DNA of 54,965 nt, from positions 1 through 54,965 of IMG/VR virus record IMGVR_UViG_3300044613_005025. One strand, given 5' to 3'. Position 1 is the first letter of the stretch. Each line of letters starts with the position of its first letter. The notes under the pieces are model-generated. The model had not been told where the DNA came from. It saw only the letters and a program-made list of their open reading frames with translations, and did not search any database. This document shows positions 1 to 54,965 of this stretch, one piece after another. Position numbers and translations under genes: made by a program. The DNA comes from a virus.

Positions 1-1290
1 ATGCCGGCGGTCCGTGACTGGGAGGACACGATCAGGGCGGTGGTGTCTCACGCCCTGTCTCAGAAGGGCTGCCGTCGTGGCTGGACGGTGCTCAATCACC
101 GTGGTCATGCGCGCCTGAACATCGCTGCTGGGGCTGGACGGGGCAGGCGCCGGCAGGTGCTTCTTCCCATTCCGTGGGAGTGCGACCAGATCGACCACAT
201 CCGCGATGCGGTGGTTCAGGTCTATGAGGAGTTCCAGCAGGGCATCGAGCCCGATGCCTGCGTGGCACGCATGCCCCGTGCCGATGGATCGAGGGCAGCA
301 GAGGGGGAGCCCGGTTCAGGCCGCGGTACTCAGACAGGGCACCCCGGCAGGCCCAGGCACAGGGGAATGGCGGCAGTGCTTGCCCCGGGGGACTGGGAAG
401 GGCTGATCGCTGCCTTTCGGGAGCACAAGCTGATCAGTGGTGAGATCAAGCCATCGACCTGGCATCGGGTCTACCGGCACCACATGAACCACGTGCTCGG
501 TGCGGTGGCTGTGCCCGCCCCGCCGCAGAACGCCAAGCAGCTGCTGGAGACCCTGGCCCGGATCTGGGCGGACAAGCCGGGTGGACGCACCCGCCAGATC
601 CAGATTCAGTTGACTGCCGCCCTGCTGCGTTGGGCCGTGGCGGAGCGGCGGCTGGGCGAGGACTGGAAGCCGCCTCAGGATCTGGCGGTGTTCGTGGGCC
701 GATCGCGTGCGGCGAAAGCGATCACGACGCCCCTGGAGGTGGAGCACATTCTTGCGTTGGTGCGGGCCATCCCGGACGCCCGCTGGCGCTTTGCCTTTCA
801 GCTGATGGCGGCCTACGGACTGCGCCCGGAGGAGCTCCAACATCTGCAGATCCGCCAGGGTCGGCTCTGGTGCACGTATGAGAAGGTCGCCTCCCGCGGC
901 AAGACCCGGCCAAGGGTGTTGCGCCCGCTGCCCTGTGATGACTGGGCAGACGGCTGGCGCATCGAGGAGCGTTTCCCAACCCAGGAGTTACCGCCCATGC
1001 AGCCTGGTCTGGGTGGGGGCTACATGGGTCACTACCTGATGAATCGACCGCTTTGGAAGGAGCTACGGCGTGAGTACGAGGCCAAGGGCGAGAAGCTGGT
1101 GCCCTACTCCTGCCGCCATGGCTACGCACACCGGGCCCACGTGATCTGCGACCTGCCGCCCAAGGTGGTGGCCGCGGCGATGGGGCACAGCGTGCAGACC
1201 CACCTGGCGGCCTACAGCCGCTGGTGCGGGGATGACGTGGTGGATGACGCCTTTGCAAGGGCGGAACAACGACTAGGCCGCCCCGGTTGA
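1..1290 (+). CDS. int: Tyrosine recombinase (phage-type integrase)
   Basis: Site-specific recombinase expected to integrate and excise the element. The C-terminal catalytic domain shows the family residues: Arg275 in GLRPEEL, a candidate Lys in the following beta-hairpin (YEKVASRGK), Arg372 in YSCRHGYAHR, His396 in MGHS, and the Tyr405 nucleophile in AAYSRW. The usual first His of the H-x-x-R box is replaced by Tyr (YSCRH), a tolerated variation in phage integrases. Residues 1-125 are Arg/Gly/Pro-rich and probably hold arm-site and core-binding regions. The ATG is the first base of the window, so a longer N-terminus cannot be excluded. The gene reads inward from the left end, while a tRNA-Gly 3' fragment lies at the right end, as expected for a tRNA-targeting integrase next to attL. 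Confidence 0.9.
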   Translation: MPAVRDWEDTIRAVVSHALSQKGCRRGWTVLNHRGHARLNIAAGAGRGRRRQVLLPIPWECDQIDHIRDAVVQVYEEFQQGIEPDACVARMPRADGSRAAEGEPGSGRGTQTGHPGRPRHRGMAAVLAPGDWEGLIAAFREHKLISGEIKPSTWHRVYRHHMNHVLGAVAVPAPPQNAKQLLETLARIWADKPGGRTRQIQIQLTAALLRWAVAERRLGEDWKPPQDLAVFVGRSRAAKAITTPLEVEHILALVRAIPDARWRFAFQLMAAYGLRPEELQHLQIRQGRLWCTYEKVASRGKTRPRVLRPLPCDDWADGWRIEERFPTQELPPMQPGLGGGYMGHYLMNRPLWKELRREYEAKGEKLVPYSCRHGYAHRAHVICDLPPKVVAAAMGHSVQTHLAAYSRWCGDDVVDDAFARAEQRLGRPG

Positions 1291-1346
1291 GAGTCATCAG
1301 AGGGAGTATCGTTTTTTACAGTGAGTTTCTCTGGCCAAGACGCGAA

Positions 1347-2447
1347 CTAAAACTTTCCCCCGAACAAAAGAGACTTTACAAGTAGTGGTAGCGCACGCGG
1401 GGAAATATAGCCCCTACAATGTTTCAAGATTTCTGCTCTTGTGCCAGGTGGTATTGCCTTAATCTCCTCAAGCAAAGCGGATGGATCAGAGGCCAGGCTG
1501 TTGACTCTGTCAAGCAGCAGTTTGTAATAATCGGGTGGTGTAAAAGATATTAGACTGTCCTCTTCTAAGTCATTTATATAATCATCAAGTATTGCGCATT
1601 CTCCCTGTTGATTCTTAGAAGAAGTCAGTTCTTCAGGCTCTTGAACGTTAGGCTGACATTCGAGCGTGGGCTGACTGCTGTTACGCTCGATGAGGGAAGA
1701 TAGCGCTTCGCCAACCCTCTGAAGCGAAAATATGCCAGAGCCATCTTCATGACTTGCGAAAGAACACATGTAGCAATCTATGCAAGCGCCTTTGATCCTC
1801 GAAGCAAAATTAAGCATCAACTCCTCCACATCTCTGTAGTCTTCGTCACTCTCGATCAAGTCAACCTTGTTGATCAAAAGAAGAGTTGGGATTCCAGAAG
1901 AGGAGACTTTTTGGATTACCTCTCTTTCAATATGAGCCAAAGGCTTCACCGCCGAAGAAATATGTATGTACACCAGTCGCTCGTCTTCAGGAAGTTGCTT
2001 TCGTACTACTGAGTGAATCCCATTATCAGGAATACTGCGTAGCTCAGCTTGTCCAAGCTCAGCGGCAAAGGTGACAGAACCAACAAATCCGAATGAAACC
2101 ATTACTTCTAGTGATGCATGCTCACCGTCAGATACCTTCATCAAGATGTTCTTGCTCACCTCACCCGCTGCAAGTGCAATCAAGTGACGCGACTCAAAAT
2201 CATTAGTGGAAATTGTTATCTCATGCTGAGCAGACCCGATGCTTTTCAACCGCAGAACTGGAGCCAACTGGCTGCCTTCTGGATCGCCGAACGAATAATT
2301 GAGATAAGCTCGATTAGCCTCCGATTGCCTTCCTCGTACTCCTCTTGGAAAAGGAGTACTTGGAAGCCCACTGACGAGATGATTTAGCAGCGTAGTTTTT
2401 CCAGATGATCTCTCGCCACCAATTATGATATTGAGAAATCTTGTCAT
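1347..2447 (-). CDS. P-loop GTPase, second gene of a dynamin-like pair
   Basis: A 366-residue GTPase of unknown role. The N-terminus has a Walker A/G1 motif (GGERSSGKTT, residues 10-19), and NKVD at 193-196 is the G4 guanine-specificity motif. A Cys cluster (GACIDCYMC) lies around residue 225. The C-terminal third is acidic and helical and matches no family I can name. Its ATG overlaps the stop of the upstream dynamin-like gene by 4 nt (ATGA), so the two are translationally coupled. The small N-terminal GTPase domain directly at the start recalls small Ras-like/GTP-binding partners encoded beside bacterial dynamins. The base composition is lower in GC than the surrounding phage genes, suggesting separate acquisition as cargo next to the integrase. 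Confidence 0.75.
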   Translation of the reverse strand: MTRFLNIIIGGERSSGKTTLLNHLVSGLPSTPFPRGVRGRQSEANRAYLNYSFGDPEGSQLAPVLRLKSIGSAQHEITISTNDFESRHLIALAAGEVSKNILMKVSDGEHASLEVMVSFGFVGSVTFAAELGQAELRSIPDNGIHSVVRKQLPEDERLVYIHISSAVKPLAHIEREVIQKVSSSGIPTLLLINKVDLIESDEDYRDVEELMLNFASRIKGACIDCYMCSFASHEDGSGIFSLQRVGEALSSLIERNSSQPTLECQPNVQEPEELTSSKNQQGECAILDDYINDLEEDSLISFTPPDYYKLLLDRVNSLASDPSALLEEIKAIPPGTRAEILKHCRGYISPRALPLLVKSLLFGGKF

Positions 2448-4444
2448 AACTGGACATAGTCGTTAATGCTTGTTGTATTGCTCTTGATTTCATCTAGCAG
2501 AGCGTAGGACTTCTTGATTTGTTCCCACACTTTGGAGCTATTTTCTTCGATGTTTCGAACTATCTCACTCTGCTGGTCTTGGACGTCTTGTATCTCGGAC
2601 ACAATCTGAAGCCGTACTGACTGGCCAGATTCTGCAAACTTTTCAGAAACTTGCTTCTTGATGTCAAGTCTTTTGATGCTTAACTCTTCAAGGATTTTGG
2701 GAAACATCTTCTCTCCTATAGATTTTCTCATCTTGTCTGCAAAGCCATCTACTTGGTTTGCAATATGAAAGTATTCTTGCATCACATAATAAACAATTGC
2801 AATCGGCCACGCGAATATCCCTAAAACGACTGTTATGACAACTTGAATGATAAATCTCGTCAAGAAAGACTGCCAGTTGCCGTTTCCCAGAATAGAGCCC
2901 GAGACTTGTGAAGGATCAAGCATTAAAACGCCGATAAATGCTTGAGTGATACGATTGATATCTGCTTCAGTATCGGCATTTCGGACACCTGCGAATAGCG
3001 CTTTAATTGATTCAAGGTCGACTGATATCTCCTTAATGCCTTGATCTACGCTATTTCTAACTTTCGTGACGGCAGCTTGTATTCTTAAGTCACTAGGCAA
3101 ACGCTCTGCCCAATCAAGAAGAATGCGATTTATATAGATCTCGATACCTTTCTGTATCTCTTTTTCGATGTGGGCTTTATCGTTGCCTTTGCCTTGCAGG
3201 AATCCCCAGAGCCTTTCAAAAGGCGCCTTGAAGCCATCCCAAGCACTTACGCCGGTTAGGGGTAGGCCTTGGATTGACTCCTCTCCCCATTTGCTTTGTC
3301 TTTCCTTGATAAACTGTTCAAGGTTCTCATAAGTGGCATCGGCAATGATAATTCCGGCTTCAGTAAATAATTCTTCTATCTGCCTGGCCTTGTCCTTTAA
3401 ATTTTCTAGCCTGACTTGGCTTTCTGCTTTTCTGGCTTTCAAGTCCTCCAGTGAAGAGCTTGCAGCCGCTTTCCAGTCGTTAACAAGTCTTTCATGTTCA
3501 TTGAGAAAGTCATTGGATGCAGTCTGCAGTCTTTTTAATGCAATGCGCTCCCGACCAGAGGATGAAAGAAATATAGACAAGTCATTTAACAGCTCATAAA
3601 CCCCACTGATTCTGAAAAGATCTTCGGATCCGGACGTTCTGGAGCGAAGCGCTGTTCTGGCATCGACAAAGTAAATACGATTTTGCTGCTCGCGGCCGAG
3701 TGTCTCATTACTGATCTCTCTTAGGCGCGCGTGGAATAAACTTTTGATCTCATCGATTTCGTCGTCATCAACAAGATTAATTTTATTCACTACAATAAAA
3801 ACACCTTCGGGACCAAAGTTCGAAAAGAGGTCTTTGGCCCATCTCACCTCTTCGATGCTGAGTGGCTGAGTGGCATCAAGTACTAATATCGCGCCAGTAG
3901 AAAACTTAAAAAAGTCTTGAGTTGCCTTTGTTCTGACAGGGTTTTCAGCAAGCCCAGGTGAGTCTACGAGAATCACCCCATCTCTGCATAAGTCTAGGTC
4001 TACGGGGATATCCGCATATAAAATGTCGCGAAAGCGATCCTCAGCATGCGATCCATGATCGGCAATGTCAAGCATGAACTCTGATTGGAACTCAGTAAGA
4101 CCAAGTGACTTCTGCTTGCCATCTGCGTAGTACACGGTCACGCCGCTATCAGGGGATCCGTGAAAGATTCTTGTGATAACTGCGGTTGCTGGCGCTTGTT
4201 TTGCGGGTAAGATCTTTTCTCCAAGAAAGGAATTAAGCAGCGTGCTCTTACCGTTCTTGAATTCCCCCAAGACGATCAGCTGGAAGATACCTTTTGAGAG
4301 TTCACTGTGTTGGCCTGACAATATCTTGCCTGCGTTGCTCGAGCCCGCAGAAGCTAGCGACCTGAGATCATCCCCTTTCTCTAGCGAACTCTTGACGATG
4401 TCTAGTGCGCTATGCAGGGTTGGTGCTACTTTGCGTTGCTCCAT
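2444..4444 (-). CDS. Bacterial dynamin-like GTPase with membrane segment
   Basis: A 666-residue large GTPase of the dynamin/LeoA-like type. G1 is GEFKNGKST (residues 60-68). A TAVIT stretch near residue 88 fits G2, DSPG at 161-164 is G3, and NKIN at 220-223 is G4. Long helical regions follow, as in the dynamin stalk. A strongly hydrophobic stretch at about residues 525-555 (IIQVVITVVLGIFAW and following) fits the paddle or membrane-insertion segment of bacterial dynamins. It is the first gene of a two-gene minus-strand operon. Bacterial dynamin-like pairs are known in membrane repair and in anti-phage defence (for example the LeoA/LeoBC-type Eleos systems), so an abortive or membrane-guarding function is a reasonable inference, not shown here. 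The low GC content compared with the phage core supports a cargo origin. Confidence 0.82.
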   Translation of the reverse strand: MEQRKVAPTLHSALDIVKSSLEKGDDLRSLASAGSSNAGKILSGQHSELSKGIFQLIVLGEFKNGKSTLLNSFLGEKILPAKQAPATAVITRIFHGSPDSGVTVYYADGKQKSLGLTEFQSEFMLDIADHGSHAEDRFRDILYADIPVDLDLCRDGVILVDSPGLAENPVRTKATQDFFKFSTGAILVLDATQPLSIEEVRWAKDLFSNFGPEGVFIVVNKINLVDDDEIDEIKSLFHARLREISNETLGREQQNRIYFVDARTALRSRTSGSEDLFRISGVYELLNDLSIFLSSSGRERIALKRLQTASNDFLNEHERLVNDWKAAASSSLEDLKARKAESQVRLENLKDKARQIEELFTEAGIIIADATYENLEQFIKERQSKWGEESIQGLPLTGVSAWDGFKAPFERLWGFLQGKGNDKAHIEKEIQKGIEIYINRILLDWAERLPSDLRIQAAVTKVRNSVDQGIKEISVDLESIKALFAGVRNADTEADINRITQAFIGVLMLDPSQVSGSILGNGNWQSFLTRFIIQVVITVVLGIFAWPIAIVYYVMQEYFHIANQVDGFADKMRKSIGEKMFPKILEELSIKRLDIKKQVSEKFAESGQSVRLQIVSEIQDVQDQQSEIVRNIEENSSKVWEQIKKSYALLDEIKSNTTSINDYVQL

Positions 4445-4469
4445 GACATTTTTATAATCCCGCTCGATT

Positions 4470-4475
4470 ATTATA
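4470..4475 (-). promoter_or_regulatory. Probable -10 box of the dynamin-like operon
   Basis: On the minus strand this hexamer reads TATAAT, 25 nt upstream of the ATG at 4444, in a local AT-rich stretch. No good -35 box is visible at the standard distance, so only the -10 element is proposed. Confidence 0.4.
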
Positions 4476-4600
4476 CAGCATCAACTCCCTATGCGTCTGC
4501 GAGGACGGCAACGTTTATCTTTCCCTTCCTGAACGCGGCTCTGCTCATAAGGTTTTTGCATGCCATCGCATATCAAAATCATCCAGGCTCCACAAGATCT

Positions 4601-4840
4601 CTATAAGTTGCGTTTGCTCCACCCGGTGATGGTGGCCTCCACGTTCTCCAGGTGCCACTGCAGTGGCCCCCGACCCTGGGTGCAGCCCCAGCGGCGGTAG
4701 TGCTTGCCTGGGGTGAGCACCCCCCGCAGCCGCAGCTGGCGGAGGGTTTCCCGGCTCATCCCCAGAGCAGCGCAGGCTTCTGCCGTCGTCACCCAGACCT
4801 GGTGACGTCCAGATGCGGGTTGCGTCGACTGCTTCTCCAT
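4601..4840 (-). CDS. Small helix-turn-helix protein, excisionase-like
   Basis: A 79-residue protein whose centre (TTAEACAALGMSRETLRQLR) is a clear helix-turn-helix of the MerR/excisionase type. It ends in a basic tail. The ATG overlaps the stop of the upstream BRO-type gene by one base (TGATG), making it the last gene of the early operon. Small HTH proteins at this position commonly act as recombination directionality factors or as repressors, and the integrase in the same element would be a plausible partner. The exact role is inference. An in-frame start further upstream exists, but it would overlap the BRO gene extensively and is rejected. Confidence 0.7.
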   Translation of the reverse strand: MEKQSTQPASGRHQVWVTTAEACAALGMSRETLRQLRLRGVLTPGKHYRRWGCTQGRGPLQWHLENVEATITGWSKRNL

Positions 4841-5613
4841 CAGGCCAGCTCCTGCAGCACGCTGACCACATCGGGATTCCAGAGGATCTGGTAGCCGCTG
4901 TGGCCATGCCGGCAGTAGGGCATGGCCTCTGCCCACTCCTGACCCCGCGTCGTCAGCTCCCACTCGTCGCGGGCATTGCGGGTCTGAAGCCCGCATGCCG
5001 CCAGGTGCTGGTTCATCACCCGGCCCGACATGCCCACCTTTCGACCCAGCTGAGAGGCATTCAGCGAACAGATGGGCTCTTCGGCAGCAGGCAACGCACG
5101 GCGCAGGCTTTTCACCGCCAGGCCAGTGTTTTCCTGGATGCAGTTGAGGGTGGCAGCCATAGCGATCCCGGCCTTCACGCCAGGGAGCCGTGCAATGGCT
5201 TGACCGATCAGCAGAAGAGCGCCGACGCTGTCCTGCTTCTCTGAGGGCAAGGATGCCGGAGTAGGGAGGGCCCCTGGGACGGTGTAGCTCCCGGTCTGAC
5301 GAATTGCCGGCAGCACCTCGTGAGTGACCCAGCGCTTGAACCGGTGAGCCTCTTTCTTGCGGCTACCCAGCACCAGGTTGTACATCCCTGGCTCATTCAC
5401 GATCGTCATGACCTGCTCGCCCCCAGGGGTGTGAATTGAACTCACACCCTTCTCGTCGTCATCAAGCCGCTCCAAGGCTTTGCGGTCGAGGCCGAGCGAG
5501 GCAAGCAGATCAGCCGCCACGAACCAAGGATCACCCAGCTCATCGCTGATGAGGCGGATCTGGCGTCCCTCGTACTCAAAGGGCACGAGGGACGAAGTGT
5601 TGTTGTTGTTCAT
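4840..5613 (-). CDS. BRO-N family phage antirepressor
   Basis: A 257-residue protein with an N-terminal BRO-N/antirepressor domain. Residues 1-105 show the typical run from PFEYEGRQIR through DPWFVAADL and LDDDEKGVSS to NEPGMYNLV and a KRWVTHEVLPAIRQTGSY ending. The C-terminal 70 residues resemble a second DNA-binding or Ant-type domain (ASQLGRKVGMSGRVMNQHL). Proteins of this class inactivate repressors or regulate phage gene expression. The start at 5613 was chosen because its ATG overlaps the stop of the upstream membrane-protein gene by 4 nt and the BRO-N domain begins directly afterwards. The open frame continues upstream to 6018 without recognisable sequence. Confidence 0.85.
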   Translation of the reverse strand: MNNNNTSSLVPFEYEGRQIRLISDELGDPWFVAADLLASLGLDRKALERLDDDEKGVSSIHTPGGEQVMTIVNEPGMYNLVLGSRKKEAHRFKRWVTHEVLPAIRQTGSYTVPGALPTPASLPSEKQDSVGALLLIGQAIARLPGVKAGIAMAATLNCIQENTGLAVKSLRRALPAAEEPICSLNASQLGRKVGMSGRVMNQHLAACGLQTRNARDEWELTTRGQEWAEAMPYCRHGHSGYQILWNPDVVSVLQELA

Positions 5614-5906
5614 TGGTCTGAAATCGGTAAGGCGGTGACGGGCCTGTTGAGGGCCGAGTTGGGATCGGGATCGAGTCGGAAGTGGTTGGTGACGGTGGCC
5701 GGGGACAACCGCGGCGTCACGGGCCCGGCGATCACAAGCAGCAAGGTGCTCAGCTGAAATGCCAGCCCCAGCAGCACCAAGCCACGCAGGCAAGCCAGGC
5801 TGGAGGCCGTGACCATGACGGTGGTGGGCCGCCGGGTGCGGCAGAAGGCAGGCAACTGGGGACGGGGCCCGGCGGCCCCGTTGTTGCGGACGTATGGCGA
5901 GGCCAT
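5610..5906 (-). CDS. Small single-pass membrane protein
   Basis: A 98-residue protein with one clear transmembrane segment (about residues 39-63, rich in Leu/Val/Ala) and no recognised family. The evidence that it is real is positional: its ATG overlaps the stop of the SSB-like gene (TGATG), and its own stop overlaps the ATG of the BRO-type gene (ATGA), so it sits in a continuous chain of coupled genes. Such small membrane proteins in early phage operons are sometimes superinfection-exclusion or inner-membrane effectors, but nothing in the sequence proves it. Confidence 0.6.
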   Translation of the reverse strand: MASPYVRNNGAAGPRPQLPAFCRTRRPTTVMVTASSLACLRGLVLLGLAFQLSTLLLVIAGPVTPRLSPATVTNHFRLDPDPNSALNRPVTALPISDQ

Positions 5907-6499
5907 CAGAAGGGGGCCTCGTCGTCGTCATCCACGCCCCAACCAGTAGTGCCTCCAGCTTCTGCGGCGCTACCTGTGGTGTATCCATCGACCTCCTCGA
6001 AGCCGTCGGTGGGGTCAACCTGCTCGTAAGGCACGAATTCCACGACCTGGACGGCGCGGGGTTGGAACGTCATGCCGCAGCCGTTCTCCCCGTCCCAGTC
6101 GTAGATGTCGAAGGCGACGATCACCTTCGAGCCGTTGCCGATGGCAGACCCATCCCAGGGCTGCTTTTTGGCATCAACGATGCGGGGCCCCTCAGAGAGA
6201 GACCCGTCGCGCCGCTGAAACTGCGGCACCTTGAAGCGCACCACGGTGATTTCACTGGGCTGCTCCCTGTCGGGCTTCCAGGGGAAGCCTTTCTCAGCGC
6301 GGCGCTTGCGGCTTCCGTGGAGGGCGATGAACTGGTCTTCCATCGCCAGCAGGAAGGACTGGGCCTTCTCGTCGCTGTTGGGCAGCAGCAGGTCGGCCGT
6401 CCAGGCCTTGGGCTTGCTCTTGTCGAGCTGGTGCCTTGGGGTGATCAGGTGGGCCCAGCGCACTTCGGCGAGGGGTGTGCGGAAGATGTCCTTAGCCAT
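5906..6499 (-). CDS. Phage single-stranded DNA-binding protein (gp2.5/DUF2815-like)
   Basis: A 197-residue protein that should bind and protect ssDNA during replication and recombination. The body resembles phage SSBs of the gp2.5/DUF2815 kind: a region with GNGSKVIVAFDIYDW followed by a beta-rich segment with QPRAVQVVEFVPY. The last residues, VDDDDEAPF, form the acidic tail with terminal Phe used by SSBs to recruit partner proteins. It lies downstream of an ERF-type annealase, the usual recombination pairing. The start at 6499 gives MAKDIFRTP. Translation from an upstream in-frame codon would add a Cys/Pro-rich leader that looks non-coding. Confidence 0.8.
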   Translation of the reverse strand: MAKDIFRTPLAEVRWAHLITPRHQLDKSKPKAWTADLLLPNSDEKAQSFLLAMEDQFIALHGSRKRRAEKGFPWKPDREQPSEITVVRFKVPQFQRRDGSLSEGPRIVDAKKQPWDGSAIGNGSKVIVAFDIYDWDGENGCGMTFQPRAVQVVEFVPYEQVDPTDGFEEVDGYTTGSAAEAGGTTGWGVDDDDEAPF

Positions 6500-6728
6500 G
6501 GGTTGAATCGGGTTGAACAGTGGAAACGGGCTGTTGATCGAACGGGGGAAGGGGCGGCAGGCCAAAGCGCTCGCGCAGCAGGTGATGCACCGCACCGCTG
6601 GCCGAGAGGTTGTGGCGCTCCATCACCTCTCGGACTCGCAAGTAGACGTCAGTGCGCACCTGGGTCTGGATGAAATGGCGACCGGCCTGGGAGCGGGGCT
6701 GCTCGCCGTAACGACGAAGGCCTTTCAT
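6492..6728 (-). CDS. Small RHH-like protein of the early operon
   Basis: A 78-residue basic protein. The central part (IQTQVRTDVYLRVREVMERH) followed by NLSASGAVHHLLRERFG has the strand-helix-helix pattern of ribbon-helix-helix DNA-binding proteins. The ATG overlaps the stop of the ERF-type gene by 4 nt, and its own end overlaps the SSB gene by 8 nt, so it is embedded in the operon. A regulatory or DNA-binding role is likely but not demonstrated. Confidence 0.6.
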   Translation of the reverse strand: MKGLRRYGEQPRSQAGRHFIQTQVRTDVYLRVREVMERHNLSASGAVHHLLRERFGLPPLPPFDQQPVSTVQPDSTHG

Positions 6729-7450
6729 GGCTCCACCGGCGCCGCGACGCCATCGAGGCCTTGTTCTTCGCACTCCTCAAGGAAGTGATCGATGAAGGCG
6801 GCGTGCTGGTGCTGGGTGATGCGATCGCCGATGGAACGGGCATTGCGCGGCACCTGGAAGTGCTCGCGGAAGGCCTTGGTCAGCGCCTGGCGAGCGGCCT
6901 GGGGCAGGGCGAGGATTCGCTGGTGGGTGGCTTCGATCTCCTGGGGCGTGAGCGGCTCCAGAGCGACATCGAGGTCAACCCCTGGAGCCGCGTCTTCCTC
7001 TTTGCTGGACTCAGGCCCAGCCGGTGCATCGAGAGCCCCGACGGTTGCGAGGTTCTTCGCTTCGTTGTTCTCAGCCTCTACAGGCCGAGCCTGCTTGGCC
7101 AAAGGAATGCCCAGCAGCATGGCCAGCATCCAGCCAGCGGCCTGGAGTAAGTCGTCGACCGCGTCGGCCCACTCCTCGCTGGCGACCTCAGCACCGCCGG
7201 CGTGCATCACGGTGACGCGCAGCTTGTGGCGGCCTCGGACATCGACCAGCTGAGCACTGAAGGCAATGCCGGAGGAGAAAGCTGGCTTGGCTGCTTCGAC
7301 CACGGCAGCCAGATCAAGGGATGGAACGGCCTGCACCTGCTCCTGAAAGGAGGCCAGGGCGGCGGTGAGCGCGCGCTCGGCGCTGCCCTTTTCACTGAGC
7401 AGCTCGAGAGCGTCGGGTGACACGCCTGCGCGTGCGTGGGATTGCGTCAT
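6725..7450 (-). CDS. ERF-type single-strand annealing protein
   Basis: A 241-residue protein. Residues about 25-125 follow the ERF recombinase pattern: an N-terminal helix, LDLAAVVEAAKPAFSSGIAF, a strand with LRVTVMHAGGAEVASEEW, and the helix AGWMLAMLLGIPL corresponding to the conserved ARRYALxALLGI. The Arg-Arg-Tyr part of that motif is not preserved, so it is a divergent member. A charged linker is followed by a C-terminal domain (about residues 175-235, TKAFREHFQVP and SIGDRI) that recurs at the end of the Rad52-like protein at 51,613-52,461. It precedes the SSB gene in the operon. ERF proteins anneal complementary single strands in phage recombination. Confidence 0.65.
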   Translation of the reverse strand: MTQSHARAGVSPDALELLSEKGSAERALTAALASFQEQVQAVPSLDLAAVVEAAKPAFSSGIAFSAQLVDVRGRHKLRVTVMHAGGAEVASEEWADAVDDLLQAAGWMLAMLLGIPLAKQARPVEAENNEAKNLATVGALDAPAGPESSKEEDAAPGVDLDVALEPLTPQEIEATHQRILALPQAARQALTKAFREHFQVPRNARSIGDRITQHQHAAFIDHFLEECEEQGLDGVAAPVEP

Positions 7451-7510
7451 GGCAACTGAGAGCCGGGCTTGTGCCCGCTGGCCTGAGCTTAGCGGCTAGC
7501 TAATGCTAGG

Positions 7511-7535
7511 TGCAACCCTTGATTTTCCTCAGGGT
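7511..7535. repeat. Inverted repeat in the ERF operon upstream region
   Basis: CAACCCT and AGGGTTG form a 7-bp perfect inverted repeat around an 11-nt AT-rich spacer, within the 121-bp gap between the XRE-like gene and the ERF-type gene. Two CCTAGG palindromes (7559-7564 and 7571-7576) lie next to it. There is no U-run, so an operator or leader structure is more likely than a terminator. Confidence 0.35.
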
Positions 7536-7571
7536 TGTCCGGGCCGGTGTTGCCTCTGCCTAGGTGAGTTC

Positions 7572-8273
7572 CTAGGCGGACAGCGCCGTCTGCTCCCAGG
7601 CGCTGATCCACTGTTCAGGCAGGAACTCTTCACCATCCACCCAGAGCTGCGCCAGCTCAACCGAGCTGTAGTCGTCGATGGCCAGCACCTCTGAGAAACG
7701 CTTCTGGTGCTCCTTCGGCGCACTCTTGACCAGCTGCTCTAGGGCCTGGCTGACATCGAGGCCGCCCTCCTTGATCACGCGGCGCACGTGCTGCCGCCAC
7801 TTCTGACAGACCTCCTCGGCTCGCTTCGACGTCAGGGTCGGTGCCGGAGCGCTCTGATAAGCCTTGGGCACCGGCACATAGCCGATGTAGCAGCTCCAGA
7901 AATCCACCGCATCCCAGAGCTTGCCGTCATCGCCGCGCAGGGGCTCGGCGTCCCTCAGCTGGTCCTTGAGGCGCTGGGTTGTGACCCCGGCCAGTTTCTT
8001 GGCCCCGTCATCGAGGCGGCGGTTGATCTCCTCCAACTGGAAGAAAGCCTTCTGGCGCAGCTCACCGGCCTTGCCCTGCTCGATCACCGAGAGGTTGCCG
8101 TAGGAGATCACCTCAAACTCGGCTTCCGTGCCCCATTCGCAGGCGGTGTACTGGGTCCAGCCATTACGGCGGCGCCAGTTGAGCAGCATCTTCCCGAAGG
8201 CTTTGCGGGACTCGTCCTGCCAGTCCAGGACGGCCTGGTAGGTGCGCTTGACGGGCTGTTTTGCTTGTGCCAT
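7572..8273 (-). CDS. XRE/Cro-like helix-turn-helix protein
   Basis: A 233-residue protein with an N-terminal segment (KMLLNWRRRNGWTQYTACEW ... VISYGNLSVIEQGKAG) that fits a divergent XRE/Cro-type helix-turn-helix. The rest is a helical domain without a recognised family, with WVDGEEFLPEQW near the end. It may be the repressor or a late regulator of the early operon in which it lies. The short region upstream of its start contains two tandem GCACTGCT motifs, a possible autoregulatory site. The function as a repressor is inference. Confidence 0.55.
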   Translation of the reverse strand: MAQAKQPVKRTYQAVLDWQDESRKAFGKMLLNWRRRNGWTQYTACEWGTEAEFEVISYGNLSVIEQGKAGELRQKAFFQLEEINRRLDDGAKKLAGVTTQRLKDQLRDAEPLRGDDGKLWDAVDFWSCYIGYVPVPKAYQSAPAPTLTSKRAEEVCQKWRQHVRRVIKEGGLDVSQALEQLVKSAPKEHQKRFSEVLAIDDYSSVELAQLWVDGEEFLPEQWISAWEQTALSA

Positions 8274-8286
8274 AGCCCGATCCTAA

Positions 8287-8304
8287 GCACTGCTTGGCAC
8301 TGCT
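8287..8304. repeat. Tandem GCACTGCT motifs, possible operator
   Basis: GCACTGCT occurs at 8287-8294 and again at 8297-8304. The 10-bp period is one helical turn, and the motifs lie in the 43-bp gap directly upstream of the XRE-like gene. This suits a dimeric regulator site, though no experiment supports it. Confidence 0.35.
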
Positions 8305-8316
8305 AGCCATAGCTTG

Positions 8317-8496
8317 TTACAGCTTGGAAGGCTGGTCTCGGTCGTTTCCTGGCTCGGCCAAGAGCTGCTTGACCTGTTGGCCGGTGAGAACACGCCCCGT
8401 TTGGGATTGGAAGCGAAGGGCCAGCGTGTACGGGTGGATGCCGGGATGGCGACGGGCCAAGGCCTCCAGCTGCCGGCGCAACTCGGGTCGGTTCAT
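8317..8496 (-). CDS. Very small protein between nuclease and regulator
   Basis: A 59-residue basic, helical protein beginning MNRPELRRQLEALARRHPGI. Its ATG overlaps the stop of the VRR-NUC gene by 4 nt (ATGA), and it ends 43 nt before the XRE-like gene, so position and coupling support it despite its size. The sequence includes TGRVLTGQQVKQLLAEPG. No family is recognised. A DNA-binding accessory role is possible. Confidence 0.55.
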   Translation of the reverse strand: MNRPELRRQLEALARRHPGIHPYTLALRFQSQTGRVLTGQQVKQLLAEPGNDRDQPSKL

Positions 8497-8870
8497 GCGC
8501 CTTGCCCTCCCGGGGGACTGAGGTCCAGAACCGTCCGCGCCTCCTCGATCGAACGGCAGACAGCCCCCAAACCACCCAGCTGCTGCACCAGCTGCAGAAA
8601 GGCCCGCTGCTCAGTGCTGACGGTTCCGCTCTCTGTCTTGACCTCCAGGGCAACGAATTGGGCGAGCCGCTGGCCGACCATCTCTGGAGTGACCTCCAGG
8701 GAGCGCAGCCCGATCAGGTCGCTGCTGCCCTTGCACAGCCCGAAGCGCACAAACCGCCCCTGCTGATCCACCAGGGCACCGGTGTTGTTGCGCCAGAGCC
8801 GCACCGTCCCGCGGCCGCAGGCCAGGCGGATGCGCTGCTGGATCTCGTGTTCGCTTGGGGAGGATGCCAT
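8493..8870 (-). CDS. VRR-NUC domain nuclease
   Basis: A 125-residue stand-alone VRR-NUC (PD-(D/E)XK superfamily) nuclease. The family features are visible: an N-terminal helix with SEHEIQQRIRLACGRG, a strand with RLWRNNTG, the acidic GSSDLIGL motif, and the catalytic core FVALEVKTESGTVSTEQRAF carrying the E-x-K pair. Phage VRR-NUC proteins are often next to helicases of the SNF2/DEAD type and may process branched DNA. Here the gene lies 21 nt downstream of the helicase gene and is coupled to the small gene below it. Confidence 0.85.
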   Translation of the reverse strand: MASSPSEHEIQQRIRLACGRGTVRLWRNNTGALVDQQGRFVRFGLCKGSSDLIGLRSLEVTPEMVGQRLAQFVALEVKTESGTVSTEQRAFLQLVQQLGGLGAVCRSIEEARTVLDLSPPGGQGA

Positions 8871-8891
8871 GCCTCCTGTTGCCGGGCCGGG

Positions 8892-10304
8892 CTATCGCTG
8901 TTGGCGTGCAGCCCACACATGCCTGGCCCAGCCCGGCTTGTAGCCACGTTCCTGCTCCCTCTGCAGCAGGTCCTCGAAGGTCCGGCAGCCGGCTGCCGGG
9001 TGCGTGCGCCGGGGCCTCTGCTGCTGGTTGGGTTTGGGCCGGTGGCGGGCTGCGCCCGTGACTTCAACCAGTTCGCCCTCCAGTTGTCGGATCCCGCGCC
9101 GCTGCTCATCGCGTTCCTCGGTCAGGAACAGGTGGCCGCAGTCCGGGCACACCTGCGCAGTACTGGGACAACTGCAGAAGCAGACCGAGCAGTCCTTGAT
9201 CGGAATCGAGACGCCCTCGCGCCGGCGCCGACCGGCCAGGTTCCATTCGCGCTCATCGGTCGGCAGGCCGTGGTGATGGGCATTGCCGACGTGGTCGAGG
9301 ATCACCGCCACCTGCTTCCCAGGTGCGGGACGGAGGGCCCGGCCGACCATCTGCAGATAGAGCGACAAGGAAGCTGTGGGGCGCATCAGGATTGCGCCGC
9401 CGACTGAGGGGATGTCGGTGCCCTCGGAAATGATCATGCAGCTACTGAGCACTTCCACCTCGCCGGTACCGAGCCCGGCGATCAGGCGTTTGCGCTCCTC
9501 GGCCGGCGTGCCGCCGCTCACTGCCGCGGCCCGGATTCCTGCAGCGCGAAAGGCGCCGGCCATCTGCTCGGCGTGCTCGATCGTGCAGCAAAAAACAATG
9601 GCCGTGCCCGGGTGCAGCCGGCGGCGGTAGTGAGACACTGCATCGCCAATGGCGGCCCGGTCCCCAAAAGCCTGGGCCGCTTGCTCCAGGTCGTACTCGC
9701 CCATGCGGCGCCTGAGTTTGCTGTTCCTGGCCCCTGGCCAGGAGAAGACCTTCGGCCTGGCCAGCCAGCCCTGCTCCACCAGCCAGGCCGCTGAGGGCCC
9801 CAGCACCAGGGCCTCGAAATAGCCCCCGGCCTCCACGCCGAGTCCCTTGCCATCGAGACGCTCTGGAGTGGCGGTCTTGCCGATCAGGTGGGCGCCCGGC
9901 CAGGCCTCGATGATCCGGCCCCAGACGTTGCCGGCGACCAGGTGGTGGGCCTCGTCCTGAATGATCAGATCCGGCGGCGGGAGACGTTCGAGCCGCCGGG
10001 CCACGGTCTGCACCGAACCCACGGCCACCTGCCGGCCCTGCAGCGCGTGGCCGGGGGCGATCACGTCGGGTTCCAGCCCCCAGTCCCGCACAGTGCCGGT
10101 GAGCTGCTCGATCAGCTCAGCCCGGTGGGCCAGCACCAGCACCCGCCGGCCCTTGCCGGCCGCGCCCTGGACGATGGCACCGATGGTCTGGCCCTTGCCC
10201 GCGCCGGTGGGCATGACCGCACAGACCCGCCTGTGGCGCTTGAGGGCAGCGCGGAGATCGGCCAGCAGCTGCTGCTGGTAGTCGCGCAGGACGATCGGGG
10301 CCAT
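8892..10304 (-). CDS. Superfamily II DNA helicase with C-terminal zinc ribbon
   Basis: A DEAD/DEAH-type helicase of about 470 residues. The N-terminus has a Q-like region (LRDYQQQLL) and Walker A MPTGAGKGQT. DEAH follows in IIQDEAHH, then motif III GKTATP, and the second RecA domain ends with SEGTDIPSVG and QMVGRALRP (motif VI). A Cys-rich zinc ribbon (CSVCFCSCPSTAQVCPDCG) lies near residue 390. Such helicases act in phage replication or recombination. It is the first gene of the minus-strand early operon and diverges from the plus-strand primase operon. ATG 10304 is used; an in-frame GTG at 10313 would add three residues. Confidence 0.88.
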   Translation of the reverse strand: MAPIVLRDYQQQLLADLRAALKRHRRVCAVMPTGAGKGQTIGAIVQGAAGKGRRVLVLAHRAELIEQLTGTVRDWGLEPDVIAPGHALQGRQVAVGSVQTVARRLERLPPPDLIIQDEAHHLVAGNVWGRIIEAWPGAHLIGKTATPERLDGKGLGVEAGGYFEALVLGPSAAWLVEQGWLARPKVFSWPGARNSKLRRRMGEYDLEQAAQAFGDRAAIGDAVSHYRRRLHPGTAIVFCCTIEHAEQMAGAFRAAGIRAAAVSGGTPAEERKRLIAGLGTGEVEVLSSCMIISEGTDIPSVGGAILMRPTASLSLYLQMVGRALRPAPGKQVAVILDHVGNAHHHGLPTDEREWNLAGRRRREGVSIPIKDCSVCFCSCPSTAQVCPDCGHLFLTEERDEQRRGIRQLEGELVEVTGAARHRPKPNQQQRPRRTHPAAGCRTFEDLLQREQERGYKPGWARHVWAARQQR

Positions 10305-10313
10305 CAGGATCAC

Positions 10314-10410
10314 AGGTGATCAGGGCAGTGGCTAGCCGCTGGCCTTTCCTGGCTCAGCCTAGCGAGAGCTGGCCCAGGGTATTAGGCTGTAGTTCACGAG
10401 CGGAGTTCCC
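10314..10410. promoter_or_regulatory. Divergent promoter region of the early operons
   Basis: A 97-bp gap between the minus-strand helicase gene and the plus-strand RHH-like gene must hold both promoters. On the plus strand TATTAG near 10380 could be a -10 box, and a GGAG ribosome site precedes the ATG at 10411. On the minus strand no convincing hexamers stand out. This is the most likely control point for the early genes. Confidence 0.4.
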
Positions 10411-10614
10411 ATGTCCGACTACGCCCTGCCGGTGAGCGTCTCGATCACCCAAGAGCAGCTGGCCTGGCTTGATGCACGCCGTCGGCACGGCTCCCTGAGT
10501 CGCTCGGCAGCGCTGCGCCAGGTGCTCGACGCGGTGATCCACCGTGATGTCCTGGTGCCCGCACCTGATTGCGGCTCTACGGGGAACCAGGCGGTCGCCA
10601 GCCAGGGCTGGTGA
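10411..10614 (+). CDS. RHH-type (CopG-like) regulator
   Basis: A 67-residue protein with a strand (PVSVSITQEQLAWLDARRRH) and two helices (SLSRSAALRQVLDAVI) typical of ribbon-helix-helix repressors. A GGAG ribosome-binding site lies 6 nt before the ATG. It precedes the primase-helicase by 10 nt and faces the divergent early operon, a location suited to a transcriptional switch protein. The last 15 residues look unstructured. Confidence 0.65.
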   Translation: MSDYALPVSVSITQEQLAWLDARRRHGSLSRSAALRQVLDAVIHRDVLVPAPDCGSTGNQAVASQGW

Positions 10615-10624
10615 GCGAGATCCC

Positions 10625-13255
10625 ATGGCCGATGCCATTGCTGCGGCCCGGGGCCGCTGGCCGGAGATTCTTGGTGCCCTGGCAGGGCTGAACGACGCGG
10701 AGCTGAGCGATCGTCATCAGCCCTGCCCGCTCTGCGGCGGAACAGACCGGTACCGCTTCGACGACAAGGACGGCAGCGGCTCCTGGTTCTGTAACCAGTG
10801 CGGCGGGAAGGACCAGCGCGGTGGTGCGGGCTCCGGCATCGACCTGCTCATGCGCCGGCAGGGCTGGAGCTTTGTGGAGGCCGCCCGGCAGGTGGAGGCT
10901 TTCCTTGGCCTTGTGCCTGATGGGCAGGATGCCAATTCCGACAGGGGCACTAGCCGAAACGGCAAGCCCTGGCACATGCCCGAGAAGCCGCCCGCCGATG
11001 CGCCGCCGCCGCCGTTGAACCGCGGGGCCACCGCTCAGTGGGCCTACCGCAATGGCGCTGGGGAGGTGCTGTTCTGGATCCAGCGGATCCGGCTGCGCAG
11101 CGGCGGTAAGGCCTTCCTGCATCGCGTCTGGCTTGATGGGGACTGGCATCGCCCCAGCCGCCGCGACGCCTTCACCTGCGACTGGCCCACCCCCAGGCCG
11201 CTTTACGGACTTCCAGATCTGCTGCAGCGCCCCGAATCCCCGGTGCTGGTGGTGGAAGGGGAGGGCACCGCCGATGCAGCCGCCCGCCTGTTCCCGCAGC
11301 ACGCGGTGCTGACTTGGCCCAACGGATCGAAGGCGATCGCCAAGGCGGACTGGACGCCGCTCGCCGGCCGTTCGGTGACGCTTTGGCCGGATGCTGATGC
11401 CGCGGGGCTGGAAGCCATGCAAAGCCTGGCCGCTCTGCTGCATCCCCTCGACTGCCAGCTGCAAGTGGTGGCCCTGCCGCCGGACCTGCCGCAGGGCTGG
11501 GACCTGGCCGATGCCGACTGGACGCCTCGGCAGGCCGCACGGCAGCTGGCGAAAGCAGCCCAGCCATGGACACCCTCAGAGATGGGTGCCGATGGCAGCG
11601 GTGATGGAGCTGCGCCACCGCCTGCCCCTGCAGCGGCTGCAGCCCCCATGCCGGCAGCACCCTTTCTTTGCCTGGGGTACGACGCCGACGCGAATTTCTA
11701 CCAACCTTCCAGCACCGGGCAGGTGATCCGGCTGCCCCGCGGCTGCCACACAGCGACTCACCTTGTCGCCCTGGCACCGCTGGAGTACTGGGAGAGCCTC
11801 TACCCCAGCCGCACCGGTGTGAACTGGCCGGCGGCAGCCAGCGATCTGCACAAGAGCTCCGCCGCGATGGGGATCTTTGCGGTGGAGCGCATTCGCGGCC
11901 GCGGGGCCTGGTGGGATGAGGGCCGCACCGTGCTGCACCTCGGCGACCGCCTGATCACCCCCGACGGGGAGCACCCGATCACCAAGCCATTCCGCTCGCG
12001 GCACATCTACCAGCGCCTCGAACGCCAGGAGGGGCCCTGCGGCGTCAAACCCCTGACCGTGGAGGAAGCGGCGGTGATCGTCAGCATCGCCAATCGCTTC
12101 CGCTGGGAGATGCCCGCCTCCGGCACCCTGCTGCAGGGCTGGGTGGTGCTGGCGCCGATCTGCGGAGCCCTGCGCTGGCGGCCCCACCTCTGGCTCACCG
12201 CCGGTGCCGGCTCGGGCAAGAGCCAGATCCTCGATCGCTTTGTGGTGCCGCTGCTCGGCGACTTGCGCCTGTCGGTGTCGGGCGCCACGACAGAGGCCGG
12301 TTTGCGCCAGACCATCTGCTCGGACGCGGTGCCGGTGGTCTTCGATGAGGCGGAGAGCAACGAGAAGGGCGACCAGCAGCGGATGCAGGCGATCTTGTCG
12401 CTGGCGCGGGTGGCCAGCAGCGAGAGCAGCGCCGAGATGCTCAAGGGTTCCCCCAGTGGCGATGTGAGCCGCTACCGGGTGCGCTCGATGTTCCTGATGT
12501 CATCCATCGCCACCGCCCTCAAACAGGGGGCGGACAAGAGCCGCTTCGCGCAGCTCACCCTGCGCAGCCCCACCGAGATGGGCCAGGAGGAGCGCGAGGC
12601 CCACTGGCAGAGCCTCGATCGGGATCTCGAGCGCTACATCACTCCGCAGCTGGCCCGGCGCTTGATCGCCCGGACGGTGTCACTGATCCCGGTGATTCGC
12701 CAATCCGTGGTCGTCTTCTCGGCGGCTGCCGCCCGCCACTTCGACTCCCAGCGCCTGGGGGATCAGTACGGCACCTTGATGGCCGGCGCCTGGTCGCTGC
12801 TCAGCGACGCGGTTCCCAGCCAGAAGGAGGCCGAAGAGTGCATTGAGGTCCACAACTGGGACAGCTACAGCCAGAGCACGGAAGTCCCCGACGAGGCCCG
12901 CTGCATCCAGACAATCCTGCAGCGGCAGGTGCGGGTGGAGACCGACGACAAGCCCGTCACCCGCACCATCGGTGAACTGGTGGAGCTGGTCGCCTGCCAC
13001 AGCAGCTGCATCGACGTGAGCCCTGGCCTGGCGGCCCAAACTCTGGGCCGCCATGGCCTGCGGGTGGATCAGGACCGCCTGCTGGTGAGCAATACCGCCA
13101 AGGCCATCGAGCACTTCCTGGCTGATACCGCCTGGCAGAACAGCTGGTCGGTGGTGCTGCTGCGCCTGAGCGGTGCGCAACGCGCCGGACCGGTGCGTTT
13201 CTGTGGCGCCGGCATGGTCAGCCGTGCCGTCGCCATTCCCCTGACCGTGTTGTAA
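10625..13255 (+). CDS. Phage primase-helicase with DUF927-like domain
   Basis: An 876-residue replication protein. Residues 30-65 form a primase zinc finger (C34, C37, C56, C59 in CPLCGG and CNQCGG). A Toprim-like segment follows with VLVVEGEGTADAAARLF and LWPDADAAG. A Pro/Ala linker near residue 330 leads to a DUF927-like module and an ATPase domain with Walker A AGAGSGKSQ (near residues 526-534) and a Walker B-like VVFDEAESNE. Proteins with this order act as primase-helicases for plasmid, phage or satellite replication. The start follows a purine-rich stretch 10 nt after the RHH-like gene. A longer open frame upstream overlaps that gene and is not used. Confidence 0.85.
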   Translation: MADAIAAARGRWPEILGALAGLNDAELSDRHQPCPLCGGTDRYRFDDKDGSGSWFCNQCGGKDQRGGAGSGIDLLMRRQGWSFVEAARQVEAFLGLVPDGQDANSDRGTSRNGKPWHMPEKPPADAPPPPLNRGATAQWAYRNGAGEVLFWIQRIRLRSGGKAFLHRVWLDGDWHRPSRRDAFTCDWPTPRPLYGLPDLLQRPESPVLVVEGEGTADAAARLFPQHAVLTWPNGSKAIAKADWTPLAGRSVTLWPDADAAGLEAMQSLAALLHPLDCQLQVVALPPDLPQGWDLADADWTPRQAARQLAKAAQPWTPSEMGADGSGDGAAPPPAPAAAAAPMPAAPFLCLGYDADANFYQPSSTGQVIRLPRGCHTATHLVALAPLEYWESLYPSRTGVNWPAAASDLHKSSAAMGIFAVERIRGRGAWWDEGRTVLHLGDRLITPDGEHPITKPFRSRHIYQRLERQEGPCGVKPLTVEEAAVIVSIANRFRWEMPASGTLLQGWVVLAPICGALRWRPHLWLTAGAGSGKSQILDRFVVPLLGDLRLSVSGATTEAGLRQTICSDAVPVVFDEAESNEKGDQQRMQAILSLARVASSESSAEMLKGSPSGDVSRYRVRSMFLMSSIATALKQGADKSRFAQLTLRSPTEMGQEEREAHWQSLDRDLERYITPQLARRLIARTVSLIPVIRQSVVVFSAAAARHFDSQRLGDQYGTLMAGAWSLLSDAVPSQKEAEECIEVHNWDSYSQSTEVPDEARCIQTILQRQVRVETDDKPVTRTIGELVELVACHSSCIDVSPGLAAQTLGRHGLRVDQDRLLVSNTAKAIEHFLADTAWQNSWSVVLLRLSGAQRAGPVRFCGAGMVSRAVAIPLTVL

Positions 13256-13542
13256 CCAGCAGCCGTTACAAAACGGCCAGACATAACAGCAGCGGTAACG
13301 CCCAGATCGCCTGCTCCGCAAACGATCTGGGCCTCCGTAACGATGTAACGCTCCAGGGAGCACATAGAGCCCCCTATGAATTCAAAGACAAATGCACACC
13401 TGCTCAACCAGACACTGCTGCTTGCTAATGCCTCTATATCTGAAAAAGGGTTACATCGTTACAGGCACCGCCAGAAGCCTCTGCCAGCAGACGATCTCGG
13501 CTGTGACGCCCACCGTCACACCGCGTCACAACTGAAACGGCC
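13256..13542. repeat. Repeat-rich intergenic region, candidate origin or operator
   Basis: No gene is seen in these 287 bases. The pentamer GTTAC or its complement GTAAC occurs repeatedly: near 13264, 13294, 13337, 13345, 13450 and 13458, with one more at 13250 inside the end of the primase gene. Two composite 13-mers, 13337-13349 and 13450-13462, are exact reverse complements 100 bp apart. A perfect 10-bp inverted repeat (GCCCAGATCG and its complement) occupies 13300-13309 and 13323-13332. Further GTGAC/GTCAC motifs lie around 13502-13530. This iteron-like pattern beside the primase-helicase suggests an origin or a regulatory site. Confidence 0.5.
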
Positions 13543-14235
13543 ATGCACAGCACCACATCCACCTGGCTTGAGCCCATCCCCGGCCTTTGGCGGGATGAGG
13601 CAGCGCATCGGTACTGGCTGGGCAATCACGTGTTTCCGGTGTCGATCACCGGCGTGCTGGCCCATGGCCTCAGCGAGACCGCCAAACGCGCGATCGAGGC
13701 CAAGCGCCCCATCTGGGAGCCCCGCGGCACCACCGTGCACGCGGCCCTGGAGCGCTACAGCCAGGCTCGCTTCCTGGTGGGCAAGAGCGCAGCCGAGGCC
13801 CTGCTGGAAGCCGAGACCCTGCCGGGCCATCACCAGTACCGGGACTGGATCCTGCCGCTGCTGCAGCTGCCGCTCTGGGACGAAGTGGAGGTGATCGCCA
13901 GCGAGCGGCTCACTTGCTGCCTGGTCCGAAACGTCGCCGGGGCCTTCGATGGGGCCTATGTCTCACCGGCCCTGAGCGAGCGGTGGGGAAGGGAGGTGCG
14001 GGTGCTGTACGACCTCAAGACCATCTCGGCCCACGGCAGGCCCTATTCCACCGCCGCGCAGCTGGGCGGCTACATGGTGCTGGAGGCCGCCCAGGGGAAC
14101 CACTACGAGCTGGGGCAGACGATCTGGAGTAAGCCCGGCGAGGCGTTCACCAGCACCTTCTACAGCCGTGAGCAGTGCCTGAGCGCCTGGGCCGGCGCCT
14201 GGAGCCGCTACTGCCTGGCCCATCGACCCTTCTGA
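13543..14235 (+). CDS. PD-(D/E)XK nuclease (Cas4/RecB-like exonuclease)
   Basis: A 230-residue nuclease. RGTTVHAALERY is the RecB-family helix with conserved His. The core strand pair VAGAFDGAYV and VLYDLKTIS provides the catalytic D...D-x-K, and STAAQLGGYMVLE is the QxxxY-like motif following the core. This class includes phage exonucleases that resect DNA for annealases such as the ERF and Rad52-type proteins of this element. It follows the repeat-rich region and precedes the packaging genes. Confidence 0.85.
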   Translation: MHSTTSTWLEPIPGLWRDEAAHRYWLGNHVFPVSITGVLAHGLSETAKRAIEAKRPIWEPRGTTVHAALERYSQARFLVGKSAAEALLEAETLPGHHQYRDWILPLLQLPLWDEVEVIASERLTCCLVRNVAGAFDGAYVSPALSERWGREVRVLYDLKTISAHGRPYSTAAQLGGYMVLEAAQGNHYELGQTIWSKPGEAFTSTFYSREQCLSAWAGAWSRYCLAHRPF

Positions 14236-14338
14236 GCACCAGGACCACTACAAGCAGGCCTGGCAGGTTGGCCAGCATTCCATAGCCGCTAGATTGAGCT
14301 GGCTCGGATTTATCCGGGCCATGTTCTGGTGATGCTCG

Positions 14339-14707
14339 ATGGCGGATCTCCTGCTCGCTGCTGCTCCTCCCGCGCCGGTCCTGACTGCTGCGGGGGAGGT
14401 TGATCTCGACGCCCTGCTGGACGCTGTCACCGCGATCAAAGCCCAGCAGAAGGAGCTGGAGCAGCAGCTTGAGCCGCTGCTGGAGGCCCTCAACACGGCG
14501 ATGGCCACCGGCCAGGTGGATCCCTCCTTCTCCCACAACGACTGGGCCTTCTGCCACAGCCCTGGCCGGCTGACGTACGACTTCCCGGTGGCGGTGCAGC
14601 AGATCGAGCAGCAGCTCAAGGCCGCCAAAGAATCCGCGATCCAGCTGGGCAGCGCCAAGGAGAAGCGCGGCAACCCCTTCTGGACCATCCGCCCCCCGAA
14701 GACCTAG
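14339..14707 (+). CDS. Coiled-coil phage protein of unknown function
   Basis: A 122-residue protein. After a short Ala/Pro-rich start, residues 25-60 are a strongly predicted coiled coil (AIKAQQKELEQQLEPLLEAL), followed by DWAFCHSPGRLTYDFPV and a basic C-terminus (GSAKEKRGNPFWTIRPPK). The gene sits 19 nt before the terminase small subunit in the same direction and probably belongs to the packaging transcript. No family is recognised with confidence. Confidence 0.65.
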   Translation: MADLLLAAAPPAPVLTAAGEVDLDALLDAVTAIKAQQKELEQQLEPLLEALNTAMATGQVDPSFSHNDWAFCHSPGRLTYDFPVAVQQIEQQLKAAKESAIQLGSAKEKRGNPFWTIRPPKT

Positions 14708-14726
14708 CCCCTGCCGTGCTGAGCTG

Positions 14727-15248
14727 ATGTCGCTGCGCACTCCCAATCAGGCCGCTGCTGATCCCGTGGAGGACCTGCGCTTCGCACCGGCTGAGCAGGA
14801 CTCCGATGGAGAAGCGGTGTGGGAACCGGTGGCGGTGGACCCGAGCCGGCCGATCAGCCAGACCAACCCGCCACGGCGTTCACCCCATCACGCCCAGACC
14901 CCCAGGGCCACTGCCGGGGAGGTGGAGCGGCGCATTGCAGAAGCGCAGCTCTGGATCGCGCAGCGGCTTCCTTTGGTGGAAATCAGGGCGAAAGCGGGCG
15001 AAAGCTGGGGGGTGAACAACATCAAAACGATCAATCGCTACCTCGACCTCGCCCGCGAGCGGATGGTGGAGGAGCTGATCACCGACCGCCGCCGCCACCA
15101 GGCCGAGCAGATCTTTGCGCTGAACGAGTGCGCCCGCCGGGCGATGGATGCCGAGCAGTTTTCAGCCGCCGTTGGCGCATTCCGGGTGATCGCCGAGATC
15201 GGCGGCCTGCTGCGGGCACCGATCAAGCCCCCGGAACCAAGGCCATGA
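14727..15248 (+). CDS. Terminase small subunit-like protein
   Basis: A 173-residue protein with a disordered, Pro/Asp-rich N-terminal third and a helical DNA-binding part (residues 70-120: GEVERRIAEAQLWIAQRLPL, then EIRAKAGESWGVNNIKTINRYL) consistent with a small-terminase HTH. A helical C-terminal region suits oligomerisation. Its stop overlaps the start of the large subunit by 4 nt, the usual arrangement of terS and terL. Small terminases recognise phage DNA for packaging. The identity rests on the HTH and on position. Confidence 0.72.
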   Translation: MSLRTPNQAAADPVEDLRFAPAEQDSDGEAVWEPVAVDPSRPISQTNPPRRSPHHAQTPRATAGEVERRIAEAQLWIAQRLPLVEIRAKAGESWGVNNIKTINRYLDLARERMVEELITDRRRHQAEQIFALNECARRAMDAEQFSAAVGAFRVIAEIGGLLRAPIKPPEPRP

Positions 15249-16888
15249 AGGCGAGCACCACCGCCACCGTGATGCCAGCACCCGTGCTCACGCTCCAGGC
15301 CCCTGCAGAAGGCGGCCTGCTGCTGCCGGAGCTCGACCCCTGGGGTGACGGCGGCCTGCTGCACCTGCCCAGCACCAGCCCTGCTGAACACCTGGAGCCC
15401 CAGCTGCTGCGGGCCTTCATTGCCGAGGCCTACCCCCGCTACGGCTTCCACCGCTGGGCCGAGGTGCTGATCGAGCTGCTGCAGGCCGTTGCCGATGGTC
15501 AGCTCAGCCGGCTGATCGTCACCTGCCCCCCGCGGCTGGGGAAATCGCTGCTGGTCTCCAAGCTGTTCCCGGCCTACTTCCTGCAGCGCTACCCGCACCT
15601 GTTCGCGGCGATTGCGTCTTATTCGGCTGAGCTGGCCTACGCCCACTCCCGTGAGGCGCGCCACTTCTACCGGGTGACCGGCCATCTGCTGGCCCGTGAC
15701 TCGGCGGCTGTTGGCAACTGGCTGACCCGCCAGCGGGGCGGCTGCATTGCTGCCGGTGTGGATGGCCCGTTCACGGGCAAGGGCTACAGCCTGGGGATCA
15801 TCGACGACCCTTACAAGGGCCCCGGTGATGCGGCATCACCAGCGCTGCGGCAGAAGCTGATCGACTGGCTGCGCTCGGTCTGGCTCACCCGCGCCGAACC
15901 GTCGAGCGTGCTGGGCCCTGATCGCAGCGAGCAGCCGAACATCTCCGCCCAGGTGGTGGTGCTCACCCGCTGGGACCACCAGGACGTGATCGGCTGGCTG
16001 CTGGAGCAGGAGCTGGGGGAGGCGCCGCAGCACTGGACCGTGCTGGATCTGCCGGCCATCGCCGAGGACCCGGCCGATCGCCCAAAGCTGCCGCCCACCT
16101 GCACCCTGATCCCCGACTGGCGCCAACCGGGTGAGGCGCTGTGTCCAGAGCGCTTCCCGCTGCAGGAACTGCTCAAAATTCGCGTCCGCCTCGGTGCCTA
16201 CTGGTGGGCGGCGCTGTATCAGCAGCGGCCCAGCCCGGCGTCGGGCTCGATCTTCCTGCGGCAGTGGATCCGGCCGCCCTTCCCCCGTGAAGACGGCCTC
16301 CAGCGGCAGTACGCCCTGCTGGCCCTCTCCTGTGACCTGAGCTTCAAGGGGGAGGCGGAGAGTGACTACTGCGGCTTCTGTCTGGCTGGTCTGCTGGCAC
16401 CACCGCCCCGGACGGTCAACCCCCGATCGGGTGAACCTGACGGCTCGCCGCCATCAGCCGCCCTGGAGATCGAGGTGCTCTGGGCGGCCCGCCACCGCTT
16501 TGGCCTGCCGGAGGTGATCCGCTTCCTGCTGGGCTGCCTGGAGGCCCTGGAGCAGCAGGGCCTCAGGCCCAATGCCGTTTTGATCGAGGACGCCGCCAAC
16601 GGCCCGGCCGTGCTGCAGACGCTGCGGCGCCGCGTGCCGGGGATGCTGCCGATCACCGCCCGGGGCAGCAAGGAAACCCGCGCCCATGCCGTCGCCCCAT
16701 TGGTGGAGGCCGGACAGGTCCGCTTCCACCACCGCGCCCAGCCGCTGATAGAGGAAGCGATCCGCTTTCCCAAGGGCAGCAAGGACCTGGTGGATGCCTT
16801 CTGCCACGGCGCCCTGTGGCTGGAAGGCCGCTACTGGAAGGCCCAAGGCATCCAGCCGGTGGTGACGCCGCTGCTGGTGAGCCGGTGA
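15245..16888 (+). CDS. terL: Terminase large subunit
   Basis: A 547-residue packaging motor and nuclease. The ATPase domain has a Walker A variant CPPRLGKS (residues 94-101), the SYSAELAYAHSREAR segment typical of the family, GPFTGKGYSLGIIDDPYKGP with the Walker B acidic pair, and VVVLTRWDHQDVIGW. The RNase H-like nuclease domain is seen in LALSCDLSFKGEAESDY, VLIEDAANGPAVLQ and KDLVDAFCHGALWL, which supply its acidic residues. The start at 15245 overlaps the stop of the small-subunit gene. The gene appears intact and full length, arguing that DNA packaging is a maintained function of the element. Confidence 0.93.
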   Translation: MKASTTATVMPAPVLTLQAPAEGGLLLPELDPWGDGGLLHLPSTSPAEHLEPQLLRAFIAEAYPRYGFHRWAEVLIELLQAVADGQLSRLIVTCPPRLGKSLLVSKLFPAYFLQRYPHLFAAIASYSAELAYAHSREARHFYRVTGHLLARDSAAVGNWLTRQRGGCIAAGVDGPFTGKGYSLGIIDDPYKGPGDAASPALRQKLIDWLRSVWLTRAEPSSVLGPDRSEQPNISAQVVVLTRWDHQDVIGWLLEQELGEAPQHWTVLDLPAIAEDPADRPKLPPTCTLIPDWRQPGEALCPERFPLQELLKIRVRLGAYWWAALYQQRPSPASGSIFLRQWIRPPFPREDGLQRQYALLALSCDLSFKGEAESDYCGFCLAGLLAPPPRTVNPRSGEPDGSPPSAALEIEVLWAARHRFGLPEVIRFLLGCLEALEQQGLRPNAVLIEDAANGPAVLQTLRRRVPGMLPITARGSKETRAHAVAPLVEAGQVRFHHRAQPLIEEAIRFPKGSKDLVDAFCHGALWLEGRYWKAQGIQPVVTPLLVSR

Positions 16889-16904
16889 GGGAGGAGAGGA
16901 AGCG

Positions 16905-17594
16905 ATGACGGGTGCAGACCTGGAAGCCCCAGATCAGACGCCACCGAAGGTTCTCGAGCCTGTGCCTGGGCAGCCGGTGGTATTTCAGCTGTCGCTGCCG
17001 ATCACGGTGGTGCTGGTGGGGTCTCCCACCGGTGCTGCTCGAATGCTGCGCCAACGGCGCTACCGCCGGCCGGCCTGTTGTGCGCGAGCGGGGCAGCTGG
17101 AGATCCAATGGGCAGAGCCTGCTCGGCATGCGCCAAGGGCTTCGGCCTGGCAGGCCCCGCACTGCCGGGCGAGGCGTCAACGGCCCGTGAGACCCCATGC
17201 CGCTGCCGATGCCCTGGCCTTGGAGCACATGGACCTGGCGGAGAAGATCGCTGGCAACTTCGCCCGGCGCACCGTCCACCCCAAGGAGGATCTGCTGCAG
17301 CTGGCGATGATCGGGTTGATCAAGGCGGCGCGGCGGTATGACCCTTCACGGGGTCCGTTTCGGCCCTACGGGCGCACCTATGCGAATGGGGAGATAACGC
17401 ACTTTCTGCGGGACAACGGGTTCCTGCTCAAGGTGCCTCCGACTTGGCGAGAGATCCATGCGCGGGGGCAGCGGTTGCTTACCTCAGGAGTTGATGTGGC
17501 GATGATGCTGGAAACATTGGAGATCAGCCGCGAGCAGTGGATTCAAATTGCTGATGCTTGCTCAGTTCGGGTGGTCGCTTTTCCTGTTGGTTGA
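16905..17594 (+). CDS. Sigma-70 family-like protein (region 2/3 only)
   Basis: The C-terminal 135 residues match sigma-70 region 2: ALEHMDLAEKIAGNFARR, HPKEDLLQLAMIGLIKAARRY and GPFRPYGRTYANGEITHFLRD. A short region 3-like stretch (VPPTWREIHARGQRLL) follows. No region 4 is present, so -35 recognition may be missing or supplied by a partner. The ATG at 16905 has a strong AGGAGAGGAAG ribosome site, but residues 1-94 are Arg/Cys-rich and unlike any sigma. An alternative start is GTG 17187, which overlaps a stop codon (GTGA) in another frame. The N-terminal part may therefore be a separate or frameshifted gene. It lies directly behind the terminase. Confidence 0.65.
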   Translation: MTGADLEAPDQTPPKVLEPVPGQPVVFQLSLPITVVLVGSPTGAARMLRQRRYRRPACCARAGQLEIQWAEPARHAPRASAWQAPHCRARRQRPVRPHAAADALALEHMDLAEKIAGNFARRTVHPKEDLLQLAMIGLIKAARRYDPSRGPFRPYGRTYANGEITHFLRDNGFLLKVPPTWREIHARGQRLLTSGVDVAMMLETLEISREQWIQIADACSVRVVAFPVG

Positions 17595-17650
17595 ACGCGA
17601 GCCATCAGCCGCGCGAGGTAAGGCGGTGACTGCATGGCCTTGTTCGCCTT

Positions 17651-18419
17651 TTACTCCGTCTTTCTAGCGACATACACACCGTAGCTGACGTAAGCCTTGT
17701 ATTTCTCATAGAGGTCAATTTCCCGTTGTTCCGCGAATACAATCTTTCGTGCTTCTTCACTGTTCCCGTTCCGGTTCAGGAAGCCCTCGAACCTGGCCTG
17801 CATGGGTTGGCAATACTCACTTAGCCAACAATCTTCAGGTAACACGAAGTACCCAATGGGCGAATAGCCGTGTTTCTCTAGAACCCTGATCTTGGCCGAA
17901 GCCACATCGATTTCGGTATACTCGCTATTCCAGTGGTTCTGGAGTTCCGCTGGTCGAGAGTCTGGGAGCCATGTGATCTCGGAAGCGACCAAAAGCCCCC
18001 CGCTTTTCAGGAAGCGTCGCCACTCAGCAACGCCCTTTTCAAATCCCATGTTGTAAATGGCACCCTCGGACCAGATGACGTCAAATTCTTCGTTGGTGAA
18101 TGGCAGGTTGTCCATGGAGCATGCAAGCGTCGATATCCGGTCTGCAAGACCCGCTTTTTCGGCCCTTTCATTCAGCTCGTCCAGGAAGTCCTGAATGAAG
18201 TCCACCGCCGTGATGTAAGCATTCAAGAGCCGGACAAGGAGAACGGCGGATGCCCCCGTGCCACACCCGATATCCGCAACCTTTCAGCGGCGCTGCTCGG
18301 TCGACCATGGCCAGATTGAGTGCCTGTTCCGTCTCGACGTCCCCACCCGTTCCCTGCCGAGAACCTTGCTTGTGCAGGTCGATCAAGAGTCTGTAATCAT
18401 CCATAGCGATATCTTGCAT
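17651..18419 (-). pseudogene. Frameshifted SAM-dependent methyltransferase
   Basis: A class I methyltransferase split over two frames. The N-terminal part starts at 18419 (MQDIAMDDYRLLIDLHKQGS) and runs to ...DRAAPLK. Motif I (VADIGCGTGA) and the rest, including TACSMDNLPF-like LACSMDNLPF and a complete C-terminus to 17651, lie in another frame. Removing one base from the TTT at 18282-18284 joins them into about 255 residues. This is either a real inactivating insertion or a sequencing error in a homopolymer. The family methylates small molecules or peptides; the substrate is unknown. The gene belongs to an AT-richer cargo segment that separates the terminase from the portal. Confidence 0.75.
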
Positions 18420-18722
18420 TGTCAGGCTGACGCCGCAGATCTGAAGCGGGAAGAGACTTGAAAGAAAGCAAAGCAGCCACGCTCCCGTCTTCTGTATCTA
18501 GATGTCAGGATAATATTGAGACTTGATTGCAATCAATAATTAGAATAAAATGTGACGCCTAAGATCCCCTCAAGACGGAGAGAGCGACAAGAAATATGCG
18601 ATTATAAGCACAAAGAACGTCTCTGTAGGCACAGGAGAATTGCGTGGGCATTGGACAACGCAATCCGAATTCTTATAATCAAGATGCGGCGGTCATAAAG
18701 ACGAGATTGCGGGGGAATGAGT
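18420..18722. other. AT-rich non-coding segment with putative promoter
   Basis: No gene is supported. On the minus strand TTGATT (18536-18531) and TATTAT (18515-18510) could be a promoter for the methyltransferase, though the 15-nt spacing is short. GATTGCAATC at 18524-18533 is a perfect 10-bp palindrome overlapping the possible -35 box. Confidence 0.35.
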
Positions 18723-19160
18723 TCAGACGCAACTGCTTTCACCTTGGCATTTCTTGCCGTCACAGCAGCATCCCCTAGTGCACTGCTGTGGTTGCGTACA
18801 CTGAGAAGGACATGCAAGCAAGCTCGTATATGGAATAGCTGGAACAATATCTTTGCCAACTTCTAAAACACGAGCAAGAACAACTCTTGTACCATTCTTA
18901 ATCCTCACTGCGACGTGTTCGCCTGGCACTTGAGAATTCTGCTCTTCAATAGCTGAAATGGACACAATACCCGATTCAGGAATTGCAAAAGCTTGTCCAT
19001 TTTGATCCATAAGATGAATTTCAGCATCCCCTCTGCTCACAAGACCTCCTGTAAGAGTTACCCCGCCAGCGAAATCGGACTGAGCAAGTGCCGCCTCTGT
19101 AATGCTAGAAAAATTCTTTAAGTCGAGCGTCCCAATAAAATCCTGGACCGAGCCTGTCAT
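18723..19160 (-). CDS. Unknown protein with an eight-cysteine tail
   Basis: A 145-residue protein of no recognised family. Residues 1-110 look like a beta-rich globular domain (ASITLTGG-like GGVTLTGGLVSRGDAEIHLM, VRIKNGTRVVLARVLEVG). The last 30 residues contain eight Cys in the pattern CxxxC, C, CCC, C, C (CPSQC, QQC, RGCCC, KKC, SSC). This could be a metal-binding or disulfide-rich tail, or a modified peptide. No modification enzyme is beside it, except the frameshifted methyltransferase. The GC content is lower than in the phage core. There is no signal peptide. Confidence 0.5.
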   Translation of the reverse strand: MTGSVQDFIGTLDLKNFSSITEAALAQSDFAGGVTLTGGLVSRGDAEIHLMDQNGQAFAIPESGIVSISAIEEQNSQVPGEHVAVRIKNGTRVVLARVLEVGKDIVPAIPYTSLLACPSQCTQPQQCTRGCCCDGKKCQGESSCV

Positions 19161-19509
19161 TCGAGCTTGCCTTTATATTAAATCTCAACGTAAAATCAAA
19201 AAGCCCTGGCAAAGTGTCACCGTCACAGATCTTAATAAGAGTAGCGATATGGCTGAATACAGTGCGCTTAATTCTCCGACGCACTACAGGCTGTATCTCA
19301 GGCGCCTGCATGCGGTGGTCTGAAATTGGAACGGTGAGCCCCTCTGCAACTTGTCATGATTTATATCTGAGTGTGGTTGTGCGGAACAAACCTCCTTGCG
19401 GTGGAATGGCTCTCACTCGTATCTGCCCCCTAAACGGATTCTAATAAGTTTTATCACAGATGCTCCGCCACCCGGCCGGAAAGATGATTGATTAACATGC
19501 TAAATACGA
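19161..19509. other. Non-coding stretch in the cargo segment
   Basis: No supported gene in 349 bases. The sequence is AT-richer than the phage core. AGTGCG and CGCACT near 19259-19285 form a weak inverted repeat. Short open frames here lack credible starts or composition. It probably holds divergent promoters for the flanking genes. Confidence 0.35.
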
Positions 19510-19515
19510 TTGCCA

Positions 19516-19863
19516 ATGGGTAGTTCAGCCAAGGTACTTGCCTGTAAAGCATTCAAGGAAAAGCTTGCTAAAGGATTAGAAGATTTAGATTCATCTTGCT
19601 CATTCCTGAATGCCATTGATGCCACCACTTGGTCGATATTTATGTCTAACCTGCAATACAATGGGAACCAGCTAGTGCATGCAGATTGCACCCGCCTAGC
19701 CGAGAAACTTGACAGGGATCAGATTGCAGAAGTGCTTGCAAACTTTGGAGTGTCTGATGAACAGTTTGCTTCGTGGTACAATCACGCATGTATTCTGTTT
19801 GAGTGCGAAACCATTCCAGGTGTCTATTGCGATGCTCAAGGGTGCCGTTTGCCTGAATCATGA
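19516..19863 (+). CDS. Unknown small cytoplasmic protein
   Basis: A 115-residue helical, slightly acidic protein with several Cys (AKVLACKAF, SSCSFL, VHADCTRL, HACILFEC, GVYCDAQGC). The helical stretch LDRDQIAEVLANFGVSDEQF is well formed. No family is recognised. The composition matches the neighbouring cysteine-tail gene more than the phage core, so it is probably part of the same inserted cargo. ATG 19516 is used; an upstream TTG at 19510 would add two residues. Confidence 0.5.
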   Translation: MGSSAKVLACKAFKEKLAKGLEDLDSSCSFLNAIDATTWSIFMSNLQYNGNQLVHADCTRLAEKLDRDQIAEVLANFGVSDEQFASWYNHACILFECETIPGVYCDAQGCRLPES

Positions 19864-19884
19864 GTCAATGCATGGTCAATCAGT

Positions 19885-19920
19885 AACTGTGTTGAATTCG
19901 ACAACTGTGTTGAATTCGAC
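19885..19920. repeat. Tandem duplication of 18 bp
   Basis: AACTGTGTTGAATTCGAC occurs twice head to tail, at 19885-19902 and 19903-19920, directly after the small unknown gene. It is probably a replication-slippage duplication in non-coding DNA. Confidence 0.8.
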
Positions 19921-20152
19921 TCTTGCGGAGCCTTGCGTCTTGTCTTCACTAAACCATATCTTTACAGATCGGCTTCCTGGAATCTCCAAGAAGTAGAAGC
20001 CTACTCCTAAGCATTAAGTCAAGGCTATTCAGTCAGAGCACTCATTTTGCCCCTAGGGAATTTTAGAAGGGTTGCCTTGGCCGAAATTCTCGTTGGCTGC
20101 CGGCGCACCCAATCACGGCCTCTGGCAATGGCTTTGCCCCCACCAGCAGCCA

Positions 20153-21730
20153 ATGCCCACCACCCGCCGCCGCTGGACAACTACCCCCAGCAGCCCCTCC
20201 TCCCCACCAGCGCTGCAGCCCCAAGCACCGGCTGAGCCCCCCTGGCTGGAGCACCCCACCCTCTCCGGCCTGAGGGACCGCCTGCAGCTGGTCTACGACT
20301 GCTGGACCCTGCTGGATCTACCTGACGGCACCAGCCGCCGGCCGGTGCATCTGCCTCGGGGGATAGAAGAGCCCGAAACCTGCTACATCAAGCGGCTGGA
20401 AGCCGCCCGGCCCACAGGCTTCTACCGCGATGCCCTGCGCACCTATGCCGGGATGCTGTCGCGCCTGGCCTGGCAGGAGCTCCCCGACTCCCTGACCCGA
20501 GTGGCCACTGATGTCGATGGCCAGGGCACCGACTTGGGGGTGTTCCTGTTTCTGGCCGACCTGCTCACCCTGCGGGATGGCGGCTGCCTGATCCTGCAGC
20601 TGCCGCCCCAGCACCGCTGGCCCTCAGAAGGGGATCGGCTGGAGGCCCTCGCCAAGGGCGATCGACTCTCCTTCCCCCGCCTGCAGCTGGTGCCCCGGGG
20701 TGACCTGCTGAATTGGCGCCTGCCCACTGATGCCGCCACAGCTGCTCCGGCATCGGGCCCAGTGGAGATCGTCTGGCGAGAGCCTCGCCGCCAGGCCCTG
20801 CCGCCCCGCTTCTCCAGCGGCAATGCAGGCGTGCCCACGGTGGTGATCGACGCCCATGGCGGACTGGTGCCCGATCCACAGGTCTGGCTGTACCGCAGCC
20901 TGTCGGTCACCGATGACGGCCTGGTGCTGCGCAGCTGGCAGGCCAACCCCAACCCCGGTGCCGTCGATGGCTACGACGTGGTGCCGGTGGGTGAGCCTGA
21001 GCGGATGCCCCAGCGCTTTGACCTGCCGGCCCTCTGGTACTCGGTGGATGGCAGCGCCTTTGGCGAGGGCGATCTGCCCCACCTGGGCCTGGCGCACCAG
21101 TACCTCAACCACTACCGCTGTCGCAGCGAATACGAGGACCTCTTGTCGCGCACCGCCCTGCCGGTGGGTGTGCGCACCGGCCTGGTGGATGCCTACGGCT
21201 TCCGCCGCAGCGACGGTGCCCTGGGCACGGGTCCCGCCACCGGTGGAGCAGAGGGCCAGCGCCCCCAGCGGCTGGTGCTCTCCACCTCTTCGTTCATGGA
21301 CCTGCCCGAGGGCGCCACGTTCCAGTGGGTGGAGATCGAGGCCCGCTCGCTGGCGGAGCACCGGGCCTACTTGCAGCAGCTGGAGGAGGCCATGCGCCGC
21401 GATGCCCTGATCCCGGCCGGCGGCCATGGCCCGGCCCGCACCGAGCTCGAGATTTCCCTGACTGCCGGCCAGAGCTTTGCGGTGCTGCAGTCGCTGGCGG
21501 GCCAGAAGCGCTCGATGCTCAGCACCCTGCTGCAGCAATGGACCCGGCTCACCGGCGAGAAGCTCTCCGATGAACCGGCTTGCACGGTGGAGATCTGCCC
21601 GCTGGTCCCTCCGCAGCCAGCCCGCAAACCCGAGCCTTCAGTGCAGGAGTGGCTGCTGCTGCATGAGCGCGGGGTGATCGATGCGGCGGAGCTGCGGCAG
21701 CAGCTGGGGCTGGCGATCCCTGGCGACTGA
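20153..21730 (+). CDS. Phage portal protein (DUF4055-like)
   Basis: A protein of about 525 residues forming the ring through which DNA enters the capsid. The conserved part begins at LEHPTLSGLRDRLQLVYD and continues with YIKRLEAARPTGFYRDALRT, GVFLFLADLLTLRDGGCLIL and NHYRCRSEYEDLLSRTALPV, as in DUF4055 portals. The C-terminal helices (EISLTAGQSFAVLQSLAGQK) fit the wing and crown region. ATG 20153 is chosen; a TTG at 20072 preceded by AGAAGG at a poor distance would add 27 residues. It is the first gene of the structural module, after the cargo segment that separates it from the terminase. Confidence 0.82.
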   Translation: MPTTRRRWTTTPSSPSSPPALQPQAPAEPPWLEHPTLSGLRDRLQLVYDCWTLLDLPDGTSRRPVHLPRGIEEPETCYIKRLEAARPTGFYRDALRTYAGMLSRLAWQELPDSLTRVATDVDGQGTDLGVFLFLADLLTLRDGGCLILQLPPQHRWPSEGDRLEALAKGDRLSFPRLQLVPRGDLLNWRLPTDAATAAPASGPVEIVWREPRRQALPPRFSSGNAGVPTVVIDAHGGLVPDPQVWLYRSLSVTDDGLVLRSWQANPNPGAVDGYDVVPVGEPERMPQRFDLPALWYSVDGSAFGEGDLPHLGLAHQYLNHYRCRSEYEDLLSRTALPVGVRTGLVDAYGFRRSDGALGTGPATGGAEGQRPQRLVLSTSSFMDLPEGATFQWVEIEARSLAEHRAYLQQLEEAMRRDALIPAGGHGPARTELEISLTAGQSFAVLQSLAGQKRSMLSTLLQQWTRLTGEKLSDEPACTVEICPLVPPQPARKPEPSVQEWLLLHERGVIDAAELRQQLGLAIPGD

Positions 21731-21746
21731 ACTGGCAAGGGTGGAC

Positions 21747-22244
21747 ATGACCCAGTCCTCCCCACCCACCTGCAGCTGGCGCCCCGGTGACAGCGAGACG
21801 CTGCGCATCGCCCTGTCTATCCCCGTCACCAGTGCTGCCCTGGCGGCGCTGAACCGAGAGATGTCCCAGCTGCAGACCCACTACCCCACCGGGGTGTGCA
21901 CGGCCCAGCGGCACCTCGACGCCATCGCCGAGCTGGATCAGCAGCTGGCGGCCCTGACGCCAGCCGATCTGAACACCCCGGTGCGCAGCAGCCGCAAGGG
22001 CGTGGCCGGTGGCGTGGTGCCCAACCCGCTGCCGCTGAGCAAGTTGGCGGTAGTCGAGTACGCCACCGAGCTGCTGCTGGAGGAAACCGAAAGCCAGTGG
22101 GATCCCAATGCCCCGTCACCAGCGGTGGTGCTTGGGAGGCAGCGCAGCCAGCGCATCGGCCAGCTGGCGCTGCTGTTGCCAAGACTGCAGAACTGGCGCC
22201 AGTGCAACCCCGACCCCTTCCGGGGATCACTGGTTCGGGGCTGA
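21747..22244 (+). CDS. Head-module protein of unknown function
   Basis: A 165-residue protein in the structural operon between portal and LysM genes. It has helical segments (SAALAALNREMSQLQTHYPT, RHLDAIAELDQQLAAL) and LAVVEYATELLLEETESQWD. Size and position would suit a head or connector protein, but there is no recognisable family. The ATG at 21747 follows the portal stop closely; the open frame upstream overlaps the portal gene. Confidence 0.6.
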   Translation: MTQSSPPTCSWRPGDSETLRIALSIPVTSAALAALNREMSQLQTHYPTGVCTAQRHLDAIAELDQQLAALTPADLNTPVRSSRKGVAGGVVPNPLPLSKLAVVEYATELLLEETESQWDPNAPSPAVVLGRQRSQRIGQLALLLPRLQNWRQCNPDPFRGSLVRG

Positions 22245-22247
22245 GGA

Positions 22248-23417
22248 ATGGAACAACCTCTGTCGCCGCTGAACCAAGGCCTCAACCCCCTACGCGCTGC
22301 TCCGCTGTGGGGGCAAATGGTTGCGTTGCCTACAGCCACCCTGGCGATCGACAGCCGGCTGGCCCAGCCTGTATCTGCTCCCCTGTGGATGGCGCTGCAG
22401 CCCTACGCCAACGCTCGCCTCTGCCTCTTTGAAGTCGACCGGCCCGAAAGCCGCAACCCCGTGCCGATTCGCCGGCACGTGATCGACTGCTTTCTGGAGC
22501 AGAGCGGCATCGTGAGCGGCTACAACGACACCGCCCTCACCGACCCGGGCGACGTGCTGCTGCGGGGCTACCTCTGCCGGGCGGCGATCCTGCCGGTGAG
22601 CACCAACAACACCTTCGACTGGCTGGCGGCCGAGCTGGACTGGGCCACCCCCGGCTTCCGCGAGGAGGCACCACTGCCCTGGGATCCAACGCTGCTGGGC
22701 ACGGTGCAGGCCCCCTGCCAGGGGGTGATGTGGCTGGGGGATCTGGCGTTGCTGCAACCGGAGGGGCGACTGCCATCAGGAGGGCGGGCCCAGTTCGCCG
22801 GCTGCCAGGTGATGCACTTCGGGGCGGATTACGGCCCCGGCGGTATCGGGCTGCTGCTGCAGCCGCTGCTGGGGGAAGCGACCCAGCTGGTGCTCAGGCC
22901 CCACAGCGTGCTGGTGCTCCGCACTGGGGACACGTTGAACCTGATCGCCGAGGGCTACGGCACCACCGTGGCCACCCTGCGGCGGATCAACCCCCAGCTG
23001 GAGAGCACCCAGACGATCACTGCCGTCGAGGGTGATTCGCTGGCTGTGCTGGCCGGGCGGCATGGAACCACGGAAAGCAAGCTGCGCAGCCTCAACCCGG
23101 TGCTGCAGCAGAGCGAGACCTACATCACCTCCGAAGGCGACACGCTCAGCAGCGTGGCGACCGAGCAGAACTTCAGCCTCTCTCTGCTGCGCCAGTTCAA
23201 CCCGGAGCTGAGCAGCTGGCCCAGCGAGGAACCGCTGCCGGCTGGCACCGCCCTGCAGCTGCCCGTCTACCGCTCCACCACTTCCATCCCGGCGGGGATG
23301 CAGTTGCTGGTACCTGGCTACACGCCCTCGACGCCGCTGCCGACGGGGGAGTGGATCTACCTGCCGGCCCGGCGCTCTGCTCCCGTGCTGGATGAGCTGC
23401 CTGAGCAGGGCTTTTGA
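22248..23417 (+). CDS. Virion-module protein with LysM repeats
   Basis: A 389-residue protein. Residues 1-215 form an unassigned domain. The C-terminal part has three LysM-like repeats: LVLRTGDTLNLIAEGYGTTV with LRRINPQL, ITAVEGDSLAVLAGRHGTTE with LRSLNPVL, and YITSEGDTLSSVATEQNFSL with LRQFNPEL. A degenerate fourth segment with IPAGMQLLVPG follows. LysM domains bind peptidoglycan or chitin-type glycans, and in phages they occur in lysins, tail spikes or tail-completion proteins. Here the gene starts 3 nt after the preceding head gene and lies before the scaffold, so a virion component that contacts the cell wall is inferred. Confidence 0.75.
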   Translation: MEQPLSPLNQGLNPLRAAPLWGQMVALPTATLAIDSRLAQPVSAPLWMALQPYANARLCLFEVDRPESRNPVPIRRHVIDCFLEQSGIVSGYNDTALTDPGDVLLRGYLCRAAILPVSTNNTFDWLAAELDWATPGFREEAPLPWDPTLLGTVQAPCQGVMWLGDLALLQPEGRLPSGGRAQFAGCQVMHFGADYGPGGIGLLLQPLLGEATQLVLRPHSVLVLRTGDTLNLIAEGYGTTVATLRRINPQLESTQTITAVEGDSLAVLAGRHGTTESKLRSLNPVLQQSETYITSEGDTLSSVATEQNFSLSLLRQFNPELSSWPSEEPLPAGTALQLPVYRSTTSIPAGMQLLVPGYTPSTPLPTGEWIYLPARRSAPVLDELPEQGF

Positions 23418-23486
23418 GGAGCTGGCAACAGGGAGAGCGAGCGCAGCCCGGACGGGGCGCCCGCAGCACCACAGCCGTGATGGGTG

Positions 23487-24440
23487 ATGCCCTCTTCCTT
23501 CTTCTCTGACTTCAGCCGCACCAGCAGCGGCACCAAACCAGACCTTATTGCTCCTGCCGCTCCGTGGCAGGTCTACCGCCAGCACCAGCAGCAGCCCAAC
23601 CAGGGCCCTGCTGGTTCCACTGCTGCACCAGCCGCTGACCTCGCCCCTCTCGACGAGGACGATGACGATGCCAGCAGCCTGGACGGCGGCTCCGGTGACG
23701 ACAGCTTTGACGCTGCGTCGACCCTCGACTCCAGCCCCGGCAGCGGCGACCACGACGATCCCCCCGCTGCCGCCACCAGCACTGCTGATCCCCTGCGCGC
23801 CGAGCGCCGCCGCAGCAACCAGCTCGAAAAAGAACTGCGCAAGGCCCGAGCCCAGCTGTCGCGCTTCTCCGAGATCAACCCGGACGAGTACGCCCGCCTG
23901 CAGGACGCAGAGCGCAAGCGCGAGGAGTTCGAACGCCAGGTGGGCGAGCGCGAGCGTCAGCTCAATGAGGCCAACCTGCGCCGCGTGCGCAGCGTCGAAA
24001 AGGAACGGGACGAGGCCCGCTGTCAGGTGCAGAACCTGCGCAAGGAGCGCTTGATGGAGCGCCTCTTCTCAGAAGCAGAAGGCCGTGTGGGCGGTGATGA
24101 ACGGGGGACGTTCTTTGACACCTTCGTGACGCTGTGCGGCGGCCACTTCCAGCTGGGGGAGGTGGACGGCCGCGAGCGGCTGCTGCCGGTAGACGGCAAG
24201 GGCCAACCCCTCACCGCCGATGGCGTGGCCCTGAGCGATGGCGACTACATGGAGGAGTTGCGCCGCCACCCGGTGTACAGCTTCCTGTTCCAGCAGCGCA
24301 GCGGCCTCTATTCGGCTGCTGTGCCTGAAACGGGCCATGAGCACGGTGGAGCGGTGAATCTGCAGACCCTGAGTACGGCCGAGCTGTATCTGGAGGCGGT
24401 GAAGGGCACCACTCCCAGGGCGGCTGCACCGCGGCGCTGA
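23487..24440 (+). CDS. Scaffold-like capsid assembly protein
   Basis: A 317-residue protein with the hallmarks of scaffolds: an acidic disordered N-terminal third (LDEDDDDASSLDGG and further Asp/Ser), then a long coiled coil (about residues 105-190, RRSNQLEKELRKARAQLSRF, EFERQVGERERQLNEA) and a small C-terminal domain. It lies upstream of the major capsid protein in the structural module. Scaffolds guide capsid assembly and leave before packaging. The assignment is by architecture and position; no protease gene is recognised nearby. ATG 23487 is preferred over the GTG just before it. Confidence 0.7.
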   Translation: MPSSFFSDFSRTSSGTKPDLIAPAAPWQVYRQHQQQPNQGPAGSTAAPAADLAPLDEDDDDASSLDGGSGDDSFDAASTLDSSPGSGDHDDPPAAATSTADPLRAERRRSNQLEKELRKARAQLSRFSEINPDEYARLQDAERKREEFERQVGERERQLNEANLRRVRSVEKERDEARCQVQNLRKERLMERLFSEAEGRVGGDERGTFFDTFVTLCGGHFQLGEVDGRERLLPVDGKGQPLTADGVALSDGDYMEELRRHPVYSFLFQQRSGLYSAAVPETGHEHGGAVNLQTLSTAELYLEAVKGTTPRAAAPRR

Positions 24441-24460
24441 TCACCGAAGGAGCTGAGGGA

Positions 24461-24748
24461 ATGGCCTGGTATCTGGTGTTCTGGCGCCACCGATCCACCG
24501 CCACGGTGGTGCCGGCCGCCAGCGCCAGCCAGGCCCGCTCTCGCGCCCAGCGCAAGCAGAAGAAGGGCTATGGGTCGACCGTCGCAGCCCGCCGCGCCAA
24601 TTCAGAGGACTCTCGTCTGATTCGCCGCGGCGTCTGGGTGCGGCGGCGGCGCGATGGCAGCACCCCCCAGTTCGGCAGTACTCGATCCAAAGCCAGGGCC
24701 AGGCGGCAGCACAGCCGCTATCGGCGGTGGCTAGGTGCACGTGGTTAA
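24461..24748 (+). CDS. Small very basic protein
   Basis: A 95-residue protein, about one quarter Arg/Lys (QARSRAQRKQKKGYGS, VWVRRRRDGST, RSKARARRQHSRYRRW). A good ribosome site (AAGGAG, then GAGGGA) precedes the ATG, and it begins 20 nt after the scaffold gene, so expression is likely. It may bind DNA or the acidic scaffold. No family is recognised. Confidence 0.55.
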   Translation: MAWYLVFWRHRSTATVVPAASASQARSRAQRKQKKGYGSTVAARRANSEDSRLIRRGVWVRRRRDGSTPQFGSTRSKARARRQHSRYRRWLGARG

Positions 24749-24871
24749 CCCAGCCATCAATCAGCAGGACGTCATGCAGCAAGCCGATCTGTAACAGCAG
24801 TGGAATGGCTCTGGCACCGGCAGCGCTGCTCCGCTTTGCTGCGGCCCAGCGCTTCCTGCCGCTGTCCCGCC

Positions 24872-25066
24872 ATGCCCATGTCCGCCGCCCCAGAGGCCAG
24901 CGACTACGTGCTTCTTCATCGGGATACCGGCTCAGCGCTCTACACAACCCGCGCGACGGAGCAGGAAATCCATCGCGCCAATTCCAGCCTCAGCAGAGCC
25001 GGCCAGCGTTCGCGGTTTGTGGCCGCCAGATATCTCATGCACCACAACCCAGGCCAGGAGAGCTGA
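24872..25066 (+). CDS. Small unknown protein after the scaffold genes
   Basis: A 64-residue protein starting MPMSAAPEASDYVLLHRDTG, with a helical middle part (RATEQEIHRANSSLSRAG). It is the last plus-strand gene before the inverted lysis block. The start is uncertain (24872 or 24878), and no family is recognised. The amphipathic composition and the reading direction with the structural operon support it modestly. Confidence 0.45.
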   Translation: MPMSAAPEASDYVLLHRDTGSALYTTRATEQEIHRANSSLSRAGQRSRFVAARYLMHHNPGQES

Positions 25067-25180
25067 GGACAGCGGCGGCTGCCTGCTCTTCCACTCGCCT
25101 GCTCACGGGTTCCATGAGCTTTCCCTGCATGAGGATGAAGGCCCGGCCACCAACCGGCAGCCGGGCCTGAACCCCCAGGC

Positions 25181-25399
25181 TCAGCAGACCGAGACGGTGC
25201 AGCCGGGGGTGCCCTGCAGCTTGCGGGCAAAGGCGAATGCCTTCTCAGCGGGGATCAGCCGCATCTTTTTGACGGGTTTGCCGCGACGGCCCAAGAACTC
25301 GACCTCACAGGGAGTGGTGCCGAGCTTCTGGACGCCGGGCTGATAGCGGTGAACCACAAGCAGGCGGACTTCGCAGACGGGGCCTTGGGGAATGGCCAT
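25181..25399 (-). CDS. Small basic phage protein
   Basis: A 72-residue protein (MAIPQGPVCEVRLLVVHRYQ...) with a beta-strand-rich look and a basic middle (LGRRGKPVKKMRLIPAEKAF) ending in GTPGCTVSVC. It is the most distal gene of the minus-strand block containing the lysis candidates. The downstream direction converges on the plus-strand head genes. No function is recognised. Confidence 0.5.
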   Translation of the reverse strand: MAIPQGPVCEVRLLVVHRYQPGVQKLGTTPCEVEFLGRRGKPVKKMRLIPAEKAFAFARKLQGTPGCTVSVC

Positions 25400-25673
25400 G
25401 GCTGGGATGGAGCGGAGAACACCGACCAGACGCCCCGCAGGTGAGCACTGGCCAGGGGCGAGCACCGCGAGCCTTGCGTCAGCCCTGACCAGTGGGAGCC
25501 GCAGGGGCATGCTGCGGAGGGGTTTCGCGCCGCCCGGCCAGCCAGCCCCCAGTGGCAACGGTGCAAGTGCCGTGCTGGACTCCCACCGCGCCCGAGCAGT
25601 GGAGCTGCTCCACCAACCCTGGGATCGAGGGACAGGCAAGGGGGCCGCAGCTGCAGCCCCCAACCCATGGCGC

Positions 25674-25997
25674 TCAGACCATCTGCAGCTTCTGCTCAGA
25701 CAGTGACTGGCGCTGGAGCTCGAGCTCACAGCGCTGCATCAGCTCTTGCTGGGCCAAGAGCCGCTCATCCAGCTCATCAATGCGTGCCAGACACTGCTGG
25801 ATTGCCGGGATCACCTCCTCCTCCAGCAGAGTGATCTCCTCTTCTCCATAGGGCTGCTCGATCCAGGTGCGGCGCAGCGGCAGCCCACGACGACGCAGCA
25901 GGATCTCCTCCACCGAGCGCAGCGTGGATTCGAGCAGCAGGAATGGATCTTCCTCAGACCGGCAGAACGGTGAGGCAGCAGATGAGAGCGTGGCCAT
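25674..25997 (-). CDS. Coiled-coil protein of the lysis block
   Basis: A 107-residue acidic, helical protein with a coiled coil in its second half (ITLLEEEVIPAIQQCLARID, then LDERLLAQQELMQRCELEL). It lies 114 nt downstream of the holin-like gene and on the same strand. By size and position it could be a spanin-like or accessory lysis factor, but there is no signal peptide or lipobox, so this is only a guess. Confidence 0.5.
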   Translation of the reverse strand: MATLSSAASPFCRSEEDPFLLLESTLRSVEEILLRRRGLPLRRTWIEQPYGEEEITLLEEEVIPAIQQCLARIDELDERLLAQQELMQRCELELQRQSLSEQKLQMV

Positions 25998-26111
25998 GGT
26001 GATCGGCGCCAAGAGCGGCGCAGCGACGGGACCGATCCCAGAGGAGGCCCGACGTCAGGCGGGCCTCAGACTGGAGAGGCCCGGAGCAAGCCCTCCTCCC
26101 GCTCCCAGGCG

Positions 26112-26378
26112 TTACCGGTCCATCCGCGACAGTGCTGCTCCACCCAGCAGCGCCAGTAGCAACTTGAGGGTGGAGTCAAAGCCGCCCTGCAACTGCTCCA
26201 GCGTGCCGGGGCAGATCTGGCCGATCGATCGCCCCTCCAACGCCCGCTGGCCGCAGACCCCAGCGGCGAGGGAATAGATCAGCAGCTGGGTGCCGATCAC
26301 CACCGCCAGGATCTTGAAGACGAACCGCTCACGGTCGAACGGTGGCTTTGGCGGTCGGGGTACTGGGTTGGCTTGCAT
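26112..26378 (-). CDS. Holin-like small membrane protein
   Basis: An 88-residue protein with a basic Pro-rich N-terminus (MQANPVPRPPKPPFDRERF), a transmembrane segment (about residues 19-43, KILAVVIGTQLLIYSLAAGV) and a second hydrophobic segment near the C-terminus (TLKLLLALLGGAAL). Two-pass proteins of this size next to a cell-wall enzyme gene are typical class II-like holins. A strong ribosome site (GGGAGGAG) precedes the ATG. It begins 52 nt downstream of the L,D-transpeptidase gene. The holin role is inferred from topology and neighbourhood. Confidence 0.6.
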   Translation of the reverse strand: MQANPVPRPPKPPFDRERFVFKILAVVIGTQLLIYSLAAGVCGQRALEGRSIGQICPGTLEQLQGGFDSTLKLLLALLGGAALSRMDR

Positions 26379-26430
26379 CGCTGCTCCTCCCTTGATCAGG
26401 CCCCAGCTGCTGGCAGCACCAGCTCCGGCG

Positions 26431-27174
26431 TCACTTTTTTTCCTGGAACACCCCCACGTACACCGTGCCCTGGCGGTACAGCGGCAGCACCTTGTCGCGC
26501 AGGTCAGCGTTGTGCAGGCGGAGGCAACCCAAGGTGGGATGCAGAGGCTGCTGCGGTGCCCAGGCCATCGGCCAGCCGCAGGCCGAGCCGCCGCCGTGGA
26601 GCATGATCCCGGCCCGGCCGACGGCCACCTCCTGGCCCTCCAGTTCCTCCATGTCAAAGGAGTACCAGCCGTAGGCCATGGCTGTGTCGGAGCAGGGCGG
26701 GTTGGGGTTCTGCTCGTAGTCCGCGTAGAGCTGCCCCAGTCGGTAGAGCCCCGGCGGGGTGTCGGTGCTGTTCTGGGTCCAGTCGGTGTCGCTCCCCTGG
26801 CCGCGGGCCAGGCAGGGGATCTTCCAGAGGAGCTGGCCGCTGTGGTCGTAGGCCTCCATGTCCTCATCCCGGTCGTTCACCAGCAGGTAGGAATCCCCGG
26901 GCTGGACGGGTGCTGCCAGCTGCGGGCCGGCCATGCCGGCTTCCTCTGAACCACGGGGATCGAGGCCGCCGCTGGGGACTGCTGGTGCCGGGGGCGCAGC
27001 GGGTTTCTGGCTGAAAGTGAGCGCCCAGGGGGCCTGTTCATCGAGGACGGCCTCGCTGCCGGGCAGTGCAGCGATCGCGGCATGGAGGGTCCAGACGCCG
27101 GAGACCTGCTGGGGTTCACCGCGGAAGGCTTCAAAGCGGTCCAGGAACCGCTCGGGGGTCATGGGGCTGGCCAT
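26431..27174 (-). CDS. L,D-transpeptidase (YkuD) domain protein, candidate lysin
   Basis: A 247-residue protein. The N-terminal 110 residues are Pro/Ala-rich with TPERFLDRFEAF. The C-terminal domain is YkuD-type: LLVNDRDEDMEAYDHSG, DTPPGLYRLG, IMLHGGGSACGWPMAW and the catalytic TLGCLRLHNADLRDKVLP with Cys and the His of IMLHGG. YkuD enzymes transfer or cleave peptidoglycan stem-peptide bonds using Cys. There is no signal peptide, so the enzyme would need the adjacent holin-like protein to reach the wall. The start at 27174 (MASPMTPE) is chosen over an upstream in-frame ATG. It is unusual as a phage lysin. Confidence 0.75.
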   Translation of the reverse strand: MASPMTPERFLDRFEAFRGEPQQVSGVWTLHAAIAALPGSEAVLDEQAPWALTFSQKPAAPPAPAVPSGGLDPRGSEEAGMAGPQLAAPVQPGDSYLLVNDRDEDMEAYDHSGQLLWKIPCLARGQGSDTDWTQNSTDTPPGLYRLGQLYADYEQNPNPPCSDTAMAYGWYSFDMEELEGQEVAVGRAGIMLHGGGSACGWPMAWAPQQPLHPTLGCLRLHNADLRDKVLPLYRQGTVYVGVFQEKK

Positions 27175-27270
27175 GGGTGTGGTGCTGCTGAGCCCTGTTG
27201 CCAGTCCCGGCTTGGGGCCGCCGGCTGCGGGCACAAAGAGAGCGCCCCAGCCGCAGCCGGGGCCGCCCCC

Positions 27271-27471
27271 TTAGAAGGGCAGCTCGCTCTCGGGGCACCA
27301 GACGGGCACCGAAGCTGGCGTGGCCACCTGGCGATCGAAGAGCAGATCAGCGCAGAGCCGCTCAAGCCGCTCAAGAGGAGCCGGGCGGTGGGCCGATGCC
27401 TCCTCGCACAGGCACTCCAGGGTGCGGGAGCTCAGGAGCTGGAAGGCGCGGATCCGGGATGCGGAAGCCAT
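27271..27471 (-). CDS. Possible small protein upstream of the lysis genes
   Basis: A 66-residue open frame (MASASRIRAFQLLSSRTLEC ... PVWCPESELPF) that precedes the L,D-transpeptidase gene on the same strand. It has helical content, two Cys near the start of the second helix and no recognised family. No ribosome site is evident, so it may be non-coding. Confidence 0.35.
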   Translation of the reverse strand: MASASRIRAFQLLSSRTLECLCEEASAHRPAPLERLERLCADLLFDRQVATPASVPVWCPESELPF

Positions 27472-27726
27472 GGCAGGCGTAGCGGAGACCCCGAAGCAGG
27501 CCGGGCGGGGTCAAGGGGCAGCCCCCTCTGCAATGCGGAGCGCAGCGAAGCCAACGCACCAGTCCGGCTGACTCGCGCAGCCCTTGAGGCCGCCCGGACC
27601 ATGAGGAGGGCTGCGCGTAGCCGATCCACCAGGAGCTGGGCCACCACGGTTCTTTCTCCTCGGTGGTTGGGGCGTGGGGACACCTGGCAACAGCTGCTGT
27701 TGTCACTGGGGCCAGGCCCCGGGAGC
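27472..27726. promoter_or_regulatory. Region between lysis block and capsid gene
   Basis: About 255 bases between the divergent lysis block and the capsid gene. It must contain promoters for both, but no clear hexamers are visible in this GC-rich DNA. An open frame runs through it into the capsid gene without similarity to capsid N-termini, so I treat it as non-coding. Confidence 0.3.
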
Positions 27727-28638
27727 GTGCCCTTGGGCCTGACCTTGATCGAGGCGCAGAAATACGCCCGCCGTGCGGAGCAGCTGGCGGTGCTCAAGAC
27801 CTTTGCGGAGGGGGAGCTGCTGCGCCGCCTGCCCTTCCGCAACCTCGTGGGGGGCTCGTTGAGCTTTCCGGCGGAAACCAAGCTGCCCCGCGTGGGTTTC
27901 CGCGCGGTGAACGAGGGCTATCGCCAGAGCTATGGGGTGATCAATTCCGATTCGGAGTTCGTCCACCTCTTTGGTGGCGACCTGGATGTGGACCGCTCGA
28001 TCGTGGACCTGCAGGGCCCTGAGGCTCGTGCTGCCCAGACCGAGATGAAGGTGCGCTCCATGCGGCTCACCCTGGAGGCCGCCATCATCAACGGGGATGA
28101 CACCTTCGATCCGCGGGCGTTCAACGGGCTGAGTAAGCGCCTGGTGCCGGGTGAGGACCAGACGATCGACAACGGCGGCAATACCCTCAACCTGCTGGCG
28201 CTTGAGGCGTTGACCGACAGCGTGATCGGCTACGGCGGCGACAAGGTGCTGATCGCCAGCAAGGCCGCCCGGCGCCAGATCAGCACCGCCTCCCGCCAGG
28301 CCGGTGGGGATCTGTATGAGGTGATTGACGGACGCCACTATTTCGAGGGGGTGGAGATCCTGCTGGTGGAGGAGGACGCCGAGGGCAACGCCGTGCTCGG
28401 TTACGACGAACCGGGAGACACCACCTCCATCTACTGCTGCGTGCTGGGTGATGCGGCGGTGTGCGGCCTGCAGGGGCCGTTCGAGGGGCGGTATGGGATC
28501 TCAGTGCGGGACTTCGGGGAGGTGCATGACGCGCCGGTGTTTCGCACGCGAGTGGATTGGTACGTGGGTTTTGCCGTCTGCAACCGCAAGGCCGCTGCGC
28601 GGCTTTACAACGTGGCGCCCATGCCGCTGGTGGTCTGA
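27727..28638 (+). CDS. Major capsid protein
   Basis: A protein of about 303 residues that resembles HK97-fold capsid proteins of phages with DUF4055-type portals. Features are the N-terminal helix (LTLIEAQKYARRAEQLAVLK), ELLRRLPFRNLVGGSLSFPA, the spine-helix region around EARAAQTEMKVRSMRLTLEA, IINGDDTFDPRAFNGL with SKRLVP, and LNLLALEALTDSVIGYGGDK with VLIASKAARRQISTASRQ. The C-terminus ends with a strand-rich axial segment. The GTG at 27727 is chosen because recognisable sequence begins there; a longer open frame extends upstream to 27082. It is downstream of the scaffold but separated from it by the inverted lysis block. Confidence 0.82.
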   Translation: MPLGLTLIEAQKYARRAEQLAVLKTFAEGELLRRLPFRNLVGGSLSFPAETKLPRVGFRAVNEGYRQSYGVINSDSEFVHLFGGDLDVDRSIVDLQGPEARAAQTEMKVRSMRLTLEAAIINGDDTFDPRAFNGLSKRLVPGEDQTIDNGGNTLNLLALEALTDSVIGYGGDKVLIASKAARRQISTASRQAGGDLYEVIDGRHYFEGVEILLVEEDAEGNAVLGYDEPGDTTSIYCCVLGDAAVCGLQGPFEGRYGISVRDFGEVHDAPVFRTRVDWYVGFAVCNRKAAARLYNVAPMPLVV

Positions 28639-28695
28639 GACCGCCCCTGACCAGAAGAACCCCTCACGCCAACACCCCCAACCAGGAGACCCCTG

Positions 28696-29130
28696 ATGAC
28701 CTCTCAAGCCACCCGGCTGCTCGACGCCCAGACGGTGCTCGTCGGCTGGATCAACCACTCCGCCACCGACTGCTACGAGCACATCCGCAGCAGCGGTGAT
28801 GTGGTGAACCTCGGCACCGATCTCGATGCCTGCTCCTCCTTTGTGCTGGTGGCCTCCCACCCCGGCCACAGCGAGGCGGTGACCGTGACCATCGAGCTGG
28901 CGCCCCTACTGGATGACGGCAGCGCCGGCACCTGGATCACCGCCTCTGCCGTGGCCATCCCTGCCGCTGGCGGGAAGGTGGAGGCCACGATCAGCGGCGC
29001 GTCGCTGCTGCTCAACCCTGCCGACAGCGAGCTGATCAGCCCGCCCTGCCTGCGGCTGGCGCGGGCCAGCGTTTCTCCCGCCACCCCGGCGGGGATGTGC
29101 GTGGCCCTGACGGCCACCCAGGGACTGTGA
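28696..29130 (+). CDS. Capsid-associated protein of unknown function
   Basis: A 144-residue beta-rich protein (SSFVLVASHPGHSEAVTVTI, WITASAVAIPAAGGKVEATI) placed 57 nt after the capsid gene, with an AGGAG ribosome site. Size, composition and position fit a head decoration or stabilisation protein. No family is recognised. Confidence 0.65.
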   Translation: MTSQATRLLDAQTVLVGWINHSATDCYEHIRSSGDVVNLGTDLDACSSFVLVASHPGHSEAVTVTIELAPLLDDGSAGTWITASAVAIPAAGGKVEATISGASLLLNPADSELISPPCLRLARASVSPATPAGMCVALTATQGL

Positions 29131-29140
29131 GGTGCCGGCC

Positions 29141-29734
29141 ATGAACAACCCCCTTGAGTCCACTGGCGCCGCCGCCGGTGTTGCCGATGCCGGTGTCGCT
29201 GGTGCCGGTGCCCCCGTGCTGCCGTTGCAGCTGCTCCAGCCCCTCGATGCCTCCCATCCGCTCAGCAGCCCCACCAGCCTTGGCGGTCCTGAGCAGCGGC
29301 TCATCGTCAGCCCCGATCCCAGGGTGGGGGTGGAGCTGGATCTGCGGCCCACCCGCCTGCTGATCAGCAGGGACGGGCAGACCCGCTCGATCTGGCCGGT
29401 GCATCTAGCCGGTTGGCAGGCCCTGGGCTGGCAGCTGCTCACGCCCGCCGAGGCGACAGAGGTGATGCAAGACCCTGCCCCTGCCGCGATCGAGCCTCCC
29501 CCTGCGGCTGAGAGCCTGCCAACACCTGGAGAAGCCCTGCTGGCGGGGGAGGAGCCCAACTTCCAGGCGATGACCAAGGCGGAGATCACCGCGTTCTGCG
29601 CGCAGACCTTTGGCGTCAGCGTCGATGGGGCGATGACCAAGGCCGAACTGGTGGCCACCGCCACCGGCCTGCACCAGGAGGCAGCGGTTGGCGAGCACCC
29701 TGCCGATGGGGAGTTCCCCGATGACCTCCTCTGA
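29141..29734 (+). CDS. Structural-module protein with HeH/LEM-like C-terminus
   Basis: A 197-residue protein. The N-terminal part is Ala/Pro-rich; a globular segment with VGVELDLRPTRLLISRDGQT and IWPVHLAGWQALGWQLLTPA follows. Near the end MTKAEITAFCAQTFGVSVDG and MTKAELVATATGL form a helix-extended loop-helix of the kind found in phage and Rho-like proteins. The next gene starts inside its last codons (29,721), indicating coupling. Role unknown, possibly connector or assembly. Confidence 0.6.
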   Translation: MNNPLESTGAAAGVADAGVAGAGAPVLPLQLLQPLDASHPLSSPTSLGGPEQRLIVSPDPRVGVELDLRPTRLLISRDGQTRSIWPVHLAGWQALGWQLLTPAEATEVMQDPAPAAIEPPPAAESLPTPGEALLAGEEPNFQAMTKAEITAFCAQTFGVSVDGAMTKAELVATATGLHQEAAVGEHPADGEFPDDLL

Positions 29735-29942
29735 TCCCGCTGCCCCCAGTCCCACTGGCAGCGAGCGGCCGGAGGGGGTGATCTTCCTGGGGGAATCGCA
29801 GTGGGTGTTCGGCAACCGCCCCCTGCCTCCCTCCGGCCCGATCACCGTTCTGCTGGCCAGCCCGCCGCTGCGCACCACCACTGCTGGCAATGGGGTGGTG
29901 TCGATCTCCTTCGACATGCGGCTGCTGGCTGCTCTGCCTTGA
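29721..29942 (+). CDS. Small structural-operon protein
   Basis: A 73-residue protein (MTSSDPAAPSPTGSERPEGV ...) with a Ser/Pro-rich start and a beta-rich body (ITVLLASPPLRTTT, GVVSISFDMRLLA). It overlaps the previous gene by 14 nt in another frame. No function is recognised; it is kept because of coupling and operon position. Confidence 0.5.
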   Translation: MTSSDPAAPSPTGSERPEGVIFLGESQWVFGNRPLPPSGPITVLLASPPLRTTTAGNGVVSISFDMRLLAALP

Positions 29943-29991
29943 ACCTTGCCGCCACAACCGCTGCTGCAACTCTCTTCACCCCCTGAACCCC

Positions 29992-30714
29992 ATGGCCACC
30001 GCCCCCACCCGCACCCCGATCACCAGCACCACCACCAGCGACAGCCCCGCTCCCGCTGAGGCTCCAGCCAGCCGCACGCTGGCCAGCGACCTGCTGATTG
30101 TTCAGCGGGGCGCCATTCCTTACAAGGCCACCGCCGAGCAGCTCAAGGGCTACATGCTCACCCCGGCCACCGCGGCGGCGATCGGTGCGATCAAGCCCGG
30201 CACCAACCTCTCTGTGGATGCCGACGGCACCCTCCATGCCTCCATTCCCGGCGCCCTGCAGTACCAGGGCGCGATCGATCCCACCAGCGCAGAGGCCCCG
30301 GCCGATGCTGCGGTGGGGGATGTGTACCTGGCCAGCACCTCCGGTGAGGCCCTCGAGAGCTGGAGCGGCATCGCGGGCCAGCAGGTGGCCCAGGGGGACC
30401 TGCTGCTGTTTGACGGCAGCAGCTGGAGTGCCAACGCAGCCCTGGGCCCCGATGGCGCTGGCGTGATTCGCATCCAGGTGAGCGCACCGCTGGCCATCGA
30501 TGAAAGCGATCCGGCCCAGCCCTTGCTCAGCGTTGATCCCGCCACCACGGCTGCTGCCGGTGTGTTGCGCCTGGCCAGCGGCGAGGACCTCAGTGCCGGC
30601 ACCGAGGGCGCGGCCGTGGATGCCGCTGCCCTGAAGGCGGCGATGGAGACGGCCCAGCCTGCGGGGGACTACATGCCGCTGGACATCAGCAGCCTGCCTG
30701 CCCTGCCCGCCTGA
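29992..30714 (+). CDS. Tail-fibre or adhesin-like protein
   Basis: A 240-residue low-complexity, Ala/Ser/Thr-rich protein. After about 30 residues it shows LASDLLIVQRGAIPYKATAE, a segment related to the N-terminus of the next gene product (DLFAVQRDGTTCRAAAADLL), probably an attachment module. A beta-rich stretch GALQYQGAIDPTS ... GDVYLASTSGEALESWSGIA with GDLLLFDGSSWS is of the type repeated in cyanophage fibres. It likely forms part of a host-contact appendage. The start is ATG 29992. Confidence 0.62.
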   Translation: MATAPTRTPITSTTTSDSPAPAEAPASRTLASDLLIVQRGAIPYKATAEQLKGYMLTPATAAAIGAIKPGTNLSVDADGTLHASIPGALQYQGAIDPTSAEAPADAAVGDVYLASTSGEALESWSGIAGQQVAQGDLLLFDGSSWSANAALGPDGAGVIRIQVSAPLAIDESDPAQPLLSVDPATTAAAGVLRLASGEDLSAGTEGAAVDAAALKAAMETAQPAGDYMPLDISSLPALPA

Positions 30715-30751
30715 GCCCCCGCCTCCTTTCCAACCGCCTGCTGTTGCTGAC

Positions 30752-31795
30752 GTGATCCAGCCCACCGACCTGTTCGCTGTTCAGCGCGATGGCACCACCT
30801 GTCGTGCCGCCGCCGCTGATCTGCTGGCCCTGCTCCAGGCCGGGCCAGCCTCCCGTACGGCAGGCAGGCTGTGGGACCTGGTCAGCACCCCTGCAGATCA
30901 GGACTGGCGATCGGTCTGCTGGGCACCTGAGCTGCGGCGGTTGGTGGCCGTTTCTATCGATGGCAGCCAGCGGGTGATGACCTCAGAGGACGGCCGGCAC
31001 TGGAGCAGCCGCCCCACGCCCAGCGACAACAACACCTGGATTGGTGTCTGCTGGAGTCCGGAGCGGCTGTTGTTTGTGGCGGTGGCCTCCGGCGGCACCA
31101 GCAACCAGGCGGTGATGACTTCCCCGGATGGGATCACCTGGACAGCCCGCAGCGTGCCCGTGGCCAACAGCTGGGTGGCCATCTGCTGGAGCCCCGATCG
31201 GCTGTTGTTTGTGGCGGTGGCCTTTGGTGGCACCGCCAACCAGGTGATGACCTCCCCGGATGGGATCACCTGGACGGCACGCAACGCAGCGGCCAGCCTG
31301 GTGTGGCGTGGGGTGTGCTGGGCGGCTGAGCTGGGTCTGTTCGTGGCGGTGGCCACCACCAGCAATGGCACCAACCAGGCGGTGATGACCTCCCCGGATG
31401 GCATCACCTGGACGCTGCGCACCACCCCGGCGGATAACACCTGGCGCAGTCTCTGCTGGGCCCATGAACTCGGCCTGCTGGTGGCAGTGGGCCAGAGCGG
31501 CACCGGCAACCGGGTGATGACCTCCCCAGATGGCATCACCTGGACGCTGCGCAGCACGCCAGCGGATCTGGACTGGCGGGCGATCTGCTGGGCAGCCGAG
31601 CTCAACCTCCTGGTGGCCGTTGCCGGCACCGGCAGCGGAAACCGGGTGATGACCTCAGCCAACGGCCTGAGCTGGACCTTGCGCGCCAGCGCCGCTGACC
31701 TGCAGTGGAGCGGCCTCTGCTGGGCCCCGGAGCTGGGCCAGCTGGTGGCCGTGGCCCAGAACGGCACCGGCAGCCGTGTGATGGTCAGCGCCTGA
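30752..31795 (+). CDS. Seven-repeat beta-propeller fibre protein
   Basis: A 347-residue protein with a short N-terminal module shared with the preceding fibre-like protein, then seven repeats of about 41-46 residues. Each has a W-x-x-x-C-W core, a hydrophobic LVAV strand and VMTSPDGITWT, an Asp-box-like turn. Seven such repeats suggest a closed seven-bladed propeller. The four central repeats are nearly identical at DNA level, so recent duplication or gene conversion is likely. As the last fibre gene, it is a good candidate for the receptor-binding tip. The start is GTG at 30752; no ribosome site is clear. Confidence 0.72.
   Translation: MIQPTDLFAVQRDGTTCRAAAADLLALLQAGPASRTAGRLWDLVSTPADQDWRSVCWAPELRRLVAVSIDGSQRVMTSEDGRHWSSRPTPSDNNTWIGVCWSPERLLFVAVASGGTSNQAVMTSPDGITWTARSVPVANSWVAICWSPDRLLFVAVAFGGTANQVMTSPDGITWTARNAAASLVWRGVCWAAELGLFVAVATTSNGTNQAVMTSPDGITWTLRTTPADNTWRSLCWAHELGLLVAVGQSGTGNRVMTSPDGITWTLRSTPADLDWRAICWAAELNLLVAVAGTGSGNRVMTSANGLSWTLRASAADLQWSGLCWAPELGQLVAVAQNGTGSRVMVSA
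31112..31543 (+). repeat. Near-identical internal DNA repeats in the propeller gene
   Basis: A 30-bp block encoding VMTSPDGITW recurs at 31112-31141, 31244-31273, 31382-31411 and 31514-31543, with only one or two differences between copies. The periods are 132, 138 and 132 bp. This is in-frame repetition with potential for blade number change by recombination. Confidence 0.8.
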
Positions 31796-31826
31796 TCAGC
31801 CCTCAGCACCATCAGGAGCGGAACCC

Positions 31827-31842
31827 GGGAGCTTTTGCTCCC
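31827..31842. terminator. Hairpin after the fibre genes
   Basis: GGGAGC, a TTTT loop and GCTCCC form a perfect 6-bp stem about 30 nt after the propeller gene. There is no T-run afterwards, so termination by this hairpin is only possible. Confidence 0.4.
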
Positions 31843-31903
31843 CCGATTGGGTGACCATGAGCTTCCCTGATCGGGCGACTCCGTGATCCCCTGGTCGGGT
31901 GAT

Positions 31904-31933
31904 GAGCTTCTCCCCCAGCTGGGGGAGAAGCTC
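31904..31933. repeat. Perfect 30-bp palindrome
   Basis: Bases 31904-31918 (GAGCTTCTCCCCCAG) and 31919-31933 are exact reverse complements with no spacer. It lies after the fibre genes with the hairpin at 31827. It could be a transcription-blocking structure, a binding site or a recombination-prone element. No T-run follows. Confidence 0.7.
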
Positions 31934-32062
31934 CAGAGCGCTTCTTCTGCTTTCCGCCGCCGCCTGAGCCCGGCTTCGCTGGGTGCGCCCGGGTTCACGT
32001 AGATCATCAAGGCGGCCGGCTCTCTCTACAACGCTCCCGAGCCCAGGGCCTGGCTCAGGGTG

Positions 32063-32326
32063 TCAAAGCCTTTGGCACCGATTATCGGAACACCCCCCGC
32101 TGGCCGGGAGCCAAGGCCACCTGGTTGTTTGCGGCCGCGATCTGCATGCGGAGGGGAAAAACAAGGCGCGAGCCGTGCTGCGCGACCGGCAGGCATTCAC
32201 CTGGCGGGGGGCCTGGATCCAGTTCGGCAGCTCACAGGCACCGACGAACGCGGTGGAGAAGATGATCTGACCGGTGAGCAGACCGTTTGACGCGGCCGCT
32301 CCGAGCAGCCGCAGCAGGGGGTTCAT
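32063..32326 (-). CDS. Possible small membrane protein downstream of the sigma gene
   Basis: An 87-residue open frame beginning MNPLLRLLGAAASNGLLTGQ followed by IIFSTAFVGACELPNW, a likely transmembrane helix, then a Cys/Arg-rich tail (NACRSRSTARALFFPSACRS) that looks less natural. It is in the same direction as the sigma factor gene, 85 nt after it. It may be a degraded or frameshifted holin-like gene. Support is weak. Confidence 0.35.
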   Translation of the reverse strand: MNPLLRLLGAAASNGLLTGQIIFSTAFVGACELPNWIQAPRQVNACRSRSTARALFFPSACRSRPQTTRWPWLPASGGCSDNRCQRL

Positions 32327-32411
32327 GAAGGCAGAGGGCGGCGGGTCCTCTGGCTCTTGCCACGGCGATGGCCAGGAGCCCATGGGGGCCTCAGCCCGCC
32401 CCCACCAGCTG

Positions 32412-32993
32412 CTAGCGCAGGCCGGCCAGGGCCTCCTTCTGGGCCCGCTGCACCGCCATCGGACTGATCTGCAAGTGCGCCGCGGCGGCCCGGAGGGAGA
32501 GGCCCACGAGGATGGTGAGCCGCAGGGCCATGGCCTGGGCTGCGGGCAGCTGCTCCACCAGGCGCTCCAGCGCCAGCCCATCTGCAGCACTGCCGCCAGC
32601 GCACTCGGGCTCGGGGGAGGCCAACTGATCCAGCAGGGAGTGCTCACCTGCAGCGGGGGCATCGAGGCTGGCGTGGCCGAGCGGGCATGCGCCCTTCTCG
32701 TGCTCCCGGCGGGAGATGCGCACCAGCCGCACCCGATCGCGCAGGTGGTGCTGCAGGGCGCCCTGGATGCAGCGGCGCAGATAGGGCGCAGCGGGCTCGC
32801 CGGAGCGGCAGCGGGGAGCAGAGCGGACCAGGGACTCGCGGGCCACCTGGATCAGATCCTCCCGCTCCACCAGCGGGAACAGGCGCCGGGCAGCCGCGCC
32901 GGCAATGGCATCAGCGAGGGGCAGGTGTTCCAGCACCAGGGCATCACGGGCACGCAGGGCCGAGCGGCTGAGGGAGGAAGCGGGGGAAGCCAT
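32412..32993 (-). CDS. Sigma-70 family factor (second copy type)
   Basis: A 193-residue sigma-like protein. Region 2 is visible as DALVLEHLPLADAIAGAAAR, LVEREDLIQVARESLVRSA and AAPYLRRCIQGALQHHLRD. A short linker follows, and the C-terminus shows a region 4-like helix-turn-helix: PAAQAMALRLTILVGLSLRA with AAAHLQISPMAVQRAQKEAL. Unlike the copy behind the terminase it has both ends. It is encoded opposite to the structural genes and diverges from the KilA-N gene. It probably redirects host RNA polymerase to element promoters. The start at 32993 gives MASPASSLSR. Confidence 0.8.
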   Translation of the reverse strand: MASPASSLSRSALRARDALVLEHLPLADAIAGAAARRLFPLVEREDLIQVARESLVRSAPRCRSGEPAAPYLRRCIQGALQHHLRDRVRLVRISRREHEKGACPLGHASLDAPAAGEHSLLDQLASPEPECAGGSAADGLALERLVEQLPAAQAMALRLTILVGLSLRAAAAHLQISPMAVQRAQKEALAGLR

Positions 32994-33204
32994 CGGCAGG
33001 ACGGCGGAGAACCCCACCCCCAGCGGCCGGCCGCAGCGCCGTGGCAAGGACGCCCCGCAGGGGCGCATGGCCTGATCCTTGACGCGGCGTGAGGACTGGC
33101 CGAGGGATGCGGTGGGTGTGCGCCTGGCCAATGGCGCCCTTGCGCTCTTCAGACCGAGGGGAAGCTGCCATCCATGGCAGTGCAGTTCCGGCACACCTCA
33201 ACCG

Positions 33205-34182
33205 ATGGCAATGAATACAGCGTTGTCAGCTGAGGTCATGTCCCGACCAATCCAGGGCCAACCCCCGGGGACACCAGATACGGGGTACTCCTGGGTTCCA
33301 TACACCGTGGGCAGTGTGAGCAACCTGTGGTTGCCGCTAACATGGAACGACCATGCTTGGCAAGAGATGCAAAATCCTGAAACACACCCAGCCCTCTCCC
33401 CCTCGGATGACGCGACGATGGTCGCCCGCACCTGGAATGGGACCCCAATCCCCAGGCGCACAACTGATGGCTACGTGAATGCCACAACGATGTGCAAGGC
33501 CAACAGCAAGAGGTGGAACAACTACTTTGAAACCGATCGGGCCTCGTCTTACATTGAGACTCTTTCTTCCGTTACTGGGATCCCAGTAACGGGTTCTGGT
33601 GGTCTGGTGCAGACCAGGCAGGGGGGCTCAGACCAAGGGACTTGGATTCACCCGCGAGTTGCAATTGACCTGGCACGCTGGATTAGCCCAGGCTTCGCTG
33701 TCTGGATGGACGGCTGGTTCCTAGAAGAACTCGAGCGATCCGCCAAAGCTGAAACCGCCGGGGCAAGGGCTGCCGTCTTGGCGCCAGCTGAGATGCTGAG
33801 CTTGATGGAACGGAGCCTTGCGCTGATGGAGCGCGCAGGTGGGCTTGATGAGCGGGACCAAATGCTGTTTAGGGATATGGCCCGCACCAACCTCCTGATG
33901 GCGAGCGGTGGCGGGACTGCAGAGCTTCCTTCCTACGCCGAGCAGGAAATGGCGCTCTCAGATGCATGGATTGAAGCTTTTGGCACACCCCTGCCAAGAG
34001 GGATAGACACCGCTGTGGGGAAAGCCGTTGCCAGGATCTACCGAGAAGAGCATGGGCAAGATCCCCCAAAGAGGACGCAGTACGTAGATGGAGCGCCAAG
34101 GAAAGTCAACAGCTACCGAAGAGAGTGGCTCCTGAAAGCTGTTCTGAAAGTTCGAGATCAAGTTATGGCCTTGCTTTCTTGA
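33205..34182 (+). CDS. KilA-N domain protein
   Basis: A 325-residue protein. The KilA-N domain covers about residues 70-165: RRTTDGYVNATTMCKANSKR with WNNYFETDRASSYIETL, then GTWIHPRVAIDLARWISPGF and VWMDGWFLEEL. The C-terminal half has helices, and QYVDGAPRKVNSYRREWLL near the end suggests a second DNA-binding part. KilA-N proteins are phage and viral DNA-binding regulators or antirepressors. The gene lies directly before the defence operon and diverges from the second sigma factor, so it may regulate either. ATG 33205 is chosen; two more in-frame ATGs follow within 35 nt. Confidence 0.8.
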   Translation: MAMNTALSAEVMSRPIQGQPPGTPDTGYSWVPYTVGSVSNLWLPLTWNDHAWQEMQNPETHPALSPSDDATMVARTWNGTPIPRRTTDGYVNATTMCKANSKRWNNYFETDRASSYIETLSSVTGIPVTGSGGLVQTRQGGSDQGTWIHPRVAIDLARWISPGFAVWMDGWFLEELERSAKAETAGARAAVLAPAEMLSLMERSLALMERAGGLDERDQMLFRDMARTNLLMASGGGTAELPSYAEQEMALSDAWIEAFGTPLPRGIDTAVGKAVARIYREEHGQDPPKRTQYVDGAPRKVNSYRREWLLKAVLKVRDQVMALLS

Positions 34183-34635
34183 TCTGTCGCTTTCCTGCCG
34201 CGGATCTTTTTCGGCAGCTCAATGAAGCTGGTGCCACAGGGCTCCTCGCCCACAAAGGCCAGTGATCAAACCAGCACCTCCAAGGGGTTGGCGCCCAGTG
34301 CAGCGACCCGCGTCAGCCCATGCACGGTGCGGGAGTGAGGCAGCCCAGGGACCGTCTCGCCAAGTCGGAGCTGGGCTGTCTCCGCTGTCCTCAACGCCTG
34401 GTCCGCCCGTCTGGCAAGCACGTAGCGCCCCGGATGGGCGACCCCGTCACTGGCTGCGACCTCTTGGCACCCTTTAATGGAGGGACCCGTCTCTGGGCTC
34501 TTGCTGGACCGCTTGCTGACAAAAAGCTCGCAGCACCCTTCATCCGGGGTTGTGAAGCACCTTCTTTAGCCAGTCCAATGCAAGTTTTGCATAAAAACCG
34601 GCTCTCGCCCACCCGCTGCTCGTGCTTGAGACCGT
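34183..34635. other. Intergenic region with decayed minus-strand frame
   Basis: No intact gene in 453 bases. A minus-strand frame without a start codon runs from about 34,520 down through LARRADQALRTAETAQLRLG and GLTRVAALGANPLEVLV. It is broken by TGA at 34262-34264 and continues in frame as LAFVGEEPCGTSFIELPKKI to a stop at 34158. This looks like a remnant of an older gene with a Trp-to-stop change. TGCAA and TTGCA (34579-34591) form a short inverted repeat followed by an A-run, a possible promoter or operator for the defence operon. Confidence 0.4.
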
Positions 34636-37600
34636 ATGCCGCTTCGTGACCTCTGCACCCCACGCCCGTCAGTCTTCGCGGCGGACCGTCGCGCAACGGT
34701 GCTCAGCCTCGACACCTTCCTCAAGGGCGAGGTGGACGGCGGGGGGTTCTTTGAAGAGAACTACTTCACCAGCGGGATGCTCACCCTGGTGGATCGGGCC
34801 TTCCGCCATCTGAGTGGGTCAGGAGCTGGCTCTTCGGTGTTTCAGCTCTCCCAGGCGATGGGGGGAGGCAAGACCCACAGCATGATTTCCATGGGTCTGC
34901 TGGCCCGGGATCCCAACCTCCGCCAGGAGGTGTTTGCCCAGGTTGAAGGCGGCAACCCAGCCCCAAACCTTGGGGGCTGCCAGGTGGTGGGTTTCAACGG
35001 CCGCAGCACCGATGCTGATGGGGGGATTTGGGGTTCGATCGCAGATCAGCTGGGCAGAGCCGAGCAGTTCGCCAAGTACGTCTCACCTCTGCTGCGTGCT
35101 CCGGGCCCTGAAGCATGGAAGGAGCTGCTGGGCGAGCAACCGCTGGTGATTTTCCTGGACGAGCTGCCGCCGTATCTCGAATACGCGGTGGCGGTGCCGG
35201 TAGGCAACGGTAACCTGGCCACGGTGACGACAGCGGCGCTGGCGAACCTGTTCGTGGCCGTCACAGAGATGCCCAACGTCTGCCTGGTGCTCTCTGATCT
35301 GGGCGGCACAAACTACTCCGGTGGTCAGGACAACATCAACCAGGCGGTTGAAAGGGCGATTCAGCAGCTGAGCGGGGAGTCGAGGCGGATTGCGGTGCCG
35401 ATCACGCCCGTGAACCCCAATGGCGATGAGCTGTATCACATCCTGCGCAAACGCCTTTTCGCCCAGGTGGCTCCTGCAAACGCCATTGATGGCGTGGCCG
35501 GCTCCTACCGGGAAGCGCTGCGCGACGCGGTGAACATGGGGCTCACGACCACCACCCCGGAATCCCTATACACCCGGATTCAGGACTCCTACCCCTTCCA
35601 TCCCGACCTGCGGGAGCTGGTGGGCAAGTTCAAGGAGAACGAGGGTTTCCAGCAAACCCGGGGCGTGATCCGGTTGATGCAGATGGTCGTTTCCGACCTC
35701 TGGAATTCTGGCAAGGCCGGCGGCCTCGACCTGATCCACCCCTACGACCTCGACCTCAACCAAGACGAGCTCGCCTCTGAGGTGCGCACGATCAACCCCA
35801 GCCTCAGCGAGGCGATCGCCCACGACATCGCCCATGGCGGCGATGCCGAGGTAGAGGTGATCGATGAGGCCAACGGCAACACCGATGCCTCCGATGCCGC
35901 CCGGCTGATCCTGGTGGCCTCTCTCTCCACCACCCCTGGCGCGATCCATGGGATGCGGGAGTACCAACTGGTGGACTGCCTACAGCGCCCCGGCCGCGAC
36001 CTGTCTGCGTTCAAGACCAACGTTCTCGACAAGCTGGCGACGCGGGCCTGGTACCTGCACAACTCGCCCGACGGGCGGCTGTTCTTCAAGAACCAGCAGA
36101 ACCTGGCGGCCAAGCTGCGCTCTACGGCCCAGTCGCTCCACAACGAAACCGTGGAGCGGATGCTGCGGGAGCACCTGGATGACTACTTCACGCCCAGCCT
36201 GCGCGACTGCTTCCAGGTGGTGAAGGTGCTGCCTCCACCCGATGAGGTTCAGCTCGATCAGGAGAAGACCACCCTGGTGATCACCCGCCCCGGCGGCCAG
36301 GCCAATGGGCTGCCGGTGTCGCAGGACTGGCAGGACTGGTGGCAGCAGCAACCGTTCAAGAACCGGGTGCTGTTCCTGAGCGGCTCCAAGGACACCTACA
36401 TGAAGATCCTCGATGCCGCCCGCCAGTCACGGGCTCTGGTGAGCATCGAAGACGACCTCAAAGGCGAGAACACCCCGCCTGACGATCCGCAGTGGCGGGC
36501 GCTCGACAGCCTGCGGGACCGGATCGGCCTCCAGTTCACATCCGCTCTCAAAGAGACGTTTGATCAGATCGTCTACCCGTCGGTGAACTCCGCTCTGCGG
36601 GGCAGCGCCATTGATCTGGCCTTTGCCGGCAACACCAACGGCGAGGCCACGATCAAACAGACCCTGATCACCGTTCGCAAGTTCACGACTGAGATCAGCG
36701 AGGACTCGTTCCGCAGCTACGCGGAAGCCAAGCTCTTTGGCTCCGCCGACAGCGCCGTGGTGCTTTGGGCCGATGTGAAGCGCGCCGCAGCGACCCGCAC
36801 CGATTGGCCGCTGCACAAGCCTTCAGCGCTGGATGACCTGAAAGCCGACGCGATCCAACGCGATCGCTGGCGGCCTGAGGGCAACTACGTGCGCAAAGGT
36901 CCCTTCCCGCCGCCGACGCCCAGCATCGAGATCCGAGAAGGCGCCCGAGATGAAGAGGGCGATGGCCGCACCTATCTGCAACTGGTGCCGCTGCATTGCG
37001 ACAGCATCGTGTTCGAAAGCGGTGAGAGCGAGCCCACCACCGCTTCATCACCCGTGCCTTCCGCGGCGAAGTTTGAGGCCAAGGGCCTGCAATACAAGTT
37101 CCTGGCTTTCGACAGCGAGAACCCGGAGCGGCAAAGCGAGGTGAAGACCTGGACAGCAACCCTGCGACTCAAGAAGCAGCTGCATGACCGCGGCGATCAC
37201 TACGAGGTGGAGCTGCTGGCCTTTCCGCGGGTCAATGGCGTGAGCATCCACTACACAACGGATGGCTCCTCGCCGATCGGCACCAATGCGGCGGTGTATG
37301 ACGGACCGATTCGGGTGCCGGACAACTGCCGCAAGGTCTGCGCTGTGGCCCAGGCCCCGGCCTACTCGCTGACCTCCCAGGGGATCGTGCAGGAGATCCC
37401 CAAGCGAGGGGAGGAGGCCCGCACCATCGACGCCACACGGCCGGCGCGGTGGCAGAAGGTGTGCAAGCTCGACGACTCAGGCGCGGTGTGGGACCTGATC
37501 ACCCGGCTGGAGCAGAACCCAGGCGTGCTGGCCTACGACGTGCAGCTCTCAGCCCAGAGCAGTGATGGCGAGCAGATCGTGGACTACAGCGGCTCGTTGG

Positions 37601-37779
37601 CCAACGGCTACGGCGGCACCGACCTGAAGACGGTGGCTGGCAAGCTCCAGGACATCGTGCAGGACGGGACGCTGCGGATGGAGATCGGCGAGCTGGGCTT
37701 CCCCACGGGCCAGTCCCTGATCGACTGGCTGAACGTGGTGAAGGAGCCGTTCAACCTCAGCTACGTGAGCCAGGACTGA
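34636..37779 (+). CDS. DUF499 ATPase of an anti-phage operon
   Basis: A 1047-residue ATPase. The N-terminus (DRRATVLSLDTFLKGEVDGG) precedes Walker A in QAMGGGKTHSM (G76-K79-T80). Walker B is LVIFLDELPPYLEYA. The DUF499 core continues with NVCLVLSDLGG, RIAVPITPVNPNGDELYHIL and YPFHPDLRELVGKFKENEGF with QQTRGVIRLMQ. A C-terminal part with ATDGSSPIGTNAAVYDG-like HYTTDGSSPIGTNAAVYDGP resembles a chitobiase/Fn3-type fold. DUF499 proteins occur in defence islands with DUF1156 methylases. It is the first gene of four; the DUF3780 gene starts 3 nt after its stop. Confidence 0.88.
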   Translation: MPLRDLCTPRPSVFAADRRATVLSLDTFLKGEVDGGGFFEENYFTSGMLTLVDRAFRHLSGSGAGSSVFQLSQAMGGGKTHSMISMGLLARDPNLRQEVFAQVEGGNPAPNLGGCQVVGFNGRSTDADGGIWGSIADQLGRAEQFAKYVSPLLRAPGPEAWKELLGEQPLVIFLDELPPYLEYAVAVPVGNGNLATVTTAALANLFVAVTEMPNVCLVLSDLGGTNYSGGQDNINQAVERAIQQLSGESRRIAVPITPVNPNGDELYHILRKRLFAQVAPANAIDGVAGSYREALRDAVNMGLTTTTPESLYTRIQDSYPFHPDLRELVGKFKENEGFQQTRGVIRLMQMVVSDLWNSGKAGGLDLIHPYDLDLNQDELASEVRTINPSLSEAIAHDIAHGGDAEVEVIDEANGNTDASDAARLILVASLSTTPGAIHGMREYQLVDCLQRPGRDLSAFKTNVLDKLATRAWYLHNSPDGRLFFKNQQNLAAKLRSTAQSLHNETVERMLREHLDDYFTPSLRDCFQVVKVLPPPDEVQLDQEKTTLVITRPGGQANGLPVSQDWQDWWQQQPFKNRVLFLSGSKDTYMKILDAARQSRALVSIEDDLKGENTPPDDPQWRALDSLRDRIGLQFTSALKETFDQIVYPSVNSALRGSAIDLAFAGNTNGEATIKQTLITVRKFTTEISEDSFRSYAEAKLFGSADSAVVLWADVKRAAATRTDWPLHKPSALDDLKADAIQRDRWRPEGNYVRKGPFPPPTPSIEIREGARDEEGDGRTYLQLVPLHCDSIVFESGESEPTTASSPVPSAAKFEAKGLQYKFLAFDSENPERQSEVKTWTATLRLKKQLHDRGDHYEVELLAFPRVNGVSIHYTTDGSSPIGTNAAVYDGPIRVPDNCRKVCAVAQAPAYSLTSQGIVQEIPKRGEEARTIDATRPARWQKVCKLDDSGAVWDLITRLEQNPGVLAYDVQLSAQSSDGEQIVDYSGSLANGYGGTDLKTVAGKLQDIVQDGTLRMEIGELGFPTGQSLIDWLNVVKEPFNLSYVSQD

Positions 37780-37782
37780 GCC

Positions 37783-38406
37783 ATGGCCAGAACCCCCGTG
37801 GCCACACGCAAGAGCATCGGCCTGGGCTTTGTGCCGGAGGAGAGCCGCCATGGCTTTCTGATCCACATCCCCAAGGGCACCGCCAAAGGCGACCTGATCT
37901 CGATCAGCGAGTACCGCGGCGATCGCTTCAGCGGAGCGGAGGTGACCTCCTTGCCGGCTCCCCCACCGTCGGACCCTGCCCTGCGGGTGTCGCTAGACCG
38001 AGGACGCTGGGCGGCACTTGCTCCGGCGTTCTGGGAGGAAGCCAATCGGAGGCTGCGGGCCAATGGCCTGGCAACCGCCAAGCTCACCAAGAGCCCCACC
38101 AAGCCAATCCCCGTGCATCCATCACTGGGGAAGGAACTGTGCGTGCTGTGCTGGGCGGTGGAAGAAGCCTCGATCGACGACATCCCCAATGCCCTGCGCA
38201 ACTGGGAGGCCCTGGCCCCGGAAGAGCGCTGGTGGCTCTACACGATGACGGTGGCCACAACAGGCCAGGCGATGAAGAAGGGCGTGGGATGGCGTAAGGC
38301 CCTCCGCGCCGCCATCGCCGACAACCCCTTCGTGAAGGGCGAGGGAATGCCACCCAAAGCCCGTCGTGAATTACTTGGCCACTCCCAACTAGCGCTCGAG
38401 ATCTGA
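37783..38406 (+). CDS. DUF3780 defence-associated protein
   Basis: A 207-residue protein matching the DUF3780 type by its start (TRKSIGLGFVPEESRHGFLI and HIPKGTAKGD), a central WAALAPAFWEEANRRL and SLGKELCVLCWAVEEASIDD with WEALAPEERWWLYTMTVAT. The function of DUF3780 is not known; it is a regular companion of DUF499 and DUF1156 proteins. Spacings of 3 nt upstream and 1 nt downstream show tight operon organisation. It could be a specificity or adaptor subunit, which is inference. Confidence 0.85.
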   Translation: MARTPVATRKSIGLGFVPEESRHGFLIHIPKGTAKGDLISISEYRGDRFSGAEVTSLPAPPPSDPALRVSLDRGRWAALAPAFWEEANRRLRANGLATAKLTKSPTKPIPVHPSLGKELCVLCWAVEEASIDDIPNALRNWEALAPEERWWLYTMTVATTGQAMKKGVGWRKALRAAIADNPFVKGEGMPPKARRELLGHSQLALEI

Positions 38407-38407
38407 G

Positions 38408-41400
38408 ATGCAAAAAGCCTTCATCGAAACCCAATTCCCAATTGCCCGGCTCTCAGCAGAGTCGTACAAGGAGAGGAAGGCTGGATCAAGTCAAACGCTG
38501 ACTGGACTGGGCAAGTGGTGGGGGCGGAAACCGCTGATCTTGGTGCGCGCCTGCATCCTTGGGATGCTGATGCCGGCATCAAACGATCCGAAGAAAGATC
38601 GAGAGATTTTCCTCAAGATCCTCACCATGGACGACGAGGGCACATGGAACCGGCAGAAGGGTGAAATTCCTGTAAAAGCTTGGCGGGAAGCTGCTCCAGC
38701 CGCAATTCAGGATAAATACTTTGGGGCCAGTGGCTGGCAACGCGGAATTAGTGCAGAGGAAAAAGAGTTTGTCTTAGCCGAAATCTTTGAAGAACTTAGC
38801 TCCAACCAACGCAAACGCCTTGATGATCAACGTAAGCGACCAATCGCTGATCGCTCCACGTTTGACGGGTTGCCCTATGCCGAACGCATCGCTGAGTGTG
38901 AACGTCCCGAGAATGTGGCAGGCCCATCGTTGCAGGCCTGGGATCAGATTAATGCCCACCTCAGCACAACGGCTGCCAATCTCCCAGAGCTGATCGAACA
39001 ACTTGGCCAGCGCTGTTTTGGCCACACACCTCGCGTGGGCGATGCCTTCTGTGGTGGTGGATCGATCCCGTTTGAAGCGGCCCGCATCGGATGTGAAGCA
39101 TTTGGTTCAGACCTCAACCCCGTGGCGGGCTTGCTCACTTGGGCAAGTCTTAATTTACTGGGCGGATGCAAGAAAGTTCAAGACGAAGTGAGCCAAGTAC
39201 AAGAGTCCGTTTTCCGCGCCGTAGACAAACAGATCACGGACTGGGGGATTGAGCACAACGAGGCGGACGAAAGGGCAGAGGCCTTTCTCTACTGCGTAGA
39301 AGTGAAGCCTGAAGGCTGCGCCTACTACATCCCGCTAGCACCGAGCTGGGTGATTTCAGAGAAATATCGCATTGTAGCTACTTGGAATAAGTTGGAAGCG
39401 TCTGATCGGCTTGAGCCAACAGTTTTAGCCGTGAGTGAATCCGCATTGAAGCTCTACAAAGCCAAAAAGGGAGCAACAGTGGTGGATAGCCGCGTGATCG
39501 ATCCCTTTGATCCCAGCCGATCGTGGTCGATCGAAGCCTTGCGTGGGCCTGAAGGCCTGCGGCATTGGAGTAACGACGATTTAGTTCCGAGACCTGGCGA
39601 TGTGTTCCAGGAAAGGCTCTACTGCATTCGCTGGATCAACAGCCGCGGCGAACGCCGTTATGCAGCTCCCAATGCCAGTGATCTAGAGCGAGAAGCAAAG
39701 GTGCTTACGCTTCTTCAAGAGCGCTTTTCAGCCTGGCAGAGAGATGGCTTCATCCCATCTAAAGCAATCGTTAGTGGTTACAATACTGATCAACCAATCC
39801 GTGAGCGGGGCTGGACTCGTTGGCATCACCTATTTACGCCAAGACAGTTATTAATGCTGGGAGTTGCATTCCACGAGTTTTGGTCCAGAAGTGCGAACAA
39901 AGAGCTTGCAGTTTATTCACTAATCAGCATGGGATCACTATCTGATTTCAATGCTAAACTCTGCGTCTGGCAAAGTGGAATGGCAAAAAGTGGCGGGATT
40001 GGAGCTTTTGTCAATACATTCTTGAACCAGGCCCTGAATTGCCCGATGAATTACGGCTCAAGAGCAGGGTCCAGCTTCGAAGGCTGCTTTGGAAGAAAAT
40101 TAAAATTCATCCCGCAGTGCAGCAAGACAGGCAAGGTCGATTCAATAGACGCTCGAGACATCAGAGAGACATGCGACTTCTGGATCACTGATCCACCTTA
40201 TGCAGACGCAGTTAATTACCACGAACTTGCCGACTTCTTTTTATCGTGGTACGAAAAGCATTTAGCAAAAACTTTTCCCGAATGGACGGCTGATGCTCGA
40301 GCAGAACTCGCTGTAAGAGGTGACGGTGGTGAGTTCCGCCGATCAATGGTGGAGATCTATGGCAACCTTGCCAAGCACATGCCAGACACCGGCATGCAGT
40401 TAGTGACGTTCACCCACCAGAATCCGGCCGTATGGGCTGATCTTGGCATGATTCTTTGGGCGGCAGGTCTCAAGGCTACTGCTGCGTGGACCATTAGCAC
40501 TGAGACTGAAGCTGCTGGGATTAAGAAAGGAAATTACGTGCAGGGAACCGTCTGCCTTGTTCTACGCAAGCGAACAGCTGAAGGGCCTGGCTTCCTCTTC
40601 GATATTTATCCTCTCGTAGAAGATGAAGTCCGCTATCAAATCGCTTCCATGCATGCACTCGATGAATATGGCGAGCCCAATTTTAATGATTCTGACTACC
40701 AGTTGGCCGCCTACGCAGCTGCATTGAAAGTATTGACCCAGTATTCGACACTCGATGGAAGGAATGTTGCCGACGAAGTCTTTGCTGTTCGCTCCAAGAA
40801 CGAGAAAAGCGACTTCGAGCAAGTCATCGAGCGTGCCATCACCATTGCCTGCGACGCCCTCATCCCGAAAGGTCTCAGCGACTCCTGGCGCGATCTCAAC
40901 CTGATCGAGCGGTACTACCTCCGCGCTGTCGACATCGAATCCCGTGGAGAGCGCCGCAAGGGCATGTACGAAGAACTCGCCCGTGGATTTGGTGTCACCG
41001 ACATCAAGCCCCTGCTCAAGAGCGACAAGGCCAACGGCACCCGCGTGCATACCCCTTCCGGGTTTGGCACCAGCCTTCTGGCCCCCATCGACGGAGCAGT
41101 TGCAACGGCTGCTGCCCTGCCCCGCCGAGGCCGCGCGAGCAGCAGCGGCCCCCATCCCTTTGCTGCAACTCCACTCCGCCACCTGCTGTTCGCCGTCTGC
41201 GAAACCGCCGCAGCGGACAACGATCCCAACCAAGGGCGCCAGTACCTGCGAGACACCTTCGGGCAGACCTACTGGGGTCGCAGGGAAGCGATGGTGCGCC
41301 TGCTGGATTGGCTCGCCGCCCTCGGCAACTCAGAGGACACCGCTGATTGGGCCAAAGACTCAGAAGCCGCTCGCATCCTGGCCGGCCGCCTGAGGAACGA

Positions 41401-41410
41401 TGACGCCTGA
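38408..41410 (+). CDS. DUF1156 DNA methyltransferase
   Basis: A 1000-residue modification enzyme. The N-terminal DUF1156 shows FIETQFPIARLSAESYKERK and LTGLGKWWGRKPLILVRACI. The SAM-binding motif I is GDAFCGGGSIPFE (about residues 211-223), followed by GSDLNPVAGLLTW. The catalytic motif IV is DPPY (595-598) in FWITDPPYADAVNYHELADF, which indicates amino-methylation of adenine or cytosine. It would mark self DNA for the other subunits. The gene is GC-poorer up to about 40.8 kb and GC-rich in its last 600 nt, unlike its neighbours, pointing to a replaced core. Its stop overlaps the next ATG by one base. Confidence 0.9.
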   Translation: MQKAFIETQFPIARLSAESYKERKAGSSQTLTGLGKWWGRKPLILVRACILGMLMPASNDPKKDREIFLKILTMDDEGTWNRQKGEIPVKAWREAAPAAIQDKYFGASGWQRGISAEEKEFVLAEIFEELSSNQRKRLDDQRKRPIADRSTFDGLPYAERIAECERPENVAGPSLQAWDQINAHLSTTAANLPELIEQLGQRCFGHTPRVGDAFCGGGSIPFEAARIGCEAFGSDLNPVAGLLTWASLNLLGGCKKVQDEVSQVQESVFRAVDKQITDWGIEHNEADERAEAFLYCVEVKPEGCAYYIPLAPSWVISEKYRIVATWNKLEASDRLEPTVLAVSESALKLYKAKKGATVVDSRVIDPFDPSRSWSIEALRGPEGLRHWSNDDLVPRPGDVFQERLYCIRWINSRGERRYAAPNASDLEREAKVLTLLQERFSAWQRDGFIPSKAIVSGYNTDQPIRERGWTRWHHLFTPRQLLMLGVAFHEFWSRSANKELAVYSLISMGSLSDFNAKLCVWQSGMAKSGGIGAFVNTFLNQALNCPMNYGSRAGSSFEGCFGRKLKFIPQCSKTGKVDSIDARDIRETCDFWITDPPYADAVNYHELADFFLSWYEKHLAKTFPEWTADARAELAVRGDGGEFRRSMVEIYGNLAKHMPDTGMQLVTFTHQNPAVWADLGMILWAAGLKATAAWTISTETEAAGIKKGNYVQGTVCLVLRKRTAEGPGFLFDIYPLVEDEVRYQIASMHALDEYGEPNFNDSDYQLAAYAAALKVLTQYSTLDGRNVADEVFAVRSKNEKSDFEQVIERAITIACDALIPKGLSDSWRDLNLIERYYLRAVDIESRGERRKGMYEELARGFGVTDIKPLLKSDKANGTRVHTPSGFGTSLLAPIDGAVATAAALPRRGRASSSGPHPFAATPLRHLLFAVCETAAADNDPNQGRQYLRDTFGQTYWGRREAMVRLLDWLAALGNSEDTADWAKDSEAARILAGRLRNDDA

Positions 41411-44208
41411 TGCTCAAGCACCACTCCAGTCGCCGTAGCCGGCTCGATCAAGGCGTTCTCAACGAACGCCTGCAAGGGGCGATGAGCTACGACCGCATCG
41501 CGGGTTACTTTCGCTCCAGCCTGTTGGAGATCGCCGGTGAAGCGATCACTGGGGTGAGCGGCAAGGTGCGGATCATCTGCAACTCCGACCTGGATCCGGA
41601 TGACCTGGCCACCGCCACTGCAGCTCAGGCCGCTCTGCGCCGCAGTTGGTGCGCCGGCCAACCCGAGTTGGCGCCTCCAAATGCCCTACCCCGCTACAAG
41701 GAGCTCTACGACGCCCTACTGAGCGACAAGATCGAGATCCGAGTGTTGCCCGACACGGCATTCGGGTTGATCCACGGCAAGGCCGGCGTGATTCGTTACG
41801 CCAACGGAAGCAGCACCGCCTTTCTGGGCAGCGTCAACGAGAGCGCCAGTGCCTGGAAGCTCAACTACGAGCTGCTCTGGGAAAGCGATGAGCCAGACAC
41901 CATCGCCTGGGTGCAGGAGGAGTTCGACGCCCTCTGGAACGATCACCGAGCCCGTGATCTGGCCGACTGCCCGTTCATCCAGAACGACGTGCAGCGGATC
42001 ATCCACCGCCAGGTGGTGGAACCCGAGGCGCTGCAGAAAGTCGATGTGATGGAAGCCGCCGCTGCGGCTGCGGTGGAAACCCCGATCTACCGGCGGGAGC
42101 AGGGGCTCTGGCCCCATCAGAAGTACTTCGCCAGCCTGGCCTTGGAGCGCCATCGCCTCGGCGGTGCTCGACTGGTGCTGGCCGATCAGGTTGGCCTGGG
42201 CAAGACCATCCAGCTGGCCATGGCCGCCCTGCTGATGGGTCTGGAAGACCCAGAGGGTGGCCCGATCCTGGTGCTGGCACCCAAGCCCCTGCTGCAGCAA
42301 TGGCGTGATGAGCTGATGGAGCTCTTGCAGCTGCCATCGGCCTATTGGAACGGCCGCAGCTGGGTGGATGAAAACGATGTGGAACACCCCTCAGAAGGGG
42401 TGATGTCGCTGAGCAAATGCCCGCGCCGCATCGGCCTGGTGTCGCAGGGCCTGATCGTGCGCGGGATGCCGCAGGCGATCCGCCAGCTGCTGAACCAGCG
42501 CTACACCTGCGTGATCGTCGACGAGGCCCACCGGGCGCGGCGCCGCAATCGACCCAAGATGGATGCCGGCCAACCAGAGGTGGATGAGAAGGCAGAGCCC
42601 AACAAGCTGATGAGCTTCCTCTGCCAGATCGGCGAGAAGACCAAGAGCATGCTGCTCGCCACTGCCACCCCGGTACAGTTGCATCCGGTGGAGGCATGGG
42701 ACCTGCTCTCGATCCTCTCCAACGGCAACGAGGGAGTGCTTGGCGGAATCACCAAGACCAGCCGCTGGTTCAGTGCCTTTCGCACCATCCAGGTCGCCAC
42801 CGGCGAGCAAACCGTGCCTGCCGACGACGAGGTGGAAGGTTGGGAGTTCGTGCGCGACCCCCTGCCAGCTTCCACAGAAGACCCCGCCATCGAAAAGATC
42901 CGGCGGCAACTGCGGGCTCCAGAGAAGAAGTGGCAGTTCACCCCTGAAACGCTCGACCGGTTGCCCAATGCTATTCGCCGCGTTCAGCTGAAGAACAAGC
43001 TGCTGCCGGAGTACGGAGAGCGCTTCAACCCGCTCTTGCGCTGCATCGTTCGCCGCACCCGCAGCTACCTGGAGCAGGAGATCAACCCCGCTACCGGCAG
43101 CTACTACCTCCCCAAGGTGGAGGTGAAGCTCTTCGGGGAGGATGACAACGACGCCATCAACCTCGGCGGCTACCTCAAGGAAGCGTACGAGGAAGCCGAA
43201 AAATTCAGTGAGCTGCTGCAGAAGCGGATGCGCGGGGCTGGGTTCTTCAAGACCCTGCTGCTGCGCCGCCTGGGCAGCTCCATGGAGGCCGGCCGCAACA
43301 CCGTTGGCAAGTTGCTGAACATCTCCCCAGACACCGGCGACGACGAAGACGAGGACGACGCCGATGAAGACCTCTTCGGCAATGAGGGGCAGCCGCAGGG
43401 CTACAGCGAGTTCCGCAACTTCTCCACCGACGAGATCACGTCCCTGGAGCGCTGCCTGAACCTGCTCAAGCAAGGCGGCAACCGCGATCCCAAGCTCGAA
43501 GCCATCCTTGGCTACTTGCTCGGCACCAACCCCAATACAATCCAGCGCTGGGTGGATCGGGGTTGCATTCTCTTCTCGCAGTACTACGACACGGTGCGCT
43601 GGGTAGGTGAGCAGCTCGCCAAACACCCCGACATCCCCAGCGATCTGACCATCGGCCTCTATGCCGGCAGCAACCGCTCCGGGTTCTGGCTGGGCGGACG
43701 CTTCCAACGCTGCGACCGGACCCTGCTCAAAGACCGGGTGCGCAAGGGCGAGATCAAACTGCTGCTCGGTACAGATGCCGCCTCCGAGGGCCTCAACCTG
43801 CAGCGGCTCGGCACGCTGATCAACATCGACCTTCCCTGGAACCCAACTCGTCTGGAGCAACGCAAAGGCCGCATTCAACGCATCGGCCAAGCCCGCAACC
43901 AAGTGTGGATCGCCAACCTGCGCTACCGCGACTCCGTGGAAGACAAGGTGCACCGCGTGCTGGCTGAACGCCTGCAGGCCATCCACGAACTCTTCGGCCA
44001 GATCCCCGACACCCTCGAAGACGTTTGGGTCAAGGTGGCCCTCAACGACGAAGCCGAGATCGCCGAACTGATCGATCAGACCACTGCCACCCGCAACCCC
44101 TTCGACAAGAAGTACAGCAAGGTAGAAGATGCAGCTTGGGAGACCTGCGCATCAGTACTGAATCCGATCAGTGTGCGGGAGCTGATGGAGACTGGGTGGC
44201 AGAAATAA
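41410..44208 (+). CDS. PLD-SNF2 helicase of the defence operon
   Basis: A 932-residue fusion. Residues 1-165 are a phospholipase D-like domain with IHGKAGVIRY (H122, K124) and FLGSVNESA (N143). The SNF2-type helicase follows: Walker A ADQVGLGKTIQ (G264-K265-T266), DEAH 371-374 in VIVDEAHRARRR, LLATATPVQL, and the second domain with LFSQYYDTVRWVGEQL, GTDAASEGLNLQRLGTLINI and RLEQRKGRIQRIGQ. An acidic insert (DDEDEDDADEDLFG) lies near residue 645. It is probably the effector that tracks or cuts unmodified DNA. It is the last gene of the operon, ending 10 nt before a convergent gene. Confidence 0.9.
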   Translation: MLKHHSSRRSRLDQGVLNERLQGAMSYDRIAGYFRSSLLEIAGEAITGVSGKVRIICNSDLDPDDLATATAAQAALRRSWCAGQPELAPPNALPRYKELYDALLSDKIEIRVLPDTAFGLIHGKAGVIRYANGSSTAFLGSVNESASAWKLNYELLWESDEPDTIAWVQEEFDALWNDHRARDLADCPFIQNDVQRIIHRQVVEPEALQKVDVMEAAAAAAVETPIYRREQGLWPHQKYFASLALERHRLGGARLVLADQVGLGKTIQLAMAALLMGLEDPEGGPILVLAPKPLLQQWRDELMELLQLPSAYWNGRSWVDENDVEHPSEGVMSLSKCPRRIGLVSQGLIVRGMPQAIRQLLNQRYTCVIVDEAHRARRRNRPKMDAGQPEVDEKAEPNKLMSFLCQIGEKTKSMLLATATPVQLHPVEAWDLLSILSNGNEGVLGGITKTSRWFSAFRTIQVATGEQTVPADDEVEGWEFVRDPLPASTEDPAIEKIRRQLRAPEKKWQFTPETLDRLPNAIRRVQLKNKLLPEYGERFNPLLRCIVRRTRSYLEQEINPATGSYYLPKVEVKLFGEDDNDAINLGGYLKEAYEEAEKFSELLQKRMRGAGFFKTLLLRRLGSSMEAGRNTVGKLLNISPDTGDDEDEDDADEDLFGNEGQPQGYSEFRNFSTDEITSLERCLNLLKQGGNRDPKLEAILGYLLGTNPNTIQRWVDRGCILFSQYYDTVRWVGEQLAKHPDIPSDLTIGLYAGSNRSGFWLGGRFQRCDRTLLKDRVRKGEIKLLLGTDAASEGLNLQRLGTLINIDLPWNPTRLEQRKGRIQRIGQARNQVWIANLRYRDSVEDKVHRVLAERLQAIHELFGQIPDTLEDVWVKVALNDEAEIAELIDQTTATRNPFDKKYSKVEDAAWETCASVLNPISVRELMETGWQK

Positions 44209-44218
44209 ATGAGGTTAT

Positions 44219-44722
44219 TTACTTTTTGCTTGGTGGAGTTACGGCCTCACTTGGCACTGCTCGGTCAACAAGCCCCATGGGATTTGCTTGGCGCAGCCCG
44301 ATATACATAAGCCCAGCAAGAGGGAGCCATACCACAGACGCGGCAATCCCAGAGCCAACGCTCGATAAAAATGCTTTGAATCCCGTGAGAGACGAGACCT
44401 TTGAATGGATTAAGCCGATGTGCTCAGCCTCGATAGCCTTTCGAATCTCAGGCTCGGCTTTTTTCACCTCTTGTTGTCGGTATTTTTCGACTGATCTCAA
44501 TGCCTGAAGCCGAAAAAGCTGAATCTTTTCAGGCGTGGAGTGATCGCGCGACCAATTGAGGATCTCTTTTTCAGTCGCCTCTTTGCCGTTGTGCTGCTTA
44601 TAGGCCTGGAGATACGCAACTTTGGCCCTTTTGTACAAGGCGTAAGCAATTAGGCCCGGAAGATCTTCATCGTCTCCATTGACGTATTGATTATATGCAT
44701 AACTAAAAGTTCGCTGAGCCAT
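44219..44722 (-). CDS. Membrane-anchored accessory protein
   Basis: A 167-residue protein. The N-terminus (FSYAYNQYVNGDDEDLPGLI with AYALYKRAKVAYLQAYK) matches a bacterial family I know only as hypothetical, with the pattern D-x-x-G-x-I-A-Y-x-L-Y-K. A helical middle (KYRQQEVKKAEPEIRKAIEA) leads to a transmembrane segment (GIAASVVWLPLAGLMYIGL) and a short tail. It converges on the defence operon and has low GC. Starts further upstream exist (44836, 44938), but ATG 44722 is where family-like sequence begins. A defence accessory or toxin is possible. Confidence 0.6.
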   Translation of the reverse strand: MAQRTFSYAYNQYVNGDDEDLPGLIAYALYKRAKVAYLQAYKQHNGKEATEKEILNWSRDHSTPEKIQLFRLQALRSVEKYRQQEVKKAEPEIRKAIEAEHIGLIHSKVSSLTGFKAFLSSVGSGIAASVVWLPLAGLMYIGLRQANPMGLVDRAVPSEAVTPPSKK

Positions 44723-45112
44723 CGACGGAATGAGGATGCGCCTATGGATTTCTGCGTTGATCAGACTGAGAAGTAACGACTCCTTCTCTAACTGCCTGCC
44801 GAAATGCTTCGCGCAGACCTTCGGCAACTTGCTCATCGGTCTGGGCCTGGGGCTTCCAGTCGCTTGGGGCCTGAGGTGGCTTGGTGACGGTGGCCATTGG
44901 TGGTGGTGTGTGGTGTGTGGTGGCTTCCCCAGCGCCAAGGGCAGGCCCAGGCCGGGACTGGTGCTGTTTTGGAGGTTGAACCAAGCTGCTAGCTGTCCGT
45001 CAATCCTGGCAGTTCACAGAGTGGATGGGTGTGCAGCCTGGAGACCGTGACAAACCTGTGGCTGAGGGAGGCAGGCCGCTGTCCCCAGCATGGATATGAC
45101 TGCCCCATTGGT

Positions 45113-46225
45113 TCATGGCTGCCTGCCTCCTTCTTTATCCAACCGCACCGCCTCCTGATACTCCGCCTCGATCCCCAGCCCTGAGTCCTCGTCAGGGGTC
45201 AGCCGCTTCATGCCCACGTGGATCAGGCAGGCCAGGGCCAGATCGCTCCAGCTGCCGGGCAGGTTCTTGAGGCTGCGGCCGGTGCCGGGCTCATTGATCT
45301 GCAGCCCGCCCTGGCCCACGGCCGCCACCTCGCTGAGCACGGCAATGAAGCGCTGCTGGTCCATCCCATCGAACAGCTGGAGGGCCTGGAGGCAGTAGCT
45401 CACGGCGTCCTGCCGCAACCCCTCGGGCTGATCGGCACGCAGATCGCGGGCGGCGATGCTGCCCCGCAGCTCCTTGGCCTTGTTTGCCAGCTCGCCGTAG
45501 GGCTGGGCTTCGATCACCTGCAGCAGCAGCCGATCGGCCTCATCGCGGTGCTCCTCTGGATCGAGCTCCAGCAGCGCCTGGGCCAGGTTGAAGGTGGTGA
45601 TCAGATCGTCTGGCGCCACCTGCAGGGCCTGGCGGAACCGCGCCACACCGGCGGCAAAGGCCCCAGCAATCACCAGCAGGCTGCCCAGGCTGCGCAGGGC
45701 AAAGCTGTTCTGCGGCTCCAGCTCGATCGCCGATTCCAGGGACTGGCGAGCTTCTGCCTTGTCGCCCAGCCGCATTGCGGCCAGGGCCAGAGCCACCTGG
45801 GCATTCGCCTGGGCGTGGGCATCACCGGCGTTGGCCACCACCGCCCGGCGCAGCAGCAGGCGGGCCTCCTCCGGCTTGCCCTCTTCGCTGGCGAGCACGC
45901 CGAGGTTGTATAGGGCTTCGGGGTGCTCGGGCTGCAGCTGCAGCAGGGTTTCCAGCAGCGGCCAGGCTTCATCGAACCGGCGCTGCTGCAGCAGTGGACC
46001 GATGGAGGCCATCGCCGGGGCCTCAGGCGCCGTGGCCTCCCAGGCCACCTCGATCCGGCCGGCGGCGAACACCACCGACAGCTGCCCGCCCATGGAGGCA
46101 TAGGACTTCTGGAAGTAGTCGGTCACCGCCCGGTGAAAGGCCTCGGTGCCGGGGGTGCGGCTCCCTTCTGGCAGCAGCGAGGCATCAAAGCCGGCCTCCT
46201 CGATCGAAAACGCAGTGCCTTCCAT
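45113..46225 (-). CDS. Tetratricopeptide-repeat protein
   Basis: A 370-residue protein with a distinct N-terminal module (FSIEEAGFDASLLPEGSRTP, YFQKSYASMGGQLSVVFAAG) and a TPR array: PLLQQRRFDEAWPLLETLLQ, EHPEALYNLGVLASEEGKPE, AAMRLGDKAEARQSLESAIE and NSFALRSLGSLLVIAGAFAA. A helical C-terminal domain follows. TPRs mediate protein contacts; the partner is not known. The ATG at 46225 overlaps the stop of a possible small upstream gene (TGATG). The composition is like the phage core. Confidence 0.75.
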   Translation of the reverse strand: MEGTAFSIEEAGFDASLLPEGSRTPGTEAFHRAVTDYFQKSYASMGGQLSVVFAAGRIEVAWEATAPEAPAMASIGPLLQQRRFDEAWPLLETLLQLQPEHPEALYNLGVLASEEGKPEEARLLLRRAVVANAGDAHAQANAQVALALAAMRLGDKAEARQSLESAIELEPQNSFALRSLGSLLVIAGAFAAGVARFRQALQVAPDDLITTFNLAQALLELDPEEHRDEADRLLLQVIEAQPYGELANKAKELRGSIAARDLRADQPEGLRQDAVSYCLQALQLFDGMDQQRFIAVLSEVAAVGQGGLQINEPGTGRSLKNLPGSWSDLALACLIHVGMKRLTPDEDSGLGIEAEYQEAVRLDKEGGRQP

Positions 46226-46362
46226 CACGGCGTCTTCCAGACGTACCAGCGGCTCAGGCCCAGCTTCTCGGCCCAACCATCCACGATCTCCCGGTCGGGA
46301 TCCGCCGTGGTGGGCTCGGCGCGGGTGATGGCGATCAGCTCCGCTGAGCTGGTGCGCACCAC
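46225..46362 (-). CDS. Possible small protein coupled to the TPR gene
   Basis: A 45-residue frame starting at GTG 46362 and containing TRAEPTTADPDREIVDGWAE and KLGLSRWYVWKTP. Its stop overlaps the TPR start. The amino-acid composition looks natural, but there is no ribosome site and no family. It may be the TPR protein's small partner. Confidence 0.4.
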   Translation of the reverse strand: MVRTSSAELIAITRAEPTTADPDREIVDGWAEKLGLSRWYVWKTP

Positions 46363-46385
46363 CGACTAGGAGGAAGTATGGCCGG

Positions 46386-47069
46386 ATGCTGGCGTTCGCC
46401 ACGCCCTGTCTTCCGATTCAACATTCCAGTCATAGCAAGGAGTCTACCCGATCTTCAGCGTTTGGTGAAGGAGCAGCGTCCCAGGCTCTAGCGGATCTGC
46501 GCTTCCCAACTCGCCCTCATCTTTACAAGGGGAGGGCGGCTGGTTGCCACACGAAGGGGAAGGTCCTACTTTGGGAGGGTTCAACGCACCTGCGTCCAAG
46601 CCATGAACGGCACCTAGCACAGCCATACCTCCAGATTCCGTTGCGCTTTGTCGCTCTCGCAACGGGGGATCGGTGTGTCTTGTCTGGGTCAAAAACTATT
46701 GGAAGCCAAGTCAAAACTTGGTTTTCCCAGCAGCTAACCAGGCTTGTTGAATGGCCAGGAAGTAGCTACTGGCCGGTGCCTCAAGCCCTTTTTACCTCTG
46801 TACTTGGTGTGCCAGAGTGGCTTGAACCTTGGCCTCATAGTAGGTCTTTGTTGGTATCTCTGATCATCGGTATCTCTCTTTTTGGAAAATTCCGATCCGA
46901 TCGAGAAAAGAAGGAGGCAGCTGATTTACGCCGCGCAGAGGCAGACCGAAGCCATAGAAAGCTCCAACAGACAGCTCTCAGAGCAGCTATCAGAGTTGCG
47001 GAGGCTGAGATCAGAGCTGCAGAGGCAGAAATTGCGGCTCTTGAAACGGAAGCGGGGGGAGGGGGATGA
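46386..47069 (+). CDS. Uncertain open frame with membrane segment and coiled coil
   Basis: The last 100 residues include a hydrophobic segment (SLLVSLIIGISLFGKF) and a charged helix (EAADLRRAEADRSHRKLQQT). The first 110 residues look like random translation. In a second frame, 46882-47124, starts MENSDPIEKRRRQLIYAAQR, which also looks like a coiled coil. Only one of the two can be right, or neither. A good ribosome site (AGGAGG) before 46378 belongs to a third, short frame of 37 codons. No function can be given. Confidence 0.3.
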   Translation: MLAFATPCLPIQHSSHSKESTRSSAFGEGAASQALADLRFPTRPHLYKGRAAGCHTKGKVLLWEGSTHLRPSHERHLAQPYLQIPLRFVALATGDRCVLSGSKTIGSQVKTWFSQQLTRLVEWPGSSYWPVPQALFTSVLGVPEWLEPWPHSRSLLVSLIIGISLFGKFRSDREKKEAADLRRAEADRSHRKLQQTALRAAIRVAEAEIRAAEAEIAALETEAGGGG

Positions 47070-47356
47070 AAGCTCAGCCTTGCCACTGTCCACAACCGAA
47101 GAACCATGGAGTGCTGAGCCTTGATCTGCTTGGTCAAGCTGGGAAAGGACTACCAGTTGAAGCGCCACTCCGCCTCGGGCGGCAAGGGCGGCCGGCAGTG
47201 AGGCCACTGGTGCTCTCTAGTGCCGTTGGCGAGTGTGGTGGCCGCACCGATGGAGTGGGTGGAGCCGTTGCTGATGGGGTGAAGGCCAGGGCCGACGTCC
47301 CTCCCTGGCGTAAGGCCAGGAGCGTCGCCGGAGTTAGCACAGCGATCCCACCATCG

Positions 47357-47734
47357 ATGAGCGCCAAAGGCCCCGCTGCCCGCTCCACACGCGAGCCCTA
47401 CTTCTATCGGCTCAAGGCCGTGGTCAAGGTGGTTGATAGCGGCACGATCGACCTGGTCCTTGATCTGCGCTTCTCGCTCACCCTCCGTCCGCGGATGCGG
47501 CTCATTGTTATCGACGCACAGGAGATCCGCAGCAAGGATCCTGCTGAGAAGGCCAGGGTTCAGGAGATCCTCGCATTCGTGAACCAGATGTTCCAGCAGC
47601 CAGGCCAGGTTCTCGTGGGCAGCACCAAGGAGGAGAAGTACGGGCGGATGCTGGCCAATTGCTATCGAGAAGGCGTCCCGATCCTCTGCAGCGAACTGCT
47701 GGCCAGGGGCCTGGCAAAGGCCAATTTGCCCTGA
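47357..47734 (+). CDS. SNase-like (thermonuclease family) protein
   Basis: A 125-residue protein with the OB-fold pattern of staphylococcal nucleases: YFYRLKAVVKVVDSGTIDLV, FSLTLRPRMRLIVIDAQEIR and VLVGSTKEEKYGRMLANCYR. The EKYGR motif holds the later catalytic Arg. The usual D-G-D of the first loop is changed to D-S-G-T-I-D, and a short DPAEKARVQ segment supports activity only loosely. No signal peptide is seen. Phage SNases cut DNA or RNA; here the target is unknown. ATG 47357 is used, since the longer frame before it lacks similarity. Confidence 0.75.
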   Translation: MSAKGPAARSTREPYFYRLKAVVKVVDSGTIDLVLDLRFSLTLRPRMRLIVIDAQEIRSKDPAEKARVQEILAFVNQMFQQPGQVLVGSTKEEKYGRMLANCYREGVPILCSELLARGLAKANLP

Positions 47735-47786
47735 ACTATCGGCATCGCCTGGTCGGGCCGCAACCCTTCCTGGTCGACTCCGAGCA

Positions 47787-48833
47787 ATGACCGATTCACA
47801 CGGATACGAGCGAGCGGCTGCCAGGAACCGTGCCGCTGCAGGGGCGATGAGCCGGCTGACGCCTGAATCGATCCGCGCCTCTCAGGCCGAACTGCCGCCG
47901 ATCGGCACGGTGATCACCGAGCTGCGCCGCCAGGACCCCTACATCCAGCAGGAGCAGCACCGCTACCGCTCACCGCGGGGCTTCCAGAGCTGGGCCAACC
48001 ACCTGGCCTACGCCGCTCTGATCGAGGCAGGGCTGGAGGTAATGGATGAGCTGAACGACCCGATCGGGTTCTGGGCTGCCACCACATGCCGCTGGGCCCG
48101 GATCGTGGAGGCGCCGCCACGCTTCCTGGCGCCGGAACTGGCCGAGGCCTTCCGCCGCACCCCCTCTCCCCGCCTGGATGAGGACTTCCCGCAGGTGCTG
48201 CCCTGCTTCCGGCTGATGCTCCCCGATGGCGCCCTGTTCACCGAGGACAAGGTGCCGATCCCGGTGGTGATCGTGGCCGACCTGCGGGCGATGGCCGACT
48301 GGCTTCCGCCTGAGGCCAAGCGGATCGGTGGCATCAGCTGCGTGGGCCTGGCCCTCGATGGCAGCAGCTACCTCACCCGCCACTCCTTTGAGCAGATCGG
48401 CGAGCGCAACCCTACCGTGGACGACCTCAGCCATCCGGCCTGGCATTGGGACGAGCAGGCGGTGCAGAGCACCAACCAGCGGATGGAGGGCTTGGCGATC
48501 AATGCCCTGCTGGTGCAGCTCTACCAGCCGGACCTGCTCTCCACCGCCCCTGCCGCCAAGGTGCGCAGCGGCAAGGGCTTCGCCGGTGGAGGCGATCCCG
48601 ACGGCACGGTGAGCCCGCAGGGCCCGGTGTGGATCGGCAAGGACTTCCGGCTCGATCGCACCCCCAGGGCCGCAACACCTGGCTCCCCTGCCGGCAGCGG
48701 TGGCAGCGGCACCACCCGCAGGCCCCACTGGCGCCGGGGCCACTGGCACACCGTTCTGCATGGCGAGAAACGCCAGAGCCGTCGGATGCAGTGGTTCCAG
48801 CCGGTGTATGTGGGGCTCAGCAGCGCAGATTGA
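47787..48833 (+). CDS. Large unknown protein with a HWRRGHW-type C-terminus
   Basis: A 348-residue protein. It has a globular middle (NHLAYAALIEAGLEVMDELN, IPVVIVADLRAMADWLPPEA with KRIGGISCVGLALDGSSYL). The C-terminal motif RRPHWRRGHWHTVLHGEKRQ ending in WFQPVYVGLS is often seen at the end of phage and plasmid-borne proteins of unknown role. It may bind nucleic acid through this basic end. It follows the SNase gene by 52 nt in the same direction. Confidence 0.6.
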   Translation: MTDSHGYERAAARNRAAAGAMSRLTPESIRASQAELPPIGTVITELRRQDPYIQQEQHRYRSPRGFQSWANHLAYAALIEAGLEVMDELNDPIGFWAATTCRWARIVEAPPRFLAPELAEAFRRTPSPRLDEDFPQVLPCFRLMLPDGALFTEDKVPIPVVIVADLRAMADWLPPEAKRIGGISCVGLALDGSSYLTRHSFEQIGERNPTVDDLSHPAWHWDEQAVQSTNQRMEGLAINALLVQLYQPDLLSTAPAAKVRSGKGFAGGGDPDGTVSPQGPVWIGKDFRLDRTPRAATPGSPAGSGGSGTTRRPHWRRGHWHTVLHGEKRQSRRMQWFQPVYVGLSSAD

Positions 48834-48898
48834 CCCGGGCGCGAACTACGCCCCCACCGGAGAAAGCCGGAGGCGGGGCCGCCCCCGGCCAGGGGAGC

Positions 48899-49111
48899 TC
48901 AGAGCACCCGCACCTCTGCTTGAGGCGCGAGCACCCGCTGCTGATTGGAGGCCAGGATCAGCGCCTCTTCGAGGGGCACGTAGTGCGGCTCAGCAGAGAT
49001 GTGCCCCTCGCGATCGAGGAAGAGAACCCTGAGGAGCCGGCCAGTGGCATCAAGCAGATGCACCGAGACGATGCGGATCGGGAAGGTGCGGCTGAGAGGA
49101 TTGGCGGCCAT
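48899..49111 (-). CDS. Small unknown protein
   Basis: A 70-residue beta-rich protein (MAANPLSRTFPIRIVSVHLL, VLFLDREGHISAEPHYVPLE). Its ATG is 700 bp from the next plus-strand gene across a non-coding region with strong hairpins, and it converges on the preceding gene. No family is recognised; the composition supports a real gene moderately. Confidence 0.5.
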   Translation of the reverse strand: MAANPLSRTFPIRIVSVHLLDATGRLLRVLFLDREGHISAEPHYVPLEEALILASNQQRVLAPQAEVRVL

Positions 49112-49440
49112 GGCTGGGCTGGCGAACGACACCGCCGTCAAGCCCCGGCGCCGCCAGCACTGCGCAAGGATCGCGCAGCGACTCGCGTCAGTCCTTGCGC
49201 AGCGCGCAAGCCGGGGCAGACCGGGTGGCGTGATCGCCAGGCACCCAGCAGTGCCACCCGCAAGTAGTCGGAGGGCAGGGTGCCCATGTCGGTTCCACCC
49301 CTGGAGGCTAGAAGCGGCCTCTATTAGTCGCATCCGACCACATCAGCTGCAGCGCGAATAGCCGAAGCCCAGCGATTACCACCTAAACGGAAGGGGGCCT
49401 CAACGCACGAACCCACCCCAACAGCGAACAACTGGAAAAA

Positions 49441-49460
49441 ATGTCAGCATGTGCTGACAT
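49441..49460. promoter_or_regulatory. Palindromic operator candidate
   Basis: ATGTCAGCA and TGCTGACAT, separated by TG, form a 20-bp palindrome preceded by an A-rich run. The size and symmetry suit a dimeric phage repressor. It lies between divergent genes. Confidence 0.5.
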
Positions 49461-49558
49461 CTGCGCTAAGACAGTAACTCCTCAGATCGCTTGTAGCGCA
49501 AGGATTCCAGAATCTAAAACCTGAAGAAATCTGGAAGCTTGCTTGATGGGGTCGTAGC

Positions 49559-49612
49559 TTACTAGTTCTCTGTGCATCATGCGGACTCGCATGGAGCACA
49601 GAGAACTAGTAA
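49559..49612. repeat. Long two-part hairpin, 54 nt
   Basis: Arms 49559-49575 and 49596-49612 pair over 17 bp without mismatch (outer part TTACTAGTTCTCTGTGC). Inside, CATGCG (49578-49583) and CGCATG (49588-49593) pair around a GACT loop, with a symmetric 2-nt bulge (AT/GA) between the two stems. It is followed by an A-run, not a T-run, so it is not an ordinary terminator in either direction. Confidence 0.75.
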
Positions 49613-49808
49613 AAATCAATGCTTCCGCTGCAATTCTTAACCGATTGTGTTGGTCACATCGTGGCGGGTCAGTTAATTTGTTCCTATCGGCCGTGACGCC
49701 ATCTGTGGTGTCTGCTTAGGGGAAGCCCCCAGATGCAGCGCACCCAGGGGCTCTTAAGCCGACGTGCTGTTAGCGCAGCACGCCATCAGACAACCCGAAG
49801 GAGTCATC

Positions 49809-50945
49809 TTGACTGAAATTACCGCGCCACAGAGCGTGCAGCCACACTGCGCGCGTCTTGTTAACAGGCCAGAACAGGCCCTGGATGCAGTCCACCGCAG
49901 CTCCAAAAAGCCCAGGGGACTGGATCACCTCAAGGAAATTCAGCCCCCAGCTGAAGCCAACGCCTACGCGGCGCAACTGCGCAAGGTCCGCTACGGGCCA
50001 GCGACACTGGACGCCTTCCTGATGCCGGATGGCAGCTTCCGCTTCTCGATGCGGAGCGCCGCGGCCTCGGTGCACATGCTCTCCAACTCCCAGGCTCAAC
50101 GCACGATCGAGCGCGTTGTTCAGGGGAACATGCCTGAACCAGGGCCTGCACAGATCCCTGTGATCGCAGGTGATCCGGCGGTCCGCACGCCCTGCCCAGG
50201 GCCTCTGCTGCTGGATGTGCCCTTTGCGGGGCCCGCAGGTTATGCGACGACCATGGACCACCAGACGCTCATCCGCTTCTGGGGGGAGCTCAGCCGGACG
50301 TCGCGGACCTATGGCCCAGCGGCTGTGCGCATGCTTGAGATCGGCGCTGAGGTTTCACTGATCGCGCTGTGCCAGCAGGCCTTCGGGATCGTGGACCACC
50401 GCTCGGTAGAAGAGCGGCTGCTGGAAGCCTGGATCGACCTCGGTACAGAGCGCCCTGAACCGCTGTTTGATGCTCAGTTCCGGCAGTTCTACGAATCGGT
50501 CGTTGGTCATCGCTGGGGGTCTCCCGCTACCGCAAGCTGCCTCGCTGATCTCGTGTATCACCGCATCCCGCCTCAGGTTTATCAGGCCCTGAAGGACATC
50601 AACCCGGTGACGCGGCCGATCCTGATCAACAGCAAAGGCGAGCAGGTTGGATTCCGGGAGCGACCCATGCACACCCTGATCAGTGATTTTGCGTTTGCTC
50701 GGGCGATCAAGCCGATCGTGGAGGCGGCAAAGGTGCTTCTGGCCATCACGCCAAAGGGGCAGTTCCGGGAAGTGTTGAGGGTCTTGGACTCGACAAATCA
50801 GCGGTACAAATTCCGCGGCCGGAAAGCTCTCTGCGGCGCGACCAATCAGCCCCGACTAGCTCCTGCCCCCGCGAAGTGGCCCCATCAGCGTGGTGGGGGA
50901 CGCGCCAAGCAGATGCCGTTGCTTGGTGATCAGTCATGTCCCTAA
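49809..50945 (+). CDS. P63C-like phage protein
   Basis: A 378-residue protein. The N-terminal part includes ATLDAFLMPDGSFRFSMRSA with VHMLSNSQAQRTI. The centre (YGPAAVRMLEIGAEVSLIAL, ERLLEAWIDLG) leads to a C-terminal domain like P63C: FDAQFRQFYESVVGHRW, LADLVYHRIPPQVYQALKDI and NPV, then HTLISDFAFARAIKPIVEAA. P63C proteins occur in prophages with unknown, probably regulatory, roles. TTG 49809 is chosen because GAAGGAG (49797-49803) precedes it at a proper distance. The last 40 residues are basic and Pro/Gly-rich. Confidence 0.6.
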   Translation: MTEITAPQSVQPHCARLVNRPEQALDAVHRSSKKPRGLDHLKEIQPPAEANAYAAQLRKVRYGPATLDAFLMPDGSFRFSMRSAAASVHMLSNSQAQRTIERVVQGNMPEPGPAQIPVIAGDPAVRTPCPGPLLLDVPFAGPAGYATTMDHQTLIRFWGELSRTSRTYGPAAVRMLEIGAEVSLIALCQQAFGIVDHRSVEERLLEAWIDLGTERPEPLFDAQFRQFYESVVGHRWGSPATASCLADLVYHRIPPQVYQALKDINPVTRPILINSKGEQVGFRERPMHTLISDFAFARAIKPIVEAAKVLLAITPKGQFREVLRVLDSTNQRYKFRGRKALCGATNQPRLAPAPAKWPHQRGGGRAKQMPLLGDQSCP

Positions 50946-51053
50946 AGGCCACATCTTCAGCGACTGGAAAGCTGCAACTCCATCTGTTCCCTGCTGGAGA
51001 TCAGTGCTCAGGCCCTGCCGCCCCTGCGATCGCAATGACCACAGTTAAAGCCC

Positions 51054-51533
51054 ATGTTCGTAATGACCAATTCCCTGCCCATGACGGGCGTCCTGCATCA
51101 GATCAACTGGTATGGAACATCTCCTTACGGGGTTCCGTTTGCTGTCGTCAGCATTATCGACGCAGCCAACAACGTCCACCGAGCGCTGGTCTGCAGCCAG
51201 CGCTTTGGTGACCTGTCACGCCTCTCTGAGTTTGAGGGCTTACGCGTGAATCTGGTGGCAACTCCAAATGGGCTACAGCTCAAGTCGATTGCCGAGCAGA
51301 TCCCACCTGAGCTGCAACTGGAAGAGGATGGGCACTTGGAGGCGATGCATGAATCCGGTGATGCACCGGTTGATGCAGCCAACCAGATCCATGTTTGTGG
51401 CACTTCGCTCGACGCTGTCGATCCGACAGCGGAGACGATCCCCTTGAACAAGCTGCAGGAGGTGGTAGCGACCGTGGCCAAGCTGGCCCGTGATCTGCGG
51501 CTCCCTACCTGCGTGTGGATCCACCTTCCGTAG
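51054..51533 (+). CDS. Unknown protein before a strong terminator
   Basis: A 159-residue protein with a beta-rich N-terminus (PFAVVSIIDAANNVHRALVC, LRVNLVATPNGLQL) and an acidic middle (QLEEDGHLEAMHESGDAPVD). The C-terminal helix includes LNKLQEVVATVAKLARDL. No family is recognised. It follows the P63C-like gene by 108 nt in the same direction, and a classical terminator ends the unit 28 nt downstream. Confidence 0.6.
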   Translation: MFVMTNSLPMTGVLHQINWYGTSPYGVPFAVVSIIDAANNVHRALVCSQRFGDLSRLSEFEGLRVNLVATPNGLQLKSIAEQIPPELQLEEDGHLEAMHESGDAPVDAANQIHVCGTSLDAVDPTAETIPLNKLQEVVATVAKLARDLRLPTCVWIHLP

Positions 51534-51561
51534 GGCGAGCTGATCCAGCCCATCACGTCTG

Positions 51562-51587
51562 CCCCCGCCTTTTGGCGGGGGTTTTTT
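51562..51587 (+). terminator. Rho-independent terminator
   Basis: CCCCCGCC, a TTTT loop and GGCGGGGG form a perfect 8-bp GC stem followed by six T. It ends the plus-strand transcript of the P63C-like and next gene, ahead of the convergent recombination module. Confidence 0.92.
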
Positions 51588-51612
51588 GATGTCGTGGGCC
51601 GGCCTGCGAATC

Positions 51613-52461
51613 TCAGGCCGCATCAGCAGACACCAGTTGAACTCGGCTGGGCTGGTGCTGCACCAGGAAGGCTTCGATCCAATCGTGATGACACCGCTGG
51701 CAGATCCGATCAGCAATCGATGGGGCATCGGGCGGCACCTGGAAGCGCTTGCGGAACGCCTTGGTGAAGCCCTCCAGGGCGGGCCGGGGCAGAGAGCGGA
51801 TGATGCTGTGGAGCTGGTGGATCGTGGCGCTATCCAGCGGTGCCAGGGCTGGATCGTCCGGCTCAGCATCACGGGGCTCAACTACCGGACCCCGCTGTGG
51901 CTGGCTGGGCTGCTGGTGGCCATGTCCCGTCCCTGGGCTGGGGACAGGAGCGAGATCCCGATGCCCAGGGCAGACCTGTTCCTCGCCGCCGGTCGACGAT
52001 GTCACCCCACGCTGGAGACGGTCATAAAGAGCCAGGCCAAACGGATTCCCGAAGGTCATCAGGGCCCGCTTCATGGCATCGGTCTCGGCTTCCTTGATAG
52101 CCGATTCATGGGCCTGGCCCAGGTCGATGTCGATGCCGTGGCCGGCTCCGCTTCCTTCACGGATCAGAGGCCCCGCGTCGGTGGCACCCACCGTGATACG
52201 GACGCGGGCGGTATAGGTGACGCTCCAGCCAGAGCGACCATCACGGCCAATCGAGCGCTCGCTCTGGTTGACGCAATCCACGGCGATGGTTTCGCGCTGC
52301 CAGCCGTCAAAGCCAAAGATGCGGTTGGCTTCGGCGATGGCTTGCCATCCCTCGAGGTAGCTGACCTTGGCGCGGCCCTGATCGCGCTGCTTGACCTTGG
52401 AGCGATCGAGCGGGGCCGAGAGAGCAGCGATCTGCTCAGGCGAGAAGACGGCGGTTGCCAT
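51613..52461 (-). CDS. Rad52/22-type single-strand annealing protein
   Basis: A 282-residue recombinase. The N-terminal domain fits the Rad52/22 (Redbeta-like) family: LSAPLDRSKVKQRDQGRAKV, SYLEGWQAIAEANRIFGFDG, WQRETIAVDCVNQ, then RSGWSVTYTARVRITV, GHGIDIDLGQAHESAIKEAE and TDAMKRALMTFGNPFGLALY. A charged linker leads to a C-terminal domain (SLPRPALEGFTKAFRKRFQV with SIADRICQ) shared with the ERF-type protein at the other end of the element. The start at 52461 gives MATAVFSPEQ. It is the last gene of a three-gene minus-strand module with Gp157-like and SLOG proteins. Confidence 0.85.
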   Translation of the reverse strand: MATAVFSPEQIAALSAPLDRSKVKQRDQGRAKVSYLEGWQAIAEANRIFGFDGWQRETIAVDCVNQSERSIGRDGRSGWSVTYTARVRITVGATDAGPLIREGSGAGHGIDIDLGQAHESAIKEAETDAMKRALMTFGNPFGLALYDRLQRGVTSSTGGEEQVCPGHRDLAPVPSPGTGHGHQQPSQPQRGPVVEPRDAEPDDPALAPLDSATIHQLHSIIRSLPRPALEGFTKAFRKRFQVPPDAPSIADRICQRCHHDWIEAFLVQHQPSRVQLVSADAA

Positions 52462-52565
52462 TGCTGGTTCTGGGTATGAGGAAGGTTGGAGATCGGGAGG
52501 GGAGGACAGGGGCCCGCTGCAGGAGCGGGCCGATTGAGGAGGGGCGATGCCCCCTCTGGCAGCCG

Positions 52566-53186
52566 TCAGTGGATGCGCCAGGAACGGCGGGAAAGGAGCT
52601 GAGCACCGCTGATCTGGCGGCCCGCCTTCAGGGCCTCTTTGATGGCGGCTCTGTCGGGCTTCCTGGTGGTCGTGACCATGAGCCACTCAGGATCGAGGGC
52701 CTCCTCGTCATCAATCACCACGGCCGAGGATTTGCGGCTGCTGAGCTCGTGATTGGGGAACGAGAAGCGGGTGGCTGCCGGCTGCAGCTGGGTGAGGACA
52801 AAGATCAGCGACTCCTCAAGGGCATCGGCTCGGCCTGCATCGGAGCGGGCCAGATCGTTGAGACGCTTGGCCTGCTGCTGCCGGTAGGCGGCTTGACCGC
52901 GCAGGTGCTCGATCACCCAGCAGGTGGCATCGGCCTTGGCGGCAAGGGCGGCCTTGTTGCCCTCCTCGGCCAGCAGGGCAGCCTCCAGCTCAGCGAGGGC
53001 CTGGGCGCGGGCGTCGTCGTCATCGGTTTCGAGCTGCTCGGCGAGCTGGCCGATGGCGGTGGTGAGCTCCTGGGCCTCGATGCCCAGCTGCCAGAGGGAG
53101 CCTGATCGCTGCAGGGAGCAGGACGGGCCGGCGGCCTGAGGGAGAGCCGGGGCGAGAGGAGCGACGGGGGCGGTGAGAACGGCCAT
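52566..53186 (-). CDS. Gp157-like phage protein
   Basis: A 206-residue protein of the Siphovirus Gp157 type: ELTTAIGQLAEQLETDDDDA, LLAEEGNKAALAAKADATCW, HLRGQAAYRQQQAKRLNDLA and SFPNHELSSRKSSAVVIDDE. The C-terminus ends with KPDRAAIKEALKAGRQISGA. Gp157 proteins are associated with recombination modules, and resistance to phage has been proposed for the founding member. Here it sits upstream of the Rad52-like gene with a 104-nt gap. Confidence 0.82.
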   Translation of the reverse strand: MAVLTAPVAPLAPALPQAAGPSCSLQRSGSLWQLGIEAQELTTAIGQLAEQLETDDDDARAQALAELEAALLAEEGNKAALAAKADATCWVIEHLRGQAAYRQQQAKRLNDLARSDAGRADALEESLIFVLTQLQPAATRFSFPNHELSSRKSSAVVIDDEEALDPEWLMVTTTRKPDRAAIKEALKAGRQISGAQLLSRRSWRIH

Positions 53187-53237
53187 GGGGATGGGAATGT
53201 GAGAAGTGAACGAGAAGAACGCGGCGGCGAATGCCGC

Positions 53238-53759
53238 TCAGGCAGCGAGGGGCTCGGAAGAGAACGGCGGCGGCACTTCCATCACCACCACCGGCACCGG
53301 CGAACGGGAGGAGCAACGGCGGGCTTGCTGCACCAGCGAGGCCGTGCCTGCCCCACCGGGGAAGGCGATCACCAGCACCGAAGCGCTGAACGCTGGGGAG
53401 GTGTGGGCCTGGGCCTCCACCAGGGCCTGCTCCAGCAGGAGGCGATTGCGGATCGGACCGGCAGCCCGGCCATGGCGGCGCCAATCAGCGGCGAGGGCCT
53501 GGACCTGCCAGCCGAGCTGCTGGGCGGCACGGCCGATGGCGCGATCAGCGCCACGGGCCCCGCCATGGAGCAGCCGATGGACAGGCCGGCCGGCACTGCG
53601 ATGGAGGAGAGCCGCGGCGATGCGCTCCTGAGGCCAGGAGAGATCGCGACCACCAGCCGCGACGATGACGACCGAGCGATGGGCCAGTACCGGCGGCAGC
53701 AGAAGACCGGGAAGCGGCAATGCAGCGGCCTGGGCCACTGCAGCAGAGGACAAGCTCAT
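53238..53759 (-). CDS. SLOG/DUF2493 family protein
   Basis: A 173-residue Rossmann-like protein. VVIVAAGGRDLSWPQERIAA, VHRLLHGGARGADRAIGRAA and VLVIAFPGGAGTASLVQQAR are the SLOG/DUF2493 pattern of a nucleotide-binding fold, with GGARGAD and FPGGAGT loops. Related proteins bind nucleotide-derived ligands or DNA. It opens the recombination module and is followed by the Gp157-like gene. The first 30 residues are Ala/Leu/Pro-rich and may not all be translated. Confidence 0.78.
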   Translation of the reverse strand: MSLSSAAVAQAAALPLPGLLLPPVLAHRSVVIVAAGGRDLSWPQERIAAALLHRSAGRPVHRLLHGGARGADRAIGRAAQQLGWQVQALAADWRRHGRAAGPIRNRLLLEQALVEAQAHTSPAFSASVLVIAFPGGAGTASLVQQARRCSSRSPVPVVVMEVPPPFSSEPLAA

Positions 53760-54461
53760 GGGCTACAGAGCAAACGAACGGGGCAAGTTGTCCGAGGATT
53801 TCGTTGCCGCAGGCGATGGGCTCGTGGCCTTTGGCGCAGCCCTTATTCTACCAGTACAAACGCACTGAGCCGTGGGCAGAGCGGCTGCGGGGCAATGGAT
53901 CTACGCAAAGCAAAGCAATGCGCTGATGGATCGGAAAGCTGATAAGCAGACACGCCAGATTCGGCACTGAATGCCCAGCCGGCCGCGCAGCCGCGCGAGG
54001 AAAACTGGGCTTCACCTCAGCCCAATCGATGCGGGTGAGGGCCGCGCCACCGCAGCCGCGGGAGGACAGCCCTGCCTGCCACCCCAACACCGGCCCCGGA
54101 GCGGAGGGCGGCGGCGGCTGGCCGATGCACGCCACGGCGCAGCCGTGGCACGCTGAAGGACGGCCGCCGCCGACTGGAGCCCTGCGGTGACCCCCAGAGA
54201 AATGCGACATCGCCGTCCAGAGTCTCTGAAGTTTGACAAACAGAGAGGACTGCACCTCCCCTGAATAACGCGCCCGTCGGCCAGCAGCGTGTCTCACGCG
54301 TCCCACTGCTGTATCAGTCGCTATGTGTGCGGTGTACTGGCTCCGCGGTTCTCCAGGTCGCCTGGCTGCTTTCAAGGGCAAAACATCTCACCAAACATCT
54401 CACATGGGGCTTTTCCGCTATTGAGAAGACTGCTCTAGCAGTGAGACTGGGCGATTTATGG
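53760..54461. other. Non-coding right end of the element
   Basis: No gene is supported in about 700 bases. GC-rich hairpins are present: GCCACGGC/GCCGTGGC around a GCA loop (54131-54149) and TGGGCT/AGCCCA (54010-54028). Close to the attachment site the motif TCTCAC occurs at 54292-54297 and in two tandem AAACATCTCAC units (54381-54391, 54393-54403), and inverted as GTGAGA at 54441-54446. These are candidates for integrase or excisionase arm sites. Upstream of the SLOG gene a TAGAAT on the minus strand near 53850 could be a -10 box. Confidence 0.4.
54381..54403. repeat. Tandem AAACATCTCAC, possible arm-type att sites
   Basis: Two exact 11-bp direct repeats with one base between them (12-bp period), 60 nt left of the tRNA-like attachment sequence. 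Spacing and position suit recombinase arm-binding sites. Confidence 0.45.
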
Positions 54462-54508
<47 letters not shown>

Positions 54509-54633
54509 TCTTGATCACCCCCATGCCTGGCCACAGTTCCAGGGGATCCCTTGCTGCTCTATGGGTGTGCAATCTGCTGGGTATGGCTGATGCTGATGCT
54601 GTGCTCGGCTGTCTTGCTCAGGGAACAAGGCTG

Positions 54634-54666
54634 AAAAAAAGCCCGCAGATCGATAGATCTGCGGGC
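54634..54666 (-). terminator. Rho-independent terminator of petD
   Basis: On the minus strand an 11-bp stem (GCCCGCAGATC and its complement, loop TATC) is followed by seven T. It lies 27 nt after the petD stop and outside the element. Confidence 0.93.
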
Positions 54667-54692
54667 CATGAGAAAGGAATTAGGAAAAAGCT

Positions 54693-54965
54693 TCAGAAAA
54701 GACCCAAGGTCAGGGATTTGTCGATGGGCAAGGCTGCACCGATGCCGAGATAGATGGTGAAGAAGGTGCCAAACAAGAACACCGCCATGGCCACGGGGCG
54801 ACGGAAGGGGTTCTGAAACTTGTTGAAGCTCTCGATAAAGGGAACCATCATCAGGCCCAGGGGCACCATGGTTTGCAGAGCGATACCGAGAAGCTTGTTG
54901 GGCACCACCCGAAGAATCTGAAACACGGGATAGAGGTACCACTCAGGAAGAATTTCCAATGGGGT
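54693..54965 (-). CDS. petD: Cytochrome b6f complex subunit IV, PetD (partial)
   Basis: C-terminal part of subunit IV, an integral thylakoid membrane protein that with cytochrome b6 forms the quinol-oxidising core of the b6f complex. The visible sequence starts in the conserved PLEILPEWY motif of the Qo site, then [20 protein letters not shown] and transmembrane helices with [14 protein letters not shown] and [20 protein letters not shown]. The N-terminus lies beyond the right end of the window. It is a core photosynthesis gene, so this end is host chromosome. Confidence 0.97.

Follow-up and report, generated by a model that had tools for sequence, protein, structure and literature searches.

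A family of integrated picocyanobacterial elements with head, packaging and lysis genes and no recognisable tail module

Results

Gene content of an almost complete integrated element

The 54,965-nt record IMGVR_UViG_3300044613_005025 (the window, by which we mean the whole stretch of DNA analysed) is an almost complete integrated virus-like element of picocyanobacteria, one of a family whose hosts are Synechococcus, Cyanobium and Vulcanococcus. It begins at the start codon of a tyrosine integrase (1-1290, plus strand) that is 96% identical to an integrase beside tRNA-Gly(TCC) in Cyanobium FGCU6. The right end of the element is an attR site (54462-54510, plus strand) whose 49 bp match the 3' end of tRNA-Gly(TCC) exactly, the reference being the Cyanobium chromosome that bears an element with the 96%-identical integrase. 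attL lies just outside the record on the left, and the window comprises one element and ~455 bp of host DNA. An integrase and att direct repeats at a tRNA gene, the marks of a functional integrative mobile element, are thus in place, and since the right edge is att-bounded, no tail genes lie past it.

The head and packaging genes, all on the plus strand, are of the HK97 type expected of tailed siphoviruses in the PSS2/S-CRES group. TerL (15245-16888; phrog_38, 6e-76), portal (20153-21730; phrog_145, 7.5e-18; DUF4055, 1e-9), a scaffolding protein (23487-24440; phrog_206, 1.5e-11) and a major capsid protein of GP7/SU10 type (27733-28638; phrog_212, 1.5e-54; NCBIfam MCP_gp7, 2.6e-53) have strong matches in PHROGs, Pfam and NCBIfam, which bear out the calls made for these four in a preliminary description of this DNA. 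The terminase pair named there stands for TerL; its partner TerS (14727-15248), with a weak match to one unnamed PHROG, is putative, called by position and conservation. In its longest form the capsid ORF begins at 27082, and the capsid match starts only from ~27733. TerL is followed by a sigma-70 region 2 factor (16905-17594), TerL-adjacent in S-CRES3 and PSS2 too, and then by unstranded, variable low-GC cargo (17595-20100) comprising a disrupted methyltransferase gene and short ORFs; the cargo includes broken genes at 17.6-18.4 kb. Upstream of the capsid gene, the gap at 24.4-27.5 kb is filled by minus-strand genes including a lysis cassette (25181-27471), which encodes p182, p107 (no assignment), an 88-aa holin-like membrane protein (26112-26378), a YkuD-type endolysin (26431-27174; E 7e-5) and p66.

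Downstream of the capsid gene, again on the plus strand, come p144 (28696-29130), the fast-evolving p197 (29141-29734) and p73 (29721-29942), fibre-like p240 (29992-30714), which had no match among phage records, and a 347-aa fibre protein with beta-propeller-like repeats (30752-31795). The repeats match fibre proteins of cyanophages (45% to Synechococcus phage B23) and a Caulobacter phage tail fibre, at up to 45% across fibre matches, so the fibre-like proteins reported earlier are indeed present. p144 adjoins the capsid gene in all clades of the family, and no homologue of it was found in cyanosiphoviruses. No known fold was matched by p144, p197, p73 or p240; sequence searches of PHROGs, Pfam and PDB returned no nozzle or tail-tube family among the unknown proteins, and PDB profile searches with p144 and p187, a protein encoded next to portal, gave chance-level matches only.

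The record outside the head, lysis and fibre genes consists of replication, regulation and defence cargo. An early/replication block (4840-10313, minus strand), also kept in relatives and including unassigned ORFs, encodes a Bro-N antirepressor (4840-5613), an ssDNA-binding-like protein (5906-6499; weak match), a VRR nuclease (8493-8870) and a DEAD/ResIII helicase (8892-10313). It is followed on the plus strand by a primase (10625-13255; Zn_Ribbon_Prim, Toprim_3) and a Cas4/RecB-like PD-(D/E)XK nuclease (13543-14235). Beyond the fibres lie a second sigma factor with regions 2 and 4 (32412-33068, minus strand), a KilA-N antirepressor-like protein (33079-34182, plus strand), defence cargo (34636-44208, plus strand) with DUF499, DUF3780, a DUF1156 methyltransferase and a PLD/SNF2 helicase, and a Rad52-type annealing protein (51613-52461, minus strand).

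The genome appears cut at the head-tail joint

No tail tube, sheath, baseplate, tape measure or other recognisable tail-shaft protein was found in the window, as the preliminary description had claimed, and the claim holds equally for all portal-to-capsid regions that we read in relatives. The nearest tailed relatives, the cyanosiphoviruses S-CRES3, PSS2 and S-CBS2, indicate what is missing. The S-CRES3 order runs TerS, TerL, sigma factor, portal, gp75, gp77, gp78 (Neck1, phrog_5), gp80, gp83 (major tail protein), gp84 (tape measure), further tail and fibre genes, scaffold and capsid, with other genes on either side of portal, and the PSS2 skeleton is like it in the parts compared. In these three phages the tail module sits between portal and scaffold, and gp75 is the first gene ahead of the S-CRES3 neck/tail block. 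In the element, portal is followed by p187 (21741-22244, plus strand) and a LysM-repeat protein (22248-23417, plus strand), and then directly by scaffold.

Profiles of individual S-CRES3 genes were searched against 29,015 ORFs drawn from the element loci. Those of TerL, portal, scaffold and capsid gave strong matches, and the gp94 profile matched fibre-region genes of other clades. None of the ORFs was matched by gp78, gp79, gp80, gp82, gp83 or gp84, nor by gp85-88, gp92, gp93 or gp95-98; the major tail protein, tape measure and tail completion genes of a siphovirus are lacking. A PHROGs scan of 103 non-core ORFs gave no tail family among the 25 of 79 families listed; because of this coverage, Pfam was run separately on the 10 largest non-core ORFs in the smallest of the att-bounded elements, and it too gave no tail family.

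The two genes retained between portal and scaffold resemble the head side of the neck. Helical p187 matches S-CRES3 gp75 by profile (E 3e-5; HHalign 55%), and the N-terminal part of the LysM protein matches gp77 (profile E 9e-4; HHalign 91% probability, against 0.3% for a control comparison with gp78), with which it shares a YANAR motif. In the reverse search, p187 and the LysM protein were the top matches among the 29,015 ORFs for gp75 (E 0.03) and gp77 (E 0.0075), respectively. The p187 profile also matches G144, a tailed cyanobacterial prophage (E 3e-8), whose homologue lies between portal and a Neck1-like gene. AlphaFold2 models built from shallow alignments were all-helical for p187 (pLDDT 64) and reached a pLDDT of 43 for the LysM protein; Foldseek found nothing significant with the p187 model. 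In siphovirus assembly, the head is completed by adaptor and head-closure proteins before it is joined to a tail built on its own. By position and weak homology, p187 would be a putative head-tail adaptor and the LysM protein a putative head-closure protein, the corresponding functions of gp75 and gp77 being themselves presumed from position. The element thus seems to keep the head side of the head-tail joint: the cut would fall at the joint, with everything from Neck1 onward gone and two head-side neck homologues kept.

Tail absence is shared by complete relatives, and head genes are under purifying selection

About 45 relatives have a common gene order, and none has a tail module. The order is integrase, replication, TerS, TerL, sigma factor, portal, p187, LysM protein and scaffold, then lysis, capsid, p144, p197, fibres, sigma factor, cargo and Rad52; relatives follow it broadly, differing by cargo insertions at several points and, in G012C11, by an integrase at the opposite end. 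Four units are att-bounded, at 46.3, 48.8, 56.1 and 60.7 kb (family range 46-61 kb). They comprise G012C11 (46.3 kb, att at tRNA-Arg), a 48,759-bp copy (G120c) in the closed chromosome G120, flanked at tRNA-Gly(CCC) by att repeats of 47 bp, the 56,093-bp unit of G008, which is present there as two identical copies in tandem with three att cores, and G013C38 (60,667 bp); att repeats are 46-47 bp in G120, G008 and G013. A further relative, G003, is a circular 49.8-kb genome with a 99-bp exact end repeat, unflagged by IMG/VR; its two ends carry TerS and TerL, respectively, and its interior retains an intact att core. Since these complete relatives, att-bounded or circular, also have no tail, a truncated record is excluded as the cause.

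Matches to the capsid protein occur in 63 of 400 Cyanobiaceae genomes (52 at E < 1e-100), up to five in a single genome, and the capsids fall into three clades at about 90-99%, 73% and 64% identity. In the members read of each clade, no tail module lies between portal and capsid or beside capsid. In clade B, one contig has ~35 kb between portal and capsid, which suggested a full tailed phage, an idea refuted by reading the genes: the intervening ones are cargo (potassium-transport-like and restriction-modification-like, by eye), without a tail module. A search seeded with p187, meant to find tailed sisters, returned 25 viral contigs, and the 16 more distant ones that were screened are all tail-less. 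Element capsids form one group apart from those of tailed phages (support 97/98), the wider branching being unsure because of long branches among phages.

Purifying selection acts on the head, neck and lysis genes. In comparisons with the window, median dN/dS, a rough figure because it is taken over many pairs, some of them divergent, was lowest for capsid (0.03), followed by portal and the endolysin (0.14 each), the LysM protein (0.16), scaffold (0.18) and p187 (0.22), with fibre-region proteins faster at 0.35-0.66. Such selection on head genes, above all on capsid, is not the mark of decay, and the tail absence is real, common to the whole family and apparently maintained. The fibre region consists of the propeller protein and p240 in clade A, and of collagen-like and other proteins matching PHROG tail-fibre families in clades B and C; the elements retain variable host-recognition-like proteins yet no tail shaft.

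Comparison with known tail-less and tailed systems

Like cf-PICIs, the element is integrated and has its own terminase, portal, capsid and head-tail connectors (the latter by weak homology) without tail genes (PMC10690885). It differs from them in size, at 46-61 kb against about 14 kb (PMC10803314), in having its own lysis genes, sigma factors, Rad52 and fibres, and in a capsid nearest to those of cyanosiphoviruses. The cf-PICI packaging module holds a head maturation protease and an HNH endonuclease; in the window's head region there is scaffold only, with no maturation protease or HNH match. The cf-PICI host list is without Cyanobacteria (PMC10803314). Size and the missing protease and HNH matches place the element outside the cf-PICIs, of which it would be an analogue.

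The Streptomyces satellites MulchRoom and MiniFlayer encode TerS, TerL, portal, scaffold, capsid and a head-to-tail adapter (PMC10690885), a head-gene set comparable to that of the element. No tail genes were detected in the MulchRoom system, and MiniFlayer, a satellite that attaches to its helper's neck, keeps a fibre (PMC10690885), which the variable fibres without a tail shaft recall. Unlike the present elements, with their primase, helicase and lysis cassette, these satellites encode no primase, and their genomes are short, linear and bounded by terminal repeats. Cyanosiphoviruses PSS2, S-CBS2 and S-CRES1-3 share head-gene homology (capsid 40-42%, portal 26-28%), and S-CRES3 and PSS2 also the order TerS-TerL-sigma ... 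portal ... scaffold-capsid, but S-CRES3 has a complete tail module from portal to scaffold where the elements have only gp75- and gp77-like neck genes. Prochlorococcus tycheposons, compared by description only, are likewise mobile islands of picocyanobacteria and are among the packaged chromosomal islands that may be satellites (PMC10803314; PMC10187409).

Discussion

Read from its genes alone, the element is, we are inclined to think, a large capsid-forming satellite that docks its own heads on a helper's tails. Having genes for a head, for filling it and for lysis but none for a tail, it probably must borrow tails to spread; we infer the borrowing from the tail's absence together with the retained neck genes. 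Upon infection of the host by a tailed siphovirus, or joint induction with one, the element would excise, replicate and fill its own heads, which p187 and the LysM protein, as retained head-side neck proteins, may close; the closed heads could then join preformed helper tails to give hybrid particles. The fast-evolving fibre proteins might sit on the head or neck as decoration, or might change which hosts the borrowed tail selects. The result would be a large tail-borrowing satellite that also carries defence systems. The preliminary description had left a choice between a defective prophage, a short-tailed phage with divergent tail proteins and a tail-borrowing, capsid-forming satellite; the last has the strongest support, since what the element lacks is the block that forms the tail module in the nearest phages, and the head-side neck genes are kept. 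Its own fibre and lysis genes count against the satellite, since a user of helper tails does not strictly need them. Also to be set against it are a size ~4x that of cf-PICIs and the links of p187 to gp75 and of the LysM protein to gp77, which are weak matches to which AlphaFold and Foldseek lent no support.

Where the tails would come from bears on the chief competing explanation, an autonomous virus with a very short tail or none, which delivers DNA without a helper; we regard it as unlikely, though worth serious attention. Its tail module would have been swapped for a minimal podovirus-like nozzle or a fibre-bearing neck, with p187, the LysM protein, p144, p197, p73, p240 and the propeller protein as candidate parts. 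A kindred and slightly more doubtful proposal is that a long-lived HK97-type lineage gave up its tail and spreads helper-free as fibre-bearing heads, tail-less or newly short-tailed. Potential tail donors are rare: the cyanosiphovirus tube family occurs in 2 of 400 genomes, and PhageMin_Tail (above cut-off) and phrog_1407, which do not cover every tail type, each in one of 20 carrier genomes. The carrier in question, G179, combines two element-type capsid genes with a distinct siphovirus-like region that encodes portal, tube and a tape-measure protein of 787 aa. As most carriers have no recognised resident donor, a helper would usually arrive by infection, and the rarity is compatible with a satellite of virulent phages; yet it is chiefly this scarcity of tail families, and of an obvious resident helper, that keeps the helper-free model under consideration. 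An autonomous virus would further account for the element's own replication and lysis genes, for variable fibre proteins on which selection is relaxed, as is typical where receptors are bound, and for p144 being kept beside the capsid gene in every clade, and a short tail could be hidden among four proteins of no known fold and the low-confidence p187 and LysM models. However, the retained neck proteins resemble siphovirus head-side neck genes, and the sequence searches of the unknowns gave neither a nozzle nor a tail tube.

Two other explanations fare worse. Multiple copies per genome and the defence cargo might point to a domesticated particle-forming system, GTA-like or a defence-island carrier, that packages DNA for host benefit, but the integrase, att sites, own TerS and TerL, replication genes, circular and tandem forms and patchy distribution are traits of a selfish mobile element, which makes this improbable. 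To our knowledge, GTAs have tails and no integrase, and the DNA they package is random host DNA; here an integrase and att sites are present. We consider a decaying defective prophage that lost its tail genes very improbable: the missing tail genes and the broken cargo genes at 17.6-18.4 kb fit it, but it is contradicted by one tail-less synteny conserved across three capsid clades, by purifying selection on capsid and portal, by precise att sites, by the exact 56,093-bp tandem duplication and by the circular unit.

We found no published account of this element family in the openly accessible papers searched. Known tail-borrowing satellites come from a few bacterial groups and are of small size; on our preferred reading of the element as such a satellite, it would be much larger than those described. 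If that is right, picocyanobacteria harbour a large, multi-copy satellite family with its own lysis and replication genes and exchangeable defence islands. A genome cut at the neck offers a natural experiment on where head and tail assembly part. Helper dependence and defence-gene traffic in primary producers would, moreover, become testable in culture, for which Synechococcus WH 5701 and Vulcanococcus limneticus are cultured carriers.

Cargo and endolysins

Two elements, that of the window (34636-44208) and a relative on contig C7 of genome G211 (positions 17083-26631; loci L137-L138), each carry a DUF499-DUF3780-DUF1156-PLD/SNF2 'anti-phage-associated' cassette, the two copies being 91, 97, 78 and 94% identical over the DUF499, DUF3780, DUF1156 and PLD/SNF2 genes, respectively. 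Unlike the copy in the window, that in G211 sits between the scaffold and lysis genes. Because the cassette occupies different insertion points, sequence comparison indicates that it moves between elements.

An element of capsid clade B (G019 C67; L125-L128) carries, as cargo, genes that by eye resemble a kdp potassium-transport operon, located between the scaffold and lysis genes. A low-GC pair of GTPase genes in the window (1347-4444, minus strand), one dynamin-like, directly adjoins the integrase; PADLOC returned no match for this pair. Low-GC cargo at 17595-20100 includes a methyltransferase gene split over two frames and hence broken, while the rest of the element is intact.

The endolysins of the window (26431-27174) and of G019 C67 (51777-52511; L127) have a common N-terminal domain (MTPERF..EAF.GEPQQVSG.W), whereas the remainder is YkuD in the former and, by eye, C39-peptidase-like in the latter.

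Duplications and a candidate tail donor

One contig of Vulcanococcus sp. Clear-D1, a metagenome-assembled genome, holds two exact tandem copies of a 56,093-bp element and three att cores (NZ_JACVZV010000018; L046-L051). The closed G120 chromosome (L094-L097) has a third att core another 14.2 kb behind its 48.8-kb element; the intervening stretch, containing a split integrase and fragments, may represent a remnant, or perhaps a small dependent element. In viral contig L160 (10000-20450), ~5 kb from p187, the putative head-tail adaptor gene, through the holin-like gene appear to be duplicated in tandem; this duplication may be genuine or may have arisen during assembly.

Genome G179, which carries two element capsid genes, also contains a separate siphovirus-like region (C45; L122) with portal, tube and tape-measure genes, a candidate tail donor.
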